40,233 nt of DNA from a virus, in the IMG/VR virus record IMGVR_UViG_3300025086_000080, positions 1 through 40,233 of that record, one strand, 5' to 3'. The number at the start of each line of letters is the position of its first letter. Position 1 is the stretch's first letter. This document shows positions 1 to 40,233 of the stretch, in pieces. Under the pieces are notes generated by a model. The model had not been told where the DNA came from. It worked only from the letters and a program-made list of their open reading frames with translations, and ran no database searches. Made by a program: the position numbers and the translations under genes.

Positions 1-44
1 GACTTGCGATAGTGTTTCGCTTAATCAAAGCTCATCAGTATTAC

Positions 45-314
45 TTATATTCTCGGCAAGAAGTGTTCATCACTACTCATCAATCCACCTATGTCGTGCA
101 TTAATGTTTGAGTTATCATTGTCTTGTACCCAAGTCCTTTATATAATTCAGTATCACCTTCGTGAGTCTCTACAAATCTAACCATTTCTTTAGTCCAATT
201 TTCATTGTCCAATATTATTTGTAAGATGTTCCATTTGTAGTTTTTAGAGTTAAAAAAGGTAGGTATATAATTTTCCATTATAATTATTGCTCTGTCTATT
301 GTTGTTGCGTTCAT
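45..314 (-). CDS. Small protein of unknown function (89 aa)
   Basis: I do not recognise this protein. It is a soluble-looking, slightly acidic polypeptide with a hydrophobic helix-like stretch near residues 24-36 and no cysteines or obvious catalytic motif. It is the last gene of a three-gene minus-strand run. Its start is supported by a leader that is identical over 19 nt to the one before the neighbouring gene (312-330 versus 635-653). No Shine-Dalgarno sequence is visible, as expected for Bacteroidota. By position and size it may be an early, host-directed phage protein, but nothing in the sequence shows its role. Confidence 0.6.
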   Translation of the reverse strand: MNATTIDRAIIIMENYIPTFFNSKNYKWNILQIILDNENWTKEMVRFVETHEGDTELYKGLGYKTMITQTLMHDIGGLMSSDEHFLPRI

Positions 315-330
315 AGTTATATATTTTTAA
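312..330. repeat. Conserved translation leader, copy 1
   Basis: These 19 nt, containing the start codon of the gene at 314 on the minus strand, are identical to 635-653. They read as an A/T-rich leader of the TTAAAAATATATAACT type directly before ATG. It may serve as a translation-initiation signal in place of a Shine-Dalgarno sequence. Confidence 0.7.
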
Positions 331-352
331 GTTATTAATTTATTAATTTAGT

Positions 353-637
353 TTATCCGTATTGTATATTCTTATCTATAATGTCTTCAAGTTCACTTAT
401 TTTACTTATCGCTTTTGCTACAATTAAAGCTTTATCCAAGTTGCTCATTATATATTCTACCTCAACATTATTAATGGCATTACCCTCTGCAAGAATATCC
501 TCAAGATTATAATAATCCTCTGAAGCCCCTTGTCTATTATAATAATGAGTATCATTATAATCTCCACCATTATCGCCTATAGTCCATATATCACTTAATA
601 TTTTTTTATATTTTTTTAATATCTGTTTGTTAGTCAT
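353..637 (-). CDS. Small acidic protein of unknown function (94 aa)
   Basis: I do not recognise the family. The N-terminus is lysine-rich and helix-like (about residues 1-18). A polar middle rich in Asn, Asp and Tyr follows, then a helical C-terminal half (about residues 50-92) that is acidic overall. It is the middle gene of the minus-strand run. It begins with the same ATGACTAAC start context as the gene upstream and carries the shared A-rich leader. It probably shares the promoter near 971-964. Small size and lack of motifs leave the function open. Confidence 0.6.
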   Translation of the reverse strand: MTNKQILKKYKKILSDIWTIGDNGGDYNDTHYYNRQGASEDYYNLEDILAEGNAINNVEVEYIMSNLDKALIVAKAISKISELEDIIDKNIQYG

Positions 638-653
638 AGTTATATATTTTTAA
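635..653. repeat. Conserved translation leader, copy 2
   Basis: This is the second copy of the 19-nt leader, upstream of the minus-strand start at 637. It is identical to 312-330, whereas the downstream coding sequences differ. That suggests either selection on the leader or a recent copy. Confidence 0.7.
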
Positions 654-934
654 TTATTAATTAGTCTAGTTTTATTAACGTCTACCCAAAATAAATCATC
701 ATCTTCAAGGTGTAGATAATCTATCATCATCTGGTGTCCTTCTAATGTATCCTCATACCAGTTGGCTCCAGACAAACTACCTCTTGTACTCATACCTATT
801 GAATTATATTCTTCATCAAAATAAAGGTCTATTATGTAATTCCCGTACCCATTATTTAAAGTGAACTCTATTGCTATTGAATTACTCTTAATATCTTTAA
901 GAAGAGTTAGTAATAAATTGTTAGTCATGGTCAT
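650..934 (-). CDS. Small protein of unknown function (94 aa)
   Basis: The open frame extends upstream to 1018 and would add a hydrophobic, signal-like N-terminus. However, a TAnnTTTG promoter element lies at 971-964, inside that extension, so the transcript would start downstream of it. I therefore place the start at 934, with 928 (Met-Thr-Asn, matching the next gene) equally possible. The protein ends with an acidic segment containing LEDDDLFWVD. It has beta-rich-looking alternation around residues 20-45 and no recognised domain. It is the first gene of the minus-strand small-gene run. Function unknown. Confidence 0.55.
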   Translation of the reverse strand: MTMTNNLLLTLLKDIKSNSIAIEFTLNNGYGNYIIDLYFDEEYNSIGMSTRGSLSGANWYEDTLEGHQMMIDYLHLEDDDLFWVDVNKTRLINN

Positions 935-963
935 AATTATAAAGTTTAAATTATTAATACACA

Positions 964-971
964 CAAATATA
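964..971 (-). promoter_or_regulatory. Candidate Bacteroidota -7 promoter element
   Basis: The minus strand reads TATATTTG, an exact match to TAnnTTTG. It lies about 30 nt before the start at 934. No TTG is found at the ideal 19-20 nt upstream, so only the -7 half is convincing. In DNA this AT-rich a chance match is possible. Confidence 0.45.
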
Positions 972-1065
972 AAAACAAATAAATTTAATATCCTACAAAA
1001 AATGTAAGAAACTTTCATTCTCTTGAGGAAAATAATTTAATAATAATTTGTGAACAGAGGTGTCA

Positions 1066-1080
1066 ATCTGTTTAACAGAT
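1066..1080. repeat. Short perfect dyad, possible operator
   Basis: ATCTGTT and AACAGAT form a 7+7 inverted repeat around a single central base. This is the size of a typical dimeric repressor site. It lies upstream of the minus-strand small-gene run and could be an operator for it or a small hairpin. Confidence 0.35.
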
Positions 1081-1565
1081 AATATATTTAATTAGTAGGG
1101 AGGTTGTCTCACTTTCTATGTTGTTTCTTCTTGAGGGAAAACTTGTCTAATAAACTTTCTCGCAGTACCAAATGGTATTATATCAAAAAGATATTGAGTG
1201 CTTTAAATCGCTTTAAATAAAGCCCTGTAATTATTTTAACATATGCAAGTAATTAGTTAATTATATTTGCTAACATGTTATAAACATTATGGTTGTTAAT
1301 AAATAAATATATATTATTGTTTGGATATGTATAGTATATGTATATATTAAAATATAATATAATATTATATAAGGTATATACAAATAATATGTATAAAAGT
1401 TTTAAAGAAATTGATGTTGAAAAACGAAGGTTCAAAATCCTAGCACATTAGATAGTTAGGTTTTATGGTTTTGGCAAATCAGTTACGGTACACCCCACCC
1501 CCCTAAAAAAATTCGCTTTGGTCGGCAATCGTAACCCCCATCCTATATATAGTTATCCCATACCT

Positions 1566-1595
1566 TTGCATATCTCACTTTTTTTTATAACTTTG
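1566..1595 (+). promoter_or_regulatory. Bacteroidota promoter, TTG-N19-TAACTTTG
   Basis: TTG at 1566-1568 is followed after exactly 19 nt by TAACTTTG at 1588-1595, an ideal Bacteroidota sigma factor pattern. The ATG at 1600 begins only 5 nt after the -7 element, so the transcript may be leaderless or nearly so. The TTG is itself the end of TACCTTTG (1561-1568), a possible second -7 box for an upstream start. Confidence 0.7.
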
Positions 1596-1599
1596 CATC

Positions 1600-1866
1600 A
1601 TGGCTAAACGAGACTACAAACAGGAGTACAAGGACTTTCAGAAAGATAAGATCGGCTACAGGGTTGAATTAAAGAAAAAAGATAAAGCTCTAGGTGGTAA
1701 GGTTGGTGATGGTAAGGATGTGTCACACAAGAAGGATGGAGGTGTTGTATTAGAGGAGTCTTCTAAGAATAAAGGCCGCAAGGAAAAGTCTAGAAAGAAG
1801 GGTAGTAAAAGAAAGCCATTTGCTTTTTGGAAAAAGAAATCTAAAAAGAAGAAGAAGAAAAAATAA
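1600..1866 (+). CDS. Small lysine-rich protein with degenerate HNH-like core (88 aa)
   Basis: The start MAKRDYKQEY and the core GDGKDVSHKK resemble small marine-phage proteins in which a GDGKDVDHK-type core looks like part of an HNH nuclease. Here the expected aspartate before His is serine, and the usual Gly/Asn-rich segment after it is replaced by a GGVVLEESSKNKG stretch. Nuclease activity is therefore doubtful. About a third of residues are Lys or Arg, especially residues 55-88, so nucleic-acid binding is plausible. Its TAA overlaps the next ATG by one base (TAATG), indicating translational coupling. It is the first gene of the 1600-2908 run and lies directly behind the promoter at 1566-1595. 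Confidence 0.7.
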   Translation: MAKRDYKQEYKDFQKDKIGYRVELKKKDKALGGKVGDGKDVSHKKDGGVVLEESSKNKGRKEKSRKKGSKRKPFAFWKKKSKKKKKKK

Positions 1867-2153
1867 TGGCAGCAACTATAAAGAAAACAACAAAAGGAAA
1901 AGGGGCTAATTATAGGCCGACCAAGTCTGGGGCTGGTATGACTAAGAAGGGTGTGGCTGCTTACAGAAGGGCTAACCCAGGATCTAAGTTAAAGACCGCT
2001 GTTACTGGTAAGGTAAAAAAGGGTAGTAAGTCCGCCAAAAGAAGAAAATCATATTGTGCTAGAAGTAAGGGTCAAATGAAGATGCACAATGTTAATTGTA
2101 AAAAGACTCCTAACAAAAGAATATGTCAAGCTAGGAGGCGTTGGAAATGTTAA
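1866..2153 (+). CDS. DUF6321-like small basic phage protein (95 aa)
   Basis: This very basic protein contains SGAGMTKKGVAAYRRANPG (about residues 21-39), LKTAVTGKVKKGSK (42-55) and a C-terminal RRKSYCARSKGQ...RICQARRRWKC. I recognise this pattern from marine phages, where it is annotated as DUF6321. The family has no established function. The cysteines at about 64, 78, 87 and 95 could bind metal, and the charge suggests nucleic-acid or capsid-interior binding. It overlaps the preceding stop by one base and is part of the 1600-2908 run. Confidence 0.75.
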   Translation: MAATIKKTTKGKGANYRPTKSGAGMTKKGVAAYRRANPGSKLKTAVTGKVKKGSKSAKRRKSYCARSKGQMKMHNVNCKKTPNKRICQARRRWKC

Positions 2154-2172
2154 TTAATAAATTATATACAAA

Positions 2173-2493
2173 ATGAGTTTATACGAAAATATAAATAAAA
2201 GAAAAAAAGCTGGTAAAAGTAGATCTAAATCAAAATCTACAATTAGTCCAGAATCTTACGCTGCTATGCAAAAAGGGTTTCCTAAAGGAAAGTCAGGAAT
2301 GCGTGTTAATAAAAAATCTTCAAAAATGTCTTTTATAGATAATTCTGATATGTCAGAAAGACAAAAGACTACCATGAAAAAACACGCAGAACATCATACT
2401 ATAAAGCATATGAAGATGATGGTTAAACTAATGGGGGAAGGAAAGTCTTTTACAGAGGCTCACAAGATCGCTATGGATAAGGTGGGTAAGTAA
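2173..2493 (+). CDS. Small marine-phage-type basic protein (106 aa)
   Basis: There are two parts. The N-terminal half (residues 1-60) has LYENINKRKKAGKSRSKSKSTISPESYAAMQKGF, a pattern I have seen in short proteins of marine phages. The C-terminal half (about 60-106) is helical and His/Met-rich (KKHAEHHTIKHMKMMVKLM), ending in SFTEAHKIAMDKVGK. The function of neither half is established. The clustered histidines could coordinate metal, which is inference. It sits between the DUF6321-like gene and an HNH nuclease in one tight run. Confidence 0.65.
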   Translation: MSLYENINKRKKAGKSRSKSKSTISPESYAAMQKGFPKGKSGMRVNKKSSKMSFIDNSDMSERQKTTMKKHAEHHTIKHMKMMVKLMGEGKSFTEAHKIAMDKVGK

Positions 2494-2548
2494 ATTGAAA
2501 TATTCTAAGTTAACTAATTCTAAAAAAAAGAAAAAGGAACAATTAGGA

Positions 2549-2908
2549 ATGGATCCAGGCACGGCAGCCAACAGGCTTCGTAAAGCTATATTGTTTTCAT
2601 TCGCTAAAAGGTTAGATCTAAACTGGTGTTATCAGTGTGGATGTGAGATAGAGGATATTCATAGATTTACTATAGAGCATAAAGTTCCTTGGTTGGACTC
2701 AGAGGATCCTGTGGATCTGTTTTTTGACATGGATAACATATCGTTCTCACACGCATCTTGTAATTATAGAGCATCTAGGGGTAGAATAGGAAAGCCATGT
2801 CCATCTGTTACAGCTTATAGAAAGGGTTGTAGGTGTGAGGGATGTTTAGAAGCTAAGCGTAGATATAGAGAAAATAAAAAGAAATATAAAGATTCTAATA
2901 ATATTTAG
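2549..2908 (+). CDS. HNH endonuclease with second C-terminal Cys cluster (119 aa)
   Basis: The protein starting at ATG 2549 opens with MDPGTAANRLRKAILFSF, the usual beginning of phage HNH proteins of this type. The frame also allows a TTG start at 2495, which adds 18 lysine-rich residues, but ATG 2549 has AAGGAA upstream and matches the family start. The HNH core has zinc-binding cysteines near 27 and 30, the first catalytic His in FTIEHKVPW (about 44), DNISFSHASCN (about 62-72), and a second CxC-x2-C cluster (KGCRCEGC, about 92-99). It probably cuts DNA, either as a packaging-associated nuclease or a free-standing homing-type enzyme. Its stop overlaps the stop of the convergent minus-strand gene. 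Confidence 0.8.
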   Translation: MDPGTAANRLRKAILFSFAKRLDLNWCYQCGCEIEDIHRFTIEHKVPWLDSEDPVDLFFDMDNISFSHASCNYRASRGRIGKPCPSVTAYRKGCRCEGCLEAKRRYRENKKKYKDSNNI

Positions 2909-3354
2909 TGACAACCGCAATCTTCATCATCCATAATCTCTTCTGTAGAGATCTCAACTACTTTTAAAATATGATCTGGCATAAAGTCAAATAAAGACAT
3001 TATAGTCTCGTCCCCTGCTTCCATAGCAAAGGCTCCTAAGTTATAAAAAGCTGAGTTACCCATATCTATCATCTTTCTTGTGTTAGCCATATCGGTACCA
3101 CCTTGTTGCATAGCCATGACCTCTATTCCTAAGTAATCATCAACCAACATAGCTATTTGTGATAACATCTCAGCCTGATCTCCTCTAAAACCTCTGTTTA
3201 CAAGTTCTGAAAAAGCTGTAGTTGCTGAAGGGCATATATGAAAATTTTGAGTTTTATAACCCATGACATTCATTTCACCACCCTTACCATCTCTTTGCAT
3301 ATCCATAGAGTGATCGCTAACGCCCTCTATTATTATAACCATTGACTCATTCAT
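2905..3354 (-). CDS. Unknown protein with Cys/His tail (149 aa)
   Basis: I do not recognise this family. The protein is acidic and Met-rich, with helical segments (about residues 50-80 and 95-115) and a C-terminal EEIMDDEDCGCH that could bind a metal. It is the last gene of the minus-strand operon beginning at 6418, only 3 nt after the preceding stop, so it is very probably co-expressed with the two low-complexity virion-like proteins. Its stop codon overlaps that of the convergent HNH gene. A chaperone or accessory role for its neighbours is possible but not shown. Confidence 0.6.
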   Translation of the reverse strand: MNESMVIIIEGVSDHSMDMQRDGKGGEMNVMGYKTQNFHICPSATTAFSELVNRGFRGDQAEMLSQIAMLVDDYLGIEVMAMQQGGTDMANTRKMIDMGNSAFYNLGAFAMEAGDETIMSLFDFMPDHILKVVEISTEEIMDDEDCGCH

Positions 3355-3357
3355 ATC

Positions 3358-4689
3358 TTAAAGACTTTTATGTTTAAATAAAAAGTTATACTCCTCATCA
3401 CTAAGTTGAGTTTGAGGTTTTTTCTTAAGTGTCTTTATTCTATCTTGTATGACTTTTCTAGTATATTCCCCTAATTTTTTAAAACCATCTCCAGTTTGAT
3501 TTTTATCATCTGTCACGCCACCCATATCGTATTTTGGAGACCTACCTCCCATTAAGTATGCCATAAAAGGTTTAATTCTACCTCCTGTATTATAATACTT
3601 ATCCATTTCATCACCCTTAAACTCTGGATAATCCTGGTTATCACCCTTATTCTTTTTCTTATTTTTTCCAACTAAATTCTTAAAGAATTTTTTTATCTTT
3701 TGTTTACCAGCACCTTTCTTTTTACCTTCAGGTAAATTACCTTCAATAAATTGATCAACCAACTCCTGTTCCTCTCTTTTTTCTAGAGCCTCTTTTCTTT
3801 CTTCATCAGTCATAGCGTCTGCTGTAAGAACTATATCATCTTGAAAAACATCAAGATTAGTTCCAGCAAAAGGATCTCCATGACCCCCTTCTTTAGTAAT
3901 AGTTTCATCTGTATACTTAGCGTCTGAAGTGTCTATTCTATCTTTAGGCTCAAATGGATCTACGATTTGAGAAGGAACTACACGTAACATATCCTCAACA
4001 GCATTTTCTTCTGAGTCTATAAAAACAGGTGTAGAACTACCAGCAAATGGATCACTAGAACCTTTTTGTTGACTTGCATCAAACTCATCAACAAGTTCTA
4101 ATTCTTTAGTTAAATCGGGATTACCTTTTTTGTTTAAAGAATCTATAAAATCTTGTTTCTTTTTATCTGAAGCCTCATCAATAAGGGTATTAATTTCAGA
4201 TGCTGATGGAATCACGTCACCCCCCCCTATCGTAGTAGAGGCACTCCCCTCTGGTGCAGAAACATTAGAGTCGGTTTTAGGCCTTAATTGTGAAACTAAC
4301 TTACCAGCCATCTCTGGCCCATAAGCATTTTCAAACATTTTCATATCACGATCAAATCCAGATCCACTCATATTACCACCATAAGTATCTATCATCGCTT
4401 GAGCAGACTTTTGAAGTTTAGACGTAGCCTTCTCATCTCCCTCAATATTAAATTCCATTTTAGTTTCAACATTTTTTTCTCTAAGTCTATTGTCTAACTC
4501 CTTTACAGGCATGCCCAAGTCTCTAGCGGCCTCAGCCTTTTCCTTTTCTGACATTCGCTCCCAATCATAAAGCTTTATATCCTTAACGGACATTTTTCTT
4601 TTTCCTTTACCCTGAGCCGTAGGATCTTCAGAGAGTGATATTTGATCTAAAATTTCTTGTAATTCGTTTGGATTTAAAATTTCTTCCAT
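3358..4689 (-). CDS. Low-complexity virion-like protein with shared C-terminal tail (443 aa)
   Basis: This is an acidic, mostly disordered-looking protein with no catalytic motif. It contains an internal repeat: LVDEF, DPFAG and VFxD around residues 200-224 recur as DPFAG and VFxD (272-285) and LVDQF (310-314). A lysine-rich segment follows (about 323-348). Near the end are two Y-x-x-G-G motifs (Tyr366 and Tyr387) and the tail PQTQLSDEEY (425-434) plus a short hydrophobic end. That tail is shared with the upstream gene, including a 31-nt perfect DNA repeat. These traits resemble internal or cargo proteins of marine podoviruses rather than enzymes. The start lies 11 nt after the previous stop, and the gene is in the wHTH-led minus operon. 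Confidence 0.6.
   Translation of the reverse strand: MEEILNPNELQEILDQISLSEDPTAQGKGKRKMSVKDIKLYDWERMSEKEKAEAARDLGMPVKELDNRLREKNVETKMEFNIEGDEKATSKLQKSAQAMIDTYGGNMSGSGFDRDMKMFENAYGPEMAGKLVSQLRPKTDSNVSAPEGSASTTIGGGDVIPSASEINTLIDEASDKKKQDFIDSLNKKGNPDLTKELELVDEFDASQQKGSSDPFAGSSTPVFIDSEENAVEDMLRVVPSQIVDPFEPKDRIDTSDAKYTDETITKEGGHGDPFAGTNLDVFQDDIVLTADAMTDEERKEALEKREEQELVDQFIEGNLPEGKKKGAGKQKIKKFFKNLVGKNKKKNKGDNQDYPEFKGDEMDKYYNTGGRIKPFMAYLMGGRSPKYDMGGVTDDKNQTGDGFKKLGEYTRKVIQDRIKTLKKKPQTQLSDEEYNFLFKHKSL
3388..3418. repeat. 31-nt direct repeat in coding DNA, copy 1
   Basis: This is identical over 31 nt to 4785-4815. It encodes, on the minus strand, part of the PQTQLSDEEY tail near the C-terminus of the 443-residue protein. 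Flanking DNA diverges quickly. Confidence 0.9.
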
Positions 4690-4700
4690 AATTTATTTAT

Positions 4701-6080
4701 TTATTTATTTTTTTTCTTTTTTAAAGTTATTCCACCTTTTTTATATCCAGGAATCTTCATACCACTTTTACCAAATAAATACTCATACTCCTCATCACTA
4801 AGTTGAGTTTGAGGTATTTTCTTTAAAGCAGCCTTAGCCTCTTCTGCATTATCATAATCCTTTCCTCCCACACTAACACCTGTTGTTGTTTCTTTAGTTG
4901 TTGTTTCTTCTTTTCCTTTACTACCTCCAGCATTAGCATCACCACCAGTGCTTGAAGGAACCGTTCCAGTATCACCACCACCACCTTCAGTACCTGAGGA
5001 AACTGTCTTATCATCATCCATACCTAAAGGATCAGAATCATCGAATCTATAGGCATCCATACCCCCTTTACTAGGATCTTTTTTATCTACCACCTCAACA
5101 GTTGGGCCTACATAACTTTTAACAACATCATCATCCTGCTCTACAAAAGAAGGAACGTTTCTTATTTTATTAATTTCAGCATCCATATCTAACCCTGTAG
5201 TAGAAAGTGGTTTTGTTTCTAATTCACTTGCTATTTGAGCACCCCTTACGTTTGTAGCGTACTTCTCTAAATCTTTTCCACTCTTTCCTTGAGTAATATA
5301 ATTTTCAAAAACCTGGTCTTTAAAATATTGATTTAGTTGATTTTTCTCATCATCAGAAAGTTTTATGCCTGTAGACGTTCCGCTATCAGAAAGAACATTA
5401 ATCACTTCACCCTTACTATTAAACACAAGTTGCTGGTTAGAGCCTAACCTAATTCCCTTATCACCCTTATCAAAAATCTCTCTAGTAGGATCTAGCTTTT
5501 TCATATCGTCATTATTTAATGTATAACGTATATCATAACTCTCAACCTCTTCACCCTGTTCATTTTTTTTAGTGAAAGTATTTTTACGGAAATTATTCCC
5601 ACGGGTACTAATACCATCATCTTCACCAATCATAGAATATAATTCTGATGGGTTATTATATAGACTACTAAGGCTATCAGCCGTCATAGGTGTATCTGAC
5701 CCTGTTCTTGGAGAAATTAAATCTTTGTTAATTCTATTATATAAATTAGCATACTGATCAAACCCTTGAGCCATACTTAACCTGTCTTTCGTTCTTCCTT
5801 GCTGATCGCCTTGAAAAAATAAACTACCAGAACCAAATCTATCACTATATCCTATATCTGGTAAATAACCAGGAGATCCTTCTCTGGTAATTTGACTTCC
5901 ACCTGATCCCCCTAAGCCTGTATAAGATGTAGGGCCATAAATATCACTATAAAGCATAGGTGATGATTTTATATTAGTATTGACTCCTTCTGTTTCAGAT
6001 GGTACTACAACTCCATTTTGAGCATATGTCATAGGTTTTTTCATTTTACCCCCAGCTCTGTATTTCTTTTTTAATCTCAT
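4701..6080 (-). CDS. Low-complexity virion-like protein with Y-x-x-G-G ends (459 aa)
   Basis: The frame opens further upstream (6125), but the best start is 6080, where ATGA overlaps the stop of the regulator gene. That start gives MRLKKKYRAGG, strikingly like the N-terminus MKNKKIYRPGG of the probable internal virion protein at 29116. The middle is polar. Residues 363-402 are a Gly/Thr/Ser low-complexity linker. The C-terminus carries PQTQLSDEEY (423-432) and YKKGG (Tyr446), followed by a lysine tail. The likely role is a capsid-internal or injected protein, inferred from the N-terminal resemblance. No enzymatic motif is visible. Confidence 0.6.
   Translation of the reverse strand: MRLKKKYRAGGKMKKPMTYAQNGVVVPSETEGVNTNIKSSPMLYSDIYGPTSYTGLGGSGGSQITREGSPGYLPDIGYSDRFGSGSLFFQGDQQGRTKDRLSMAQGFDQYANLYNRINKDLISPRTGSDTPMTADSLSSLYNNPSELYSMIGEDDGISTRGNNFRKNTFTKKNEQGEEVESYDIRYTLNNDDMKKLDPTREIFDKGDKGIRLGSNQQLVFNSKGEVINVLSDSGTSTGIKLSDDEKNQLNQYFKDQVFENYITQGKSGKDLEKYATNVRGAQIASELETKPLSTTGLDMDAEINKIRNVPSFVEQDDDVVKSYVGPTVEVVDKKDPSKGGMDAYRFDDSDPLGMDDDKTVSSGTEGGGGDTGTVPSSTGGDANAGGSKGKEETTTKETTTGVSVGGKDYDNAEEAKAALKKIPQTQLSDEEYEYLFGKSGMKIPGYKKGGITLKKKKNK
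4785..4815. repeat. 31-nt direct repeat in coding DNA, copy 2
   Basis: This is the second copy of the 31-nt repeat, in the C-terminal coding region of the 459-residue protein. The perfect identity suggests a recent duplication or gene conversion of a C-terminal tag between adjacent genes. Confidence 0.9.
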
Positions 6081-6418
6081 TTTAATAAGTTTTTTATAAG
6101 TACCTCCTCTTGTAGTGTGGTACAAAATTTTGTCACAATAATCTTACCTCTTTGTGATATAACATATCTTCTCGCCCTGTTGTGTGATCTTTCTAAATAT
6201 ATGCTAATATAACCATTTTTTACTAGATCTGGTAAGTTTCTGGTTATAAAGGTTAAAGAGCATTGATAGTCTTTTTTTATAGTAGTACCAGTAAAATACC
6301 TTAAGTCGTAAATAAAAAACAAGAACTCAAGATCAGAAACTTTTAGTTTATAATGATCCCTAAAAGAAAACAGTATTTTTCTGTAATTCTTTAGACAGCT
6401 CTTTAGGTCTATTTGCAT
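6077..6418 (-). CDS. MarR-like winged-helix DNA-binding protein (113 aa)
   Basis: Size and pattern fit a small winged-helix regulator. Helices span about residues 6-40, a recognition-helix candidate is SLTFITRNLPDLVKNG (54-69), and a wing follows with ISIYLERSHNRARRYVISQRGK (71-92), the MarR-like arrangement of two strands around a basic turn. It leads the minus-strand operon, and its stop overlaps the ATG of the next gene (ATGA), so regulator and virion-like protein are translationally coupled. A -7 element at 6446-6439 lies just upstream, back to back with the plus-strand promoter at 6479-6486. It could therefore control both directions. That it binds this intergenic region is inference. 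Confidence 0.65.
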   Translation of the reverse strand: MQIDLKSCLKNYRKILFSFRDHYKLKVSDLEFLFFIYDLRYFTGTTIKKDYQCSLTFITRNLPDLVKNGYISIYLERSHNRARRYVISQRGKIIVTKFCTTLQEEVLIKNLLK

Positions 6419-6438
6419 TGATTTAAATTATAGTAAAG

Positions 6439-6446
6439 CAAATATA
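6439..6446 (-). promoter_or_regulatory. Candidate promoter of the minus-strand regulator operon
   Basis: The minus strand reads TATATTTG, an exact TAnnTTTG match, about 20 nt before the start at 6418. No TTG is present at the ideal distance. It is divergent from the element at 6479-6486, 32 nt away. Confidence 0.5.
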
Positions 6447-6478
6447 AATAAATATTTCTTATATTGAAAATAATTACC

Positions 6479-6486
6479 TATATTTG
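6479..6486 (+). promoter_or_regulatory. Candidate promoter of the fibre module
   Basis: TATATTTG matches TAnnTTTG exactly and lies 28 nt before the ATG at 6515. It also shows that the longer reading from 6464 is wrong, because that start would precede the transcript. The -33 region is weak. Confidence 0.55.
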
Positions 6487-6514
6487 TGAATCATTAAATT
6501 TAAAAAATAATAAT

Positions 6515-6919
6515 ATGGCAATATCAGGAACAAAAGCAACGGAAGCTGCTTTCGGTCAATATGGAAGCACATACCTTACTGGAGATGGAGCGAAGATGGA
6601 TTTTAAAACAAGTGGTAAGTCTCCTAAGTTTATATGTGCAATAACAATACTTACTGCTGACACTTCATTTCAAACTTTAACTAACCACAATAGTACAAGG
6701 TTGGATAATGCTTGCATAAGTACGGTAGATGGAGAAGATGAAATAGATGCTGAATGGCAGTGTGCTACAGCTAACACAAGTAACTTTGCAACAGTAATAA
6801 CAACTTCTCATACGTTTCCTGCGGGAGTAACTATATATGGAGCTTGGAGCTCAGTGGAATTAAATGCGGGATCTTGCATTTGTTATTTAGCTCCAACAGG
6901 TAAAACAGTAGAAGTTTAA
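6515..6919 (+). CDS. Small beta-rich virion protein, decoration or fibre-associated (134 aa)
   Basis: The start at 6515 gives MAISGTKATEAAFGQYG. The frame is open from 6464, but that start lies upstream of the predicted transcript start. The protein is rich in Ser, Thr, Ala and Gly with alternating hydrophobics, and has a C-terminal HTFPAGVTIYGAWSSVELNAGS segment of a kind I associate with small surface proteins of marine phages. It has four cysteines and no enzyme motif. It is followed 9 nt later by the LamG-like protein, so a capsid-surface or fibre-base role is likely. Confidence 0.55.
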   Translation: MAISGTKATEAAFGQYGSTYLTGDGAKMDFKTSGKSPKFICAITILTADTSFQTLTNHNSTRLDNACISTVDGEDEIDAEWQCATANTSNFATVITTSHTFPAGVTIYGAWSSVELNAGSCICYLAPTGKTVEV

Positions 6920-6928
6920 TAATATAAT

Positions 6929-7813
6929 ATGTTAGGTTTAGGAAATAGTATAACTTCAGGTAGCGTTAGCTCCTTACCATTCTCACCAGAGCAAGTATCT
7001 GGACTGGTTGGTTGGTATGACTTTACTGACGCTGACACTGTGTTTCAACCAGATGGACCTACTCATAGTCCTATCACAATAGGTAAACCAATATCAAAAG
7101 TAACCAATAAGGCTTATGATGGTTTAGGAGCAAGCTCTGTTTCGTTAAATGCTTTTCTTCAACAACCAGTTTCTGGCCGAAGACCTGACTGGAAAGTGGG
7201 AACAAATGGTTTAAATTGTGCAGAATTTACTGTTAATCTTCAAAGCTTATATTCAATGTATTCAACCCCAACAGGTGCTGCATCAGCAAATAGAATGGGA
7301 GGGTTTACACTTGATCATGATAACGTAAGTATGTTTATTGTTTTTAAAACTGATCAAAGCACTATATCCACAGCTAATGACCAAGGACTTGTTTGTTTTG
7401 TAGACAGTTCCAGGCTAACTTCTCAAATTTCTTTAGAGGCGGTTTCAGATCAAATAGAATACCAATCGAAAGATGGTACCCAAAGGGTTGTGAGTAACAC
7501 AGCTTGGGCTTCTCCAGATTTTGAGGCTTGGAGCTTTGTTAATAATAGCACTAATAGTAGGATATGGAATAGCGTAGGCAGCCCTGTTGCTACAGAGGCC
7601 GCTTTGGATGACACCCATAATAGAGATATGACCGCAAATAGTTCCCGTATAATGTTTCTTGTTGGAGCTAGAGACGGGGCCAACTCAACACTTGGTGCTA
7701 GTGCGGATTCAGGTACTGGTGCTATACATGAAGTTCTTATTTACAATAATGCTGTTAGTGATTCTAATTTAAGCAAAATACAAAAGTACCTTCATGATAA
7801 ATATGGTTTATAA
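6929..7813 (+). CDS. LamG/concanavalin-like surface protein (294 aa)
   Basis: The opening SPEQVSGLVGWYDFTDADTVF, followed by repeated short beta-strand-like segments and a final GAIHEVLIYNNAVSDSNLSKIQKYLHDKYGL, is characteristic of LamG-like jelly-roll proteins. In that family the WYDF/LVGWY motif marks the first strand and the IxExLIYNxxLSDxxxxxIxxYL ending marks the last strand and helix. Such domains bind carbohydrate or polymer surfaces, and in phages they occur on fibres and capsid decorations. It is in a fibre module between a small beta-rich protein and an adhesin-like protein. The target glycan cannot be inferred. Confidence 0.75.
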   Translation: MLGLGNSITSGSVSSLPFSPEQVSGLVGWYDFTDADTVFQPDGPTHSPITIGKPISKVTNKAYDGLGASSVSLNAFLQQPVSGRRPDWKVGTNGLNCAEFTVNLQSLYSMYSTPTGAASANRMGGFTLDHDNVSMFIVFKTDQSTISTANDQGLVCFVDSSRLTSQISLEAVSDQIEYQSKDGTQRVVSNTAWASPDFEAWSFVNNSTNSRIWNSVGSPVATEAALDDTHNRDMTANSSRIMFLVGARDGANSTLGASADSGTGAIHEVLIYNNAVSDSNLSKIQKYLHDKYGL

Positions 7814-7829
7814 TAAATAATAAAATAAA

Positions 7830-9212
7830 ATGAGCTCATTAACAGGACAAAAAATAAAAGACAGTTATAAAAGTTTAATTAAAACTGAAGCAACAACAGG
7901 CTTTAACTCTACCACGCCAACAAGAATAGAGGATGGGGATGGGGTAAAAAGTGCTATTCATTTAGGTAAATCATCTTTACACGTGTCTGGCAGTGTGGCT
8001 GTTAATGTTTCAGAAACTTCTACGCCATCAGCAAATTTACATATTATAGGAACCTCTACTAAATCTATGTTAGTAGAAAACTCAGATGGTTATGATAAAT
8101 TTTATATAGGTGACACAAATGGATCTTACAATGTAAAACTTGGTGATATAGACGTAACCTCTCCAGGTAATAATAATTACATGTGTATAGAGGATAATAA
8201 CAATAGATCTTTCTTTAAAACTACAAGCTTTGGTATAAATAATACAGTTCCTACATCAACACTACATGTTGGTAATTTTTCTGGAACAGCAAACTTTTCA
8301 CTAGGATCTGACACCAGTGCGTTTAAAGTAGGTAAGAGTGGTAATACAGAACTACTTAAAGTTGACACACAAAATGAAAAGGTTGTGGTTAATGGAGATC
8401 TAGAGATGACGGGCACTGGATCTTTTAGAAAAAGCACACAAAGAATAGAGCTAGAAGAATACTTTAAAAAATTACCAGCTGTTAACCTTACTATGGTTAT
8501 AGACCCTGATGCGGATGACGCAACTCTTCTAGCTAATTACGTTAGAGCAAATAAAGATTTTGAAGTCCTTGGAACAGATGTGGCAAATGCTACTATTAGG
8601 TTTGATACTGGGTCTTATGGTGGTATGGGCTTAATAACTCACAATTCAGCTAATGATCAGGTTATTGTTTTGCCTCACGCAGATGCAAATCAAACTATGT
8701 GGAACTCCAGTAGTTGGTTAACTCAAAAACAAGTTGTTTGGGAGGGTGCTATTCAAACAGGTGATTCTATAGCAGACGCTTCTTTTTGGGCTGGTATAAA
8801 GAAAACTAATGACGCTGCTTACGCAACAGATGATGATCAAGCTTACTTTTTGTATTCAAAAGATGATACTCAAGGAGCGTTAACAACAAATGCTAACTTA
8901 CATTTTATTTATTCTGTTGGAGGAACTGACTACATAACGGACTTAGGTCTTGCGGTTGCAGCAGATACTGTTTACAGATTAAGGATTGAGATAGATATAA
9001 ATAGACAAGTTTCTGTATTTGTTAATGACGCTCAATATGGGCTGGTTACATCAGCTACAGCAGGTGGTGCTACACAAAGTGATTCTACCACAAAATCTTT
9101 AGCTTTAACAAGCGGAGTTCCTTTATTTCCTTTTGTTGGAATAGAAACCCTTACCACTGCCTCTAAATCAATTATTTTATTTTACGAAAGAATTAGTAGA
9201 ATTATAGGCTAG
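7830..9212 (+). CDS. Tail-fibre or adhesin-like protein (460 aa)
   Basis: The N-terminus GQKIKDSYKSLIKTEATTGF (residues 6-25) resembles the attachment segment of phage fibres in this group. A repetitive beta region follows (about 45-195), with HVSGSVAVN and STLHVGNFSGTANF strands that resemble trimeric fibre shafts, then a globular C-terminal domain (about 210-460). The C-terminal part contains QVVWEGAIQTGDSIADASFWAGIK and YRLRIEIDINRQVSVFVND, typical of a concanavalin-like jelly roll. The likely role is receptor binding. It ends the module; the next gene has its own weak promoter. Confidence 0.65.
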   Translation: MSSLTGQKIKDSYKSLIKTEATTGFNSTTPTRIEDGDGVKSAIHLGKSSLHVSGSVAVNVSETSTPSANLHIIGTSTKSMLVENSDGYDKFYIGDTNGSYNVKLGDIDVTSPGNNNYMCIEDNNNRSFFKTTSFGINNTVPTSTLHVGNFSGTANFSLGSDTSAFKVGKSGNTELLKVDTQNEKVVVNGDLEMTGTGSFRKSTQRIELEEYFKKLPAVNLTMVIDPDADDATLLANYVRANKDFEVLGTDVANATIRFDTGSYGGMGLITHNSANDQVIVLPHADANQTMWNSSSWLTQKQVVWEGAIQTGDSIADASFWAGIKKTNDAAYATDDDQAYFLYSKDDTQGALTTNANLHFIYSVGGTDYITDLGLAVAADTVYRLRIEIDINRQVSVFVNDAQYGLVTSATAGGATQSDSTTKSLALTSGVPLFPFVGIETLTTASKSIILFYERISRIIG

Positions 9213-9243
9213 TTGTATTAATAAAAAATTTTTACTATATTGG
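9213..9243 (+). promoter_or_regulatory. Weak Bacteroidota-like promoter
   Basis: TTG at 9213-9215 is followed after 20 nt by TATATTGG, one base off TAnnTTTG. It stands 23 nt before the ATG at 9266, in the only gap between the fibre module and the next run of genes. Confidence 0.4.
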
Positions 9244-9265
9244 TAGAAATTTAATTTAATATAAC

Positions 9266-9658
9266 ATGAAAACCGAAAAACTAATCGAAAAGGTCTGTGA
9301 AGACGTTAAAAATCTACTTCTACAAAAAAATAGAGACTACGGAGATTCCGCTCTAAATCCATCAGGTGTATTTTCAAAAGGAGATGTTTTTGAATCATTA
9401 GGATCAAGAATAGATGATAAACTTATGCGTATACAAAACGTAGGGGTTAATGATGAAACAGAGGATACTATATCTGACTTAATAGGGTATCTTATTCTTT
9501 ATAAAGTTGCTATGATAATGGAAAAAGATGGGGAATATAAATCAGAAAAAGAAATTATTGAGAATGGTGGTTACGTGACGATAAATGGTAGAACGATTGG
9601 CGAGGTGGATGATTTAGACTTTTATTACTCAGAAAAAAACGAAAAAAATGGAAATTGA
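9266..9658 (+). CDS. DUF1599 / nucleotide modification associated domain 1-like protein (130 aa)
   Basis: The motif NRDYGDSALNP (about residues 22-32), then RIDDKLMRIQN (48-58) and a C-terminal DTISDLIGYLILYKVAMI helix (about 68-85), match the small helical family known as DUF1599, also called nucleotide modification associated domain 1. The family occurs in phages and is linked by context to modified nucleotides, but its reaction is not established to my knowledge. Residues after about 95 are extra and polar. Its stop overlaps the following start by 11 nt. It is unusual to find it directly beside structural genes. Confidence 0.65.
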   Translation: MKTEKLIEKVCEDVKNLLLQKNRDYGDSALNPSGVFSKGDVFESLGSRIDDKLMRIQNVGVNDETEDTISDLIGYLILYKVAMIMEKDGEYKSEKEIIENGGYVTINGRTIGEVDDLDFYYSEKNEKNGN

Positions 9659-9929
9659 ATCAATAAATCCTATAATAAGAAAAATAACAATAGGAGACTT
9701 AAAACAAGGATTAACTTATAAAGTTGGTCAAAAAATGTTAGGAGGAACTGTAGAGGTGACTGCTATAATACAGGATGAGGCAGCTTGGTTTAAGCATCAA
9801 CAGGTTGTTTATGATGTATATATAAAAACGGAGGGAGACGAGTTTTCAAGGCCTTGGAAAAGGTTTTTTGATCAGCCGACAGCTATAGAATTTGATGTTC
9901 AGGAAAGAGACTCTTACGAGGTGCAATAA
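9648..9929 (+). CDS. Small protein of unknown function (93 aa)
   Basis: I do not recognise a named family. The protein looks like a small beta-rich domain, with ITIGDLKQGLTYKVGQKMLGG followed by VEVTAIIQDEAAWF and VVYDVYIKTEGDEF, and ends in an acidic segment. There are no cysteines or obvious catalytic residues. Its start overlaps the DUF1599-like gene by 11 nt, and the GroES-like gene starts three nucleotides after its stop, so the three are translated as a unit. Confidence 0.55.
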   Translation: MEIESINPIIRKITIGDLKQGLTYKVGQKMLGGTVEVTAIIQDEAAWFKHQQVVYDVYIKTEGDEFSRPWKRFFDQPTAIEFDVQERDSYEVQ

Positions 9930-9932
9930 TAT

Positions 9933-10514
9933 ATGAGACCAATAAAAGATTATTTTTTTGTTAAGGTAGAAAAGAGAACCGAAGACACTACTAATGTTGG
10001 TGACACAGAATTAGTAATAGATACCAGTTTTGATCCATTAGTGTTAGCTAGGCAGTATGGGGTTGTGGTAGAAACGCCAGGGGTATTAACATGCGGAATA
10101 GACCTTGATATAAAAAAGGGAGATATTGTTTATTGTCATCACTTTTTAACACAGGATGAAAATGAGGTTAAGTTTTATGAAGAAGACCTTGTTTATAAGA
10201 TTTTTTGGAGTGACGTTTATTGTAGGGTTAGAAATGGTAAATTAAAGATGTTGCATTACTGGAACTTTGTGGAGCAGAAAATGGAAGATGAAGATGATTT
10301 TAAAACAAAATCAGGTATACTAATTAAGCCTGAAATGGAAGAAATCCAACTTCATGGGTACGTAAGACATTTAAATAAAGAGTTAAAGGAGTTAGGGGTA
10401 AAGAAGGGAGATGAGGTTGTTTTTTCAGAAAATTCAGAGTATGATATGGATATTATGGGAAAAAAATTGATGAGGATGAGAAATTTTGATATATTAGCTA
10501 AAATAGAAAAATAG
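9933..10514 (+). CDS. Co-chaperonin with two tandem GroES-like domains (193 aa)
   Basis: There are two GroES-type beta-barrel patterns in tandem. Domain 1 (about residues 1-100) has PIKDYFFVKVEKR, a loop ending in LVI (27-29), GVVVETPG and IKKGDIVYCHHF. Domain 2 (about 105-193) has FKTKSGILIKP (ILI at 129-131), VKKGDEVVFSENSEYDMDIMGKK and FDILAKIEK. In GroES the mobile-loop tripeptide IVL contacts GroEL; LVI and ILI occupy the matching positions. Phage co-chaperonins such as T4 gp31 replace GroES during capsid protein folding, and this gene stands just upstream of packaging and capsid genes. A two-domain layout is also known in plastid Cpn20. Chaperonin binding is inferred. Confidence 0.75.
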   Translation: MRPIKDYFFVKVEKRTEDTTNVGDTELVIDTSFDPLVLARQYGVVVETPGVLTCGIDLDIKKGDIVYCHHFLTQDENEVKFYEEDLVYKIFWSDVYCRVRNGKLKMLHYWNFVEQKMEDEDDFKTKSGILIKPEMEEIQLHGYVRHLNKELKELGVKKGDEVVFSENSEYDMDIMGKKLMRMRNFDILAKIEK

Positions 10515-10515
10515 T

Positions 10516-10818
10516 ATGGAGGACAATGAAATCTTAGACTTATGTATGGAAAACTCTTACGACCTTATCATGGGTAAAAAGTCCTTAGATGAAATACTAG
10601 AATCAAGCGAAGTTCCTTATCTTTTATGGAACGTGGTTAGCGAAAAGGACCTTAAAAGCTCTATCTTTAATGACGTTTTAGATCTTATGATAAAATATTA
10701 CGAGGACACCGAAGAATACGAAAGGTGCTCTAAATTATTAAATTTAAAGAAAAATGAAAAACTTAGACGTAAAAAAAAGATTAGAGGAATTAATAGAATC
10801 GGGGAGGCAGGCGTTTGA
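10516..10818 (+). CDS. Small helical protein of unknown function (100 aa)
   Basis: I do not recognise the family. It is acidic and helical through residue 70 and ends in a very basic segment (LKKNEKLRRKKKIRG, about 77-91). The start follows the GroES-like stop by one base. Its last 65 nt overlap the next gene in another frame, so the two are likely translationally linked. Its position before the terminase suggests a packaging or assembly accessory role, which is inference. Confidence 0.55.
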   Translation: MEDNEILDLCMENSYDLIMGKKSLDEILESSEVPYLLWNVVSEKDLKSSIFNDVLDLMIKYYEDTEEYERCSKLLNLKKNEKLRRKKKIRGINRIGEAGV

Positions 10819-11044
10819 TTTATTATTAGAGGAGGTTAAAAAACCCGTAGACCCAGAGTTACAAGACGATAAGGCTAGAAATGCTATGAAGGCTAAAAAA
10901 GAATGTTTTATGGATGCTCAAGAAATTTTAATGTCTATAAATAAAATTCAGAAACAAATAGAGGGGGATAGTACAGAGGAAGATATAGATAAAGAGGAAA
11001 ATTCATTTCAAGCTGGCTTCTCAGAAAAATACGCTAAAAAATAG
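10754..11044 (+). CDS. Candidate small terminase subunit, by position (96 aa)
   Basis: This is a small helical, charged protein containing GRQAFDLLLEEVKKPVDPEL and a long helix around ECFMDAQEILMSINKIQKQI (about residues 50-70), ending in an acidic and then lysine tail. It sits immediately before the large terminase gene, the usual place of TerS, and its size and helical content would fit. No helix-turn-helix is obvious by eye, so the call rests mainly on gene order. It overlaps the preceding gene by 65 nt. Confidence 0.4.
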   Translation: MKNLDVKKRLEELIESGRQAFDLLLEEVKKPVDPELQDDKARNAMKAKKECFMDAQEILMSINKIQKQIEGDSTEEDIDKEENSFQAGFSEKYAKK

Positions 11045-11063
11045 ACAGTACAATTTATTTTAC

Positions 11064-11071
11064 TATATTTG
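11064..11071 (+). promoter_or_regulatory. Candidate promoter for terminase and portal
   Basis: TATATTTG matches TAnnTTTG exactly, 21 nt before the terminase ATG. No TTG stands at the ideal upstream distance. Confidence 0.5.
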
Positions 11072-11092
11072 CATAATTGGTAAAAATTTCTT

Positions 11093-13120
11093 ATGGAAGG
11101 AAAAATAAGAGTAAATGGATTAGAATTTAAGCTCCCTCCTAAGCCCAAGAAAAAAGATATACTTTTTTCAGATCTAAAAAAGAAAGATCAAAAGTGGACG
11201 AGGACAGAGCTTCCAGATACCCTTTCAGAAGAAACAGCAGCCAGTCATTCAAAATTTATAAACAAAGAGTTCGACAGAAGAAAGAATGGTGTTTGGTTTA
11301 TGAATAATGGAAAACCTACATATATAACGGGCGAACATTACTATTATTTAAACTGGTGCAAACTAGATATAGGTTACCCTGAATATAGAGATAGGGATAG
11401 AAGGTTCTTTATTTTTTGGGAAATATGTAAAAATGATCCAGAGTGCTTTGGAATGGTTATGGTAAAGCATCGTAGAGAAGGGGCTTCTTATAAGGGTGCC
11501 GCTATGCTATTACATGAAATAACATCTAGATATAATTCACATGGTGGTATTATAAGTAAAACAGGTGTAGATGCTAAATCATTATTTACTGATAAGTTGG
11601 TTTATATGTTTAGGCATTTACCTTTTTTCTTTCAACCTATTATAGATGGTAGTGATAATCCTAAAAGTACATTAAGCTTTAATGCTCCAGGACAGAAAAT
11701 TTCTAAAAATTTTAAGAAGATTGTAAAGTCAGAGGCTTTAAATAGTAAGATAGACTGGAGGAATACAAAAGACAACTCTTATGACTCAGTGAAGTTAATT
11801 AGATATTTATGTGATGAGGGTGGTAAATGGGTGGACGCTAATGTAGAAAAGAATTGGCAAGTTGTTAGATCCTGCTTAACACTAGGCGATAGAATTATAG
11901 GAAAATGTTTTATGCCAACTACAGTTAATGAAATGGCTGACTCAGGTGGTGAAAGATTTAAAAACATATGGGACGATAGTAGTATAGAAGAAAGAGATGG
12001 AAATGGCAGGACTAGATCTGGTATGTATAGTTATTTCACTCCAGCTTACGATGGGTATGAAGGATTTATAGATGAGTACGGTATGTCTGTTATTAGTAAT
12101 CCTACAAAAGAACAGGCTAAGTTTATAGGAAAAAATATAGGATCAAAAGAATATCTTCAAAACGTAAGAGAGGGGTATAAAAAAAATACAACAAAACTTT
12201 CTGAAGAAAAAAGACAAAGACCTTTTACTGTTGAAGAGGCTTTTAGAAGTGATTCAAGACATAGTCCTTTTGATGTAGAAAGAATCTATCAACAAATGGA
12301 TTATAATGAAGAGTCGGAAGGATTAATAGTAAAGGGTGATTTTATATGGAAAGATGGAATGAAGGACACTAAAGTTGTTTGGAGACCAGGATCTACAGGT
12401 AGATGGAGAATATCTTGGTTGCCTCCAGAAGATAGAAGAAATAGTATAAAAATGAAAGGCGTTAAAAAATGCCCAGGAAATGAAATAGAAATGGTAGCTG
12501 GATGTGACCCTTATGATCATGATACAACAACTGACGGAAGGAGATCAGACGCTGCTTGTTATGTGTATAAAAAATTCACAATGATGGATGATTTTTCTAA
12601 TGTGTTTGTTTGTGAATATATAGCTAGGCCACCTAAGGCAGAAATGTTTTATGAAGATGTTCTTAAAACTTGTGTTTTTTATGGTTGCCCTATATTAGTA
12701 GAGAATAATAAAATAGGTATTATAAAGTATTTTGAAAGAAGAGGTTATTATGAGTATTTAATGGATAGACCAGAATCAACTCATACAGACAGTAGCAGAA
12801 AGCAAAGAACAAAAGGAATACCATCAACAGGTGTTGCTGTATTAAATGCACAAACGGAAGCTATTGCTTCTTATGTGTATGATTATATAGGCATACTTGA
12901 TATAGAAACAATGGAAATGGGTAAATGTTATTTTAATAGACTACTAGATGATTGGAGTCGATTTGAACCAGATAATAGAACAAAGTATGATGCTTCAGTA
13001 GCATCTAGCTTAGCTTTACTTGGTGCTCAAAAACATGTTACAAAAAAGAAAGTTAAAAAAATAAGTATTAACTTTATAAAAAAATATAATAATTCAGGAT
13101 TAATATCTAAGAGAGTATAG
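11093..13120 (+). CDS. terL: Terminase large subunit, packaging ATPase-nuclease (675 aa)
   Basis: The N-terminal ATPase half has a divergent Walker A, KHRREGASYK (residues 125-134), in which the usual GKT/S is GAS. Walker B is LIRYLCDE (235-242) and a coupling motif is PTTVNE (275-280). The nuclease half shows acidic residues in the expected order: Asp472 in AGCDPYD, Glu537 in ILVENNK and Asp633 in KYDAS. The length is normal for TerL. The motor translocates DNA through the portal and cuts it. The portal gene begins with no gap after its stop (TAGATG). The divergent Walker A resembles that of TerL in crAss-like and related Bacteroidota phages. Confidence 0.9.
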   Translation: MEGKIRVNGLEFKLPPKPKKKDILFSDLKKKDQKWTRTELPDTLSEETAASHSKFINKEFDRRKNGVWFMNNGKPTYITGEHYYYLNWCKLDIGYPEYRDRDRRFFIFWEICKNDPECFGMVMVKHRREGASYKGAAMLLHEITSRYNSHGGIISKTGVDAKSLFTDKLVYMFRHLPFFFQPIIDGSDNPKSTLSFNAPGQKISKNFKKIVKSEALNSKIDWRNTKDNSYDSVKLIRYLCDEGGKWVDANVEKNWQVVRSCLTLGDRIIGKCFMPTTVNEMADSGGERFKNIWDDSSIEERDGNGRTRSGMYSYFTPAYDGYEGFIDEYGMSVISNPTKEQAKFIGKNIGSKEYLQNVREGYKKNTTKLSEEKRQRPFTVEEAFRSDSRHSPFDVERIYQQMDYNEESEGLIVKGDFIWKDGMKDTKVVWRPGSTGRWRISWLPPEDRRNSIKMKGVKKCPGNEIEMVAGCDPYDHDTTTDGRRSDAACYVYKKFTMMDDFSNVFVCEYIARPPKAEMFYEDVLKTCVFYGCPILVENNKIGIIKYFERRGYYEYLMDRPESTHTDSSRKQRTKGIPSTGVAVLNAQTEAIASYVYDYIGILDIETMEMGKCYFNRLLDDWSRFEPDNRTKYDASVASSLALLGAQKHVTKKKVKKISINFIKKYNNSGLISKRV

Positions 13121-15532
13121 ATGAAAACACAATTTGAAACTATAGGAGGGTACCCTACTATCTTTGTTAGTAACGAAGATAAAGCTAAAAATGAATACGG
13201 TCTTCAGTATTTTAAAAAAATGTATCACGACTGGAAAAATAACAGTCAAATGAACTACCAAGACAGAAAAAGAAGATTTGAAAAAATGAGATCTTATGCC
13301 GAGGGAACACAAAGTGTTGGTAAGTATAAAGATTTATTAGACGTTCAAGGGGATAGTTCTTATATGAATATAGATTGGACCCCTGTCTCTATTATACCTA
13401 AATTTGTTGATGTTGTTTGTGGGAGTATTATCAACCAAGAGCATAGTGTAAAAGCAAACGCTATAGACCCTATATCAATAGATGTTAGAAGAAAAGATAC
13501 TAAAAAAATGGTAGCTGATATGTTATTGGGCCCAATTAGATCTATAATGACTCAAAAAACAGGAAGAGCTTATGATAAGCCTGGTTTTGTAGCCAAAGAT
13601 TATGATGAAATAAAGATATTTATGTCTTTAAATTACAAACAAGCTCAAGAAATAGCTATAGAGAATGGAATTACTTTTGTTTTACAACAAAATGATTTTG
13701 AAGAAATGAGAAGAAAGTTAATAAGAGATATGGTTGTTATTGGAACAGCTTCTATAAAAACTTATATAGACCCTTCTTATGGAGTGAAGATAAGATATGT
13801 TGATCCATCAAACTTAATAACATCTCACACAAATTATCCTGATTACAAAAATATACAGCACGCTGGTGAAGTTTACACTATATCTATAGCTGAATTAAAA
13901 CAAATGGCTGGTGATCAGTTTACCGAAGAACAATATAAAGATATAGCAGAAAATTATGCAAAGAAAACAGAAGATACTGATTATATGAATAATGGTAGGT
14001 TTTCTGGAATAGGGGATTATAACCATGAGTACGATAAGTTTTCTATAGAAATAATGGATGCTGAGTTTATATCTACTTATGACATGAAGTATGAGAAGAA
14101 ACAAAATAGTTATGGCGGATACGCTGTAAACAAAAGGGGTTATAATTATAAGACTCCAAAAAAATCTAAAAATAAAAGAGAAGTAATACAAAATTCTGTT
14201 AAGGTAGTTTATAGTGGTAAGTATATTGTGGGAACAGATTTTATATTTGATTATGGTCTTGCTAAGAACATGTCTAGAAAAAAATCAAAACTATCTGAGG
14301 TTTCTTTATCTTATATGGTTTACACCCCAAACATTCATAAAATGCAGAATGTTTCCTTAGTTCAAAGAATGATTCCATTTGGCGATCAGATACAATTAGC
14401 TCATTTAAAAATGCAACAAGTAATGGCTAAAGCTAGACCAAAGGGGGCTGCTTTTGAGGTAGGGTCTTTAGAGAATGTTTCCAAAGGTGATGGCGGAACA
14501 TTTACCCCACTTGAGCTTCAAGAGATATTTGATCAAACAGGTAATATATACTACAGAAGAATGGATGATGAAGGGGCGGCTTCAAACGCTGTTCCTATAC
14601 AAGAGTTAGAAAATGGCATAGGTAGGGATATGATGCAGTTGATTCAAATATATCAACACAATCTACAAATGGTTAGGGATGTAACGGGTGTTAATGAGGC
14701 TAGAGACGGGACAAAGCCATCTAGTGAAGCTTTGGTTGGTGTTCAAAAAATGCAACTACTAGCTTCTAACAATGCCACTAGAAGTATTAACGATGGGTTT
14801 TTAAAAATATTTAAGAATTTATCTGAGTCTATATGCTTAAAGTTACAAGACATAGTAGAGTATGATAAAGCTATTGATGGTTATATATCAGCCATAGGTA
14901 GTTCTACTATAGAGACTATAAAAGTAAATAAAGATGTGTCCGCTAGAGATTTTGGTATATTTATTGAAATAGCTCCTGATGAAGAGGAGAAAGCTAGGTT
15001 AGAGCAGAACATTCAGGTATCTATAGCACAGAAAGAGCTTCGTATAGAGGATGCCATAATGATTAGAGATATAAAAAATGTTAAACTAGCCAATCAATTA
15101 CTTATACTTAGAAGAAAGAAATATCAAGAAGAGCAAATTGGCATGCAAAAAGCTGCTTCACAGGCAAACGCTCAACAACAGCAACAATCTGTAATGGCCG
15201 CTACACAAGCAAAGCAACAAGAGTTACAAATGGAGGCTCAAATAGACATGCAGAAAATGCAGGCAGAGGCACAGATACAAAGTCAAAAAATGCAGTTAGA
15301 GTTTCAGTTAAAGAATCAATTTGAAGAAGCTTCTCATAAAAGAAGAATGAATGAAATTCATTTAACAAATCAAGCTAAGGTTGCTGCTGGCAAAATACAA
15401 GGTGATTCTAGAAAAGATACTATAGAAAAAAGTGCTCATTTTCAATCAAGAATGATAGAGCAAAGAAAAGGTAATCAACCTCCTATAGAGAATCCTGATC
15501 AAGAGTTTGGTGCTTTGCCAGAAATGGAATAA
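13121..15532 (+). CDS. Portal protein (803 aa)
   Basis: Size, position after terL and core pattern fit a large podovirus-type portal. Residues about 420-450 (QIQLAHLKMQQVMAKARPKGAAFEV) and 520-555 (VTGVNEARDGTKPSSEALVGVQ) match the crown and stem region I know from crAss-like and Bacteroidota phage portals. The C-terminal quarter (about 645-790) is a Gln/Met-rich coiled coil, like the barrel extension of P22-type portals. The portal forms the dodecameric DNA entry and exit ring and binds TerL. No transmembrane or enzyme motif is seen. It is translated directly after terL. Confidence 0.85.
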   Translation: MKTQFETIGGYPTIFVSNEDKAKNEYGLQYFKKMYHDWKNNSQMNYQDRKRRFEKMRSYAEGTQSVGKYKDLLDVQGDSSYMNIDWTPVSIIPKFVDVVCGSIINQEHSVKANAIDPISIDVRRKDTKKMVADMLLGPIRSIMTQKTGRAYDKPGFVAKDYDEIKIFMSLNYKQAQEIAIENGITFVLQQNDFEEMRRKLIRDMVVIGTASIKTYIDPSYGVKIRYVDPSNLITSHTNYPDYKNIQHAGEVYTISIAELKQMAGDQFTEEQYKDIAENYAKKTEDTDYMNNGRFSGIGDYNHEYDKFSIEIMDAEFISTYDMKYEKKQNSYGGYAVNKRGYNYKTPKKSKNKREVIQNSVKVVYSGKYIVGTDFIFDYGLAKNMSRKKSKLSEVSLSYMVYTPNIHKMQNVSLVQRMIPFGDQIQLAHLKMQQVMAKARPKGAAFEVGSLENVSKGDGGTFTPLELQEIFDQTGNIYYRRMDDEGAASNAVPIQELENGIGRDMMQLIQIYQHNLQMVRDVTGVNEARDGTKPSSEALVGVQKMQLLASNNATRSINDGFLKIFKNLSESICLKLQDIVEYDKAIDGYISAIGSSTIETIKVNKDVSARDFGIFIEIAPDEEEKARLEQNIQVSIAQKELRIEDAIMIRDIKNVKLANQLLILRRKKYQEEQIGMQKAASQANAQQQQQSVMAATQAKQQELQMEAQIDMQKMQAEAQIQSQKMQLEFQLKNQFEEASHKRRMNEIHLTNQAKVAAGKIQGDSRKDTIEKSAHFQSRMIEQRKGNQPPIENPDQEFGALPEME

Positions 15533-15550
15533 AAATACATAAGTAAAATT

Positions 15551-15580
15551 TTGTTTTAACAAATAAAATAATTACTTTTG
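15551..15580 (+). promoter_or_regulatory. Bacteroidota promoter, TTG-N19-TACTTTTG
   Basis: TTG at 15551-15553 and TACTTTTG at 15573-15580 are separated by exactly 19 nt. It lies 32 nt before the start of the scaffold and capsid run, so it probably drives high expression of capsid proteins. It is the cleanest promoter match in the window. Confidence 0.75.
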
Positions 15581-15612
15581 CAAAAATATTGTTTAATTAA
15601 ATTTAATTTATT

Positions 15613-16746
15613 ATGAGTGACGAAATGGGAGAAATCATCGCAGAACAATTTAGCGGTGAGGTAGTATCTAATGACAATTCACAAGCTGCTGAGGTAGTTG
15701 ATTTAACAACTCCAGCACCAGAACAACCAGTAGAAGCTACTCAAGAAGCTCCACAACAAGTACAACAGGAGGAGCCTGTGCAAACAGAAAATCCTGTAAA
15801 AGAAAATAATGATCGTTCTTTAAATACTGAATCTAGCAATCAACCTGCACAAGAGGATCAAGAACCTACGGAATCTGAAGTAAATGAAGGCTTTGTGAAT
15901 TACATGAACGAGAAGTTCGGCACAGAGTTTTCATCTGTTGATGATGCCAAAAACGCTCTCTCTCCAAGAGAACTTAATTTTGCTAACGAACAGATAGCAC
16001 AAATGAACAAGTTTGTAAGTGAGACTGGGAGATCGGTTATTGAATATCTTCAAACTCAAGCGATTGACTACAATAAAATATCTAATGAGGATGTAATGAA
16101 GGTTTATATGAAACAAAATAACCCTGACCTTACAACTGAGGAAGTTAATTTATTAATTACCTCTAAATACAAATTAGGAGATAAAAGTGGTAATGAAGCT
16201 GAGAAGAAGCTTGGGCAGATTGAGCTTAAAAGAGATGTTGCTAACGCCAGAAAAGATCTTACAAATATGCAAGAGCAATACAGAATGCCAGTAAAAAATG
16301 AAGGCATGAGTAATGAAGAAGCAAATGAAATAAGGGAAAATTGGATTAACAGCATGAAGACCGAAGTTGATGATGTAGAATCTCTATCTTTTGATATAAA
16401 TGATAATGGAGAGGTTTTTGATTTTCAATTAAACGATGACCATAAAAAGTCATTAGTTGAATCAAACTCTAATCTTAATAATTTTTTCGATAGATATGTA
16501 GAGGAATCAGGCGACTGGAACTTTGACAAATTAAACATTGATATGTTTGTCTTGGACAATTTTCAAGATATTATAAGAAGTGTTGCGAGTCAATATAGAT
16601 CCAAAGGCACCGAGCAGGTGGTAAGGGATATAAAAAATCCATCGTTTAACAACGAGCCTAAAAGTAATATATCAAAAGACAAGTCTATTATTGAGCAGTT
16701 AGATGATCAGATACATGGAGGAACGGGATCATTATGGAATAGATAA
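15613..16746 (+). CDS. Probable capsid scaffolding protein (377 aa)
   Basis: It lies directly before the major capsid gene, the common place for a scaffold. Residues 1-100 are acidic and Pro/Gln/Glu-rich, with repeated short EQPVEATQEAPQQ-like runs, so disordered. Residues about 100-300 are helical and charged, and the end is a polar tail finishing GGTGSLWNR. Scaffolds are usually helical, acidic and disordered at the N-terminus, as here. No protease motif is visible, so the head maturation protease, if any, is elsewhere. The call depends on gene order and composition. Confidence 0.6.
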   Translation: MSDEMGEIIAEQFSGEVVSNDNSQAAEVVDLTTPAPEQPVEATQEAPQQVQQEEPVQTENPVKENNDRSLNTESSNQPAQEDQEPTESEVNEGFVNYMNEKFGTEFSSVDDAKNALSPRELNFANEQIAQMNKFVSETGRSVIEYLQTQAIDYNKISNEDVMKVYMKQNNPDLTTEEVNLLITSKYKLGDKSGNEAEKKLGQIELKRDVANARKDLTNMQEQYRMPVKNEGMSNEEANEIRENWINSMKTEVDDVESLSFDINDNGEVFDFQLNDDHKKSLVESNSNLNNFFDRYVEESGDWNFDKLNIDMFVLDNFQDIIRSVASQYRSKGTEQVVRDIKNPSFNNEPKSNISKDKSIIEQLDDQIHGGTGSLWNR

Positions 16747-16776
16747 CAACAAATATTAATTTAAAATTTATAAAAA

Positions 16777-18228
16777 ATGGCAACAGTAAATATACCTAGT
16801 GGTATGCTGATAAAGCCTTCAGCGGTTCAAGTTGCAACTAACGAGAACTATGTAAGTGCTTTAACGGCTACTTCGGGTCAATTTAGACAAAGAGATGTCT
16901 CTGAAAAACTTGTTAAGCGTTATGGTGAACAAGGTATTACAGGACTTCTTGAATTAATGGGGTCGAAAGCTCCATGTTCAAACACTTCATTTGAACACTA
17001 TGAGGAAACTTATAGACATCACAGTATAACTGCACAATTTTCATCTGCTTCAGCAAACAATGCTACTGAGGTAACTCTTACGCTTCAATCAAGCTCTTAT
17101 AATGAAAACTTTATAGGGGGTGACGATTATTCAGCAGTAAGACCAGGTGATATCTTAAGAGATAAAGATGGTGACATGTGGTACGTGATTAGTTCACAAA
17201 TGCCTAGTGCATCTACAAGAACTGTTAAAGTTCACTCTATAGATGGTGCTAACCAGGCAAAAACAGGTACAGGTGATGATTATGAGTTCGCAATCATTGG
17301 TAACGCTCACCCTGAAGGTGGGATACAGCCAGATGGTTTATCTCCATTAGTACATGAATACTCTAACAAGTGTATGATCTTAAAAGAATCTTTTGAGGTA
17401 ACAGGTTCTGAGGCTACAAACATTGTATATGTAAAAGTTGACAATGAAAAAATGGGCTCAGGGTATGTATGGTACTTAAAAGGTGAATCAGATACTTATA
17501 AGAGATTTATGGATTATTCTGAGATCATGATGATGCTAGGTGAGGATATCACTAACGCTACTTTAGAAGGTGTTAATACAACTTTTGAAAGTGGTACGGC
17601 ACAAAGTAACTCAGGTCTTAGAGGAACTCAAGGTTTACTTCCTTGGATAGAAACAGATGGACAGTCTATGGACTTAGGATCTGCTTCTATTACAATGGCA
17701 GACTTTGACGCTATAATCAAATCATTAGATAAATATAGAGGTGCTAAAGAATACGCTATGTATTCAGGTATCAATCTATCTTTAGATATTGATGATTTAT
17801 TAGCATCTCAAGGAGCTTATGCTGCTGGCGGTGCTAACTATGGTGCTTTCCAAAATAGTAAAGATATGGCGTTAAACTTAGGTTTCAACTCATTCACTAG
17901 AGGAGGTTACACATTCCATAAGAAAACTTATGATTTATTTAACCACCCTAGATTATTAGGAGCTACTGGATTCAACTACAACGGATACGGTGTTTGTATT
18001 CCTATGGATATGCAAAAAGACGCTAAGTCTGGTGATAGCATTCCATCGTTAAGAATACGATATAAAGCTGCTAATGGTTATTCTAGAGATATGGAGCACT
18101 GGTTAACTGGTTCTGCTGTTCTAGCAAACAAAACTAACACTAAAGATGTGCTACAATCGCACTACAGATGTGAAAGAGGTTTTGAAGGCTTTGCGGCTAA
18201 CAGATACATGTTAATCAAGAAATCTTAA
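16777..18228 (+). CDS. Major capsid protein (483 aa)
   Basis: Length and position after portal and scaffold match an HK97-fold capsid protein of the crAss-like/P22-like type. The N-terminal arm is followed by a region with LVKRYGEQGITGLLELMGSKAPC (about residues 46-68). Then come a beta-rich inserted domain (about 80-170), the segment YLKGESDTYKRFMDYSEIMMMLGED, and a C-terminal A-domain-like region (about 300-483) ending in RGFEGFAANRYMLIKKS. It has the even composition of an abundant virion protein. It is the likely client of the GroES-like protein. Confidence 0.8.
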   Translation: MATVNIPSGMLIKPSAVQVATNENYVSALTATSGQFRQRDVSEKLVKRYGEQGITGLLELMGSKAPCSNTSFEHYEETYRHHSITAQFSSASANNATEVTLTLQSSSYNENFIGGDDYSAVRPGDILRDKDGDMWYVISSQMPSASTRTVKVHSIDGANQAKTGTGDDYEFAIIGNAHPEGGIQPDGLSPLVHEYSNKCMILKESFEVTGSEATNIVYVKVDNEKMGSGYVWYLKGESDTYKRFMDYSEIMMMLGEDITNATLEGVNTTFESGTAQSNSGLRGTQGLLPWIETDGQSMDLGSASITMADFDAIIKSLDKYRGAKEYAMYSGINLSLDIDDLLASQGAYAAGGANYGAFQNSKDMALNLGFNSFTRGGYTFHKKTYDLFNHPRLLGATGFNYNGYGVCIPMDMQKDAKSGDSIPSLRIRYKAANGYSRDMEHWLTGSAVLANKTNTKDVLQSHYRCERGFEGFAANRYMLIKKS

Positions 18229-18255
18229 TTATTAACCTTAAAAGTTTTATAACAA

Positions 18256-18654
18256 ATGGAAAAAAACGAAGAAAAGTTTTTATACTTTCAAGAAGCTAAA
18301 GCGGGGGCTAATGTAGACGCTGATGAGGTGGCTATGTACCCATTATCATCCTTTTTAGGATTTGATACACAAGCTGGCGACACAAATGGAACAACTTTAA
18401 CTATGCGATTCAAGCCGATGAGAAGATCTGCTCTTGTTACTGACGAGGGTGCTGTTGGTGAAGAAACAGATGCTATGGTTTTAACTGTTGTTGCAAATAG
18501 TCAAAAGTCTGTTATGGCTAGTATTCTTGATAAGATGAACGAACCTTTTTCCAGGGATAATGGCTTTATTGTGGTTGCTAATGTAGTTGACTCTGAGTTT
18601 TTAAATTCAAACATAACAAGTGTTGTTGTAACCGTAAGGGCTGCTACAGCGTAA
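18256..18654 (+). CDS. Capsid decoration-like protein, paralogue A (132 aa)
   Basis: It clearly resembles the following gene: both open with LYF near residues 8-10 or 4-6, have a MYPLSSFLGF/CYPMSKLKGM segment, a beta-strand core, DKMNEPFSRDNGFIVV/EVINEPNMKNNGFAVI, and a similar end. A small beta-alpha fold directly after the capsid gene fits a decoration or minor head protein. No established family name is recognised. Confidence 0.55.
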   Translation: MEKNEEKFLYFQEAKAGANVDADEVAMYPLSSFLGFDTQAGDTNGTTLTMRFKPMRRSALVTDEGAVGEETDAMVLTVVANSQKSVMASILDKMNEPFSRDNGFIVVANVVDSEFLNSNITSVVVTVRAATA

Positions 18655-18681
18655 TATTAACTTATAAAAAATTATATAGAT

Positions 18682-19062
18682 ATGAAAATGTTATATTTTA
18701 TGAATGCCTCAGATGGGAACTTCAATTCAAGCACATCTACTGCACCAGATGCAGTATGCTATCCAATGTCTAAATTAAAAGGCATGGTATCTAAAGATGC
18801 TGATGAACTTTATATGTACTTTGATTCTGCTCAAGCAGCGGGTACAGATGAAGCTAACAACACTTCAGGTACTGATTTGATAACAATAGAATTTCTTACT
18901 AACGATGCTCACAAGGCAGCGTTTAGAGATATTGTAGAAGTTATCAACGAGCCTAATATGAAGAACAATGGATTTGCTGTTATTATGGATGCTGCCAACT
19001 CTGTCAAGCCTAGCAACGACATTGTAGCTGCTTTCACAATACTGACTGATAACCCTGCGTAA
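18682..19062 (+). CDS. Capsid decoration-like protein, paralogue B (126 aa)
   Basis: This is a tandem paralogue of the preceding gene, sharing the NEPxxxxNGFxV block (about residues 88-102) and the same length. Divergence is high, so the duplication is old. It is followed by a strong GC-rich hairpin (19113-19135). A role as a second decoration or head-surface protein is inferred from position and duplication. Confidence 0.55.
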   Translation: MKMLYFMNASDGNFNSSTSTAPDAVCYPMSKLKGMVSKDADELYMYFDSAQAAGTDEANNTSGTDLITIEFLTNDAHKAAFRDIVEVINEPNMKNNGFAVIMDAANSVKPSNDIVAAFTILTDNPA

Positions 19063-19112
19063 ATAGGTAGCTGTCTTGAAATGATATATAGGCAGTCTAA
19101 AGAACACATTAA

Positions 19113-19135
19113 GGAGGGGGAGCTTATCCTCCTCC
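19113..19135 (+). terminator. GC-rich hairpin after the capsid genes
   Basis: GGAGGGGGA (19113-19121) pairs with TCCTCCTCC (19127-19135), giving nine pairs with one G-T wobble, around loop GCTTA. T-rich DNA follows only after AAGATG, so it is either a weak terminator or a transcript-stabilising 3' hairpin. Confidence 0.5.
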
Positions 19136-19174
19136 AAGATGTTTTAATTTTAATTTAATTTAATTTTTAATACA

Positions 19175-20098
19175 ATGAAAAAAGCAAAAAAAGTAATAGA
19201 GGTAAAAGAAAATATTAACATACCTCCATACCAAGAAAAAAGTGTTGAGGACACTATTGTGGCAGAAAAGCCAGTTAAAAAAACAAATACTCACGGAATA
19301 AAAAACCTAAATAAAGGTTTTATAAAAAATCCTAAAGAAGCTACCACGTATAGATTAATAAAAGAAAGAAGAGATCGTAAAGGTCATATTAAATTTCCTA
19401 TTGTTTATATGTTAAAAGCTGAGGATATTATATTTGATGAAGAAAAAGGTGTTAATAGAAAAATAAGATACATACCTGGGGAGTCATCTATATTTGAAGA
19501 TGAGCAAAAAGAAGATGCAAAAGTAAAATCTCCTATTACATTTAGTAATGGATTCTTAAGAGTGGATTACACAAACCCTACTTTAAAAAAGTTTTTAGAT
19601 ATGTGTAACTCTAATTCTAGTAACCCTAATAGGGTAGCTACATCACCTGCATCATTTAAACTTATGGATTACGCTAAACAAGCTCAGGAGAGGTTGCAAA
19701 AAAGTGTTAAATCTATGGATGCCTTAAAGTTAGTTTTTGAACTTCCTTTAGATAAGCTTTTAGGATATGCTCAAGTATTAGGAGTAAGGGTTGATAAATC
19801 TACAGATGAGATTAGATATGATATGAAAGTTTTAGCTGAGAAAGATCCTGAAAAGTTTATAACAGGACTTGATGATCCTAAGATGGAAATCAAACAATCA
19901 TTACTTAGAGCTAAAGATTTTGGAATTATAGATTGGAACGCTCAACAAGTTATGTGGGTCCAGGGAGATACAAGGCCTGTAATAACAAAAGTACCATTGG
20001 GAGTTAAGCCAGTGGACTTTCTAGCTGATAAATGTATGACTGATTCTGGTAGTTCTATTATGGATCAGATAAAAATACACTTATCTAAATACAATTAA
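19175..20098 (+). CDS. Structural or assembly protein of unknown function (307 aa)
   Basis: The N-terminal 90 residues are Lys-rich and look disordered. A conserved-looking middle follows (about residues 85-130, with EDIIFDEEKGVNRKIRYIPGESSIFEDEQ), of a kind I have seen in tailed-phage virion-module proteins without an assigned function. The C-terminal half is helical (about 160-260) and ends with HLSKYN. It lies between decoration-like and ring-like genes, so a head or neck role is likely. It is followed by a terminator. Confidence 0.5.
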   Translation: MKKAKKVIEVKENINIPPYQEKSVEDTIVAEKPVKKTNTHGIKNLNKGFIKNPKEATTYRLIKERRDRKGHIKFPIVYMLKAEDIIFDEEKGVNRKIRYIPGESSIFEDEQKEDAKVKSPITFSNGFLRVDYTNPTLKKFLDMCNSNSSNPNRVATSPASFKLMDYAKQAQERLQKSVKSMDALKLVFELPLDKLLGYAQVLGVRVDKSTDEIRYDMKVLAEKDPEKFITGLDDPKMEIKQSLLRAKDFGIIDWNAQQVMWVQGDTRPVITKVPLGVKPVDFLADKCMTDSGSSIMDQIKIHLSKYN

Positions 20099-20118
20099 CA
20101 TTACTTTACATTAACAAT

Positions 20119-20154
20119 AAGGGGGGTACAAGTTTGTTGCCTCCCTTTTTTTTT
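20119..20154 (+). terminator. Intrinsic terminator overlapping a promoter
   Basis: AAGGGGGG (20119-20126) pairs with CCTCCCTT (20140-20147), eight pairs with one wobble, followed by a run of nine T (20146-20154). It ends the capsid transcript. The next promoter's TTG lies within its loop or stem. Confidence 0.7.
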
Positions 20155-20164
20155 GCTATATTTG
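20134..20164 (+). promoter_or_regulatory. Bacteroidota promoter inside the terminator
   Basis: TTG at 20134-20136 lies 20 nt before TATATTTG (20157-20164). A second TTG at 20137-20139 would give a 17-nt spacing. It drives the neck genes from 20181. The spacer overlaps the terminator stem and T-run. Confidence 0.6.
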
Positions 20165-20180
20165 TTGAAAATGTTTAGAT

Positions 20181-21104
20181 ATGACGATTGATGAGTTATA
20201 TAAGTTTATACAATTTATAGCAAATAAAGAACAAAGAGGGTTTATAAAACCTTCTGAGTTTAATATGTTAGCTGAAAGAGCTCAAATTGATTTAATACAC
20301 GATAGGTTTGCTAGGTATAAGGCTAAGGATAGACCATCACTAGCTTTAGAGCAAAATAATTCTGTTATAGATGATATACACACTCTTGTGACACAAAAAA
20401 GGTTAAGTTATAATAATATACCTATACCCCAAGATGATGTTGACAACTGGAATACTGCTTATCCAGGGGAGCCTTTTCCTTATCAATACCTTATAGATCA
20501 ATTTAATGAAGAAAAGTATGGTGTTGGATCTTGGCAGACTCCAGATGATTATTTACATTTTATACAATTAAAAAGATCTACAAGTAATCCTGATGACCTA
20601 ACGTTTAACCAATTTAATACTTTATTTGCAGATCTTCCTTACGACAATATTGAACTATTAACACACGATCAGTATCTTATGAGAAAGGAAAGTGTTTTAA
20701 ATCCTATTGACGCTATGAATCTAACTGGAATGGGCGGTAAGGCTGTGGCTGTTGTTGTAGAGGGTGGTTTTAGGATTTATAAAAGCGATTCTTACATTAC
20801 CGCAAAGCAGACTTGGACATCAGTAACCTCTCCTTCATATTCAACTTTCCCTGGAACTGTTTCTAGAAGCGATTATTTTTTAGAATATATACGAAAACCA
20901 AAAAAACCTCATTGGGGATATACTATGGTTAACAATATGTATGTATTTAATCCATCTAGCCCTAATACAGTTGAATTAGAATTATCTGAAAAAACACATA
21001 GTGAAGTAGCTCAAAGAATGCTTTCTTATATAGGTATATCTCTTAGGGATCAAGAACCTTTAGGATATGCAGAGGCAAAAGTACAAGATCAAAAAAAATC
21101 CTAA
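20181..21104 (+). CDS. Neck ring-like structural protein (307 aa)
   Basis: The N-terminus (about residues 1-50) with DELYKFIQFIANKEQRGFIKPSEFNMLAERAQIDLI, and a C-terminal region (about 230-295) with EYIRKPKKPHWGYTMVNN and ELELSEKTHSEVAQRMLSYIGISLRDQE, match neck proteins I associate with Bacteroidota podoviruses and crAss-like phages. The likely role is a ring below the portal. No enzyme motif is seen. It is the first gene after the terminator/promoter. The next start follows its stop by three nucleotides. Confidence 0.6.
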   Translation: MTIDELYKFIQFIANKEQRGFIKPSEFNMLAERAQIDLIHDRFARYKAKDRPSLALEQNNSVIDDIHTLVTQKRLSYNNIPIPQDDVDNWNTAYPGEPFPYQYLIDQFNEEKYGVGSWQTPDDYLHFIQLKRSTSNPDDLTFNQFNTLFADLPYDNIELLTHDQYLMRKESVLNPIDAMNLTGMGGKAVAVVVEGGFRIYKSDSYITAKQTWTSVTSPSYSTFPGTVSRSDYFLEYIRKPKKPHWGYTMVNNMYVFNPSSPNTVELELSEKTHSEVAQRMLSYIGISLRDQEPLGYAEAKVQDQKKS

Positions 21105-21107
21105 AAA

Positions 21108-22709
21108 ATGGCAACAAGAAGAGGTATAGCGGAACAAATATTAAGAATAATTAGCGGGGGGCAACCTACCACTGAAATAGATATTAGTATAAGAGAAATA
21201 ATGTTTTTAGTTGACCAGGAAAGGGACGCCATGATTAAAGCTGAAATATTAGACTCTATGTACACTAAAGGGGTTGCTAACTCAAAAGCGGAATTAGAGA
21301 TTTTAGGCCAATACCTTATAGAGAAATCTATAAACTTAATTGGGGGAATAAAAGGGGGTTCAGGAGTTGGTTTGTATGGACTTCTACCTGGCTTAATGTC
21401 TTTACCAAAAGATATGGCCGTGCAACATGTTCGTGCATCTGGTGCAGCTTTTTCTCAACATGATCACGATGATGACAATCTAGGTGAAGTTAATATACCC
21501 ACAAATAGACAAAGAAGGGTGGTAGAGGTTTCTGTAGACGAAGGTCTTGTCTCAAACTCAACTGGAGAACTTCTTTTTTTTGGGTTCACAAACGGCCCTT
21601 TAAAAATGGATGATAATTATATAATATCATTTACACTTAACACAGGAGATGATTATACTGAACCTAAAGAACATAATATAAGTTTTAATATTAATACAAA
21701 AAAATATAAAAACACTATATATAGTTGGCAAGGATTAGCTCAAGCGATTAAAGCTAGTAATGATTTTAAGAAGTTTTTAAAAGATTTTAAATTAAAACAT
21801 GTATCAGGTGGTAGTGACACAACGCAATCTGATATAATAATAAGTGGTTTATATAACTTTTCTATTTCAAACCTTCAAATAAATTCAGCAGATTCTGGCG
21901 GGGACCACGGTTTTGTTTATACTTTTACTGACACAAATGGGTTTACTCAAGATCAAATATCTGACACTTCTTTAGAGATTATAATAAATAATACTCCATA
22001 CACAGTAGATTTTTCTAACGAAGATTGGGGTGACGCTATATCAGCGGATGGGATAAGCTTTATAAATGCTCTTACAGCTGCTCAGTATGTAGCAAAGGCG
22101 TTTGTTTTAAAAAATGCTGACAAAATAGCTAAAGAACAAAATATTGCTGTTACAGCAAAAGCACCATTAAGTACAAATTATTTTGGACAAGATGGGGAGG
22201 GTGGACCAAATAATTTAATATGGTTTGTAGAAATGACTCAAAGAGGTGGTTTTAATATAAACGTTAGTTCACCTGGAATAATCACCCCAACCATATTAGG
22301 GAACACTCAGGCTTATATAGCAGGGTATGATGAGGCAACAGGAAACCCTAACCAATGGGGGGCCTATAACCAACAAGGGTATTATCCAGCTAGGTTTAAG
22401 AAAAACAAAACTTTTACAAGAATGCCTAGTAATGGTCAATATAATACTTTATATAACAAAGCCGTTACAATGAGTGGTAGGGATTATTATTATATACAGG
22501 GTAATAAAATATATTTATATGAAAAATATAATACAGATGATTTCGATCAAATAGTAGTTACTTTTCTATCAAACTCATCATATCTTAATGATAACGACCC
22601 TTATCCAGTACCTTCTGATCATGTTAATATTATTATTAAAAACGTTATTCAGATACTTGGTGTTATGAGGCAAGCTAAAAAAGATATGACTAATGATAAC
22701 CTTAAATAA
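21108..22709 (+). CDS. Neck ring-like protein with large beta-rich insertion (533 aa)
   Basis: Residues 1-80 (IAEQILRIISGGQPTTEIDISIREIMFLVDQERDAMI) and the C-terminal part (about 425-533) resemble neck ring proteins. Residues about 110-420 look like an added beta-rich domain starting with HDHDDDNLGE. That region contains two similar strand-helix units (about 140-220 and 285-350), suggesting an internal duplication. The insert could be surface-exposed. The function is inferred from the ends and from the position between two other ring-like genes. Confidence 0.55.
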   Translation: MATRRGIAEQILRIISGGQPTTEIDISIREIMFLVDQERDAMIKAEILDSMYTKGVANSKAELEILGQYLIEKSINLIGGIKGGSGVGLYGLLPGLMSLPKDMAVQHVRASGAAFSQHDHDDDNLGEVNIPTNRQRRVVEVSVDEGLVSNSTGELLFFGFTNGPLKMDDNYIISFTLNTGDDYTEPKEHNISFNINTKKYKNTIYSWQGLAQAIKASNDFKKFLKDFKLKHVSGGSDTTQSDIIISGLYNFSISNLQINSADSGGDHGFVYTFTDTNGFTQDQISDTSLEIIINNTPYTVDFSNEDWGDAISADGISFINALTAAQYVAKAFVLKNADKIAKEQNIAVTAKAPLSTNYFGQDGEGGPNNLIWFVEMTQRGGFNINVSSPGIITPTILGNTQAYIAGYDEATGNPNQWGAYNQQGYYPARFKKNKTFTRMPSNGQYNTLYNKAVTMSGRDYYYIQGNKIYLYEKYNTDDFDQIVVTFLSNSSYLNDNDPYPVPSDHVNIIIKNVIQILGVMRQAKKDMTNDNLK

Positions 22710-22716
22710 ATAAAAG

Positions 22717-23487
22717 ATGGCTTATAATCAAAATTGGTACGAATATAACAATAATATAAATTCAGCACAGTTTGTTTCTGTTCAAGAGGTTATACAAGAT
22801 CTTATTGTAGAAGAAGGAAAATCTAGTGAGCATGATTATTTAAGATATTTTAAAATGGCTTTAAGTGGATTAAAAGAATTAAGTTTTGATACAGTAAGGC
22901 AAATAAAAACAATAGAGTTATCTCTAGATCACAAAAATACAGTTAGACTTCCCCTTGATTATGTTTCTTATACTAAGATAGGCGTTGTTGGGGGTAATGG
23001 GGAAATGAATTATTTAGGACAAAAAACTGAAATAAATTTTGTTCACGGATCTAAATCAACTACTGATGATAATGAAACAGACCCTCCTATATTTACAGAT
23101 AATATTCCTGGAGACGGTATACATGGTAGATTCGGACAGGGTGGAGGTAATAACGCAAATGGTTATTATAGAGAGAATTTACAAGAGGGAACCATAGAGT
23201 TTTCAAATACAAAAGGATCTATAATATTAGAATACATTTCAGATGGGTCTACAGGTCTTTCTGGAGATGAGATAAAAATACACGCTTTTGCTGAAGAGGC
23301 TTTAAAGGCTTATGTGTACTGGAAATCTATATACAGAAAAAGAGCAATTAATATGAATGAGAAGATGATTGCTAAGAAAGAATTTTATAATCAAAAGAGA
23401 CTTGCTAGAGCTAGAATGCAGTCATTCAATAAAGAAGAGGCTTTACAGACTACAAGAAAAGCATTTAAGCAGGCTCCAAAACTTTAA
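22717..23487 (+). CDS. Neck ring or tail-tube-adaptor-like protein (256 aa)
   Basis: It contains FKMALSGLKELSFDTVRQIKTIELSLDHKNTVRLPLDYVSYTKIGVV (about residues 47-92) and a C-terminal helical LKAYVYWKSIYRKRAINMNEKMIAKKEFYNQKRLARARMQSF (about 196-240). These are hallmarks of a head-tail connector-type protein found in crAss-like and related Bacteroidota phages. Role: neck or tail ring between portal and muzzle. The next gene begins four nucleotides after its stop. Confidence 0.65.
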   Translation: MAYNQNWYEYNNNINSAQFVSVQEVIQDLIVEEGKSSEHDYLRYFKMALSGLKELSFDTVRQIKTIELSLDHKNTVRLPLDYVSYTKIGVVGGNGEMNYLGQKTEINFVHGSKSTTDDNETDPPIFTDNIPGDGIHGRFGQGGGNNANGYYRENLQEGTIEFSNTKGSIILEYISDGSTGLSGDEIKIHAFAEEALKAYVYWKSIYRKRAINMNEKMIAKKEFYNQKRLARARMQSFNKEEALQTTRKAFKQAPKL

Positions 23488-23491
23488 ATAA

Positions 23492-26400
23492 ATGCCTAGC
23501 CAACAATTAAAAAGAGTATTTATAGGTGGACTAGACAAGGACACTGATCCTAGACTATTGAAGAATGGTGATTATCACTATGCTTTAAATATAAGAAATA
23601 TATCTTCTGAGTCAAACACAGAAGGTGTTATAGAAAATATAAAAGGTAATAAAATAGTTTCGTATGAATTTCCCAATCTAGTTGGAAAGTGCACGCCTCA
23701 AAGAACTGTTCTTTTTATGCCCTCTAATAATTACATATCTAATTATTCTAACTGGCCAGAAGCTTATGATTACGTTATACAACAAAATCCTTCAGCGTAT
23801 TTTAATGGACAGCTTATAGATAACCCTATATCTACTTATGTTTCAGATACAGAGCAGGGTTATTATCCAGCAAATTTTAATATAGGACTTACAAGTTCTT
23901 TATCAAATGTAAACACTCCAGAAATACAGGCTCCTATAGAATATGAAGGGTCTACTGCTGAAAATCAATTACTTTACTTAACAGCTTTTGTAGAAACTTA
24001 TGGGCCAATGTTTTCGAATGCTGGGGTAACAGTTACTGTTATAAATAATAATTCTGAATACTGGAATGACGAAGACTGGTTTGAAAACACTAATCTTATA
24101 ACAAGTAATCCTAATTATACTCCTGGTCAAATTTATGCCTATGCTTTATTATTTGAAGGTACTTGTAGCACCTCTGCTGAACAGTTTCATATAAATATAT
24201 TAACTCAAGGAAGTCCTGATGTTAACATTGTAAATGGTCCGTATGGAGATAGTGATCAGTTATTAATACCTGAGAATGGTTTTGTTTCAATGGGATGGAA
24301 TGTGGTTGATGAGGCAAAAAAAAACTATATGGAAGGTGGCTTTACAGCCTTAACTAATTTAGGTCAACATCCAGAAATAACCCCTGTAAACTACACTTGT
24401 ATAGGGACTTATGAGGATACTAAAAATGATCATATATACTATATGGTGGCTAGTGATCCTGGAGCTGGGCTTCATCATATATTAAGATATAACTTACAAT
24501 CTAATAATATAACCACAATTTTTAGAGACAGTGGTAATCCAGGAACAAGTGTATTTAATTGGAGAAAGGAGTTTTTAATAAATGATATTGATAAAGTAGG
24601 AGATGTTCTTTACTGGACCTCAAGGCAATATGGGGAGCCAAATGCTCTTAATGTTATAAAGTCTAGATCTAGTATGGCTTTGATTGATGGTATAGTAGGG
24701 GATTATCAAGTAAACGAAGAGGGAGTTGTTACTGGTTATTCATTAAGTGATTATTATCCATATCAATTATATAGCCCAACTTATCCATCGGCAGATAAAA
24801 AACAATATGTAGAGCTAATTAAAAGACCTCCTCTTGATTATCCTGTATATACATATTCAACAGATCCAAATTTTAAAAAGAATAACCTACATGGTCACAT
24901 GTGGCAATTTAAATATAGGTATCATTTTTATGATAAAGAAGTAAGTGCATGGTCCCCTATTAGTGATATTGTTCCCTCTCAAGTTAGTATGAATAATATA
25001 CCTCAAGAAAACAATCAATCATCTGATAATAAAATAGAGGTAACTATAAAAAACTCATCTGGAATTGTTGAGTTTATTGAAATAGCTGTATTAAAATGTA
25101 AGGACCTTGGAAATTTTCCAAAAGGAAATAGAGGTGACTTTAAAAGTATGGCTAAAATAAAAAATGATTACGGTGCTTGGTTAACAAATGAAGATTCAAC
25201 ACAAACAGTTAATTTTTATAATGATAAAATGTACACTAATTTAGATAGCGTAGAGAGCACAAAGTTGTTTGATAACGTTCCTAGATCAGCTACAACACAA
25301 ACTGTTTTATCTAATAATAGATTAGCTTTTGGTAATTATACAGAAGGTTTTGACGTTCCTTTAACAAATACATCATTAACCCCTCAATATGGGTTTACAT
25401 CTAACCCAACAGCCCTAACAGGGCAAGAGGCTCAGTCTATTGTTTTATTTCCTTACTGGACTAATAATCAACAGTCCAGCACAAATGATTTAGCTTATAC
25501 GCTTGGTAGTATTTTAAACACAACTAACGCACCAACTTTAACTATAGATCCTAGTTTAAATCAAGGTGATGAAGATACTATAAATGCTTGGTGGGGATCT
25601 GATCCACTAGGTCTTGGTAACCCATTAGGTACTGATACTGATTCAGATGGTTTTGTGGACACTATAGCTAGTGATAGTACAGCTAATATAGCTTTTAATT
25701 CTCACAGTTTAAACACAGTAGGTCAATCAACTCAAGTTGTTATTAATGCTAGCGACCCATCATTAGTAGAGTCTTCCACGGACAACCCTCTTGGAAATGG
25801 TGTTTATACGGGATCTAATGCTGGCGGTGCAGAAGGTTTTCCTAGAGTTAAATTGTTATTTAATTTTGGTTTAGTTAATTGGGGAGATGGTGCTACAATT
25901 AATATAGATCTTAGTTGGAAGTTTAAAGTAAGAAGAGAGTTTAATCAATTAGGGACAGCTAAGTCTCAAGACTCTCAAGAGCACGTTTGTAGATTTAATT
26001 ATACAATACAAACACTACCTGGAGAGACAGATGTAGCTACACAAATGAGTCACGTTGCAGAGCAGTTAAGAGCTGCGATAAATCCTACTACATCAAATGA
26101 CATACCTTCATATAATGACGAGTCAGATATAGATGGGCTAGGTACAGATAAACCAGAACAAGCGAGTGATTATGATTTTTCTTGGCACAAAAGACCTATT
26201 GTAGATGGCAGTACGTTAATATTAGAATGGGTAGCACCAAAGAAGAACGTATTTCCTTCAGCACCTCCTAATTTAAATCTTTATGAATATAGAATGATTA
26301 GCTCTAATGGTGGTAACGTTCCTGGATATAGTTTTTTAATTAATAACATCAATGCTAATCAACCAGGTTCTAATAATAACTTTAAAAACACAGCACAACT

Positions 26401-29071
26401 TACTTATGGTACAACGCCTTATAATCAATATGGCGGTGGAATAAACTCTGTATCATCTTTTAAAAGTGGAGCCTTTCATAATTTTGGACTTGTTTATTAC
26501 GATGAAAAAGGCAGATGCTCTACAGTTCTTGTAGATGATGAATCAAAAACTTATGTTAAGTTTCCAACAGAAAGAACAAATGCGGATGTGGATATAGAGA
26601 ATGATCTTATAGATGAAAATAATATAGATATAAATGGACCTGTAAGTATAATGTGGAAAATAAATCATCAAGCTCCTGATTGGGCTAGTCATTATAGATG
26701 GTTTTATTCTAGAAATAATACTGTTGATGAATTTGTTCAGTTTAGATCATTAAAGGCTCATGTTAATCAAAGTGATGTTGTTGATGATGATCGTATATAT
26801 ATAAGTATGGCTGGCTTAAAGGGTAGAGATGATTCTTATATACCACTTGATGCTGTTAGTGAAGAAGGTATTCCTAACCCAGATGTTAATATATTTGACT
26901 ATAGGTTTAAAAAAGGGGATAGAGTTCGTTTTATAACAACGGGTAGTCAATCAGCTTTAAGCCCAGGTCAAGAACAAAATGAACTTATTTCGGATCAATA
27001 TATAGACGTTCACGTTTCAGGATTTAAATATTATAGTGCGTTTGATGAATCGGCACCAATACAAAACAATCAAGAGTTAAATGCTTTAAACTCTGATGGG
27101 TCAGAAGATGGGTATTTTTTAATTGTACGTGAAGTTAAAGATGCTCAAGGCAATCCAATACCTGGATACTCTAAGCAAGATGTTATAAATGGAACGGATA
27201 ACTTTAGACAATCTGTTATGGAAATATACAGAGCAAAAGAAGAGACAGGGCCTGAGGAAACATTATACTATGAGTTTGGAACAAAATATAAAATAGACCA
27301 AGCCTCTAGAAGACATAGAGCTCCTATTGCAGATCAGGGAGGCTCCTTTACAGAAGATGTTTTTGGTAACGTTACGTCAAACACTCCAGCAGTGGGTCAG
27401 TTTACAACAGGTGATATTTATTATAAATCTAGAATAATGCAACAGGTAACAGGAAATGATATTCCTTTTAATGTAGAGGATTATTATTTAAACGATTATC
27501 AAGAAACTAATCACTTTAGTATAGGTAGAGCGAATATATATTCTGTAAACTATAAAGAGGATAATAGAGAAGCTTCTATCACTTATTCAGATGTTTATCA
27601 ACCAGATACGGATTATAACGGATTAAACTCATTTAACTTATCTTTATTTAATTGGGAGGATTATGATAGAATAGATGGTGGTATACAAAAAATAGAATCT
27701 AGAGACACCGATCTTATAATGATTCAAGAAGACGAAACGTATAGAATACCTGTTGAGAAGGATGTTATTTTTAATGCTAAAGGTGAGGCTAATGTTGCTT
27801 TATCTAATAAAATACTTGGAACAAGAACTTTCTTTTTTAGTAAATATGGTATAAGTAAAAATCCAGAATCATTCGTAAAGAATGGAAATATTTTCTACTG
27901 GACTGATATAAAAAGAGGTGCTGTACTAAGATTATCTAGAGATGGTATTACGGTTATATCAGACCTTAAAATGTCAGATTACTTTAGGGATAGATCAAGT
28001 GATTATGATAAGTACGATCCACAATATAACTGGGACACAAATTACGGAACTATTACGGGTGCTATGTTAATGTCTGATAATAAACACTTTAGAATTAAGG
28101 GTGGTTGGAATCCTAAACACAATGAATACATTGTACAGTTTCCTGAGATAATGCAGAATCAAGATGAGTGGGAGTATTATGAAAGTGTTTTTGAAGGCTC
28201 TGATGAGGAGTGGGAGGATTATATAGCTGATCGCACAACAATAACAGAAGGTTCTGTAGTTTCTTTTGCTGAAAAACAAAAAAGATGGATGACGTTTTAT
28301 TCTCATGTTGCAGATTATTATGGTAAAATAAATAGAAAGTTTGTGTCATGGAAAGATGCAGGGCTTTATGTTCACGATGAGGATGAGGAAAACTATAACA
28401 CATTTTATGGGGATCTATATCAAACAATGTTAGATTTCTATTTTAACAAAGGCCCATCAACAGTAAAGGGGTATAAAACAATTACCTTAGAATCAACACA
28501 AAAAACGGATGTAGGTTTAACTACAGATCTATCTTCAACATCTATAAATCAAAACAATTTTGACGAAAGAGAAGGTAAGCTTTATGCACAAATACCTTTT
28601 GTAACGCAAAATGGGGTAGGTGGGGACATAATTGGCGTTGGTACAGGGAGCACTGTTGCGGACGAGGATGGCGTGCTTACATCTACTATAACTGGCTTAG
28701 GAACAAATTTTACTAATTCTAATCTTATAATAGGAACTTCGGATGACCCTACTTCAAATGAGTATGGAGATCAATTATTTTACTTTGATGAAGATACTCA
28801 ACAAAACGTTTTAGTTGGAACAATATCTACTATAATAAGTGACACAGAATTAACATTAGTAGCACCACCAACAACACTTGATGAGGATGGCAATATTATT
28901 GATTTAACTTTTGATGGGTTGTTTTTATTTGTTATTAGAAATGCTTTTGCAGAAGGAGATAGAATGAAGGGTAGGTATATGGAAACAAAACTTAGTAAGC
29001 TAACTAATCAACCTATGGAAATATTTAGTGTGGGATCTACTGTTTTTAACAGCGAACTTAGTGATGATTAA
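23492..29071 (+). CDS. Giant stabilization/muzzle-type tail protein (1859 aa)
   Basis: The opening FIGGLDKDTDPRLLKNGDYHYALN (about residues 10-33), then GVIENIKGNKIV, and later INDIDKVGDVLYWTS, WQFKYRYHFYDKEVSAWSPISD, FGLVYYDEKGRCSTVLVDD and FYWTDIKRGAVLRLSRDGITVISD, are the pattern of the P22 gp10-like stabilization protein that crAss-like phages use as tail muzzle. It closes the tail tip and releases DNA on contact. It seems enlarged relative to what I know of the family. Additions include a Ca-binding-like loop DTDSDGFVDT (near 711-720) and a C-terminal beta domain (about 1740-1810, with TGLGTNFTNSNLIIG). It ends the neck operon; the next gene has its own promoter. Confidence 0.75.
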   Translation: MPSQQLKRVFIGGLDKDTDPRLLKNGDYHYALNIRNISSESNTEGVIENIKGNKIVSYEFPNLVGKCTPQRTVLFMPSNNYISNYSNWPEAYDYVIQQNPSAYFNGQLIDNPISTYVSDTEQGYYPANFNIGLTSSLSNVNTPEIQAPIEYEGSTAENQLLYLTAFVETYGPMFSNAGVTVTVINNNSEYWNDEDWFENTNLITSNPNYTPGQIYAYALLFEGTCSTSAEQFHINILTQGSPDVNIVNGPYGDSDQLLIPENGFVSMGWNVVDEAKKNYMEGGFTALTNLGQHPEITPVNYTCIGTYEDTKNDHIYYMVASDPGAGLHHILRYNLQSNNITTIFRDSGNPGTSVFNWRKEFLINDIDKVGDVLYWTSRQYGEPNALNVIKSRSSMALIDGIVGDYQVNEEGVVTGYSLSDYYPYQLYSPTYPSADKKQYVELIKRPPLDYPVYTYSTDPNFKKNNLHGHMWQFKYRYHFYDKEVSAWSPISDIVPSQVSMNNIPQENNQSSDNKIEVTIKNSSGIVEFIEIAVLKCKDLGNFPKGNRGDFKSMAKIKNDYGAWLTNEDSTQTVNFYNDKMYTNLDSVESTKLFDNVPRSATTQTVLSNNRLAFGNYTEGFDVPLTNTSLTPQYGFTSNPTALTGQEAQSIVLFPYWTNNQQSSTNDLAYTLGSILNTTNAPTLTIDPSLNQGDEDTINAWWGSDPLGLGNPLGTDTDSDGFVDTIASDSTANIAFNSHSLNTVGQSTQVVINASDPSLVESSTDNPLGNGVYTGSNAGGAEGFPRVKLLFNFGLVNWGDGATINIDLSWKFKVRREFNQLGTAKSQDSQEHVCRFNYTIQTLPGETDVATQMSHVAEQLRAAINPTTSNDIPSYNDESDIDGLGTDKPEQASDYDFSWHKRPIVDGSTLILEWVAPKKNVFPSAPPNLNLYEYRMISSNGGNVPGYSFLINNINANQPGSNNNFKNTAQLTYGTTPYNQYGGGINSVSSFKSGAFHNFGLVYYDEKGRCSTVLVDDESKTYVKFPTERTNADVDIENDLIDENNIDINGPVSIMWKINHQAPDWASHYRWFYSRNNTVDEFVQFRSLKAHVNQSDVVDDDRIYISMAGLKGRDDSYIPLDAVSEEGIPNPDVNIFDYRFKKGDRVRFITTGSQSALSPGQEQNELISDQYIDVHVSGFKYYSAFDESAPIQNNQELNALNSDGSEDGYFLIVREVKDAQGNPIPGYSKQDVINGTDNFRQSVMEIYRAKEETGPEETLYYEFGTKYKIDQASRRHRAPIADQGGSFTEDVFGNVTSNTPAVGQFTTGDIYYKSRIMQQVTGNDIPFNVEDYYLNDYQETNHFSIGRANIYSVNYKEDNREASITYSDVYQPDTDYNGLNSFNLSLFNWEDYDRIDGGIQKIESRDTDLIMIQEDETYRIPVEKDVIFNAKGEANVALSNKILGTRTFFFSKYGISKNPESFVKNGNIFYWTDIKRGAVLRLSRDGITVISDLKMSDYFRDRSSDYDKYDPQYNWDTNYGTITGAMLMSDNKHFRIKGGWNPKHNEYIVQFPEIMQNQDEWEYYESVFEGSDEEWEDYIADRTTITEGSVVSFAEKQKRWMTFYSHVADYYGKINRKFVSWKDAGLYVHDEDEENYNTFYGDLYQTMLDFYFNKGPSTVKGYKTITLESTQKTDVGLTTDLSSTSINQNNFDEREGKLYAQIPFVTQNGVGGDIIGVGTGSTVADEDGVLTSTITGLGTNFTNSNLIIGTSDDPTSNEYGDQLFYFDEDTQQNVLVGTISTIISDTELTLVAPPTTLDEDGNIIDLTFDGLFLFVIRNAFAEGDRMKGRYMETKLSKLTNQPMEIFSVGSTVFNSELSDD

Positions 29072-29072
29072 C

Positions 29073-29103
29073 TTGTTTAAATAATTTTAAAAAACTATAT
29101 TTG
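29073..29103 (+). promoter_or_regulatory. Bacteroidota promoter of the cargo module
   Basis: TTG at 29073-29075 and TATATTTG at 29096-29103 are separated by 20 nt, 12 nt before the ATG at 29116. It separates transcription of the cargo-like genes from the neck genes. Confidence 0.65.
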
Positions 29104-29115
29104 TAAATATTTATT

Positions 29116-30270
29116 ATGAAAAACAAAAAAATATATAGACCAGGAGGAATGCCTACTTACGGAAAAGGGGGTAAAACATACTCTACAAAAAAGTATAAAA
29201 AGGACCCTAGAAAGGCTGATGAAGGTTTTTTTCAGTCAATGACCAGTTTTCTAAACAACCCTTTAGTTTCTATGGGTGGAGACCTTCTTGGTTATGGTTT
29301 ACAGTATGCCGCTACTCAACAACAACAAAATGCACTACAGGATGCTTTAGATAATGTTCAGGACCCAGGTCAGGTTATAAGTGGGCTAGAAGGTGTTACA
29401 GACGTTCTTACTCCAGATCCAAGTGCCTCAATAAAAGATAGAATTTCTGAAGTTGAAGGAAGAAGTACAGATGTAGAAATAGATACTACAGCTTTAGGTG
29501 ATAAAAGAGATGCTGCGGAGCAATCGTCAGCAAATGTTTTAGCAAACTTAAGTAAGGGTGGAGCAAAAGGAATGGCTGGTATAAGTCAAGTTTTAGATGC
29601 ACAAAATAAATCTGATTTAGGTATAACTGACCAAGCTTTAAATATAGAGGCACAAGAAACCTCATTAGAGGAGCAGGCTAAAAAACAAAAAGAAGCTGAT
29701 TTAACAGGATTAACAACTGCTCTTGGTGGTCAGGAGTTTAAAGCAGATGAAACGATGTCTGATATATATAAACAAGAACTTGAAAGTACCGCAGATTTAG
29801 AAACAGCTATAATGATAGCTCAATTACAAAATGTTGGTGCTGGATCAACAATGTTAGGAAACATTTTAACAAGTAAAGATGGAAGCATAGTCCCTGAATA
29901 TGAAGAGGGTGGTAAGAATGAAGAGGTAATGGAAGAAGGTGGAGACAGTGAGAATACAATGGAGCCTGGTCAACCAGAAGTTTCTCCAGGAGAAGAGGAG
30001 CACGCAACAAATCCTATAGATCTTGTTAGAGATGGCGAGAAGATAGGGGAAATGACAGGTGGTGAGGTTATTATGCCATCTAAAGACGTGAAAGTTTTAG
30101 AGCAATTATTGTCAAATAAAAACTCTGATGGGGTTATGAGGTTAATGGCGATGTTAATGAATAAATGGACTAAAGAGGCTGTAGAGCATCAAGAAAAACA
30201 AATAGGTGGAACTAAAAATGCTAGAGGTGGAATGAGAATGTACAAGCCTACGAGCAAAATAAATTACTAA
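29116..30270 (+). CDS. Probable internal virion protein with Y-x-x-G-G motifs (384 aa)
   Basis: The N-terminus MKNKKIYRPGGMPTYGKGG has two Y-x-x-G-G motifs (Tyr7 and Tyr15) and a third at Tyr262. Residues about 35-250 are helical and Ala/Gln-rich. The C-terminal part has NPIDLVRDGEKIGEMTGGEVIMPSKD (about 297-322) and a helical MRLMAMLMNKW. The GGEVIMP segment resembles GGEYVxNP motifs in other marine-phage virion proteins. No enzyme motif is visible. A capsid-internal or injected role fits its place between muzzle and giant cargo. Its N-terminus is matched by the minus-strand protein starting at 6080. Confidence 0.55.
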   Translation: MKNKKIYRPGGMPTYGKGGKTYSTKKYKKDPRKADEGFFQSMTSFLNNPLVSMGGDLLGYGLQYAATQQQQNALQDALDNVQDPGQVISGLEGVTDVLTPDPSASIKDRISEVEGRSTDVEIDTTALGDKRDAAEQSSANVLANLSKGGAKGMAGISQVLDAQNKSDLGITDQALNIEAQETSLEEQAKKQKEADLTGLTTALGGQEFKADETMSDIYKQELESTADLETAIMIAQLQNVGAGSTMLGNILTSKDGSIVPEYEEGGKNEEVMEEGGDSENTMEPGQPEVSPGEEEHATNPIDLVRDGEKIGEMTGGEVIMPSKDVKVLEQLLSNKNSDGVMRLMAMLMNKWTKEAVEHQEKQIGGTKNARGGMRMYKPTSKINY

Positions 30271-30274
30271 TAAA

Positions 30275-32245
30275 ATGGGTGTATTAACTGGATCGCCAAA
30301 AGGGCCGATACAACTTCCTGATTATAACCAAAACTTTATAGCTGTAAAGCAGCTTAGGTTAAAAAGAAAAGAGCTTGAGCTAAAAGAAAGGCTTGCTGAG
30401 CAACAATTAAACAAAGGTAAGACTAAGGGGCCACCTTTAGCTAAGTTTAGTAAAACTGAAGCCAACTTCCAAGATAGATTTCATTCAGTACATGATGAGG
30501 CGATGGATCAATTAGATCAATTTGCTATAAATAACGCTGATAAACTAAATCCAAACAGTGATTTATATGATATAAAAACTGACAGGATTTTTCAAAACAT
30601 GCAGAAAAGTGTAACAAGAGCTGCTGATCATAGTAATAGTTGGGTTACAAACGGAACTGATTTTTTATCTTACATTAATGAAAAAGATGAATACGGAAAT
30701 AGAAAAGTAGATGTTTCTAGCTTAGAACAAAAACCTAAATACCTAAATATAAACACGGTTCAGACTAGCATGGATTTAAGAAATGAACCATTTATTTTTC
30801 AAAATAGCTTTTGGACAAATGACGAAACTGTACAGCAGCAATTATCTTTAAAAGAAGGTGGGGACCCTAATAATATAAATGATTATTTAGTTGATGAAAA
30901 TGGGTTCTTTTTAAGTAAAGGGGGAGGATTGGTAGTAGAACTTCAGTCAAATGGTCAAAACGCCCAGTCAGGATTGTTTACGATAGATGATGTTTTTAAT
31001 CAAGAAATTTCTGGAGACAGTATAAGGTTTGATAGTAACGGTAATTTAATGTATGGGGAAAAAATGTTTTTTGAGCATTTTGACACAGGGTTTTTTGATA
31101 AAAATAAATACCAAACATTAGATAAGCCTACAAACTTTATATACGAATTAGCTGGAAAAAAACTTAAGTTTAGTAATTTATTAAACCAAGTATCTGAAAA
31201 TAAATACGAAATTGATAATGAAGCTATTGGAAAAATAAGACAACAGGGTATAGATTTATTTTCTTGGAACGGTCAAACGTGGGGTAATGACTATGGAGAC
31301 GCTTTAGCTCTTCAGGTTGCTAGAAAATACGTTTCTGAAAAATATGGTATACAGGAAAGTGAAGTTGATCAGGCTCAAATAAATGCTGTTCTTCCTATGA
31401 TAAAGAACAATGAGATATTAGCTGAGGAGTTTAGGTCTGAAGATGGTGGATTTATAAAATCTGTATATGACCAAAAAGAAATTAAAACATTTAATGATTA
31501 TGCTGGAGAGTTAATTTTAGAAAGCTACGCTAATCAAAATAGATTTAGTAAAGAGAAATTTACATCAAACCGTGCAGAGATAAAGGAGCAATTAAAAATT
31601 AATGAATATAAATGGGAGTCATCTCAAATGATAGGAAATATTGCTCACGTATATCCTACTCACGATAATTTTACTCAAAAAACAGCCTTTACTACCTATG
31701 GATATACAGGGGTTCAAGAGAACATAACAGGATCGGATTATTTAACTTTTCAAAATAACACTAACTTTATTACTGTAGAGGATGTAGCTCAACAATATAT
31801 AGAACAAAAGGCTGGTACATTTGTAGGTGCACAGCACGCTATGATACCTATTGACTCTAGAACTGGAAAGATAATGGAGGGTACCTGGATTGATAATAAT
31901 AATCAATTTAAACCATTAACTGCTGAGGATGCTAAATATTGTGTTATTGTCCCAATGTTTAAAGGTCACTTTGAACCAGAAGATCCAGATGCTATAAAAA
32001 GAGCAATTTCAAATGATAATGCAGATGCTAAACCAAGTGAAATTGTTACAATAGACGGTGTTGAGACTTACGTACCTATGACTCAAATGAATACGATGTC
32101 ATCGAACCTAAAGCTTTATTCTAAGTTTATAGAAAAAGCTGAAGAAGTTAATAACAATGGGGTTGTGGGTAAATCTGATAGTCCGTCATACGCAGAGGGT
32201 GGTATTGTAAGTAAAAAAAATAACTGGAAACTTCCAGGATCATAA
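30275..32245 (+). CDS. Probable internal virion protein (656 aa)
   Basis: There is a helical, Lys/Glu-rich N-terminus (about residues 20-75, with KQLRLKRKELELKERLAEQQLN). A long middle has no recognised domain and is rich in aromatic and polar residues. A C-terminal YAEGGIVSKKNNWKLPGS has a Y-x-x-G-G motif at Tyr639, 18 residues before the end. The start follows the previous stop by four nucleotides. It probably belongs to the ejected or capsid-internal set, which is inference from order and from the shared motif. Confidence 0.5.
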   Translation: MGVLTGSPKGPIQLPDYNQNFIAVKQLRLKRKELELKERLAEQQLNKGKTKGPPLAKFSKTEANFQDRFHSVHDEAMDQLDQFAINNADKLNPNSDLYDIKTDRIFQNMQKSVTRAADHSNSWVTNGTDFLSYINEKDEYGNRKVDVSSLEQKPKYLNINTVQTSMDLRNEPFIFQNSFWTNDETVQQQLSLKEGGDPNNINDYLVDENGFFLSKGGGLVVELQSNGQNAQSGLFTIDDVFNQEISGDSIRFDSNGNLMYGEKMFFEHFDTGFFDKNKYQTLDKPTNFIYELAGKKLKFSNLLNQVSENKYEIDNEAIGKIRQQGIDLFSWNGQTWGNDYGDALALQVARKYVSEKYGIQESEVDQAQINAVLPMIKNNEILAEEFRSEDGGFIKSVYDQKEIKTFNDYAGELILESYANQNRFSKEKFTSNRAEIKEQLKINEYKWESSQMIGNIAHVYPTHDNFTQKTAFTTYGYTGVQENITGSDYLTFQNNTNFITVEDVAQQYIEQKAGTFVGAQHAMIPIDSRTGKIMEGTWIDNNNQFKPLTAEDAKYCVIVPMFKGHFEPEDPDAIKRAISNDNADAKPSEIVTIDGVETYVPMTQMNTMSSNLKLYSKFIEKAEEVNNNGVVGKSDSPSYAEGGIVSKKNNWKLPGS

Positions 32246-32261
32246 ATAAAATAATTAGAAA

Positions 32262-35200
32262 ATGGCAGTAATTTATCAAAAGGATAAGAACGCTATAAAG
32301 TTCATACAGGAATTTTACTCAAAATTGACAAAACATAAATTGTCACAATATGAGGTAGATAGTATATTAGCTCAATATGATGGAGATTATCATAGCATGG
32401 TTAAGGATTTGTATGACAAGCTTTCTGATCACAATTTATCCGAAGAGGAACTTGACTCAGTAGTTAATCACTACGGGTTAAAAAAAAAAGACTCGGCAGA
32501 TTCTACATCAGATTCGGAAGGTGGTACATCGGATTTATCCGAAACGAAAACAGATAAAAAAACCTTTAAAGCTGAAGAAGGTGCTGTTGTTCCAACCGAG
32601 GATCAAGACGTTTGGTTGTACAATGATTATATAGGTTATTACCAAAAAAATGGTAGAAACGTTCCGCATTCAGATGTTCCTGAAAACATAAAAACAAAAC
32701 TAAAAAACGAATACCTAGAAAAAACCAATCAAGAGAAAGTTAATATTAAAAATCAGAAAATAGATAATGCTATATCTTCTTTAGGAGAAATGGTTGAGAC
32801 TTCAGGTTTTGATGGAGATTACTCTAAAAGTTTTAAAATACCACAAACAAAAACAGGAATAGAAACTTTAACAGGTTTATTAACAGATCCATCAGCAAGA
32901 GAGAAATTAGGATATGGATATATGAGTGAGTCTGAAGTAAACGATTATTTGGTTAAATTAAATAATGCTGAGAATAATCTTGATATATGGAAACAAAATA
33001 TATCTGATGAGGATTATATAAATATACTTAAACAAGAAAATGAACAAAAAGGTAATAAAAACACACCTAGGTTAGATCAACAAAATATAAACGAAAAGTT
33101 AGAAAAAAAACAAAAATACGACAACGGAGAGGCTGTTAATCTATATGCGATGCCTTCTGCCACAGACCCTACTCTTTTTAACCCAAGACCTATAAATGAA
33201 GATAATGTTGAAGCACTTTGGACAGGTACAGAAAATCTTTATAAGGTGCCAAAACTTGATGATGAAACAACTAGAGAGGGATTATATGGAGCTGCAACAT
33301 ACAATACTCCAGGTTTACAACAGCTTCTTAATTTTAATAAACCTCCAGGTAGTAATGAATATCAGCACACAACAAAAAAAGGTCTTGATGCGTATAATTC
33401 TTTATTAAACTTAACCTATGAGGTTGATGATATTAATAAAGAAAAAGAATTAATACTAAAAGAAGGTGGCGTAAAAGACTGGAATAATTTACCAGATAAT
33501 TTAAAAAATGAATATCAATTATTACTTGATAGAGAAAAACTTATTGGTAACACGTCTGAGCGTTGGGATATGGACGCTGAATCAAATGCTCTATTAACTA
33601 TTTTTAACCAAGAGTTAAGTTTAAGTAAACAAAAAATAGCAGAGGGACAAACTGTTAGTCAAGATCCAATTTATAACGATAATGATGTGAATCAATTTTT
33701 GGTTTACAACTATGATGTTTTTTCAAATAAAAAAGTAGAAAACGCTAGATTTCCTCTTTCAAACCTTGATTTTAATGATGTAGATAAAGAGACGTTTCAA
33801 AGATTACAAATGGAGGCTCAAGAAAACGCATCTTATTTATATACCCCAGGATATATGTTATATGGAGATGAAAGTGCATTTACATCAAATCAAGCTGGTC
33901 TTATAGATTCTTTACAGTTAGGTAGTGATCAAAAATACACACCAAAAGAAGCTACTCCTTATGGCGACATATTATCTTTTAATACTACTTTTAGTCAAAA
34001 ATATGGATACGGTAAGATAGTAGACATGTCTAAGGAGATTAGAGAACTTTCTGCTGGACTATCTAATGAGGAGATATTTGCTAATCCTGAAATAGTAAGT
34101 AAAATAAACGACTATCATTACTTTAGTAAAAAAGTAATTTATGACAAAGTCACCGCTGAATATGGATTAGATTATGAGGGCGAAATGTCTGCTTTAGGTG
34201 GCAATAGGACAATGAGTATGTTTAGGTTAGGGGAGTCTTATCAAAGATTGTTAAATGAAGAAAAAAGTATTTCAGAACAATTAGAAAATCAGGATCTAGA
34301 TAATAAGGAAAGAAAAAAACTTGAAAACGATTTTATTAACGTAAGAAACAAAAAAACACAAAACAGATCTGTTTATAATAAAATTAAAGAAGAGGGTCTA
34401 CCTGGTTATGATGAGTTATTTAATTTAGTTTCAGGGGATTATGACGATGAGGTTAAAATGGATCCAGAAAGTAAACTGCAATTTGATAATAGCGTTCAGC
34501 AAATAATGACTAGCAGAGAAAAATATTTAGCTTTATACGATCAATATATTCAGAGTTATGGGCCTGAAGCTGCTCTTAATAAAATGGAGGATCAGATGTT
34601 TAAGATAAATGGTAGTATGATGCACATGAATTATATGCACGACAATACCTATATAACATTACCATCGGGATCAAAAATACTTGTAGGGGACATGATGAAT
34701 TATGTTTATACTAATTCAAGAACTCCTGTTAGGATGGGGACTAAGGGTACACGTGAATTGTACTATAAAGAAGTTGATGAAAACCCTTATTTAGCCTCTG
34801 ATCAAATAGGTCTACCTGATAATATGTATGGGACACCTGATCAAACTTATGAACAAGGACCTTCTATGGGAGCCTCCTCTAAACCAGGACCTCTTTATCA
34901 AGGACCTGTTATAAAGTTGGATATGGATGCTTACGGAAAGCTTAATCCAAAAACTAATTTTCTTGCAAGAAGTGTTGATTATTATTTTGGAGCTAAATAT
35001 GAAAAAGAAGATTTAAAGTTTATGTATGATCACGCAAAAAAGTTTGCTACTGACTATCAATATCACTGGGCTGAGTTGGTTACTATATCAGAAATGATAG
35101 CGTGGAATTATGACCCAACCCAAGGGTATACTGAAAGATCAGGAGGAAGTCTTTTTGTAGAGTCTATGGGAACAGAATTAGGAAGGGGCCTTAAAAATAT

Positions 35201-38200
35201 AAGTAGCAGTATAAGTGTTGCAACGGGGGGTATGGCTTATAAGCCAAATCAAGAATTATCAGAAATAGAGCAAAGAGATATGGTGCACAGTATTTTAGTG
35301 GGTGCTACTGGTGAGTCAACAGAAGATGCAAAAGCAGAATCTGAATTTGCTTGGTCTCAGACATTAGGGTCTGGAACGGGAATGGTGGGTGTAATAATAG
35401 CTGAGTTGTTATTTACTAGAAAATTTTCTGTATCCGCTATAAACAAACTTGATAAAGCTTCTGACGCATTTAAGTCTATAGAAAGATATAAAAAAATAAT
35501 TCAAAGCTCAAGGGTAGGTAAGGTTTCCTCAACCATACTTAATGACACTTTTGTTGGTGCCATGTCTTTTGAATTAACTTCTAATCCTGATGTTACTTGG
35601 AAAATGGGTGCGGCAGAAGGGTTTGTTCAATCAATTCTTAGTAATTTATTTTTTGGTAAAAGTAAATATGCTAAATTTTTATTAGGGGCATATAAAAAAG
35701 CTCCTAAATCAACAAATGCTGCTTACTGGACCACTAGAACTGCACTAGGGGGTACTTCTGAAATGTTAGCAGAATATGCTGGTGAATTTACACAGCAACT
35801 AAGCGATTTAAATGGAAATTGGAAAGAAGCTTGGATTGCTACATTTGGAGCTACTCAAGATGAGGCTCTTCAAAAATTTGCTGTTACAGCTATATTGTGT
35901 TATGGAGCGTCTGGTGCTTTTAATTTAAGGACAGCAAAGGGAATGGAGCTCGAGTTACAAAGATTTGTTGACTCGGGAGTAGGCCCTAACGGACAGCCTT
36001 TGTCACCAGAAGCTGTAGCACAAGGTCAAGATTATTTAGATGCTATTGATGAGCATAAAAAAGGACCAATGGGAGAGCAGATTGATATGTTTGAAAACAT
36101 GACTTGGGAAGACTCTTCTGAAGCAGCTTTATTTAAACTTGACCAAGAGGTAGATCCAGATTTTGCATCTCCTGAAACAAAAACTGTGGTAATTGATGGT
36201 GTTCCCACAACTACTTTAGTTGAGCCAGGATCTCCAATTTATTCTGTAGACGGCAATAGTTTAAGTAAAAAAGATATAATTAAGTTTATAAACGAAGGTG
36301 GATTAAGTAGAAAGGATATTGAGGTTGTTATTGAAAATGATAAAGAAGTATCTGATTTAGCTGAAAACATATTAAATAAAACAACAGAGACAGAGGAGTT
36401 AGGAGTAAAGCCTACAGGGCAAAACATAATTTCTACTAAAGGTTCTAATACTAATCTTACACAAAAAAAAGAAACTTGGGATTATAAAAATGACGAAGGT
36501 GAAGATAAACGTGTTAATATTAATTATAAAGGAGATGGAACTGTAGAGGTAAAAATGCAAGATAAAATAGATGGTAAGTGGGAGACTGTACAACAACTTC
36601 ATAAAATAAATAAAGATTTTCAAGAAAAACATGGAGAAAATTTTGTTCAAGAATGGATTAAATTAATGGATTATGTTGAAGGGACTCCTAAATTAACTGA
36701 ATCAATAACAGATGTTAATAAACTATACAGTCAAAAAATAATAGAAAAACATGGTCTTGTAAACACAACTCCTACTGAAACTGATGATGGTAAACAATTA
36801 GATCTTTTTGAGGGAGAATCAACAAGAAGTTCTGCTGGTAATTCAATAAATGTTCCTGCTGGCCAAAGGGTATTTAACGATCCTAATCCAGGAACAGCTC
36901 AATCAACAAAAGATTATATAGCTAAAAACGGAAGTAATTTAGGTATAGATTACTCGCCTCCACAAGTAGATAATAAAAGAAATGAAGAAAGATCTAAAAG
37001 AATAGCTGATGCGTATGATTCTATGGAAAATAATCCTGAGGATCCTAAAACAAAAAGTGCTTATGAGTCTTTATCTAAAGAGGTTCAAATGCAGTACAAT
37101 CAAATGATTAGCGATGGTGTTAATGTAGAGATATGGGAAGGGACGGGAGAACCTTATGCTAATAGTGACGAGATGATTAAAGATGTTAGAGATAACAATC
37201 ATCTATATATATACTCAACAATAGAGGGTTATGGCGAAACTGAAATTTCAGAAAAAGCTATGCAAGATAATCCTTTATTAAGACCAACTGAAAAGGTGGA
37301 TGTAAATGGAAAGCCATTACTTGTTAATGATTTATTTAGAGCTGTGCACGATTATTATGGTCATACAGAACTAGGAAATGGATTTGGTGTTATAGGAGAA
37401 GAGATGGCTTGGCAAAATCACTCTAGAATGTTTAGCCCTAATGCTAGAAGAGCCATGACTACAGAGACTAGAGGACAAAATTCTTGGGTTAACTTTAATA
37501 AAAACTTAAGAAACCCAGATGGAACAATACCTAAAAAGGGAGACAATAACTACGTTTCTCCTAAAGAAAGACCTTTTGCTGATCAAAAAATAGGATTACT
37601 TCCAGATGAATTTGTCTTTGTAGAAAGAAAAGGTGTGCAAAAAAACTCAGGCGATAGGGTGTTTAAGTTTGATTTAAATACAGCGACCTACAGAGGTGCT
37701 ATAAATGGAAGGGAGATAGAAATTAAAAAGAACCCTTGGAAGAAAGAATGGACTGAGGTTTCTACAGGTCAGGTAATAGGTAGAACTTTTGGGGAGGCTA
37801 TGGATAATTTAAGAAATGTTTTTAAAGGTGTTCAAGGTACTGTTTTTTCTTCAGACCCTAATTTAAATACAGAATCTTTTCAAAATGCTAAAATTTCTTT
37901 AGAAGCCTCAACAAGTGAAACTAATGCTATTCAGCCAGATGTTGTTGTGAAGCCATTTGTAGATAGCGAAAGTATTATTAATAAAATTAAAAAAAGAAAA
38001 TATACAAAGCCTCAACTAGAAGCTATTCAAAAAGCTTTAGTAAAAATACAAAAAGCTAAAGCTGATCCCACATCTATGCCACTGGAGATAGTGCTTGAAG
38101 ATGGAGGTATTGTTATAAACGATAAAAATCAAGTTGTTTTTAAAACTTACGGATACAATTTTAGTGACAGCCCTTTACTTGAGGGAATGAATGATCAGCA

Positions 38201-40233
38201 GAAAATAGAAGTTTCTTCAGAAAGAATGATTCAAGATTTTAATTCAAAAAGATCTATTTCGGATCCAGATTTTGGATGGTATAGTAATACAAAAAATGCT
38301 ATACAGAAAAAGTTTGGACCTAATGCTAATTTATTTATTGAGTTGTTAGGGGTTACATCTCCACAAGCCACACCCAAAGCTAATTTTCAAAAAGCATCTG
38401 AAGCTATACAGATGTATAGCCAAGGATATTTTGACGTAGCTTTAGAAAACTACAATACAAAAGTTCAGGAGATAATAGAAAAATTTGACTCAGGTAAACT
38501 AGGAAACCCAAACTTAGTTAAGACTAGGAATAAAATGATAACCATGGTAAAACAAGCTTCTGAAAATTCTGGTATAACAAAAATGAACGGAATGAGGTTT
38601 GGTATGCAGGGGGTTACGGGTCCTTTAACAAGGGTTTTATATGGTAACTGGATGAGTAATAGTCCAGGATTAAAAACAAAACAATTTACAGAAAATCTTT
38701 CTGGAAGAAATAGAAGAGCTACTATAGATGTTTGGGCTGCAAGAAACTTAAAAAGATTACTTTATGCTGATTCGGGTCTTCCTTGGAGGGCTAGATCTTT
38801 TCAAGAAAATGGTGTTAATCCAAAGGACTTTGCTTTTGCACAAAGTGTATACGCAAGAGCTGCTGAAAAACTTGGAGTCAATATAGATGATTTACAAGCT
38901 GCTATGTGGTTTATAGAAAAACAATTTTGGTTTGACAATAACTATGACTCTAATAAGTCTGGTTTTGAAAAGTCCACAATGTTAGATCAGGTAGAGGCTT
39001 CTAAGGCAACGGAAAGGATGGCGATTGGTGCTACTGCTTATATAGGTAATGTAACCGCAGAACAAAAAGCTAGATTAGATGCTGTTGTTTCAAAAGCTGG
39101 TGCAGACGCAAAAGCAAGAGGTGCTTCAGATATAGAAATAGAGGCTGCTATGATAGATGCTATGCAGGGTGAGTTAAGGTTAAATCAGGCTATTAAAGAT
39201 CTTAATGATGTTATAGTAAAATTAAATCCAGAGGCAGGAAGAGCTTCTTTATCGGAAGGAGCATATATGGGCCAAGCAGAGCCTAATATAGATGCTGAAG
39301 TTGTATTTACTAAAGACACGGATATTACAAGTGTTGTAGATCAAGTTATAAAAATAGGAATGGATAATAATCAAGAGTCTGTGTTTGTTTCTAAAACAAC
39401 TGACTCAAACCATCCTAATGCTAGACCTTTTACAAGAATTGAGTTTACAGAATCTTTATCTGATTCTGAAATGGCTGAAGTTTCTAATATACTTACAAAA
39501 AATGGTATAACTGGATTTTCAATACACAAAAATCAACAAGGGCAAAATATAGGATTATCTTTTCAATTTATTCCTGAGTTCTTAATAGATCAAGGACTTA
39601 CATTAGAAAATGTAAAAGAGTTTGAAAAAAAGCACTTAGAAAATACTGCTAAAGCATTAGCAGAAACACAATCAACACTTGGTGAAAATATTATAAACAC
39701 CATAGAGAACGGACATGTTAACACTAAAATTTTTACAAATGGCGAATATGAAACAATTAAACAAGAGCAAAAGTCGTTTAAGACTAACCTCCAAACAGAA
39801 CTTACCAGAAGGCAAGGAGCGGTTGACCGTGGGGACACTTCCAAGGACATCATCGATAAGCGACAAGGAGATGTTTATGATGAGCGAGGCATTCAAAGAT
39901 TTCACGTCTTAAATGAGTTTGCTGACAAATTAAAAGAATTACGTAAAGCTTTAGGCTCAAGGGTTTACAGTGATCCATTTATGATAACACCAACTATTAA
40001 AGCTGGTTTATTTGTTATGGAAAAAACTCTTAGAGCTACTTCTAATATAGCTACTTCAATAGATGCTGGTATAAACTACATAAAAGCTAATTTAAAAGAA
40101 GGTGAAAAGTTTACAAAAAAACAAGAAGCTCAAATAAGAGATTACTTTAAAGAAGAAGTAGAATCTATTGAAAGACCTGGAGGTATTGATGCAAATAAAG
40201 ACTCGGATCTAGAGGGTAATCAGGAGATTACTG
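32262..40233 (+). CDS. Giant polyvalent-type virion protein, 3' end outside window (at least 2657 codons)
   Basis: The frame is open from ATG 32262 to the window edge. Residues 1-77 are helical. Hydrophobic stretches lie at about 1034-1055 and 1200-1222. QLDLF (1512-1516) resembles a sliding-clamp-binding peptide. Residues about 1577-1790 hold HDYYGH (His1696-His1701) and TETRGQNSW (1734-1742), a block I know from phage polyvalent proteins. About 2000-2255, with the TIDVWAAR segment (2154-2161), resembles the DUF7178-like phage domain. About 2335-2450 resembles a further domain found beside it. Polyvalent proteins are large multi-effector proteins carried in virions and delivered to the host. 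No RNA polymerase DxDGD motif was found. Activities are not established. Confidence 0.75.
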   Translation, partial: MAVIYQKDKNAIKFIQEFYSKLTKHKLSQYEVDSILAQYDGDYHSMVKDLYDKLSDHNLSEEELDSVVNHYGLKKKDSADSTSDSEGGTSDLSETKTDKKTFKAEEGAVVPTEDQDVWLYNDYIGYYQKNGRNVPHSDVPENIKTKLKNEYLEKTNQEKVNIKNQKIDNAISSLGEMVETSGFDGDYSKSFKIPQTKTGIETLTGLLTDPSAREKLGYGYMSESEVNDYLVKLNNAENNLDIWKQNISDEDYINILKQENEQKGNKNTPRLDQQNINEKLEKKQKYDNGEAVNLYAMPSATDPTLFNPRPINEDNVEALWTGTENLYKVPKLDDETTREGLYGAATYNTPGLQQLLNFNKPPGSNEYQHTTKKGLDAYNSLLNLTYEVDDINKEKELILKEGGVKDWNNLPDNLKNEYQLLLDREKLIGNTSERWDMDAESNALLTIFNQELSLSKQKIAEGQTVSQDPIYNDNDVNQFLVYNYDVFSNKKVENARFPLSNLDFNDVDKETFQRLQMEAQENASYLYTPGYMLYGDESAFTSNQAGLIDSLQLGSDQKYTPKEATPYGDILSFNTTFSQKYGYGKIVDMSKEIRELSAGLSNEEIFANPEIVSKINDYHYFSKKVIYDKVTAEYGLDYEGEMSALGGNRTMSMFRLGESYQRLLNEEKSISEQLENQDLDNKERKKLENDFINVRNKKTQNRSVYNKIKEEGLPGYDELFNLVSGDYDDEVKMDPESKLQFDNSVQQIMTSREKYLALYDQYIQSYGPEAALNKMEDQMFKINGSMMHMNYMHDNTYITLPSGSKILVGDMMNYVYTNSRTPVRMGTKGTRELYYKEVDENPYLASDQIGLPDNMYGTPDQTYEQGPSMGASSKPGPLYQGPVIKLDMDAYGKLNPKTNFLARSVDYYFGAKYEKEDLKFMYDHAKKFATDYQYHWAELVTISEMIAWNYDPTQGYTERSGGSLFVESMGTELGRGLKNISSSISVATGGMAYKPNQELSEIEQRDMVHSILVGATGESTEDAKAESEFAWSQTLGSGTGMVGVIIAELLFTRKFSVSAINKLDKASDAFKSIERYKKIIQSSRVGKVSSTILNDTFVGAMSFELTSNPDVTWKMGAAEGFVQSILSNLFFGKSKYAKFLLGAYKKAPKSTNAAYWTTRTALGGTSEMLAEYAGEFTQQLSDLNGNWKEAWIATFGATQDEALQKFAVTAILCYGASGAFNLRTAKGMELELQRFVDSGVGPNGQPLSPEAVAQGQDYLDAIDEHKKGPMGEQIDMFENMTWEDSSEAALFKLDQEVDPDFASPETKTVVIDGVPTTTLVEPGSPIYSVDGNSLSKKDIIKFINEGGLSRKDIEVVIENDKEVSDLAENILNKTTETEELGVKPTGQNIISTKGSNTNLTQKKETWDYKNDEGEDKRVNINYKGDGTVEVKMQDKIDGKWETVQQLHKINKDFQEKHGENFVQEWIKLMDYVEGTPKLTESITDVNKLYSQKIIEKHGLVNTTPTETDDGKQLDLFEGESTRSSAGNSINVPAGQRVFNDPNPGTAQSTKDYIAKNGSNLGIDYSPPQVDNKRNEERSKRIADAYDSMENNPEDPKTKSAYESLSKEVQMQYNQMISDGVNVEIWEGTGEPYANSDEMIKDVRDNNHLYIYSTIEGYGETEISEKAMQDNPLLRPTEKVDVNGKPLLVNDLFRAVHDYYGHTELGNGFGVIGEEMAWQNHSRMFSPNARRAMTTETRGQNSWVNFNKNLRNPDGTIPKKGDNNYVSPKERPFADQKIGLLPDEFVFVERKGVQKNSGDRVFKFDLNTATYRGAINGREIEIKKNPWKKEWTEVSTGQVIGRTFGEAMDNLRNVFKGVQGTVFSSDPNLNTESFQNAKISLEASTSETNAIQPDVVVKPFVDSESIINKIKKRKYTKPQLEAIQKALVKIQKAKADPTSMPLEIVLEDGGIVINDKNQVVFKTYGYNFSDSPLLEGMNDQQKIEVSSERMIQDFNSKRSISDPDFGWYSNTKNAIQKKFGPNANLFIELLGVTSPQATPKANFQKASEAIQMYSQGYFDVALENYNTKVQEIIEKFDSGKLGNPNLVKTRNKMITMVKQASENSGITKMNGMRFGMQGVTGPLTRVLYGNWMSNSPGLKTKQFTENLSGRNRRATIDVWAARNLKRLLYADSGLPWRARSFQENGVNPKDFAFAQSVYARAAEKLGVNIDDLQAAMWFIEKQFWFDNNYDSNKSGFEKSTMLDQVEASKATERMAIGATAYIGNVTAEQKARLDAVVSKAGADAKARGASDIEIEAAMIDAMQGELRLNQAIKDLNDVIVKLNPEAGRASLSEGAYMGQAEPNIDAEVVFTKDTDITSVVDQVIKIGMDNNQESVFVSKTTDSNHPNARPFTRIEFTESLSDSEMAEVSNILTKNGITGFSIHKNQQGQNIGLSFQFIPEFLIDQGLTLENVKEFEKKHLENTAKALAETQSTLGENIINTIENGHVNTKIFTNGEYETIKQEQKSFKTNLQTELTRRQGAVDRGDTSKDIIDKRQGDVYDERGIQRFHVLNEFADKLKELRKALGSRVYSDPFMITPTIKAGLFVMEKTLRATSNIATSIDAGINYIKANLKEGEKFTKKQEAQIRDYFKEEVESIERPGGIDANKDSDLEGNQEIT

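Follow-up and report, generated by a model that had tools for sequence, protein, structure and literature searches.

The DNA stretch analysed here (40,233 nt; hereafter the window) encodes four proteins in which the motif Y-x-x-G-G recurs: at residues 7 and 446 of a 459-residue protein, at 366, 378 and 387 of a 443-residue protein, at 7, 15 and 262 of a 384-residue protein, and at 639 of a 656-residue protein. The eight positions listed in the earlier note are all present, but that list overlooked Y378 (YLMGG) of the 443-residue protein. Its description of the motif as lying at protein ends holds for most sites, but not for the internal Y262 of the 384-residue protein. Single copies occur elsewhere in the major capsid protein (Y348), a 460-residue protein (Y361) and the 1859-residue muzzle-type tail protein (Y279). 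The genes and features are as follows.

3358..4689, minus strand: 443-residue protein with three C-terminal YxxGG motifs (homologue alignment, 5 sequences)
3517..3531, minus strand: Y387-DMGG of the 443-residue protein, in 3 of 5 aligned sequences
3544..3558, minus strand: Y378-LMGG of the 443-residue protein, YLMGG invariant in 5 of 5 aligned sequences
3580..3594, minus strand: Y366-NTGG followed by RIKPF in the 443-residue protein, with an equivalent Y-x-x-GG ahead of KPF in 5 of 5 aligned sequences
4701..6080, minus strand: 459-residue protein with YxxGG at each end (homologues at 79, 46 and 32% identity); start taken as the ATG at 6080, with an in-frame TTG upstream
4731..4745, minus strand: Y446-KKGG near the C-terminus of the 459-residue protein, within GMKIPGYKKGGITLKKKK, YxxGGI in 4 of 4 aligned sequences
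6048..6080, minus strand: leader MRLKKKYRAGG (Y7-x-x-GG) of the 459-residue protein, in 3 of 4 aligned sequences
11093..13120, plus strand: terminase large subunit, the clade marker (phrog_6681, E 1.5e-156)
17818..17832, plus strand: Y348-AAGG of the major capsid protein, in all 16 capsid proteins of related contigs
23492..29071, plus strand: 1859-residue muzzle-type tail protein (PF25729 crAss_MUZ_C, E 2.9e-8)
29116..30270, plus strand: 384-residue protein in the slot of crassvirus cargo protein C1 (synteny; 14 orthologues)
29134..29148, plus strand: Y7-RPGG of the 384-residue protein, Y-x-P without GG in most orthologues
29158..29172, plus strand: Y15-GKGG of the 384-residue protein, the N-terminal motif kept across the C1-slot family (orthologue alignment)
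29899..29913, plus strand: Y262-EEGG of the 384-residue protein, in a disordered linker ahead of the C-terminal domain (pLDDT about 31)
30275..32245, plus strand: 656-residue protein in the slot of crassvirus cargo protein C2 (synteny; 7 orthologues)
32189..32203, plus strand: Y639-AEGG at the C-terminus of the 656-residue protein, the rest of whose cluster is without YxxGG

Together, the four proteins contain nine YxxGG copies compared to 0.62 expected from full shuffles (maximum 5 in 5000 shuffles) and 1.60 expected when glycine runs were kept (maximum 8 in 5000 shuffles). The remaining window proteins contain three copies compared to 2.5-4.7 expected, which is the chance level. Taken singly with glycine runs kept, the counts are significant for the 443-residue (p 0.0006) and 384-residue (p 0.004) proteins, and neither the 459-residue (p 0.16) nor the 656-residue protein (p 0.24) is significant by count alone. 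The possibility raised in the earlier note that the motif is merely as frequent as chance was thus not borne out, either by these shuffles or among the relatives described below. Nor is the motif unconserved in homologues, as that note had also considered: it is retained in 13 of 14 orthologues of the 384-residue protein, and in 5 of 5 and 4 of 4 aligned sequences at Y378 and Y446, respectively. The leader of the 459-residue protein persists even in a homologue with 32% overall identity, and was lost in one homologue (L005), where the seven residues YRAGGKM are absent (alignment of 4 sequences). A PHROGs search returned no family match for any of the four proteins, and a Pfam search returned a single sub-threshold match, to the 459-residue protein.

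The gene for the 384-residue protein directly follows the muzzle gene, in an order that matches gp44-gp45-gp46-gp47 of crAss001; the 1859-residue protein itself matches crAss001 gp44 by profile (E 2.9e-5), and phmmer found no match to it among solved structures. At residue 15, [YF]xxGG occurs in 13 of the 14 orthologues at 25-33% identity, and its two middle residues vary freely while [YF] and GG stay; motifs similar to Y262-EEGG occur in some orthologues. An AlphaFold2 model gave a helical core with disordered tails at low confidence, and its mean pLDDT of 46 was too weak for fold assignment. The portal-bound domain PF25725 (crAss_CARG1) was not matched at E 0.05 in the 384-residue protein (gp45: 2.3e-66). 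Profile-profile comparisons of the family with gp45 (E 0.03-0.08) and with flavophage C1-slot proteins (E 0.01-0.05) were of low probability, suggestive and not significant, and the C1-slot profile had no credible match among solved structures.

As the earlier note observed, the N-termini MRLKKKYRAGG and MKNKKIYRPGG match position for position (Y7, GG at 10-11); this match is a weak pillar for a shared signal, because the GG at 10-11 is absent from most orthologues of the 384-residue protein. The Y639-AEGG of the 656-residue protein is probably incidental, since the other members of its cluster lack YxxGG. For this protein, searches by sequence and by fold found no match; its AlphaFold2 model (pLDDT 57) was too weak for fold assignment, and Foldseek gave nothing below E 2. 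The capsid motif Y348-AAGG is kept in Panino and altered in elemo, phi18:3, phi38:1 and crAss001. Since most other capsid proteins have it in changed form, it was ruled out as an instance of the same tag and is read as an ordinary structured loop.

The best named matches of the window terminase are a spring podovirus, Elemovirus and other flavophages (44-30% identity), and a sequence search placed crassviruses at about 26% identity over 78% of the query. Among 17 related contigs selected by terminase, Y-(x)2-GG occurs in 182 distinct contexts compared to 66 on average across seven other spacings (2.7-fold; Poisson 1e-31). No such enrichment was found in control viral contigs, bacterial contigs or motif-free relatives. 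The carriers among the relatives are fast-evolving proteins with up to 12 copies each (12 in 597 residues and 7 in 174 residues, for example). The tag often starts within ten residues of the protein start, and a leader MKxxKKYxxGG, with Y exactly at residue 7, stands at the start of many non-homologous proteins; 13 proteins from 8 blast clusters have Y at exactly this residue (p 1e-7 at cluster level). Across IMG/VR, the leader was found in at least 120 stretches compared to 35 for a control with one extra spacer residue, and in 69 compared to 5 when the count was limited to reading frames that were still open or ran for 100 codons or more. The 67 distinct leader proteins share 7% mean column identity and little past the leader, and have few family matches. 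The terminase phrog_6681 was present on 32 of 41 leader contigs and on 0 of 9 control contigs. A stricter version of the leader pattern, run once against about 85,000 cellular genomes, matched 24 times. No match could be recognised as a phage-type protein with the tag; most belong to one clostridial enzyme family, presumably a carboxylase-type protein translated from an internal methionine. When gene clusters were screened for a presence pattern that follows the motif, two were found in 11 of 11 motif-rich and 0 of 2 motif-poor genomes, too few genomes to interpret. As judged from these sequences, a large group of phages from the sea and fresh water carries the tag on many proteins that are not otherwise related to one another.

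The available text of the crAss001 structure paper establishes gp45 as a virion protein, by both cryo-EM and mass spectrometry, and expects it to exit the particle N-terminus first (PMC10172136). In the gp45 family, [YF]xxGG occurs 37 times, whereas full shuffles predict 7.4 copies and shuffles that keep glycine runs predict 17.2. Six of the 11 members have a copy among their first 25 residues, compared to 0.24 expected. The internal copies are often neutral or acidic (FAEGG, FADGG). crAss001 gp46, which the same text lists as a virion protein, is without the motif, and that text describes no targeting signal (PMC10172136). The C1-slot protein of phi18:3 is annotated in its record as virion-located by MS/MS, yet has no motif; therefore, loading there does not depend on it.

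The earlier note's reading of the motif as a head-packaging signal thus stood in part: the motif is non-random and conserved, is a modular element on non-homologous proteins of related phages, often at fixed N-terminal positions, is specific to the clade, and is enriched in the proven C1 virion cargo of crAss001. The 443-, 459- and 656-residue proteins are putative cargo, and a packaging role for the motif and cleavage at it are likewise hypothetical. The weak points are the GG after Y7 in the 384-residue protein, absent from most orthologues, and Y639 of the 656-residue protein, unconserved in its orthologues. Because it occurs both on unrelated phage proteins and in proven crassvirus cargo, the motif seems to be a shared address label for particle loading. 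We tentatively propose, at a little short of an even chance, that [YF]xxGG is a docking or targeting tag, carried on disordered ends, for virion-internal proteins of this group of Bacteroidota-type podoviruses; its most recognisable form would be the N-terminal leader M-K-x-x-K-K-Y-x-x-G-G. During assembly, the aromatic residue with the glycine turn that follows it would dock onto one structural partner common to all tagged proteins. Whatever protein bears the peptide would thereby be held in the particle, and several copies per protein would add avidity. We infer that the motif itself would cause loading, and infer likewise the identity of the partner, for which the portal, inner capsid surface, scaffold and tail barrel are candidates. 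Its role would resemble that of the T4 capsid-targeting sequence (CTS), which places unrelated, fast-changing internal proteins in the head. A broader form of the proposal is possible and more doubtful: [YF]xxGG would serve throughout the crassvirus and flavophage assemblage as a general tag that can be transferred between ejected and internal virion proteins to load them, and would be read by a conserved portal, capsid or tail-barrel pocket.

Alternatively, lysine-rich aromatic/glycine tails may neutralise or organise packaged DNA or bind it after injection, which we consider rather unlikely. The lysine-rich flanks in the marine clade (K 4.1-fold at -1 and 3.5-fold at +5), the mean net charge of +0.02 to +0.05 per residue in proteins with at least two copies (others are slightly negative) and the tandem copies (12 in 597 residues, 7 in 174) are consistent with this role. 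However, charge leaves the tyrosine and the exact spacing unexplained, many internal gp45 copies (FAEGG, FADGG) are neutral or acidic, and bulk condensation fits poorly with proteins that conserve just one copy at a fixed N-terminal position. It is unlikely, and already disfavoured, that the motif has no specific function and arises in Gly/Lys-rich disordered tails of an AT-rich genome through repeat expansion and shared ancestry. Many copies do lie in low-complexity tandem repeats, the tails are predicted to be disordered, and the motif is frequently gained and lost, as in the L005 deletion. Against this origin stand the preference for one spacing over seven others, the fixed Y and GG around variable middle residues in 13 of 14 orthologues of the 384-residue protein, the invariant YLMGG (5 of 5), the residue-7 placement on non-homologous proteins, and the lack of such enrichment in the other viral and bacterial contigs tested.

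Double glycine is well known as a signal for proteases, and a phage protease might cut at or after GG during head maturation, removing an N-terminal propeptide and releasing small internal peptides. This mechanism would accord with an 11-residue N-terminus close in size to the propeptide removed in T4 (PMC9026906), and one of the 67 leader proteins (on other contigs) weakly matches the head-maturation protease phrog_1752 (E 2e-4). We nevertheless regard processing as improbable: no prohead protease was recognised among the window late-module proteins scanned, a scan that divergent proteases could escape, the residue after GG is just loosely constrained, and cuts at C-terminal copies would take off only a few residues. 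Equally improbable is that the tagged proteins are delivered effectors whose peptide binds a conserved target in the host after injection. In favour of this, the tagged proteins are fast-evolving, vary from genome to genome at equivalent slots and mostly lack known families, and the available text expects gp45 to leave N-terminus first (PMC10172136). However, gp45, by that account resident in capsid and tail, carries the same motif, which points to the particle. We know of no host factor for the motif, and delivery would itself require a loading signal.

If the loading-tag reading is correct, these phages would possess an address label that permits quick swaps of rapidly evolving injected proteins. 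A literature search across 5.4 million papers for 'YxxGG' or 'FxxGG' returned nothing on phages. A defined motif of 5-11 residues makes the choice of head and tail cargo by crassviruses and related phages directly testable in crAss001 and provides a text-search handle for injected proteins among phage genes annotated without function; it could also be attached to reporter proteins as a tag to bring them into phage particles.

The closest named relatives by terminase (39-30%) are the podoviruses of Flavobacteriia in Elemovirus, Pachyviridae and Pervagoviridae, whose gene order is the same as in the window genome. Unlike the window clade, they show no YxxGG enrichment, and tagged leader proteins were not found in them; elemo, phi18:3, phi38:1 and Panino share core genes with the window and lack the enrichment. 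The Crassvirales muzzle C-terminal domain (PF25729) is present in the window genome. Like crassvirus C1 (gp45, PF25725), the 384-residue protein is encoded after the muzzle and before C2 and a giant cargo gene, and has a basic N-terminus followed by [YF]xxGG with more copies along the chain. It is half as long as gp45, without PF25725 and without a significant profile match. The crassvirus motif has mostly F, and that of the window clade mostly Y.

In T4, the CTS of IPI-IPIII comprises about 10 N-terminal residues common to fast-diverging internal proteins and is thought to allow varied proteins to be loaded (PMC9026906). Similarly, the tag described here is a short N-terminal peptide on non-homologous proteins (the leader on 67; Y7 in 8 clusters). 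The two sequences are unrelated: the leader ends in GG without the conserved glutamate of the gp21 cleavage signal (I/L-x-E), and YxxGG, unlike the CTS, is also found C-terminally, internally and in many copies. The likeness to the CTS is thus one of role rather than sequence, with the role in the window clade as the one proposed here.

All of the YxxGG sites reported in the earlier note are present in the window proteins, along with one that it overlooked (Y378-LMGG in the 443-aa protein). Together, the four motif-bearing proteins contain 9 motifs, compared to 0.62 expected from full shuffles and 1.60 from shuffles in which glycine runs were kept, and the YxxGG count in the remaining window proteins is at chance level. 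With glycine runs kept, individual significance is reached by the 443-aa and 384-aa proteins alone; therefore, the 459-aa and 656-aa proteins must be supported by conservation.

Features of the window
1600-1866: 88-aa basic protein
3358-4689, minus strand: 443-aa protein
3376-3429: LKKxPQTQLSDEEYxxLF copy, residues 421-438 of the 443-aa protein
4701-6080, minus strand: 459-aa protein
4773-4826: LKKxPQTQLSDEEYxxLF copy, residues 419-436 of the 459-aa protein
29116-30270, plus strand: 384-aa protein
30275-32245, plus strand: 656-aa protein
32262-40233: giant open frame, 2,657 aa up to the window end (3,916 aa in a near-identical record)
Terminase: PHROG match phrog_6681
Portal: PHROG match phrog_6547
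Capsid protein: PHROG match phrog_13704
Muzzle-type tail protein, 1859 aa: Pfam crassvirus muzzle domain PF25729, E 2.9e-8

In an alignment of the 384-aa protein with 13 orthologues (25-33% identity), the column of Y15-GKGG holds [YF]xxGG in 13 of 14 sequences (12 Y, 1 F), whereas shuffling predicts a motif in the first 55 residues of 0.8 of 14. The two positions between [YF] and GG are unconstrained (GK, KK, RM, RA, SK, FI, SI, SV). The alignment of Y7 in this protein with Y7 in the 459-aa protein, proposed earlier, holds within the window, where Y7-RPGG is present, but the orthologues mostly have Y-x-P without GG. In most of them, Y-x-P near the N-terminus recurs near the C-terminus (window 29116-30270, alignment A4), and is possibly a second terminal motif.

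A homologue of the 459-aa protein with 32% overall identity keeps MKFKKKYRAGGK at its start and GMKVPGYKKGGIQLKKKK at its end. In another (contig L005), a 7-residue in-frame gap removes precisely YRAGGKM from the N-terminal leader, implying that the motif can be lost whole. In the 443-aa protein, YLMGG is invariant and the Y366 equivalent precedes KPF in 5 of 5 sequences. The Y639 motif was not found among orthologues of the 656-aa protein and may be incidental. The 443-aa and 459-aa proteins, encoded next to each other and unrelated elsewhere, also have a second peptide in common, LKKxPQTQLSDEEYxxLF (15 of 18 identical), a version of which is retained in contig L225. The 88-aa protein has KVGDGKDVSH where homologues in other genomes have IYGKGGKDVSH, a case in which the motif was gained or lost at a fixed site.

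Among 17 related contigs picked by terminase, distinct Y-(x)n-GG contexts numbered 61, 63, 182, 73, 71, 70, 55, and 71 for n = 0-7, and the excess at n = 2 is highly significant (Poisson 1e-31). YxxGG enrichment was not seen in control viral contigs, bacterial contigs, or named flavophages. Copies cluster in a few fast-evolving proteins, with a maximum of 12 in 597 aa. Such proteins recur in three slots, namely C1 (directly after the muzzle gene), a region ≈1.5-10 kb upstream of terminase, and one downstream of the giant gene; occupants of the last two slots are non-homologous between genomes. EF-hand- or dockerin-like loops (DxDxDGxIxxxD, e.g. YKKGGLSEDQSREMDKDKDGDIDSKDL) lie within or adjoin several YxxGG proteins (G003:8304-8906, G015:23303-24571, G016:12618-13142, L137, L178, and L249; association in the 17 contigs, Fisher p 0.02).

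In 13 proteins from 8 blast clusters, the Y of the motif falls at exactly residue 7 (p 1e-7 at the cluster level). An IMG/VR scan for the leader form, MKxxKKYxxGG, found at least 120 stretches, compared to 35 for a spacing control with one extra residue between Y and GG; among the matches listed, 69 and 5, respectively, lie in frames that run for at least 100 codons or reach the contig end without closing. Part of the leader-pattern matches are internal or out of frame, and short, closed frames account for 24 of 122. When aligned, the 67 non-redundant leader proteins of at least 60 aa are invariant only at pattern-fixed residues (mean column identity 7%), and their family matches comprise ten PHROGs and two Pfam DUF families in all. 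Terminase phrog_6681 occurs in 32 of 41 leader contigs (≥18 kb) compared to 0 of 9 spacing-control contigs, and a stricter pattern gave 24 matches in ≈85,000 cellular genomes, chiefly in one clostridial enzyme family. Thus, the leader is largely a property of the window's phage group.

Upstream of leader genes in L140, L149, L159, L163, L204, and L217, TATATTTG-like sequences end ≈5 bases before the start codon. These resemble Bacteroidota -7 promoter elements, and this likeness and distance suggest that the hosts are Bacteroidota and that the 5' leaders are very short. In several genomes, tagged leader genes have as neighbour a gene (cluster 22, in 12 relatives) for a protein that looks secreted, is Cys-rich in one stretch, and has the C-terminal end GIYIxxGKxKY, which resembles a type IX secretion sorting tail; one copy (G006:46435-47139; L102:6435-7139) lies just beyond the window in a near-identical record.

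This 40-kb viral record carries a podovirus late module, and its closest named relatives, judged by terminase, are a spring podovirus, Elemovirus, Maribacter phage Panino, Pachyviridae, and Pervagoviridae. The muzzle-type gene is followed by those for the 384-aa and 656-aa proteins and then by the giant open frame, as in the crAss001 gp44-gp45-gp46-gp47 order, where gp45 and gp46 are described as cargo proteins C1 and C2 (PMC10172136). The giant open frame has a DUF7178 match that is sub-threshold only and, despite its giant-cargo position, no YxxGG in its window part. Position and a weak, non-significant profile alignment suggest that the 384-aa protein is homologous to gp45, although it lacks PF25725, the gp45 family. 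According to the crAss001 report, cryo-EM and mass spectrometry show gp45 in the virion, where residues 425-552 sit on the portal and residues 214-245 in the tail barrel; the protein is expected to exit N-terminus first (PMC10172136).

Eleven crassvirus gp45 homologues contain 37 [YF]xxGG, mostly with F, compared to 7.4 in full shuffles; keeping glycine runs raises the expectation to 17.2 (at most 33 in 1000 shuffles). The motif falls within the first 25 residues in 6 of 11, compared to 0.24 expected, where it follows a basic stretch (e.g. MAKKKIKRRGKMPPNIFDTGG); some internal copies are followed by a GIHI segment that is shared. Among seven gp46 homologues there is one copy altogether. A low-confidence AlphaFold2 model of the 384-aa protein (mean pLDDT 46) places all three motifs outside secondary structure: in it, the N-terminus is disordered, residues 38-240 are helical, Y262 lies in a disordered linker, and a small C-terminal domain spans ≈301-366. 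This predicted layout would be compatible with a docking peptide carried on a flexible tail.

The recurrence described in the earlier note is confirmed and extended. We conclude that the motif is a modular peptide belonging to one phage group, that it is conserved and non-random, and that a virion-resident protein family shares it. The proposal of a packaging or processing signal stands in part, and the motif would, we infer, hold or target proteins in the particle. The C1-slot protein of phi18:3, itself virion-confirmed, and crAss001 gp46 have no motif, which argues against any simple loading rule. Motif flanks in the 17 contigs are rich in lysine, and DNA binding remains a rival to particle targeting, as do processing, host targeting, and mere composition.

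The closest precedent for particle targeting is the ten-residue T4 capsid-targeting sequence, found on divergent internal proteins (PMC9026906). The motif differs from it in sequence, in cleavage signal, and probably also in partner, so that the two are similar at most in their working. With its function putative, the motif would fall in the known category of targeting or docking peptides, as a new variant.

Follow-up and report, generated by a model that had tools for sequence, protein, structure and literature searches.

A tandem two-domain GroES-like protein encoded beside the packaging genes of a marine phage group

An open reading frame in a 40,233-base virus record (IMG/VR IMGVR_UViG_3300025086_000080, the whole of which is referred to here as the window) encodes a protein both halves of which are GroES (Cpn10) domains, arranged head to tail (Table 1). 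The protein is probably a phage co-chaperonin which, in the manner of T4 gp31, would serve as a GroEL lid in the folding of capsid or other virion proteins. Translation bore out the reading frame given in a preliminary description of this DNA, together with the two hydrophobic tripeptides noted there, LVI at residues 27-29 and ILI at residues 129-131 of the 193.

Table 1. Features of the tandem gene and its neighbourhood (window coordinates)
Feature	Coordinates	Strand	Residues and basis
Two-domain GroES-like co-chaperonin	9933..10514	+	ATG start, 193 aa plus stop; ORF list
Domain 1, GroES-like barrel	9933..10232	+	Residues 1-100; hhalign, fold, HMM
Domain 1 mobile-loop position	9975..10058	+	Residues 15-42; LVI 27-29 = 10011-10019
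KxGDxxxxHH motif, domain 1	10113..10142	+	Residues 61-70; conservation in 48 homologues
Two-residue linker	10233..10238	+	Residues 101-102; model secondary structure, strand 95-100 (domain 1) to strand 103-106 (domain 2)
Domain 2, GroES-like barrel	10239..10511	+	Residues 103-193; Pfam and fold match
Domain 2 mobile-loop position	10284..10355	+	Residues 118-141; ILI 129-131 = 10317-10325
Terminase large subunit, conserved downstream neighbour	11093..13120	+	phrog_6681, E 1.5e-156
Portal protein	13121..15532	+	phrog_6547, E 3.3e-136
Major capsid protein candidate	16777..18228	+	PF17236 SU10_MCP, 32.5 bits against a cut-off of 24.1; phrog_13704

Fold and domain composition

The AF2 model of the whole protein (pLDDT 91.5, pTM 0.84) finds its best full-length match in the PDB in Cpn20 of Chlamydomonas (7ekq chain R; Foldseek E 2.7e-06, TM 0.59), with which it aligns end to end over 170 residues (Z 10.7); because the rmsd is 4.9 Å, the domain arrangement of Cpn20 is matched only loosely. 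The preliminary description had likened the protein to plastid Cpn20 as a tandem double GroES and had called for structure prediction of the monomer; the likeness stands, in that both halves have the GroES fold and model confidently as GroES barrels and Cpn20 is the best match at full length. Neighbouring GroES subunits pair in the ring through their first and last strands, which suggests that the two domains of the modelled chain would lie side by side rather than in two tiers.

Domain 2 is recognized directly. Pfam Cpn10 (PF00166) matches residues 119-191 with 41.6 bits against a cut-off of 21.1, and in structural alignment single GroES chains fall on roughly residues 99-193 of the model, with Z up to 9.7. 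Two of the nine phage records matched by the window protein as query, from Acinetobacter phage, are weak matches to the C half alone. The N half alone, searched against Pfam, found no family, and direct single-protein searches confined Cpn10 to the C half of the window protein, so that family profiles and a separate model of the N half were needed. The alignment of tandem homologues used for this purpose (A3, 48 rows) was assembled from two samples: 26 of 40 loci (A2; near copies and one partial sequence left out), four rows of which A3 omits as near copies, and a further 80 loci, 64 of which were used (16 lay in contigs already sampled) and gave 26 rows after one locus without an ATG start had been skipped and rows more than 90% identical removed. 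The Cpn10 profile with which it was compared was built from 13 single-domain sequences, namely E. coli GroES and 12 of 16 loci, the four omitted being three near copies and a fragment.

The N-half profile of these 48 homologues aligned with the Cpn10 profile in hhalign at 96.0% probability over 85 columns. The score of 52.0 was reached by none of 200 column shuffles (best 16.5), and the reversed-profile control scored 12.2. The N-half and C-half profiles also aligned with each other (87.3%, score 35.2; best shuffle 19.4). When 98 half-proteins were searched with an HMM made from the 13 single-domain sequences, the window N half matched at E 0.00019. In the same search, two homologues (L072 and L091) received identical pairs of scores although their sequences differ, the equality being a coincidence. 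In a relative that is 37% identical to the window protein (L077), both halves are reported as Cpn10 within one frame, and its N half alone scores 22.3 bits, above the Pfam cut-off of 21.1. Modelled alone, the window N half (pLDDT 93.2, pTM 0.84) retrieved from the PDB by Foldseek a list whose first 29 rows are all Cpn10/GroES as judged by title and length, with all E values up to 0.12 and one under 0.001; its best VIA match had Z 9.2 over 89 residues at 3.1 Å. The contrary outcome raised in the preliminary description, a GroES fold confined to the second half, was thus not borne out by the N-half profile, by the Pfam result for the relative, or by the N-half model.

Mobile loops, roof segments and selection

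Both tripeptides had been placed by the preliminary description at the mobile-loop position. For ILI this is exact, the three residues being in register with I25-V26-L27 of GroES in the hhalign alignment, but in the profile alignment LVI falls two residues later than the GroES IVL position. Three strong hydrophobic residues occupy positions 27-29 in 42 of the 48 homologues, with no other start within residues 15-40 exceeding 4 of 48; a hydrophobic triad at 129-131 is found in 24 (next best start, 7), and both triads exceed chance in this alignment. In every one of the 48 homologues the loop of domain 1 has 28-29 residues, whereas that of domain 2 varies from 14 to 33 and is shortened in some relatives (L122 and L123). 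Mean column entropy is likewise lower in the domain-1 loop (residues 17-42, 1.93 bits) than in the domain-2 loop (residues 118-141, 2.56 bits); when columns were permuted between the loops, 1 of 10,000 permutations reached this difference, in a comparison that takes no account of relatedness and treats a gap as a letter, so that length change in the domain-2 loop adds to the difference. In the model the N loop is an ordered hairpin (strands 19-22 and 25-28). AF2 confidence was also tried as a means of telling a mobile from a fixed loop and was rejected: it is high in both loop regions and fails to discriminate.

The roof-loop segments of the window domains comprise 19 and 16 residues (medians over the 48 homologues, 15 and 16) and are both shorter than that of E. 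coli GroES, which has 23. The corresponding segment of T4 gp31 has about 19 residues, measured from an anchor chosen by eye, the same as in domain 1 of the phage protein, and gp31 is described as lacking roof loops and having a slightly larger chamber (PMC6318259). A segment of 14 residues occurs in 3 of the 13 single-domain Cpn10 sequences, and a short roof is therefore no special mark of gp31-like function.

Domain 1 also carries a conserved motif in which G63, D64 and H69 are present in all 48 homologues, H70 in 47 and K61 in 46. E. coli GroES has no counterpart to the near-invariant HH pair that follows KxGD in the phage domain, a pair that might have a role involving metal or substrate.

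The open frame is kept in homologues of comparable two-domain length. In eight pairs of close relatives the whole-gene dN/dS is about 0.07-0.12, dS approaching or reaching saturation in some of them; since synonymous change among close relatives greatly exceeds amino-acid change, the tandem gene is, by this measure, under purifying selection. These data bear on a reading in which only domain 2 would be active, domain 1 being a decayed copy or a spacer. The N halves do score less well as Cpn10 (24 of 49 fall below E 0.01 with the 13-sequence HMM, against 43 of 49 C halves), and in some close pairs change has been faster in the N half than in the C half (dN 0.118 against 0.030 for L017-L007). 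N-half dN is nevertheless far below dS in all eight pairs, the five motif residues are near invariant, and the loop of domain 1 is the more conserved of the two and almost constant in length. A decayed or spacer domain is regarded as very improbable, chiefly because its loop is conserved.

Gene neighbourhood, distribution and partner chaperonins

The window protein matches PHROG 13932, 'co-chaperonin GroES', with E 5.3e-18 (residues 6-191 on profile positions 5-199 of 200), as do all 26 members of A2, including those of phi38:1 and Calle. At least 533 of 599 candidate stretches in the homologue search encode a relative. At least 77 of 50,697 phage records match the tandem protein of phi38:1 or of an elemo phage (68 Flavobacterium, 7 Cellulophaga, 1 Maribacter and 1 under unassigned phages), the tandem protein of Maribacter phage Panino being among them, and BFVD holds one more, from Cellulophaga phage phi18:3, beyond the 77. 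A search for carriers in genome contigs with a five-sequence alignment of one sub-clade yielded 67 stretches, none of which was confirmed. In databases the tandem proteins are labelled GroES, cpn10 or hypothetical. No description of a two-domain phage GroES was found among the literature matches listed, a search to which subscription journals were mostly external.

The position of the gene is strongly conserved. Among the best 80 of 240 terminase loci, from which near copies were not thinned, the tandem gene lies 222-577 nt upstream of the terminase gene (measured between open frames) in 70, two of which (L188 and L254) have only its end inside the contig. Eight of the other ten have too little upstream sequence, and two are without a tandem gene there: in L197 (contig G028) it is elsewhere in the contig, away from the terminase gene and on the opposite strand, and L200 is a 6.9-kb fragment without it. 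A 530-amino-acid open reading frame stands directly upstream of the terminase gene in L197, in the place of the tandem. The tandem gene is also upstream of the terminase gene in phi38:1, Calle_1 and elemoF_6-3D.

A relative of the window capsid protein was found in all 18 of the tandem-bearing records tested, from a set of 28, the window and a near copy of it included; in two of these (G010 and G017) the capsid match reads through one TAA stop. The major capsid protein is accordingly placed here as the presumed substrate of the co-chaperonin, on the strength of its position and co-occurrence. That the co-chaperonin is tuned for a large capsid protein, as the preliminary description had suggested, has circumstantial support: the gene adjoins the terminase-portal-capsid genes and co-occurs with the capsid family, but the capsid protein is not oversized. 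An argument from capsid size was considered and rejected, as the 483 residues of the window capsid protein (an estimated ~53 kDa) do not exceed T4 gp23 at ~56 kDa (PMC6318259).

Other structural genes were noted in passing. A 1,859-amino-acid virion protein (23492-29071) matches the crAssvirus muzzle C-terminal domain (PF25729, 34.5 bits against a cut-off of 27) and phrog_14478, which links the phage to crAss-like podoviruses, and the muzzle-type domain would make a Bacteroidota host likely. A giant open reading frame (32262-40233, at least 2,657 amino acids) continues past the right end of the window and has only a sub-threshold Pfam match, to DUF7178 (25.6 bits against a cut-off of 27). ElemoF_6-3D has an 11-kb structural gene.

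Some relatives encode the other components of a chaperonin system. In phi38:1 and Calle_1, both of the genus Callevirus, genes for GroEL and a single Cpn10 adjoin the DNA-replication genes and the tandem gene is beside that for terminase; elemoF_6-3D (Elemovirus) has GroEL, a single GroES and the tandem in one genome. With the phi38:1 tandem the window protein shares 27% identity, and as a query it fails to retrieve the elemo proteins directly. The elemo tandem has diverged so far that it escapes PF00166. Across 38 records, many of them fragments, GroEL occurs in 3 and a separate single-domain Cpn10 in 4; the tandem was seen in 37 of the 38 by sequence search or annotation, and the remaining record (G038) has a Cpn10 match in a 206-amino-acid frame. 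The window and its nearest contig (L002, 49.6 kb), either of which may be a fragment, gave no match for GroEL or for a single Cpn10, and the contigs searched from close relatives of the window phage, many of them likewise fragments, yielded no phage GroEL. A published survey of 78 environmental genomes from the phi38:1 group reports GroEL homologues in 36 (PMC5332604), and Panino is reported to encode GroEL and GroES homologues (PMC11590407). For North Sea flavophages a chaperonin cpn10 is given as a core protein of the Pervagoviridae, with no indication of which one is meant (PMC8776804).

In a Flavobacterium elemo phage (L268, positions 31199-31741 and 24233-26046), the domain-2 loop of the tandem protein, judged by eye, is reduced, and the phage has its own GroEL and an 83-amino-acid GroES. 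Loss of the domain-2 loop may go with possession of a separate single GroES, in a set of cases too few to establish the pattern.

A proposed GroEL lid and its relation to known systems

The proposal that best accommodates these observations is that the two domains would sit as ring neighbours in a lid capping a GroEL ring, and that this lid would, like T4 gp31, help virion proteins to fold, whether the major capsid protein or others. For the window phage the GroEL so capped would be the host's, given that neither the window nor the contigs searched from close relatives, many of them fragments, showed a phage GroEL; the related phages of Cellulophaga and Flavobacterium could use a GroEL of their own. 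There are limits to the proposal, in that likeness of fold does not show function, LVI is out of register, the N loop is modelled as an ordered hairpin, the C loop is shortened in some relatives, and 24 of the 48 homologues are without the triad at 129-131. The low count of GroEL, in 3 of the 38 records (many of them fragments), also weighs against it, as does the failure of PF00166 to reach the tandem of the elemo phage, which has its own GroEL and single GroES.

The architecture has precedents on two sides. The chloroplast and apicoplast Cpn20 proteins likewise have two head-to-tail GroES domains in one chain of about 190-200 amino acids, but the protein described here differs from them in being encoded by a phage and in having a two-residue linker and short roof segments. 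The family profile prefers bacterial GroES (35.0 bits) to Cpn20 (23.6 bits), both on the C half, which on profile scores argues for an independent origin; the architecture is Cpn20-like, with an origin probably separate from that of plastid Cpn20. Lying among terminase, portal and capsid genes of a phage, the gene is taken as Cpn20-like and not as a member of the Cpn20 family. T4 gp31 is also phage-encoded, has the GroES fold and is linked to capsid production, and the model matches it at Z 7.4 over 82 residues (1g31_A) and Z 8.3 over 70 (2cgt_O) with 7-9% identity. It is, however, a single-domain protein of 111 amino acids, known as a heptamer (PMC6318259), in contrast to the two domains per chain of the phage tandem. 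E. coli GroES, with which both phage domains share their fold, is also single-domain, at 97 amino acids.

The best structural match permits another interpretation, since 7ekq Cpn20 comes from a complex with chloroplast ClpP (PMC8889267): the GroES fold might have been reused as a cap or adaptor on some other ring, such as the ClpP protease or a phage assembly ring like the portal, and not act on GroEL. The nearness of terminase and portal genes would suit such a role, as would the shortened C loops of some relatives and the near-invariant HH pair absent from E. coli GroES. Against it are the hydrophobic triads in both loops of the window protein, with ILI exactly at the GroES position, and the presence of GroEL in the same genome in some relatives, so that an adaptor of this kind is judged improbable.

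If the protein is a GroEL lid, two-domain units would give an even number of domains, and either a mixed lid or an even ring would follow. The change of symmetry against the sevenfold GroEL ring that the preliminary description proposed is plausible on this reasoning. In an even ring one GroEL site would be left unpaired or one lid domain unused. Such a lid, a lone homo-oligomer of three or four copies with six or eight domains, is a serious possibility, if short of an even chance. Arabidopsis Cpn21 forms tetramers, concatamers of six or eight domains function with GroEL, and even-numbered Cpn20 oligomers and such concatamers work with sevenfold chaperonins (PMC5780408); the rarity of a separate single-domain Cpn10 among the 38 records points the same way. 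Bacterial hosts, however, would be expected to supply a single GroES, three isolates from two genera encode one themselves, and the lids native to plastids are considered most likely to be seven-domain mixtures (PMC5780408).

The alternative form of the GroEL lid, a mixed one, would combine three doubles with one single GroES, whether host or phage, on the sevenfold ring. The 7ekq structure contains one Cpn11 chain, two Cpn20 chains and a further chain of 205 residues (chain Q), and the source names a 'heterotetramer' of CPN11, CPN20 and CPN23 (PMC8889267); these chains would fit seven domains, the same number that three doubles and one single would give. It is tentatively suggested, as a specific version of the GroEL lid that is less likely than not, that the single would be the host's in the window phage and the phage's own in phi38:1, Calle and elemo, and that the resulting seven-domain lid would be asymmetric and poor in roof, with its two loop types dividing their roles and the chaperonin diverted to the capsid protein.

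The two-domain GroES proteins described in the literature searched are those of plastids and apicoplasts, and it is for these that the mismatch between an even lid and a sevenfold ring is discussed. The Cpn20 layout is here a near-constant gene, beside the packaging genes, of a broad marine phage group whose named hosts are flavobacteria. What would be new is the Cpn20-like architecture in a gp31-like phage setting; the proteins themselves were already in databases as GroES or cpn10, a plain label that the double-domain reading sharpens. Phages phi38:1, Calle_1 and elemoF_6-3D each hold GroEL and both single and double GroES in genomes of 60-73 kb, and because all three chaperonin genes are present in each isolate, lid stoichiometry, loop specialization and diversion of the chaperonin are testable in existing phage-host pairs. 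Should the mixed lid prove true, it would be a parallel in bacterial viruses, probably an independent one, of the chloroplast Cpn10/Cpn20 lid.
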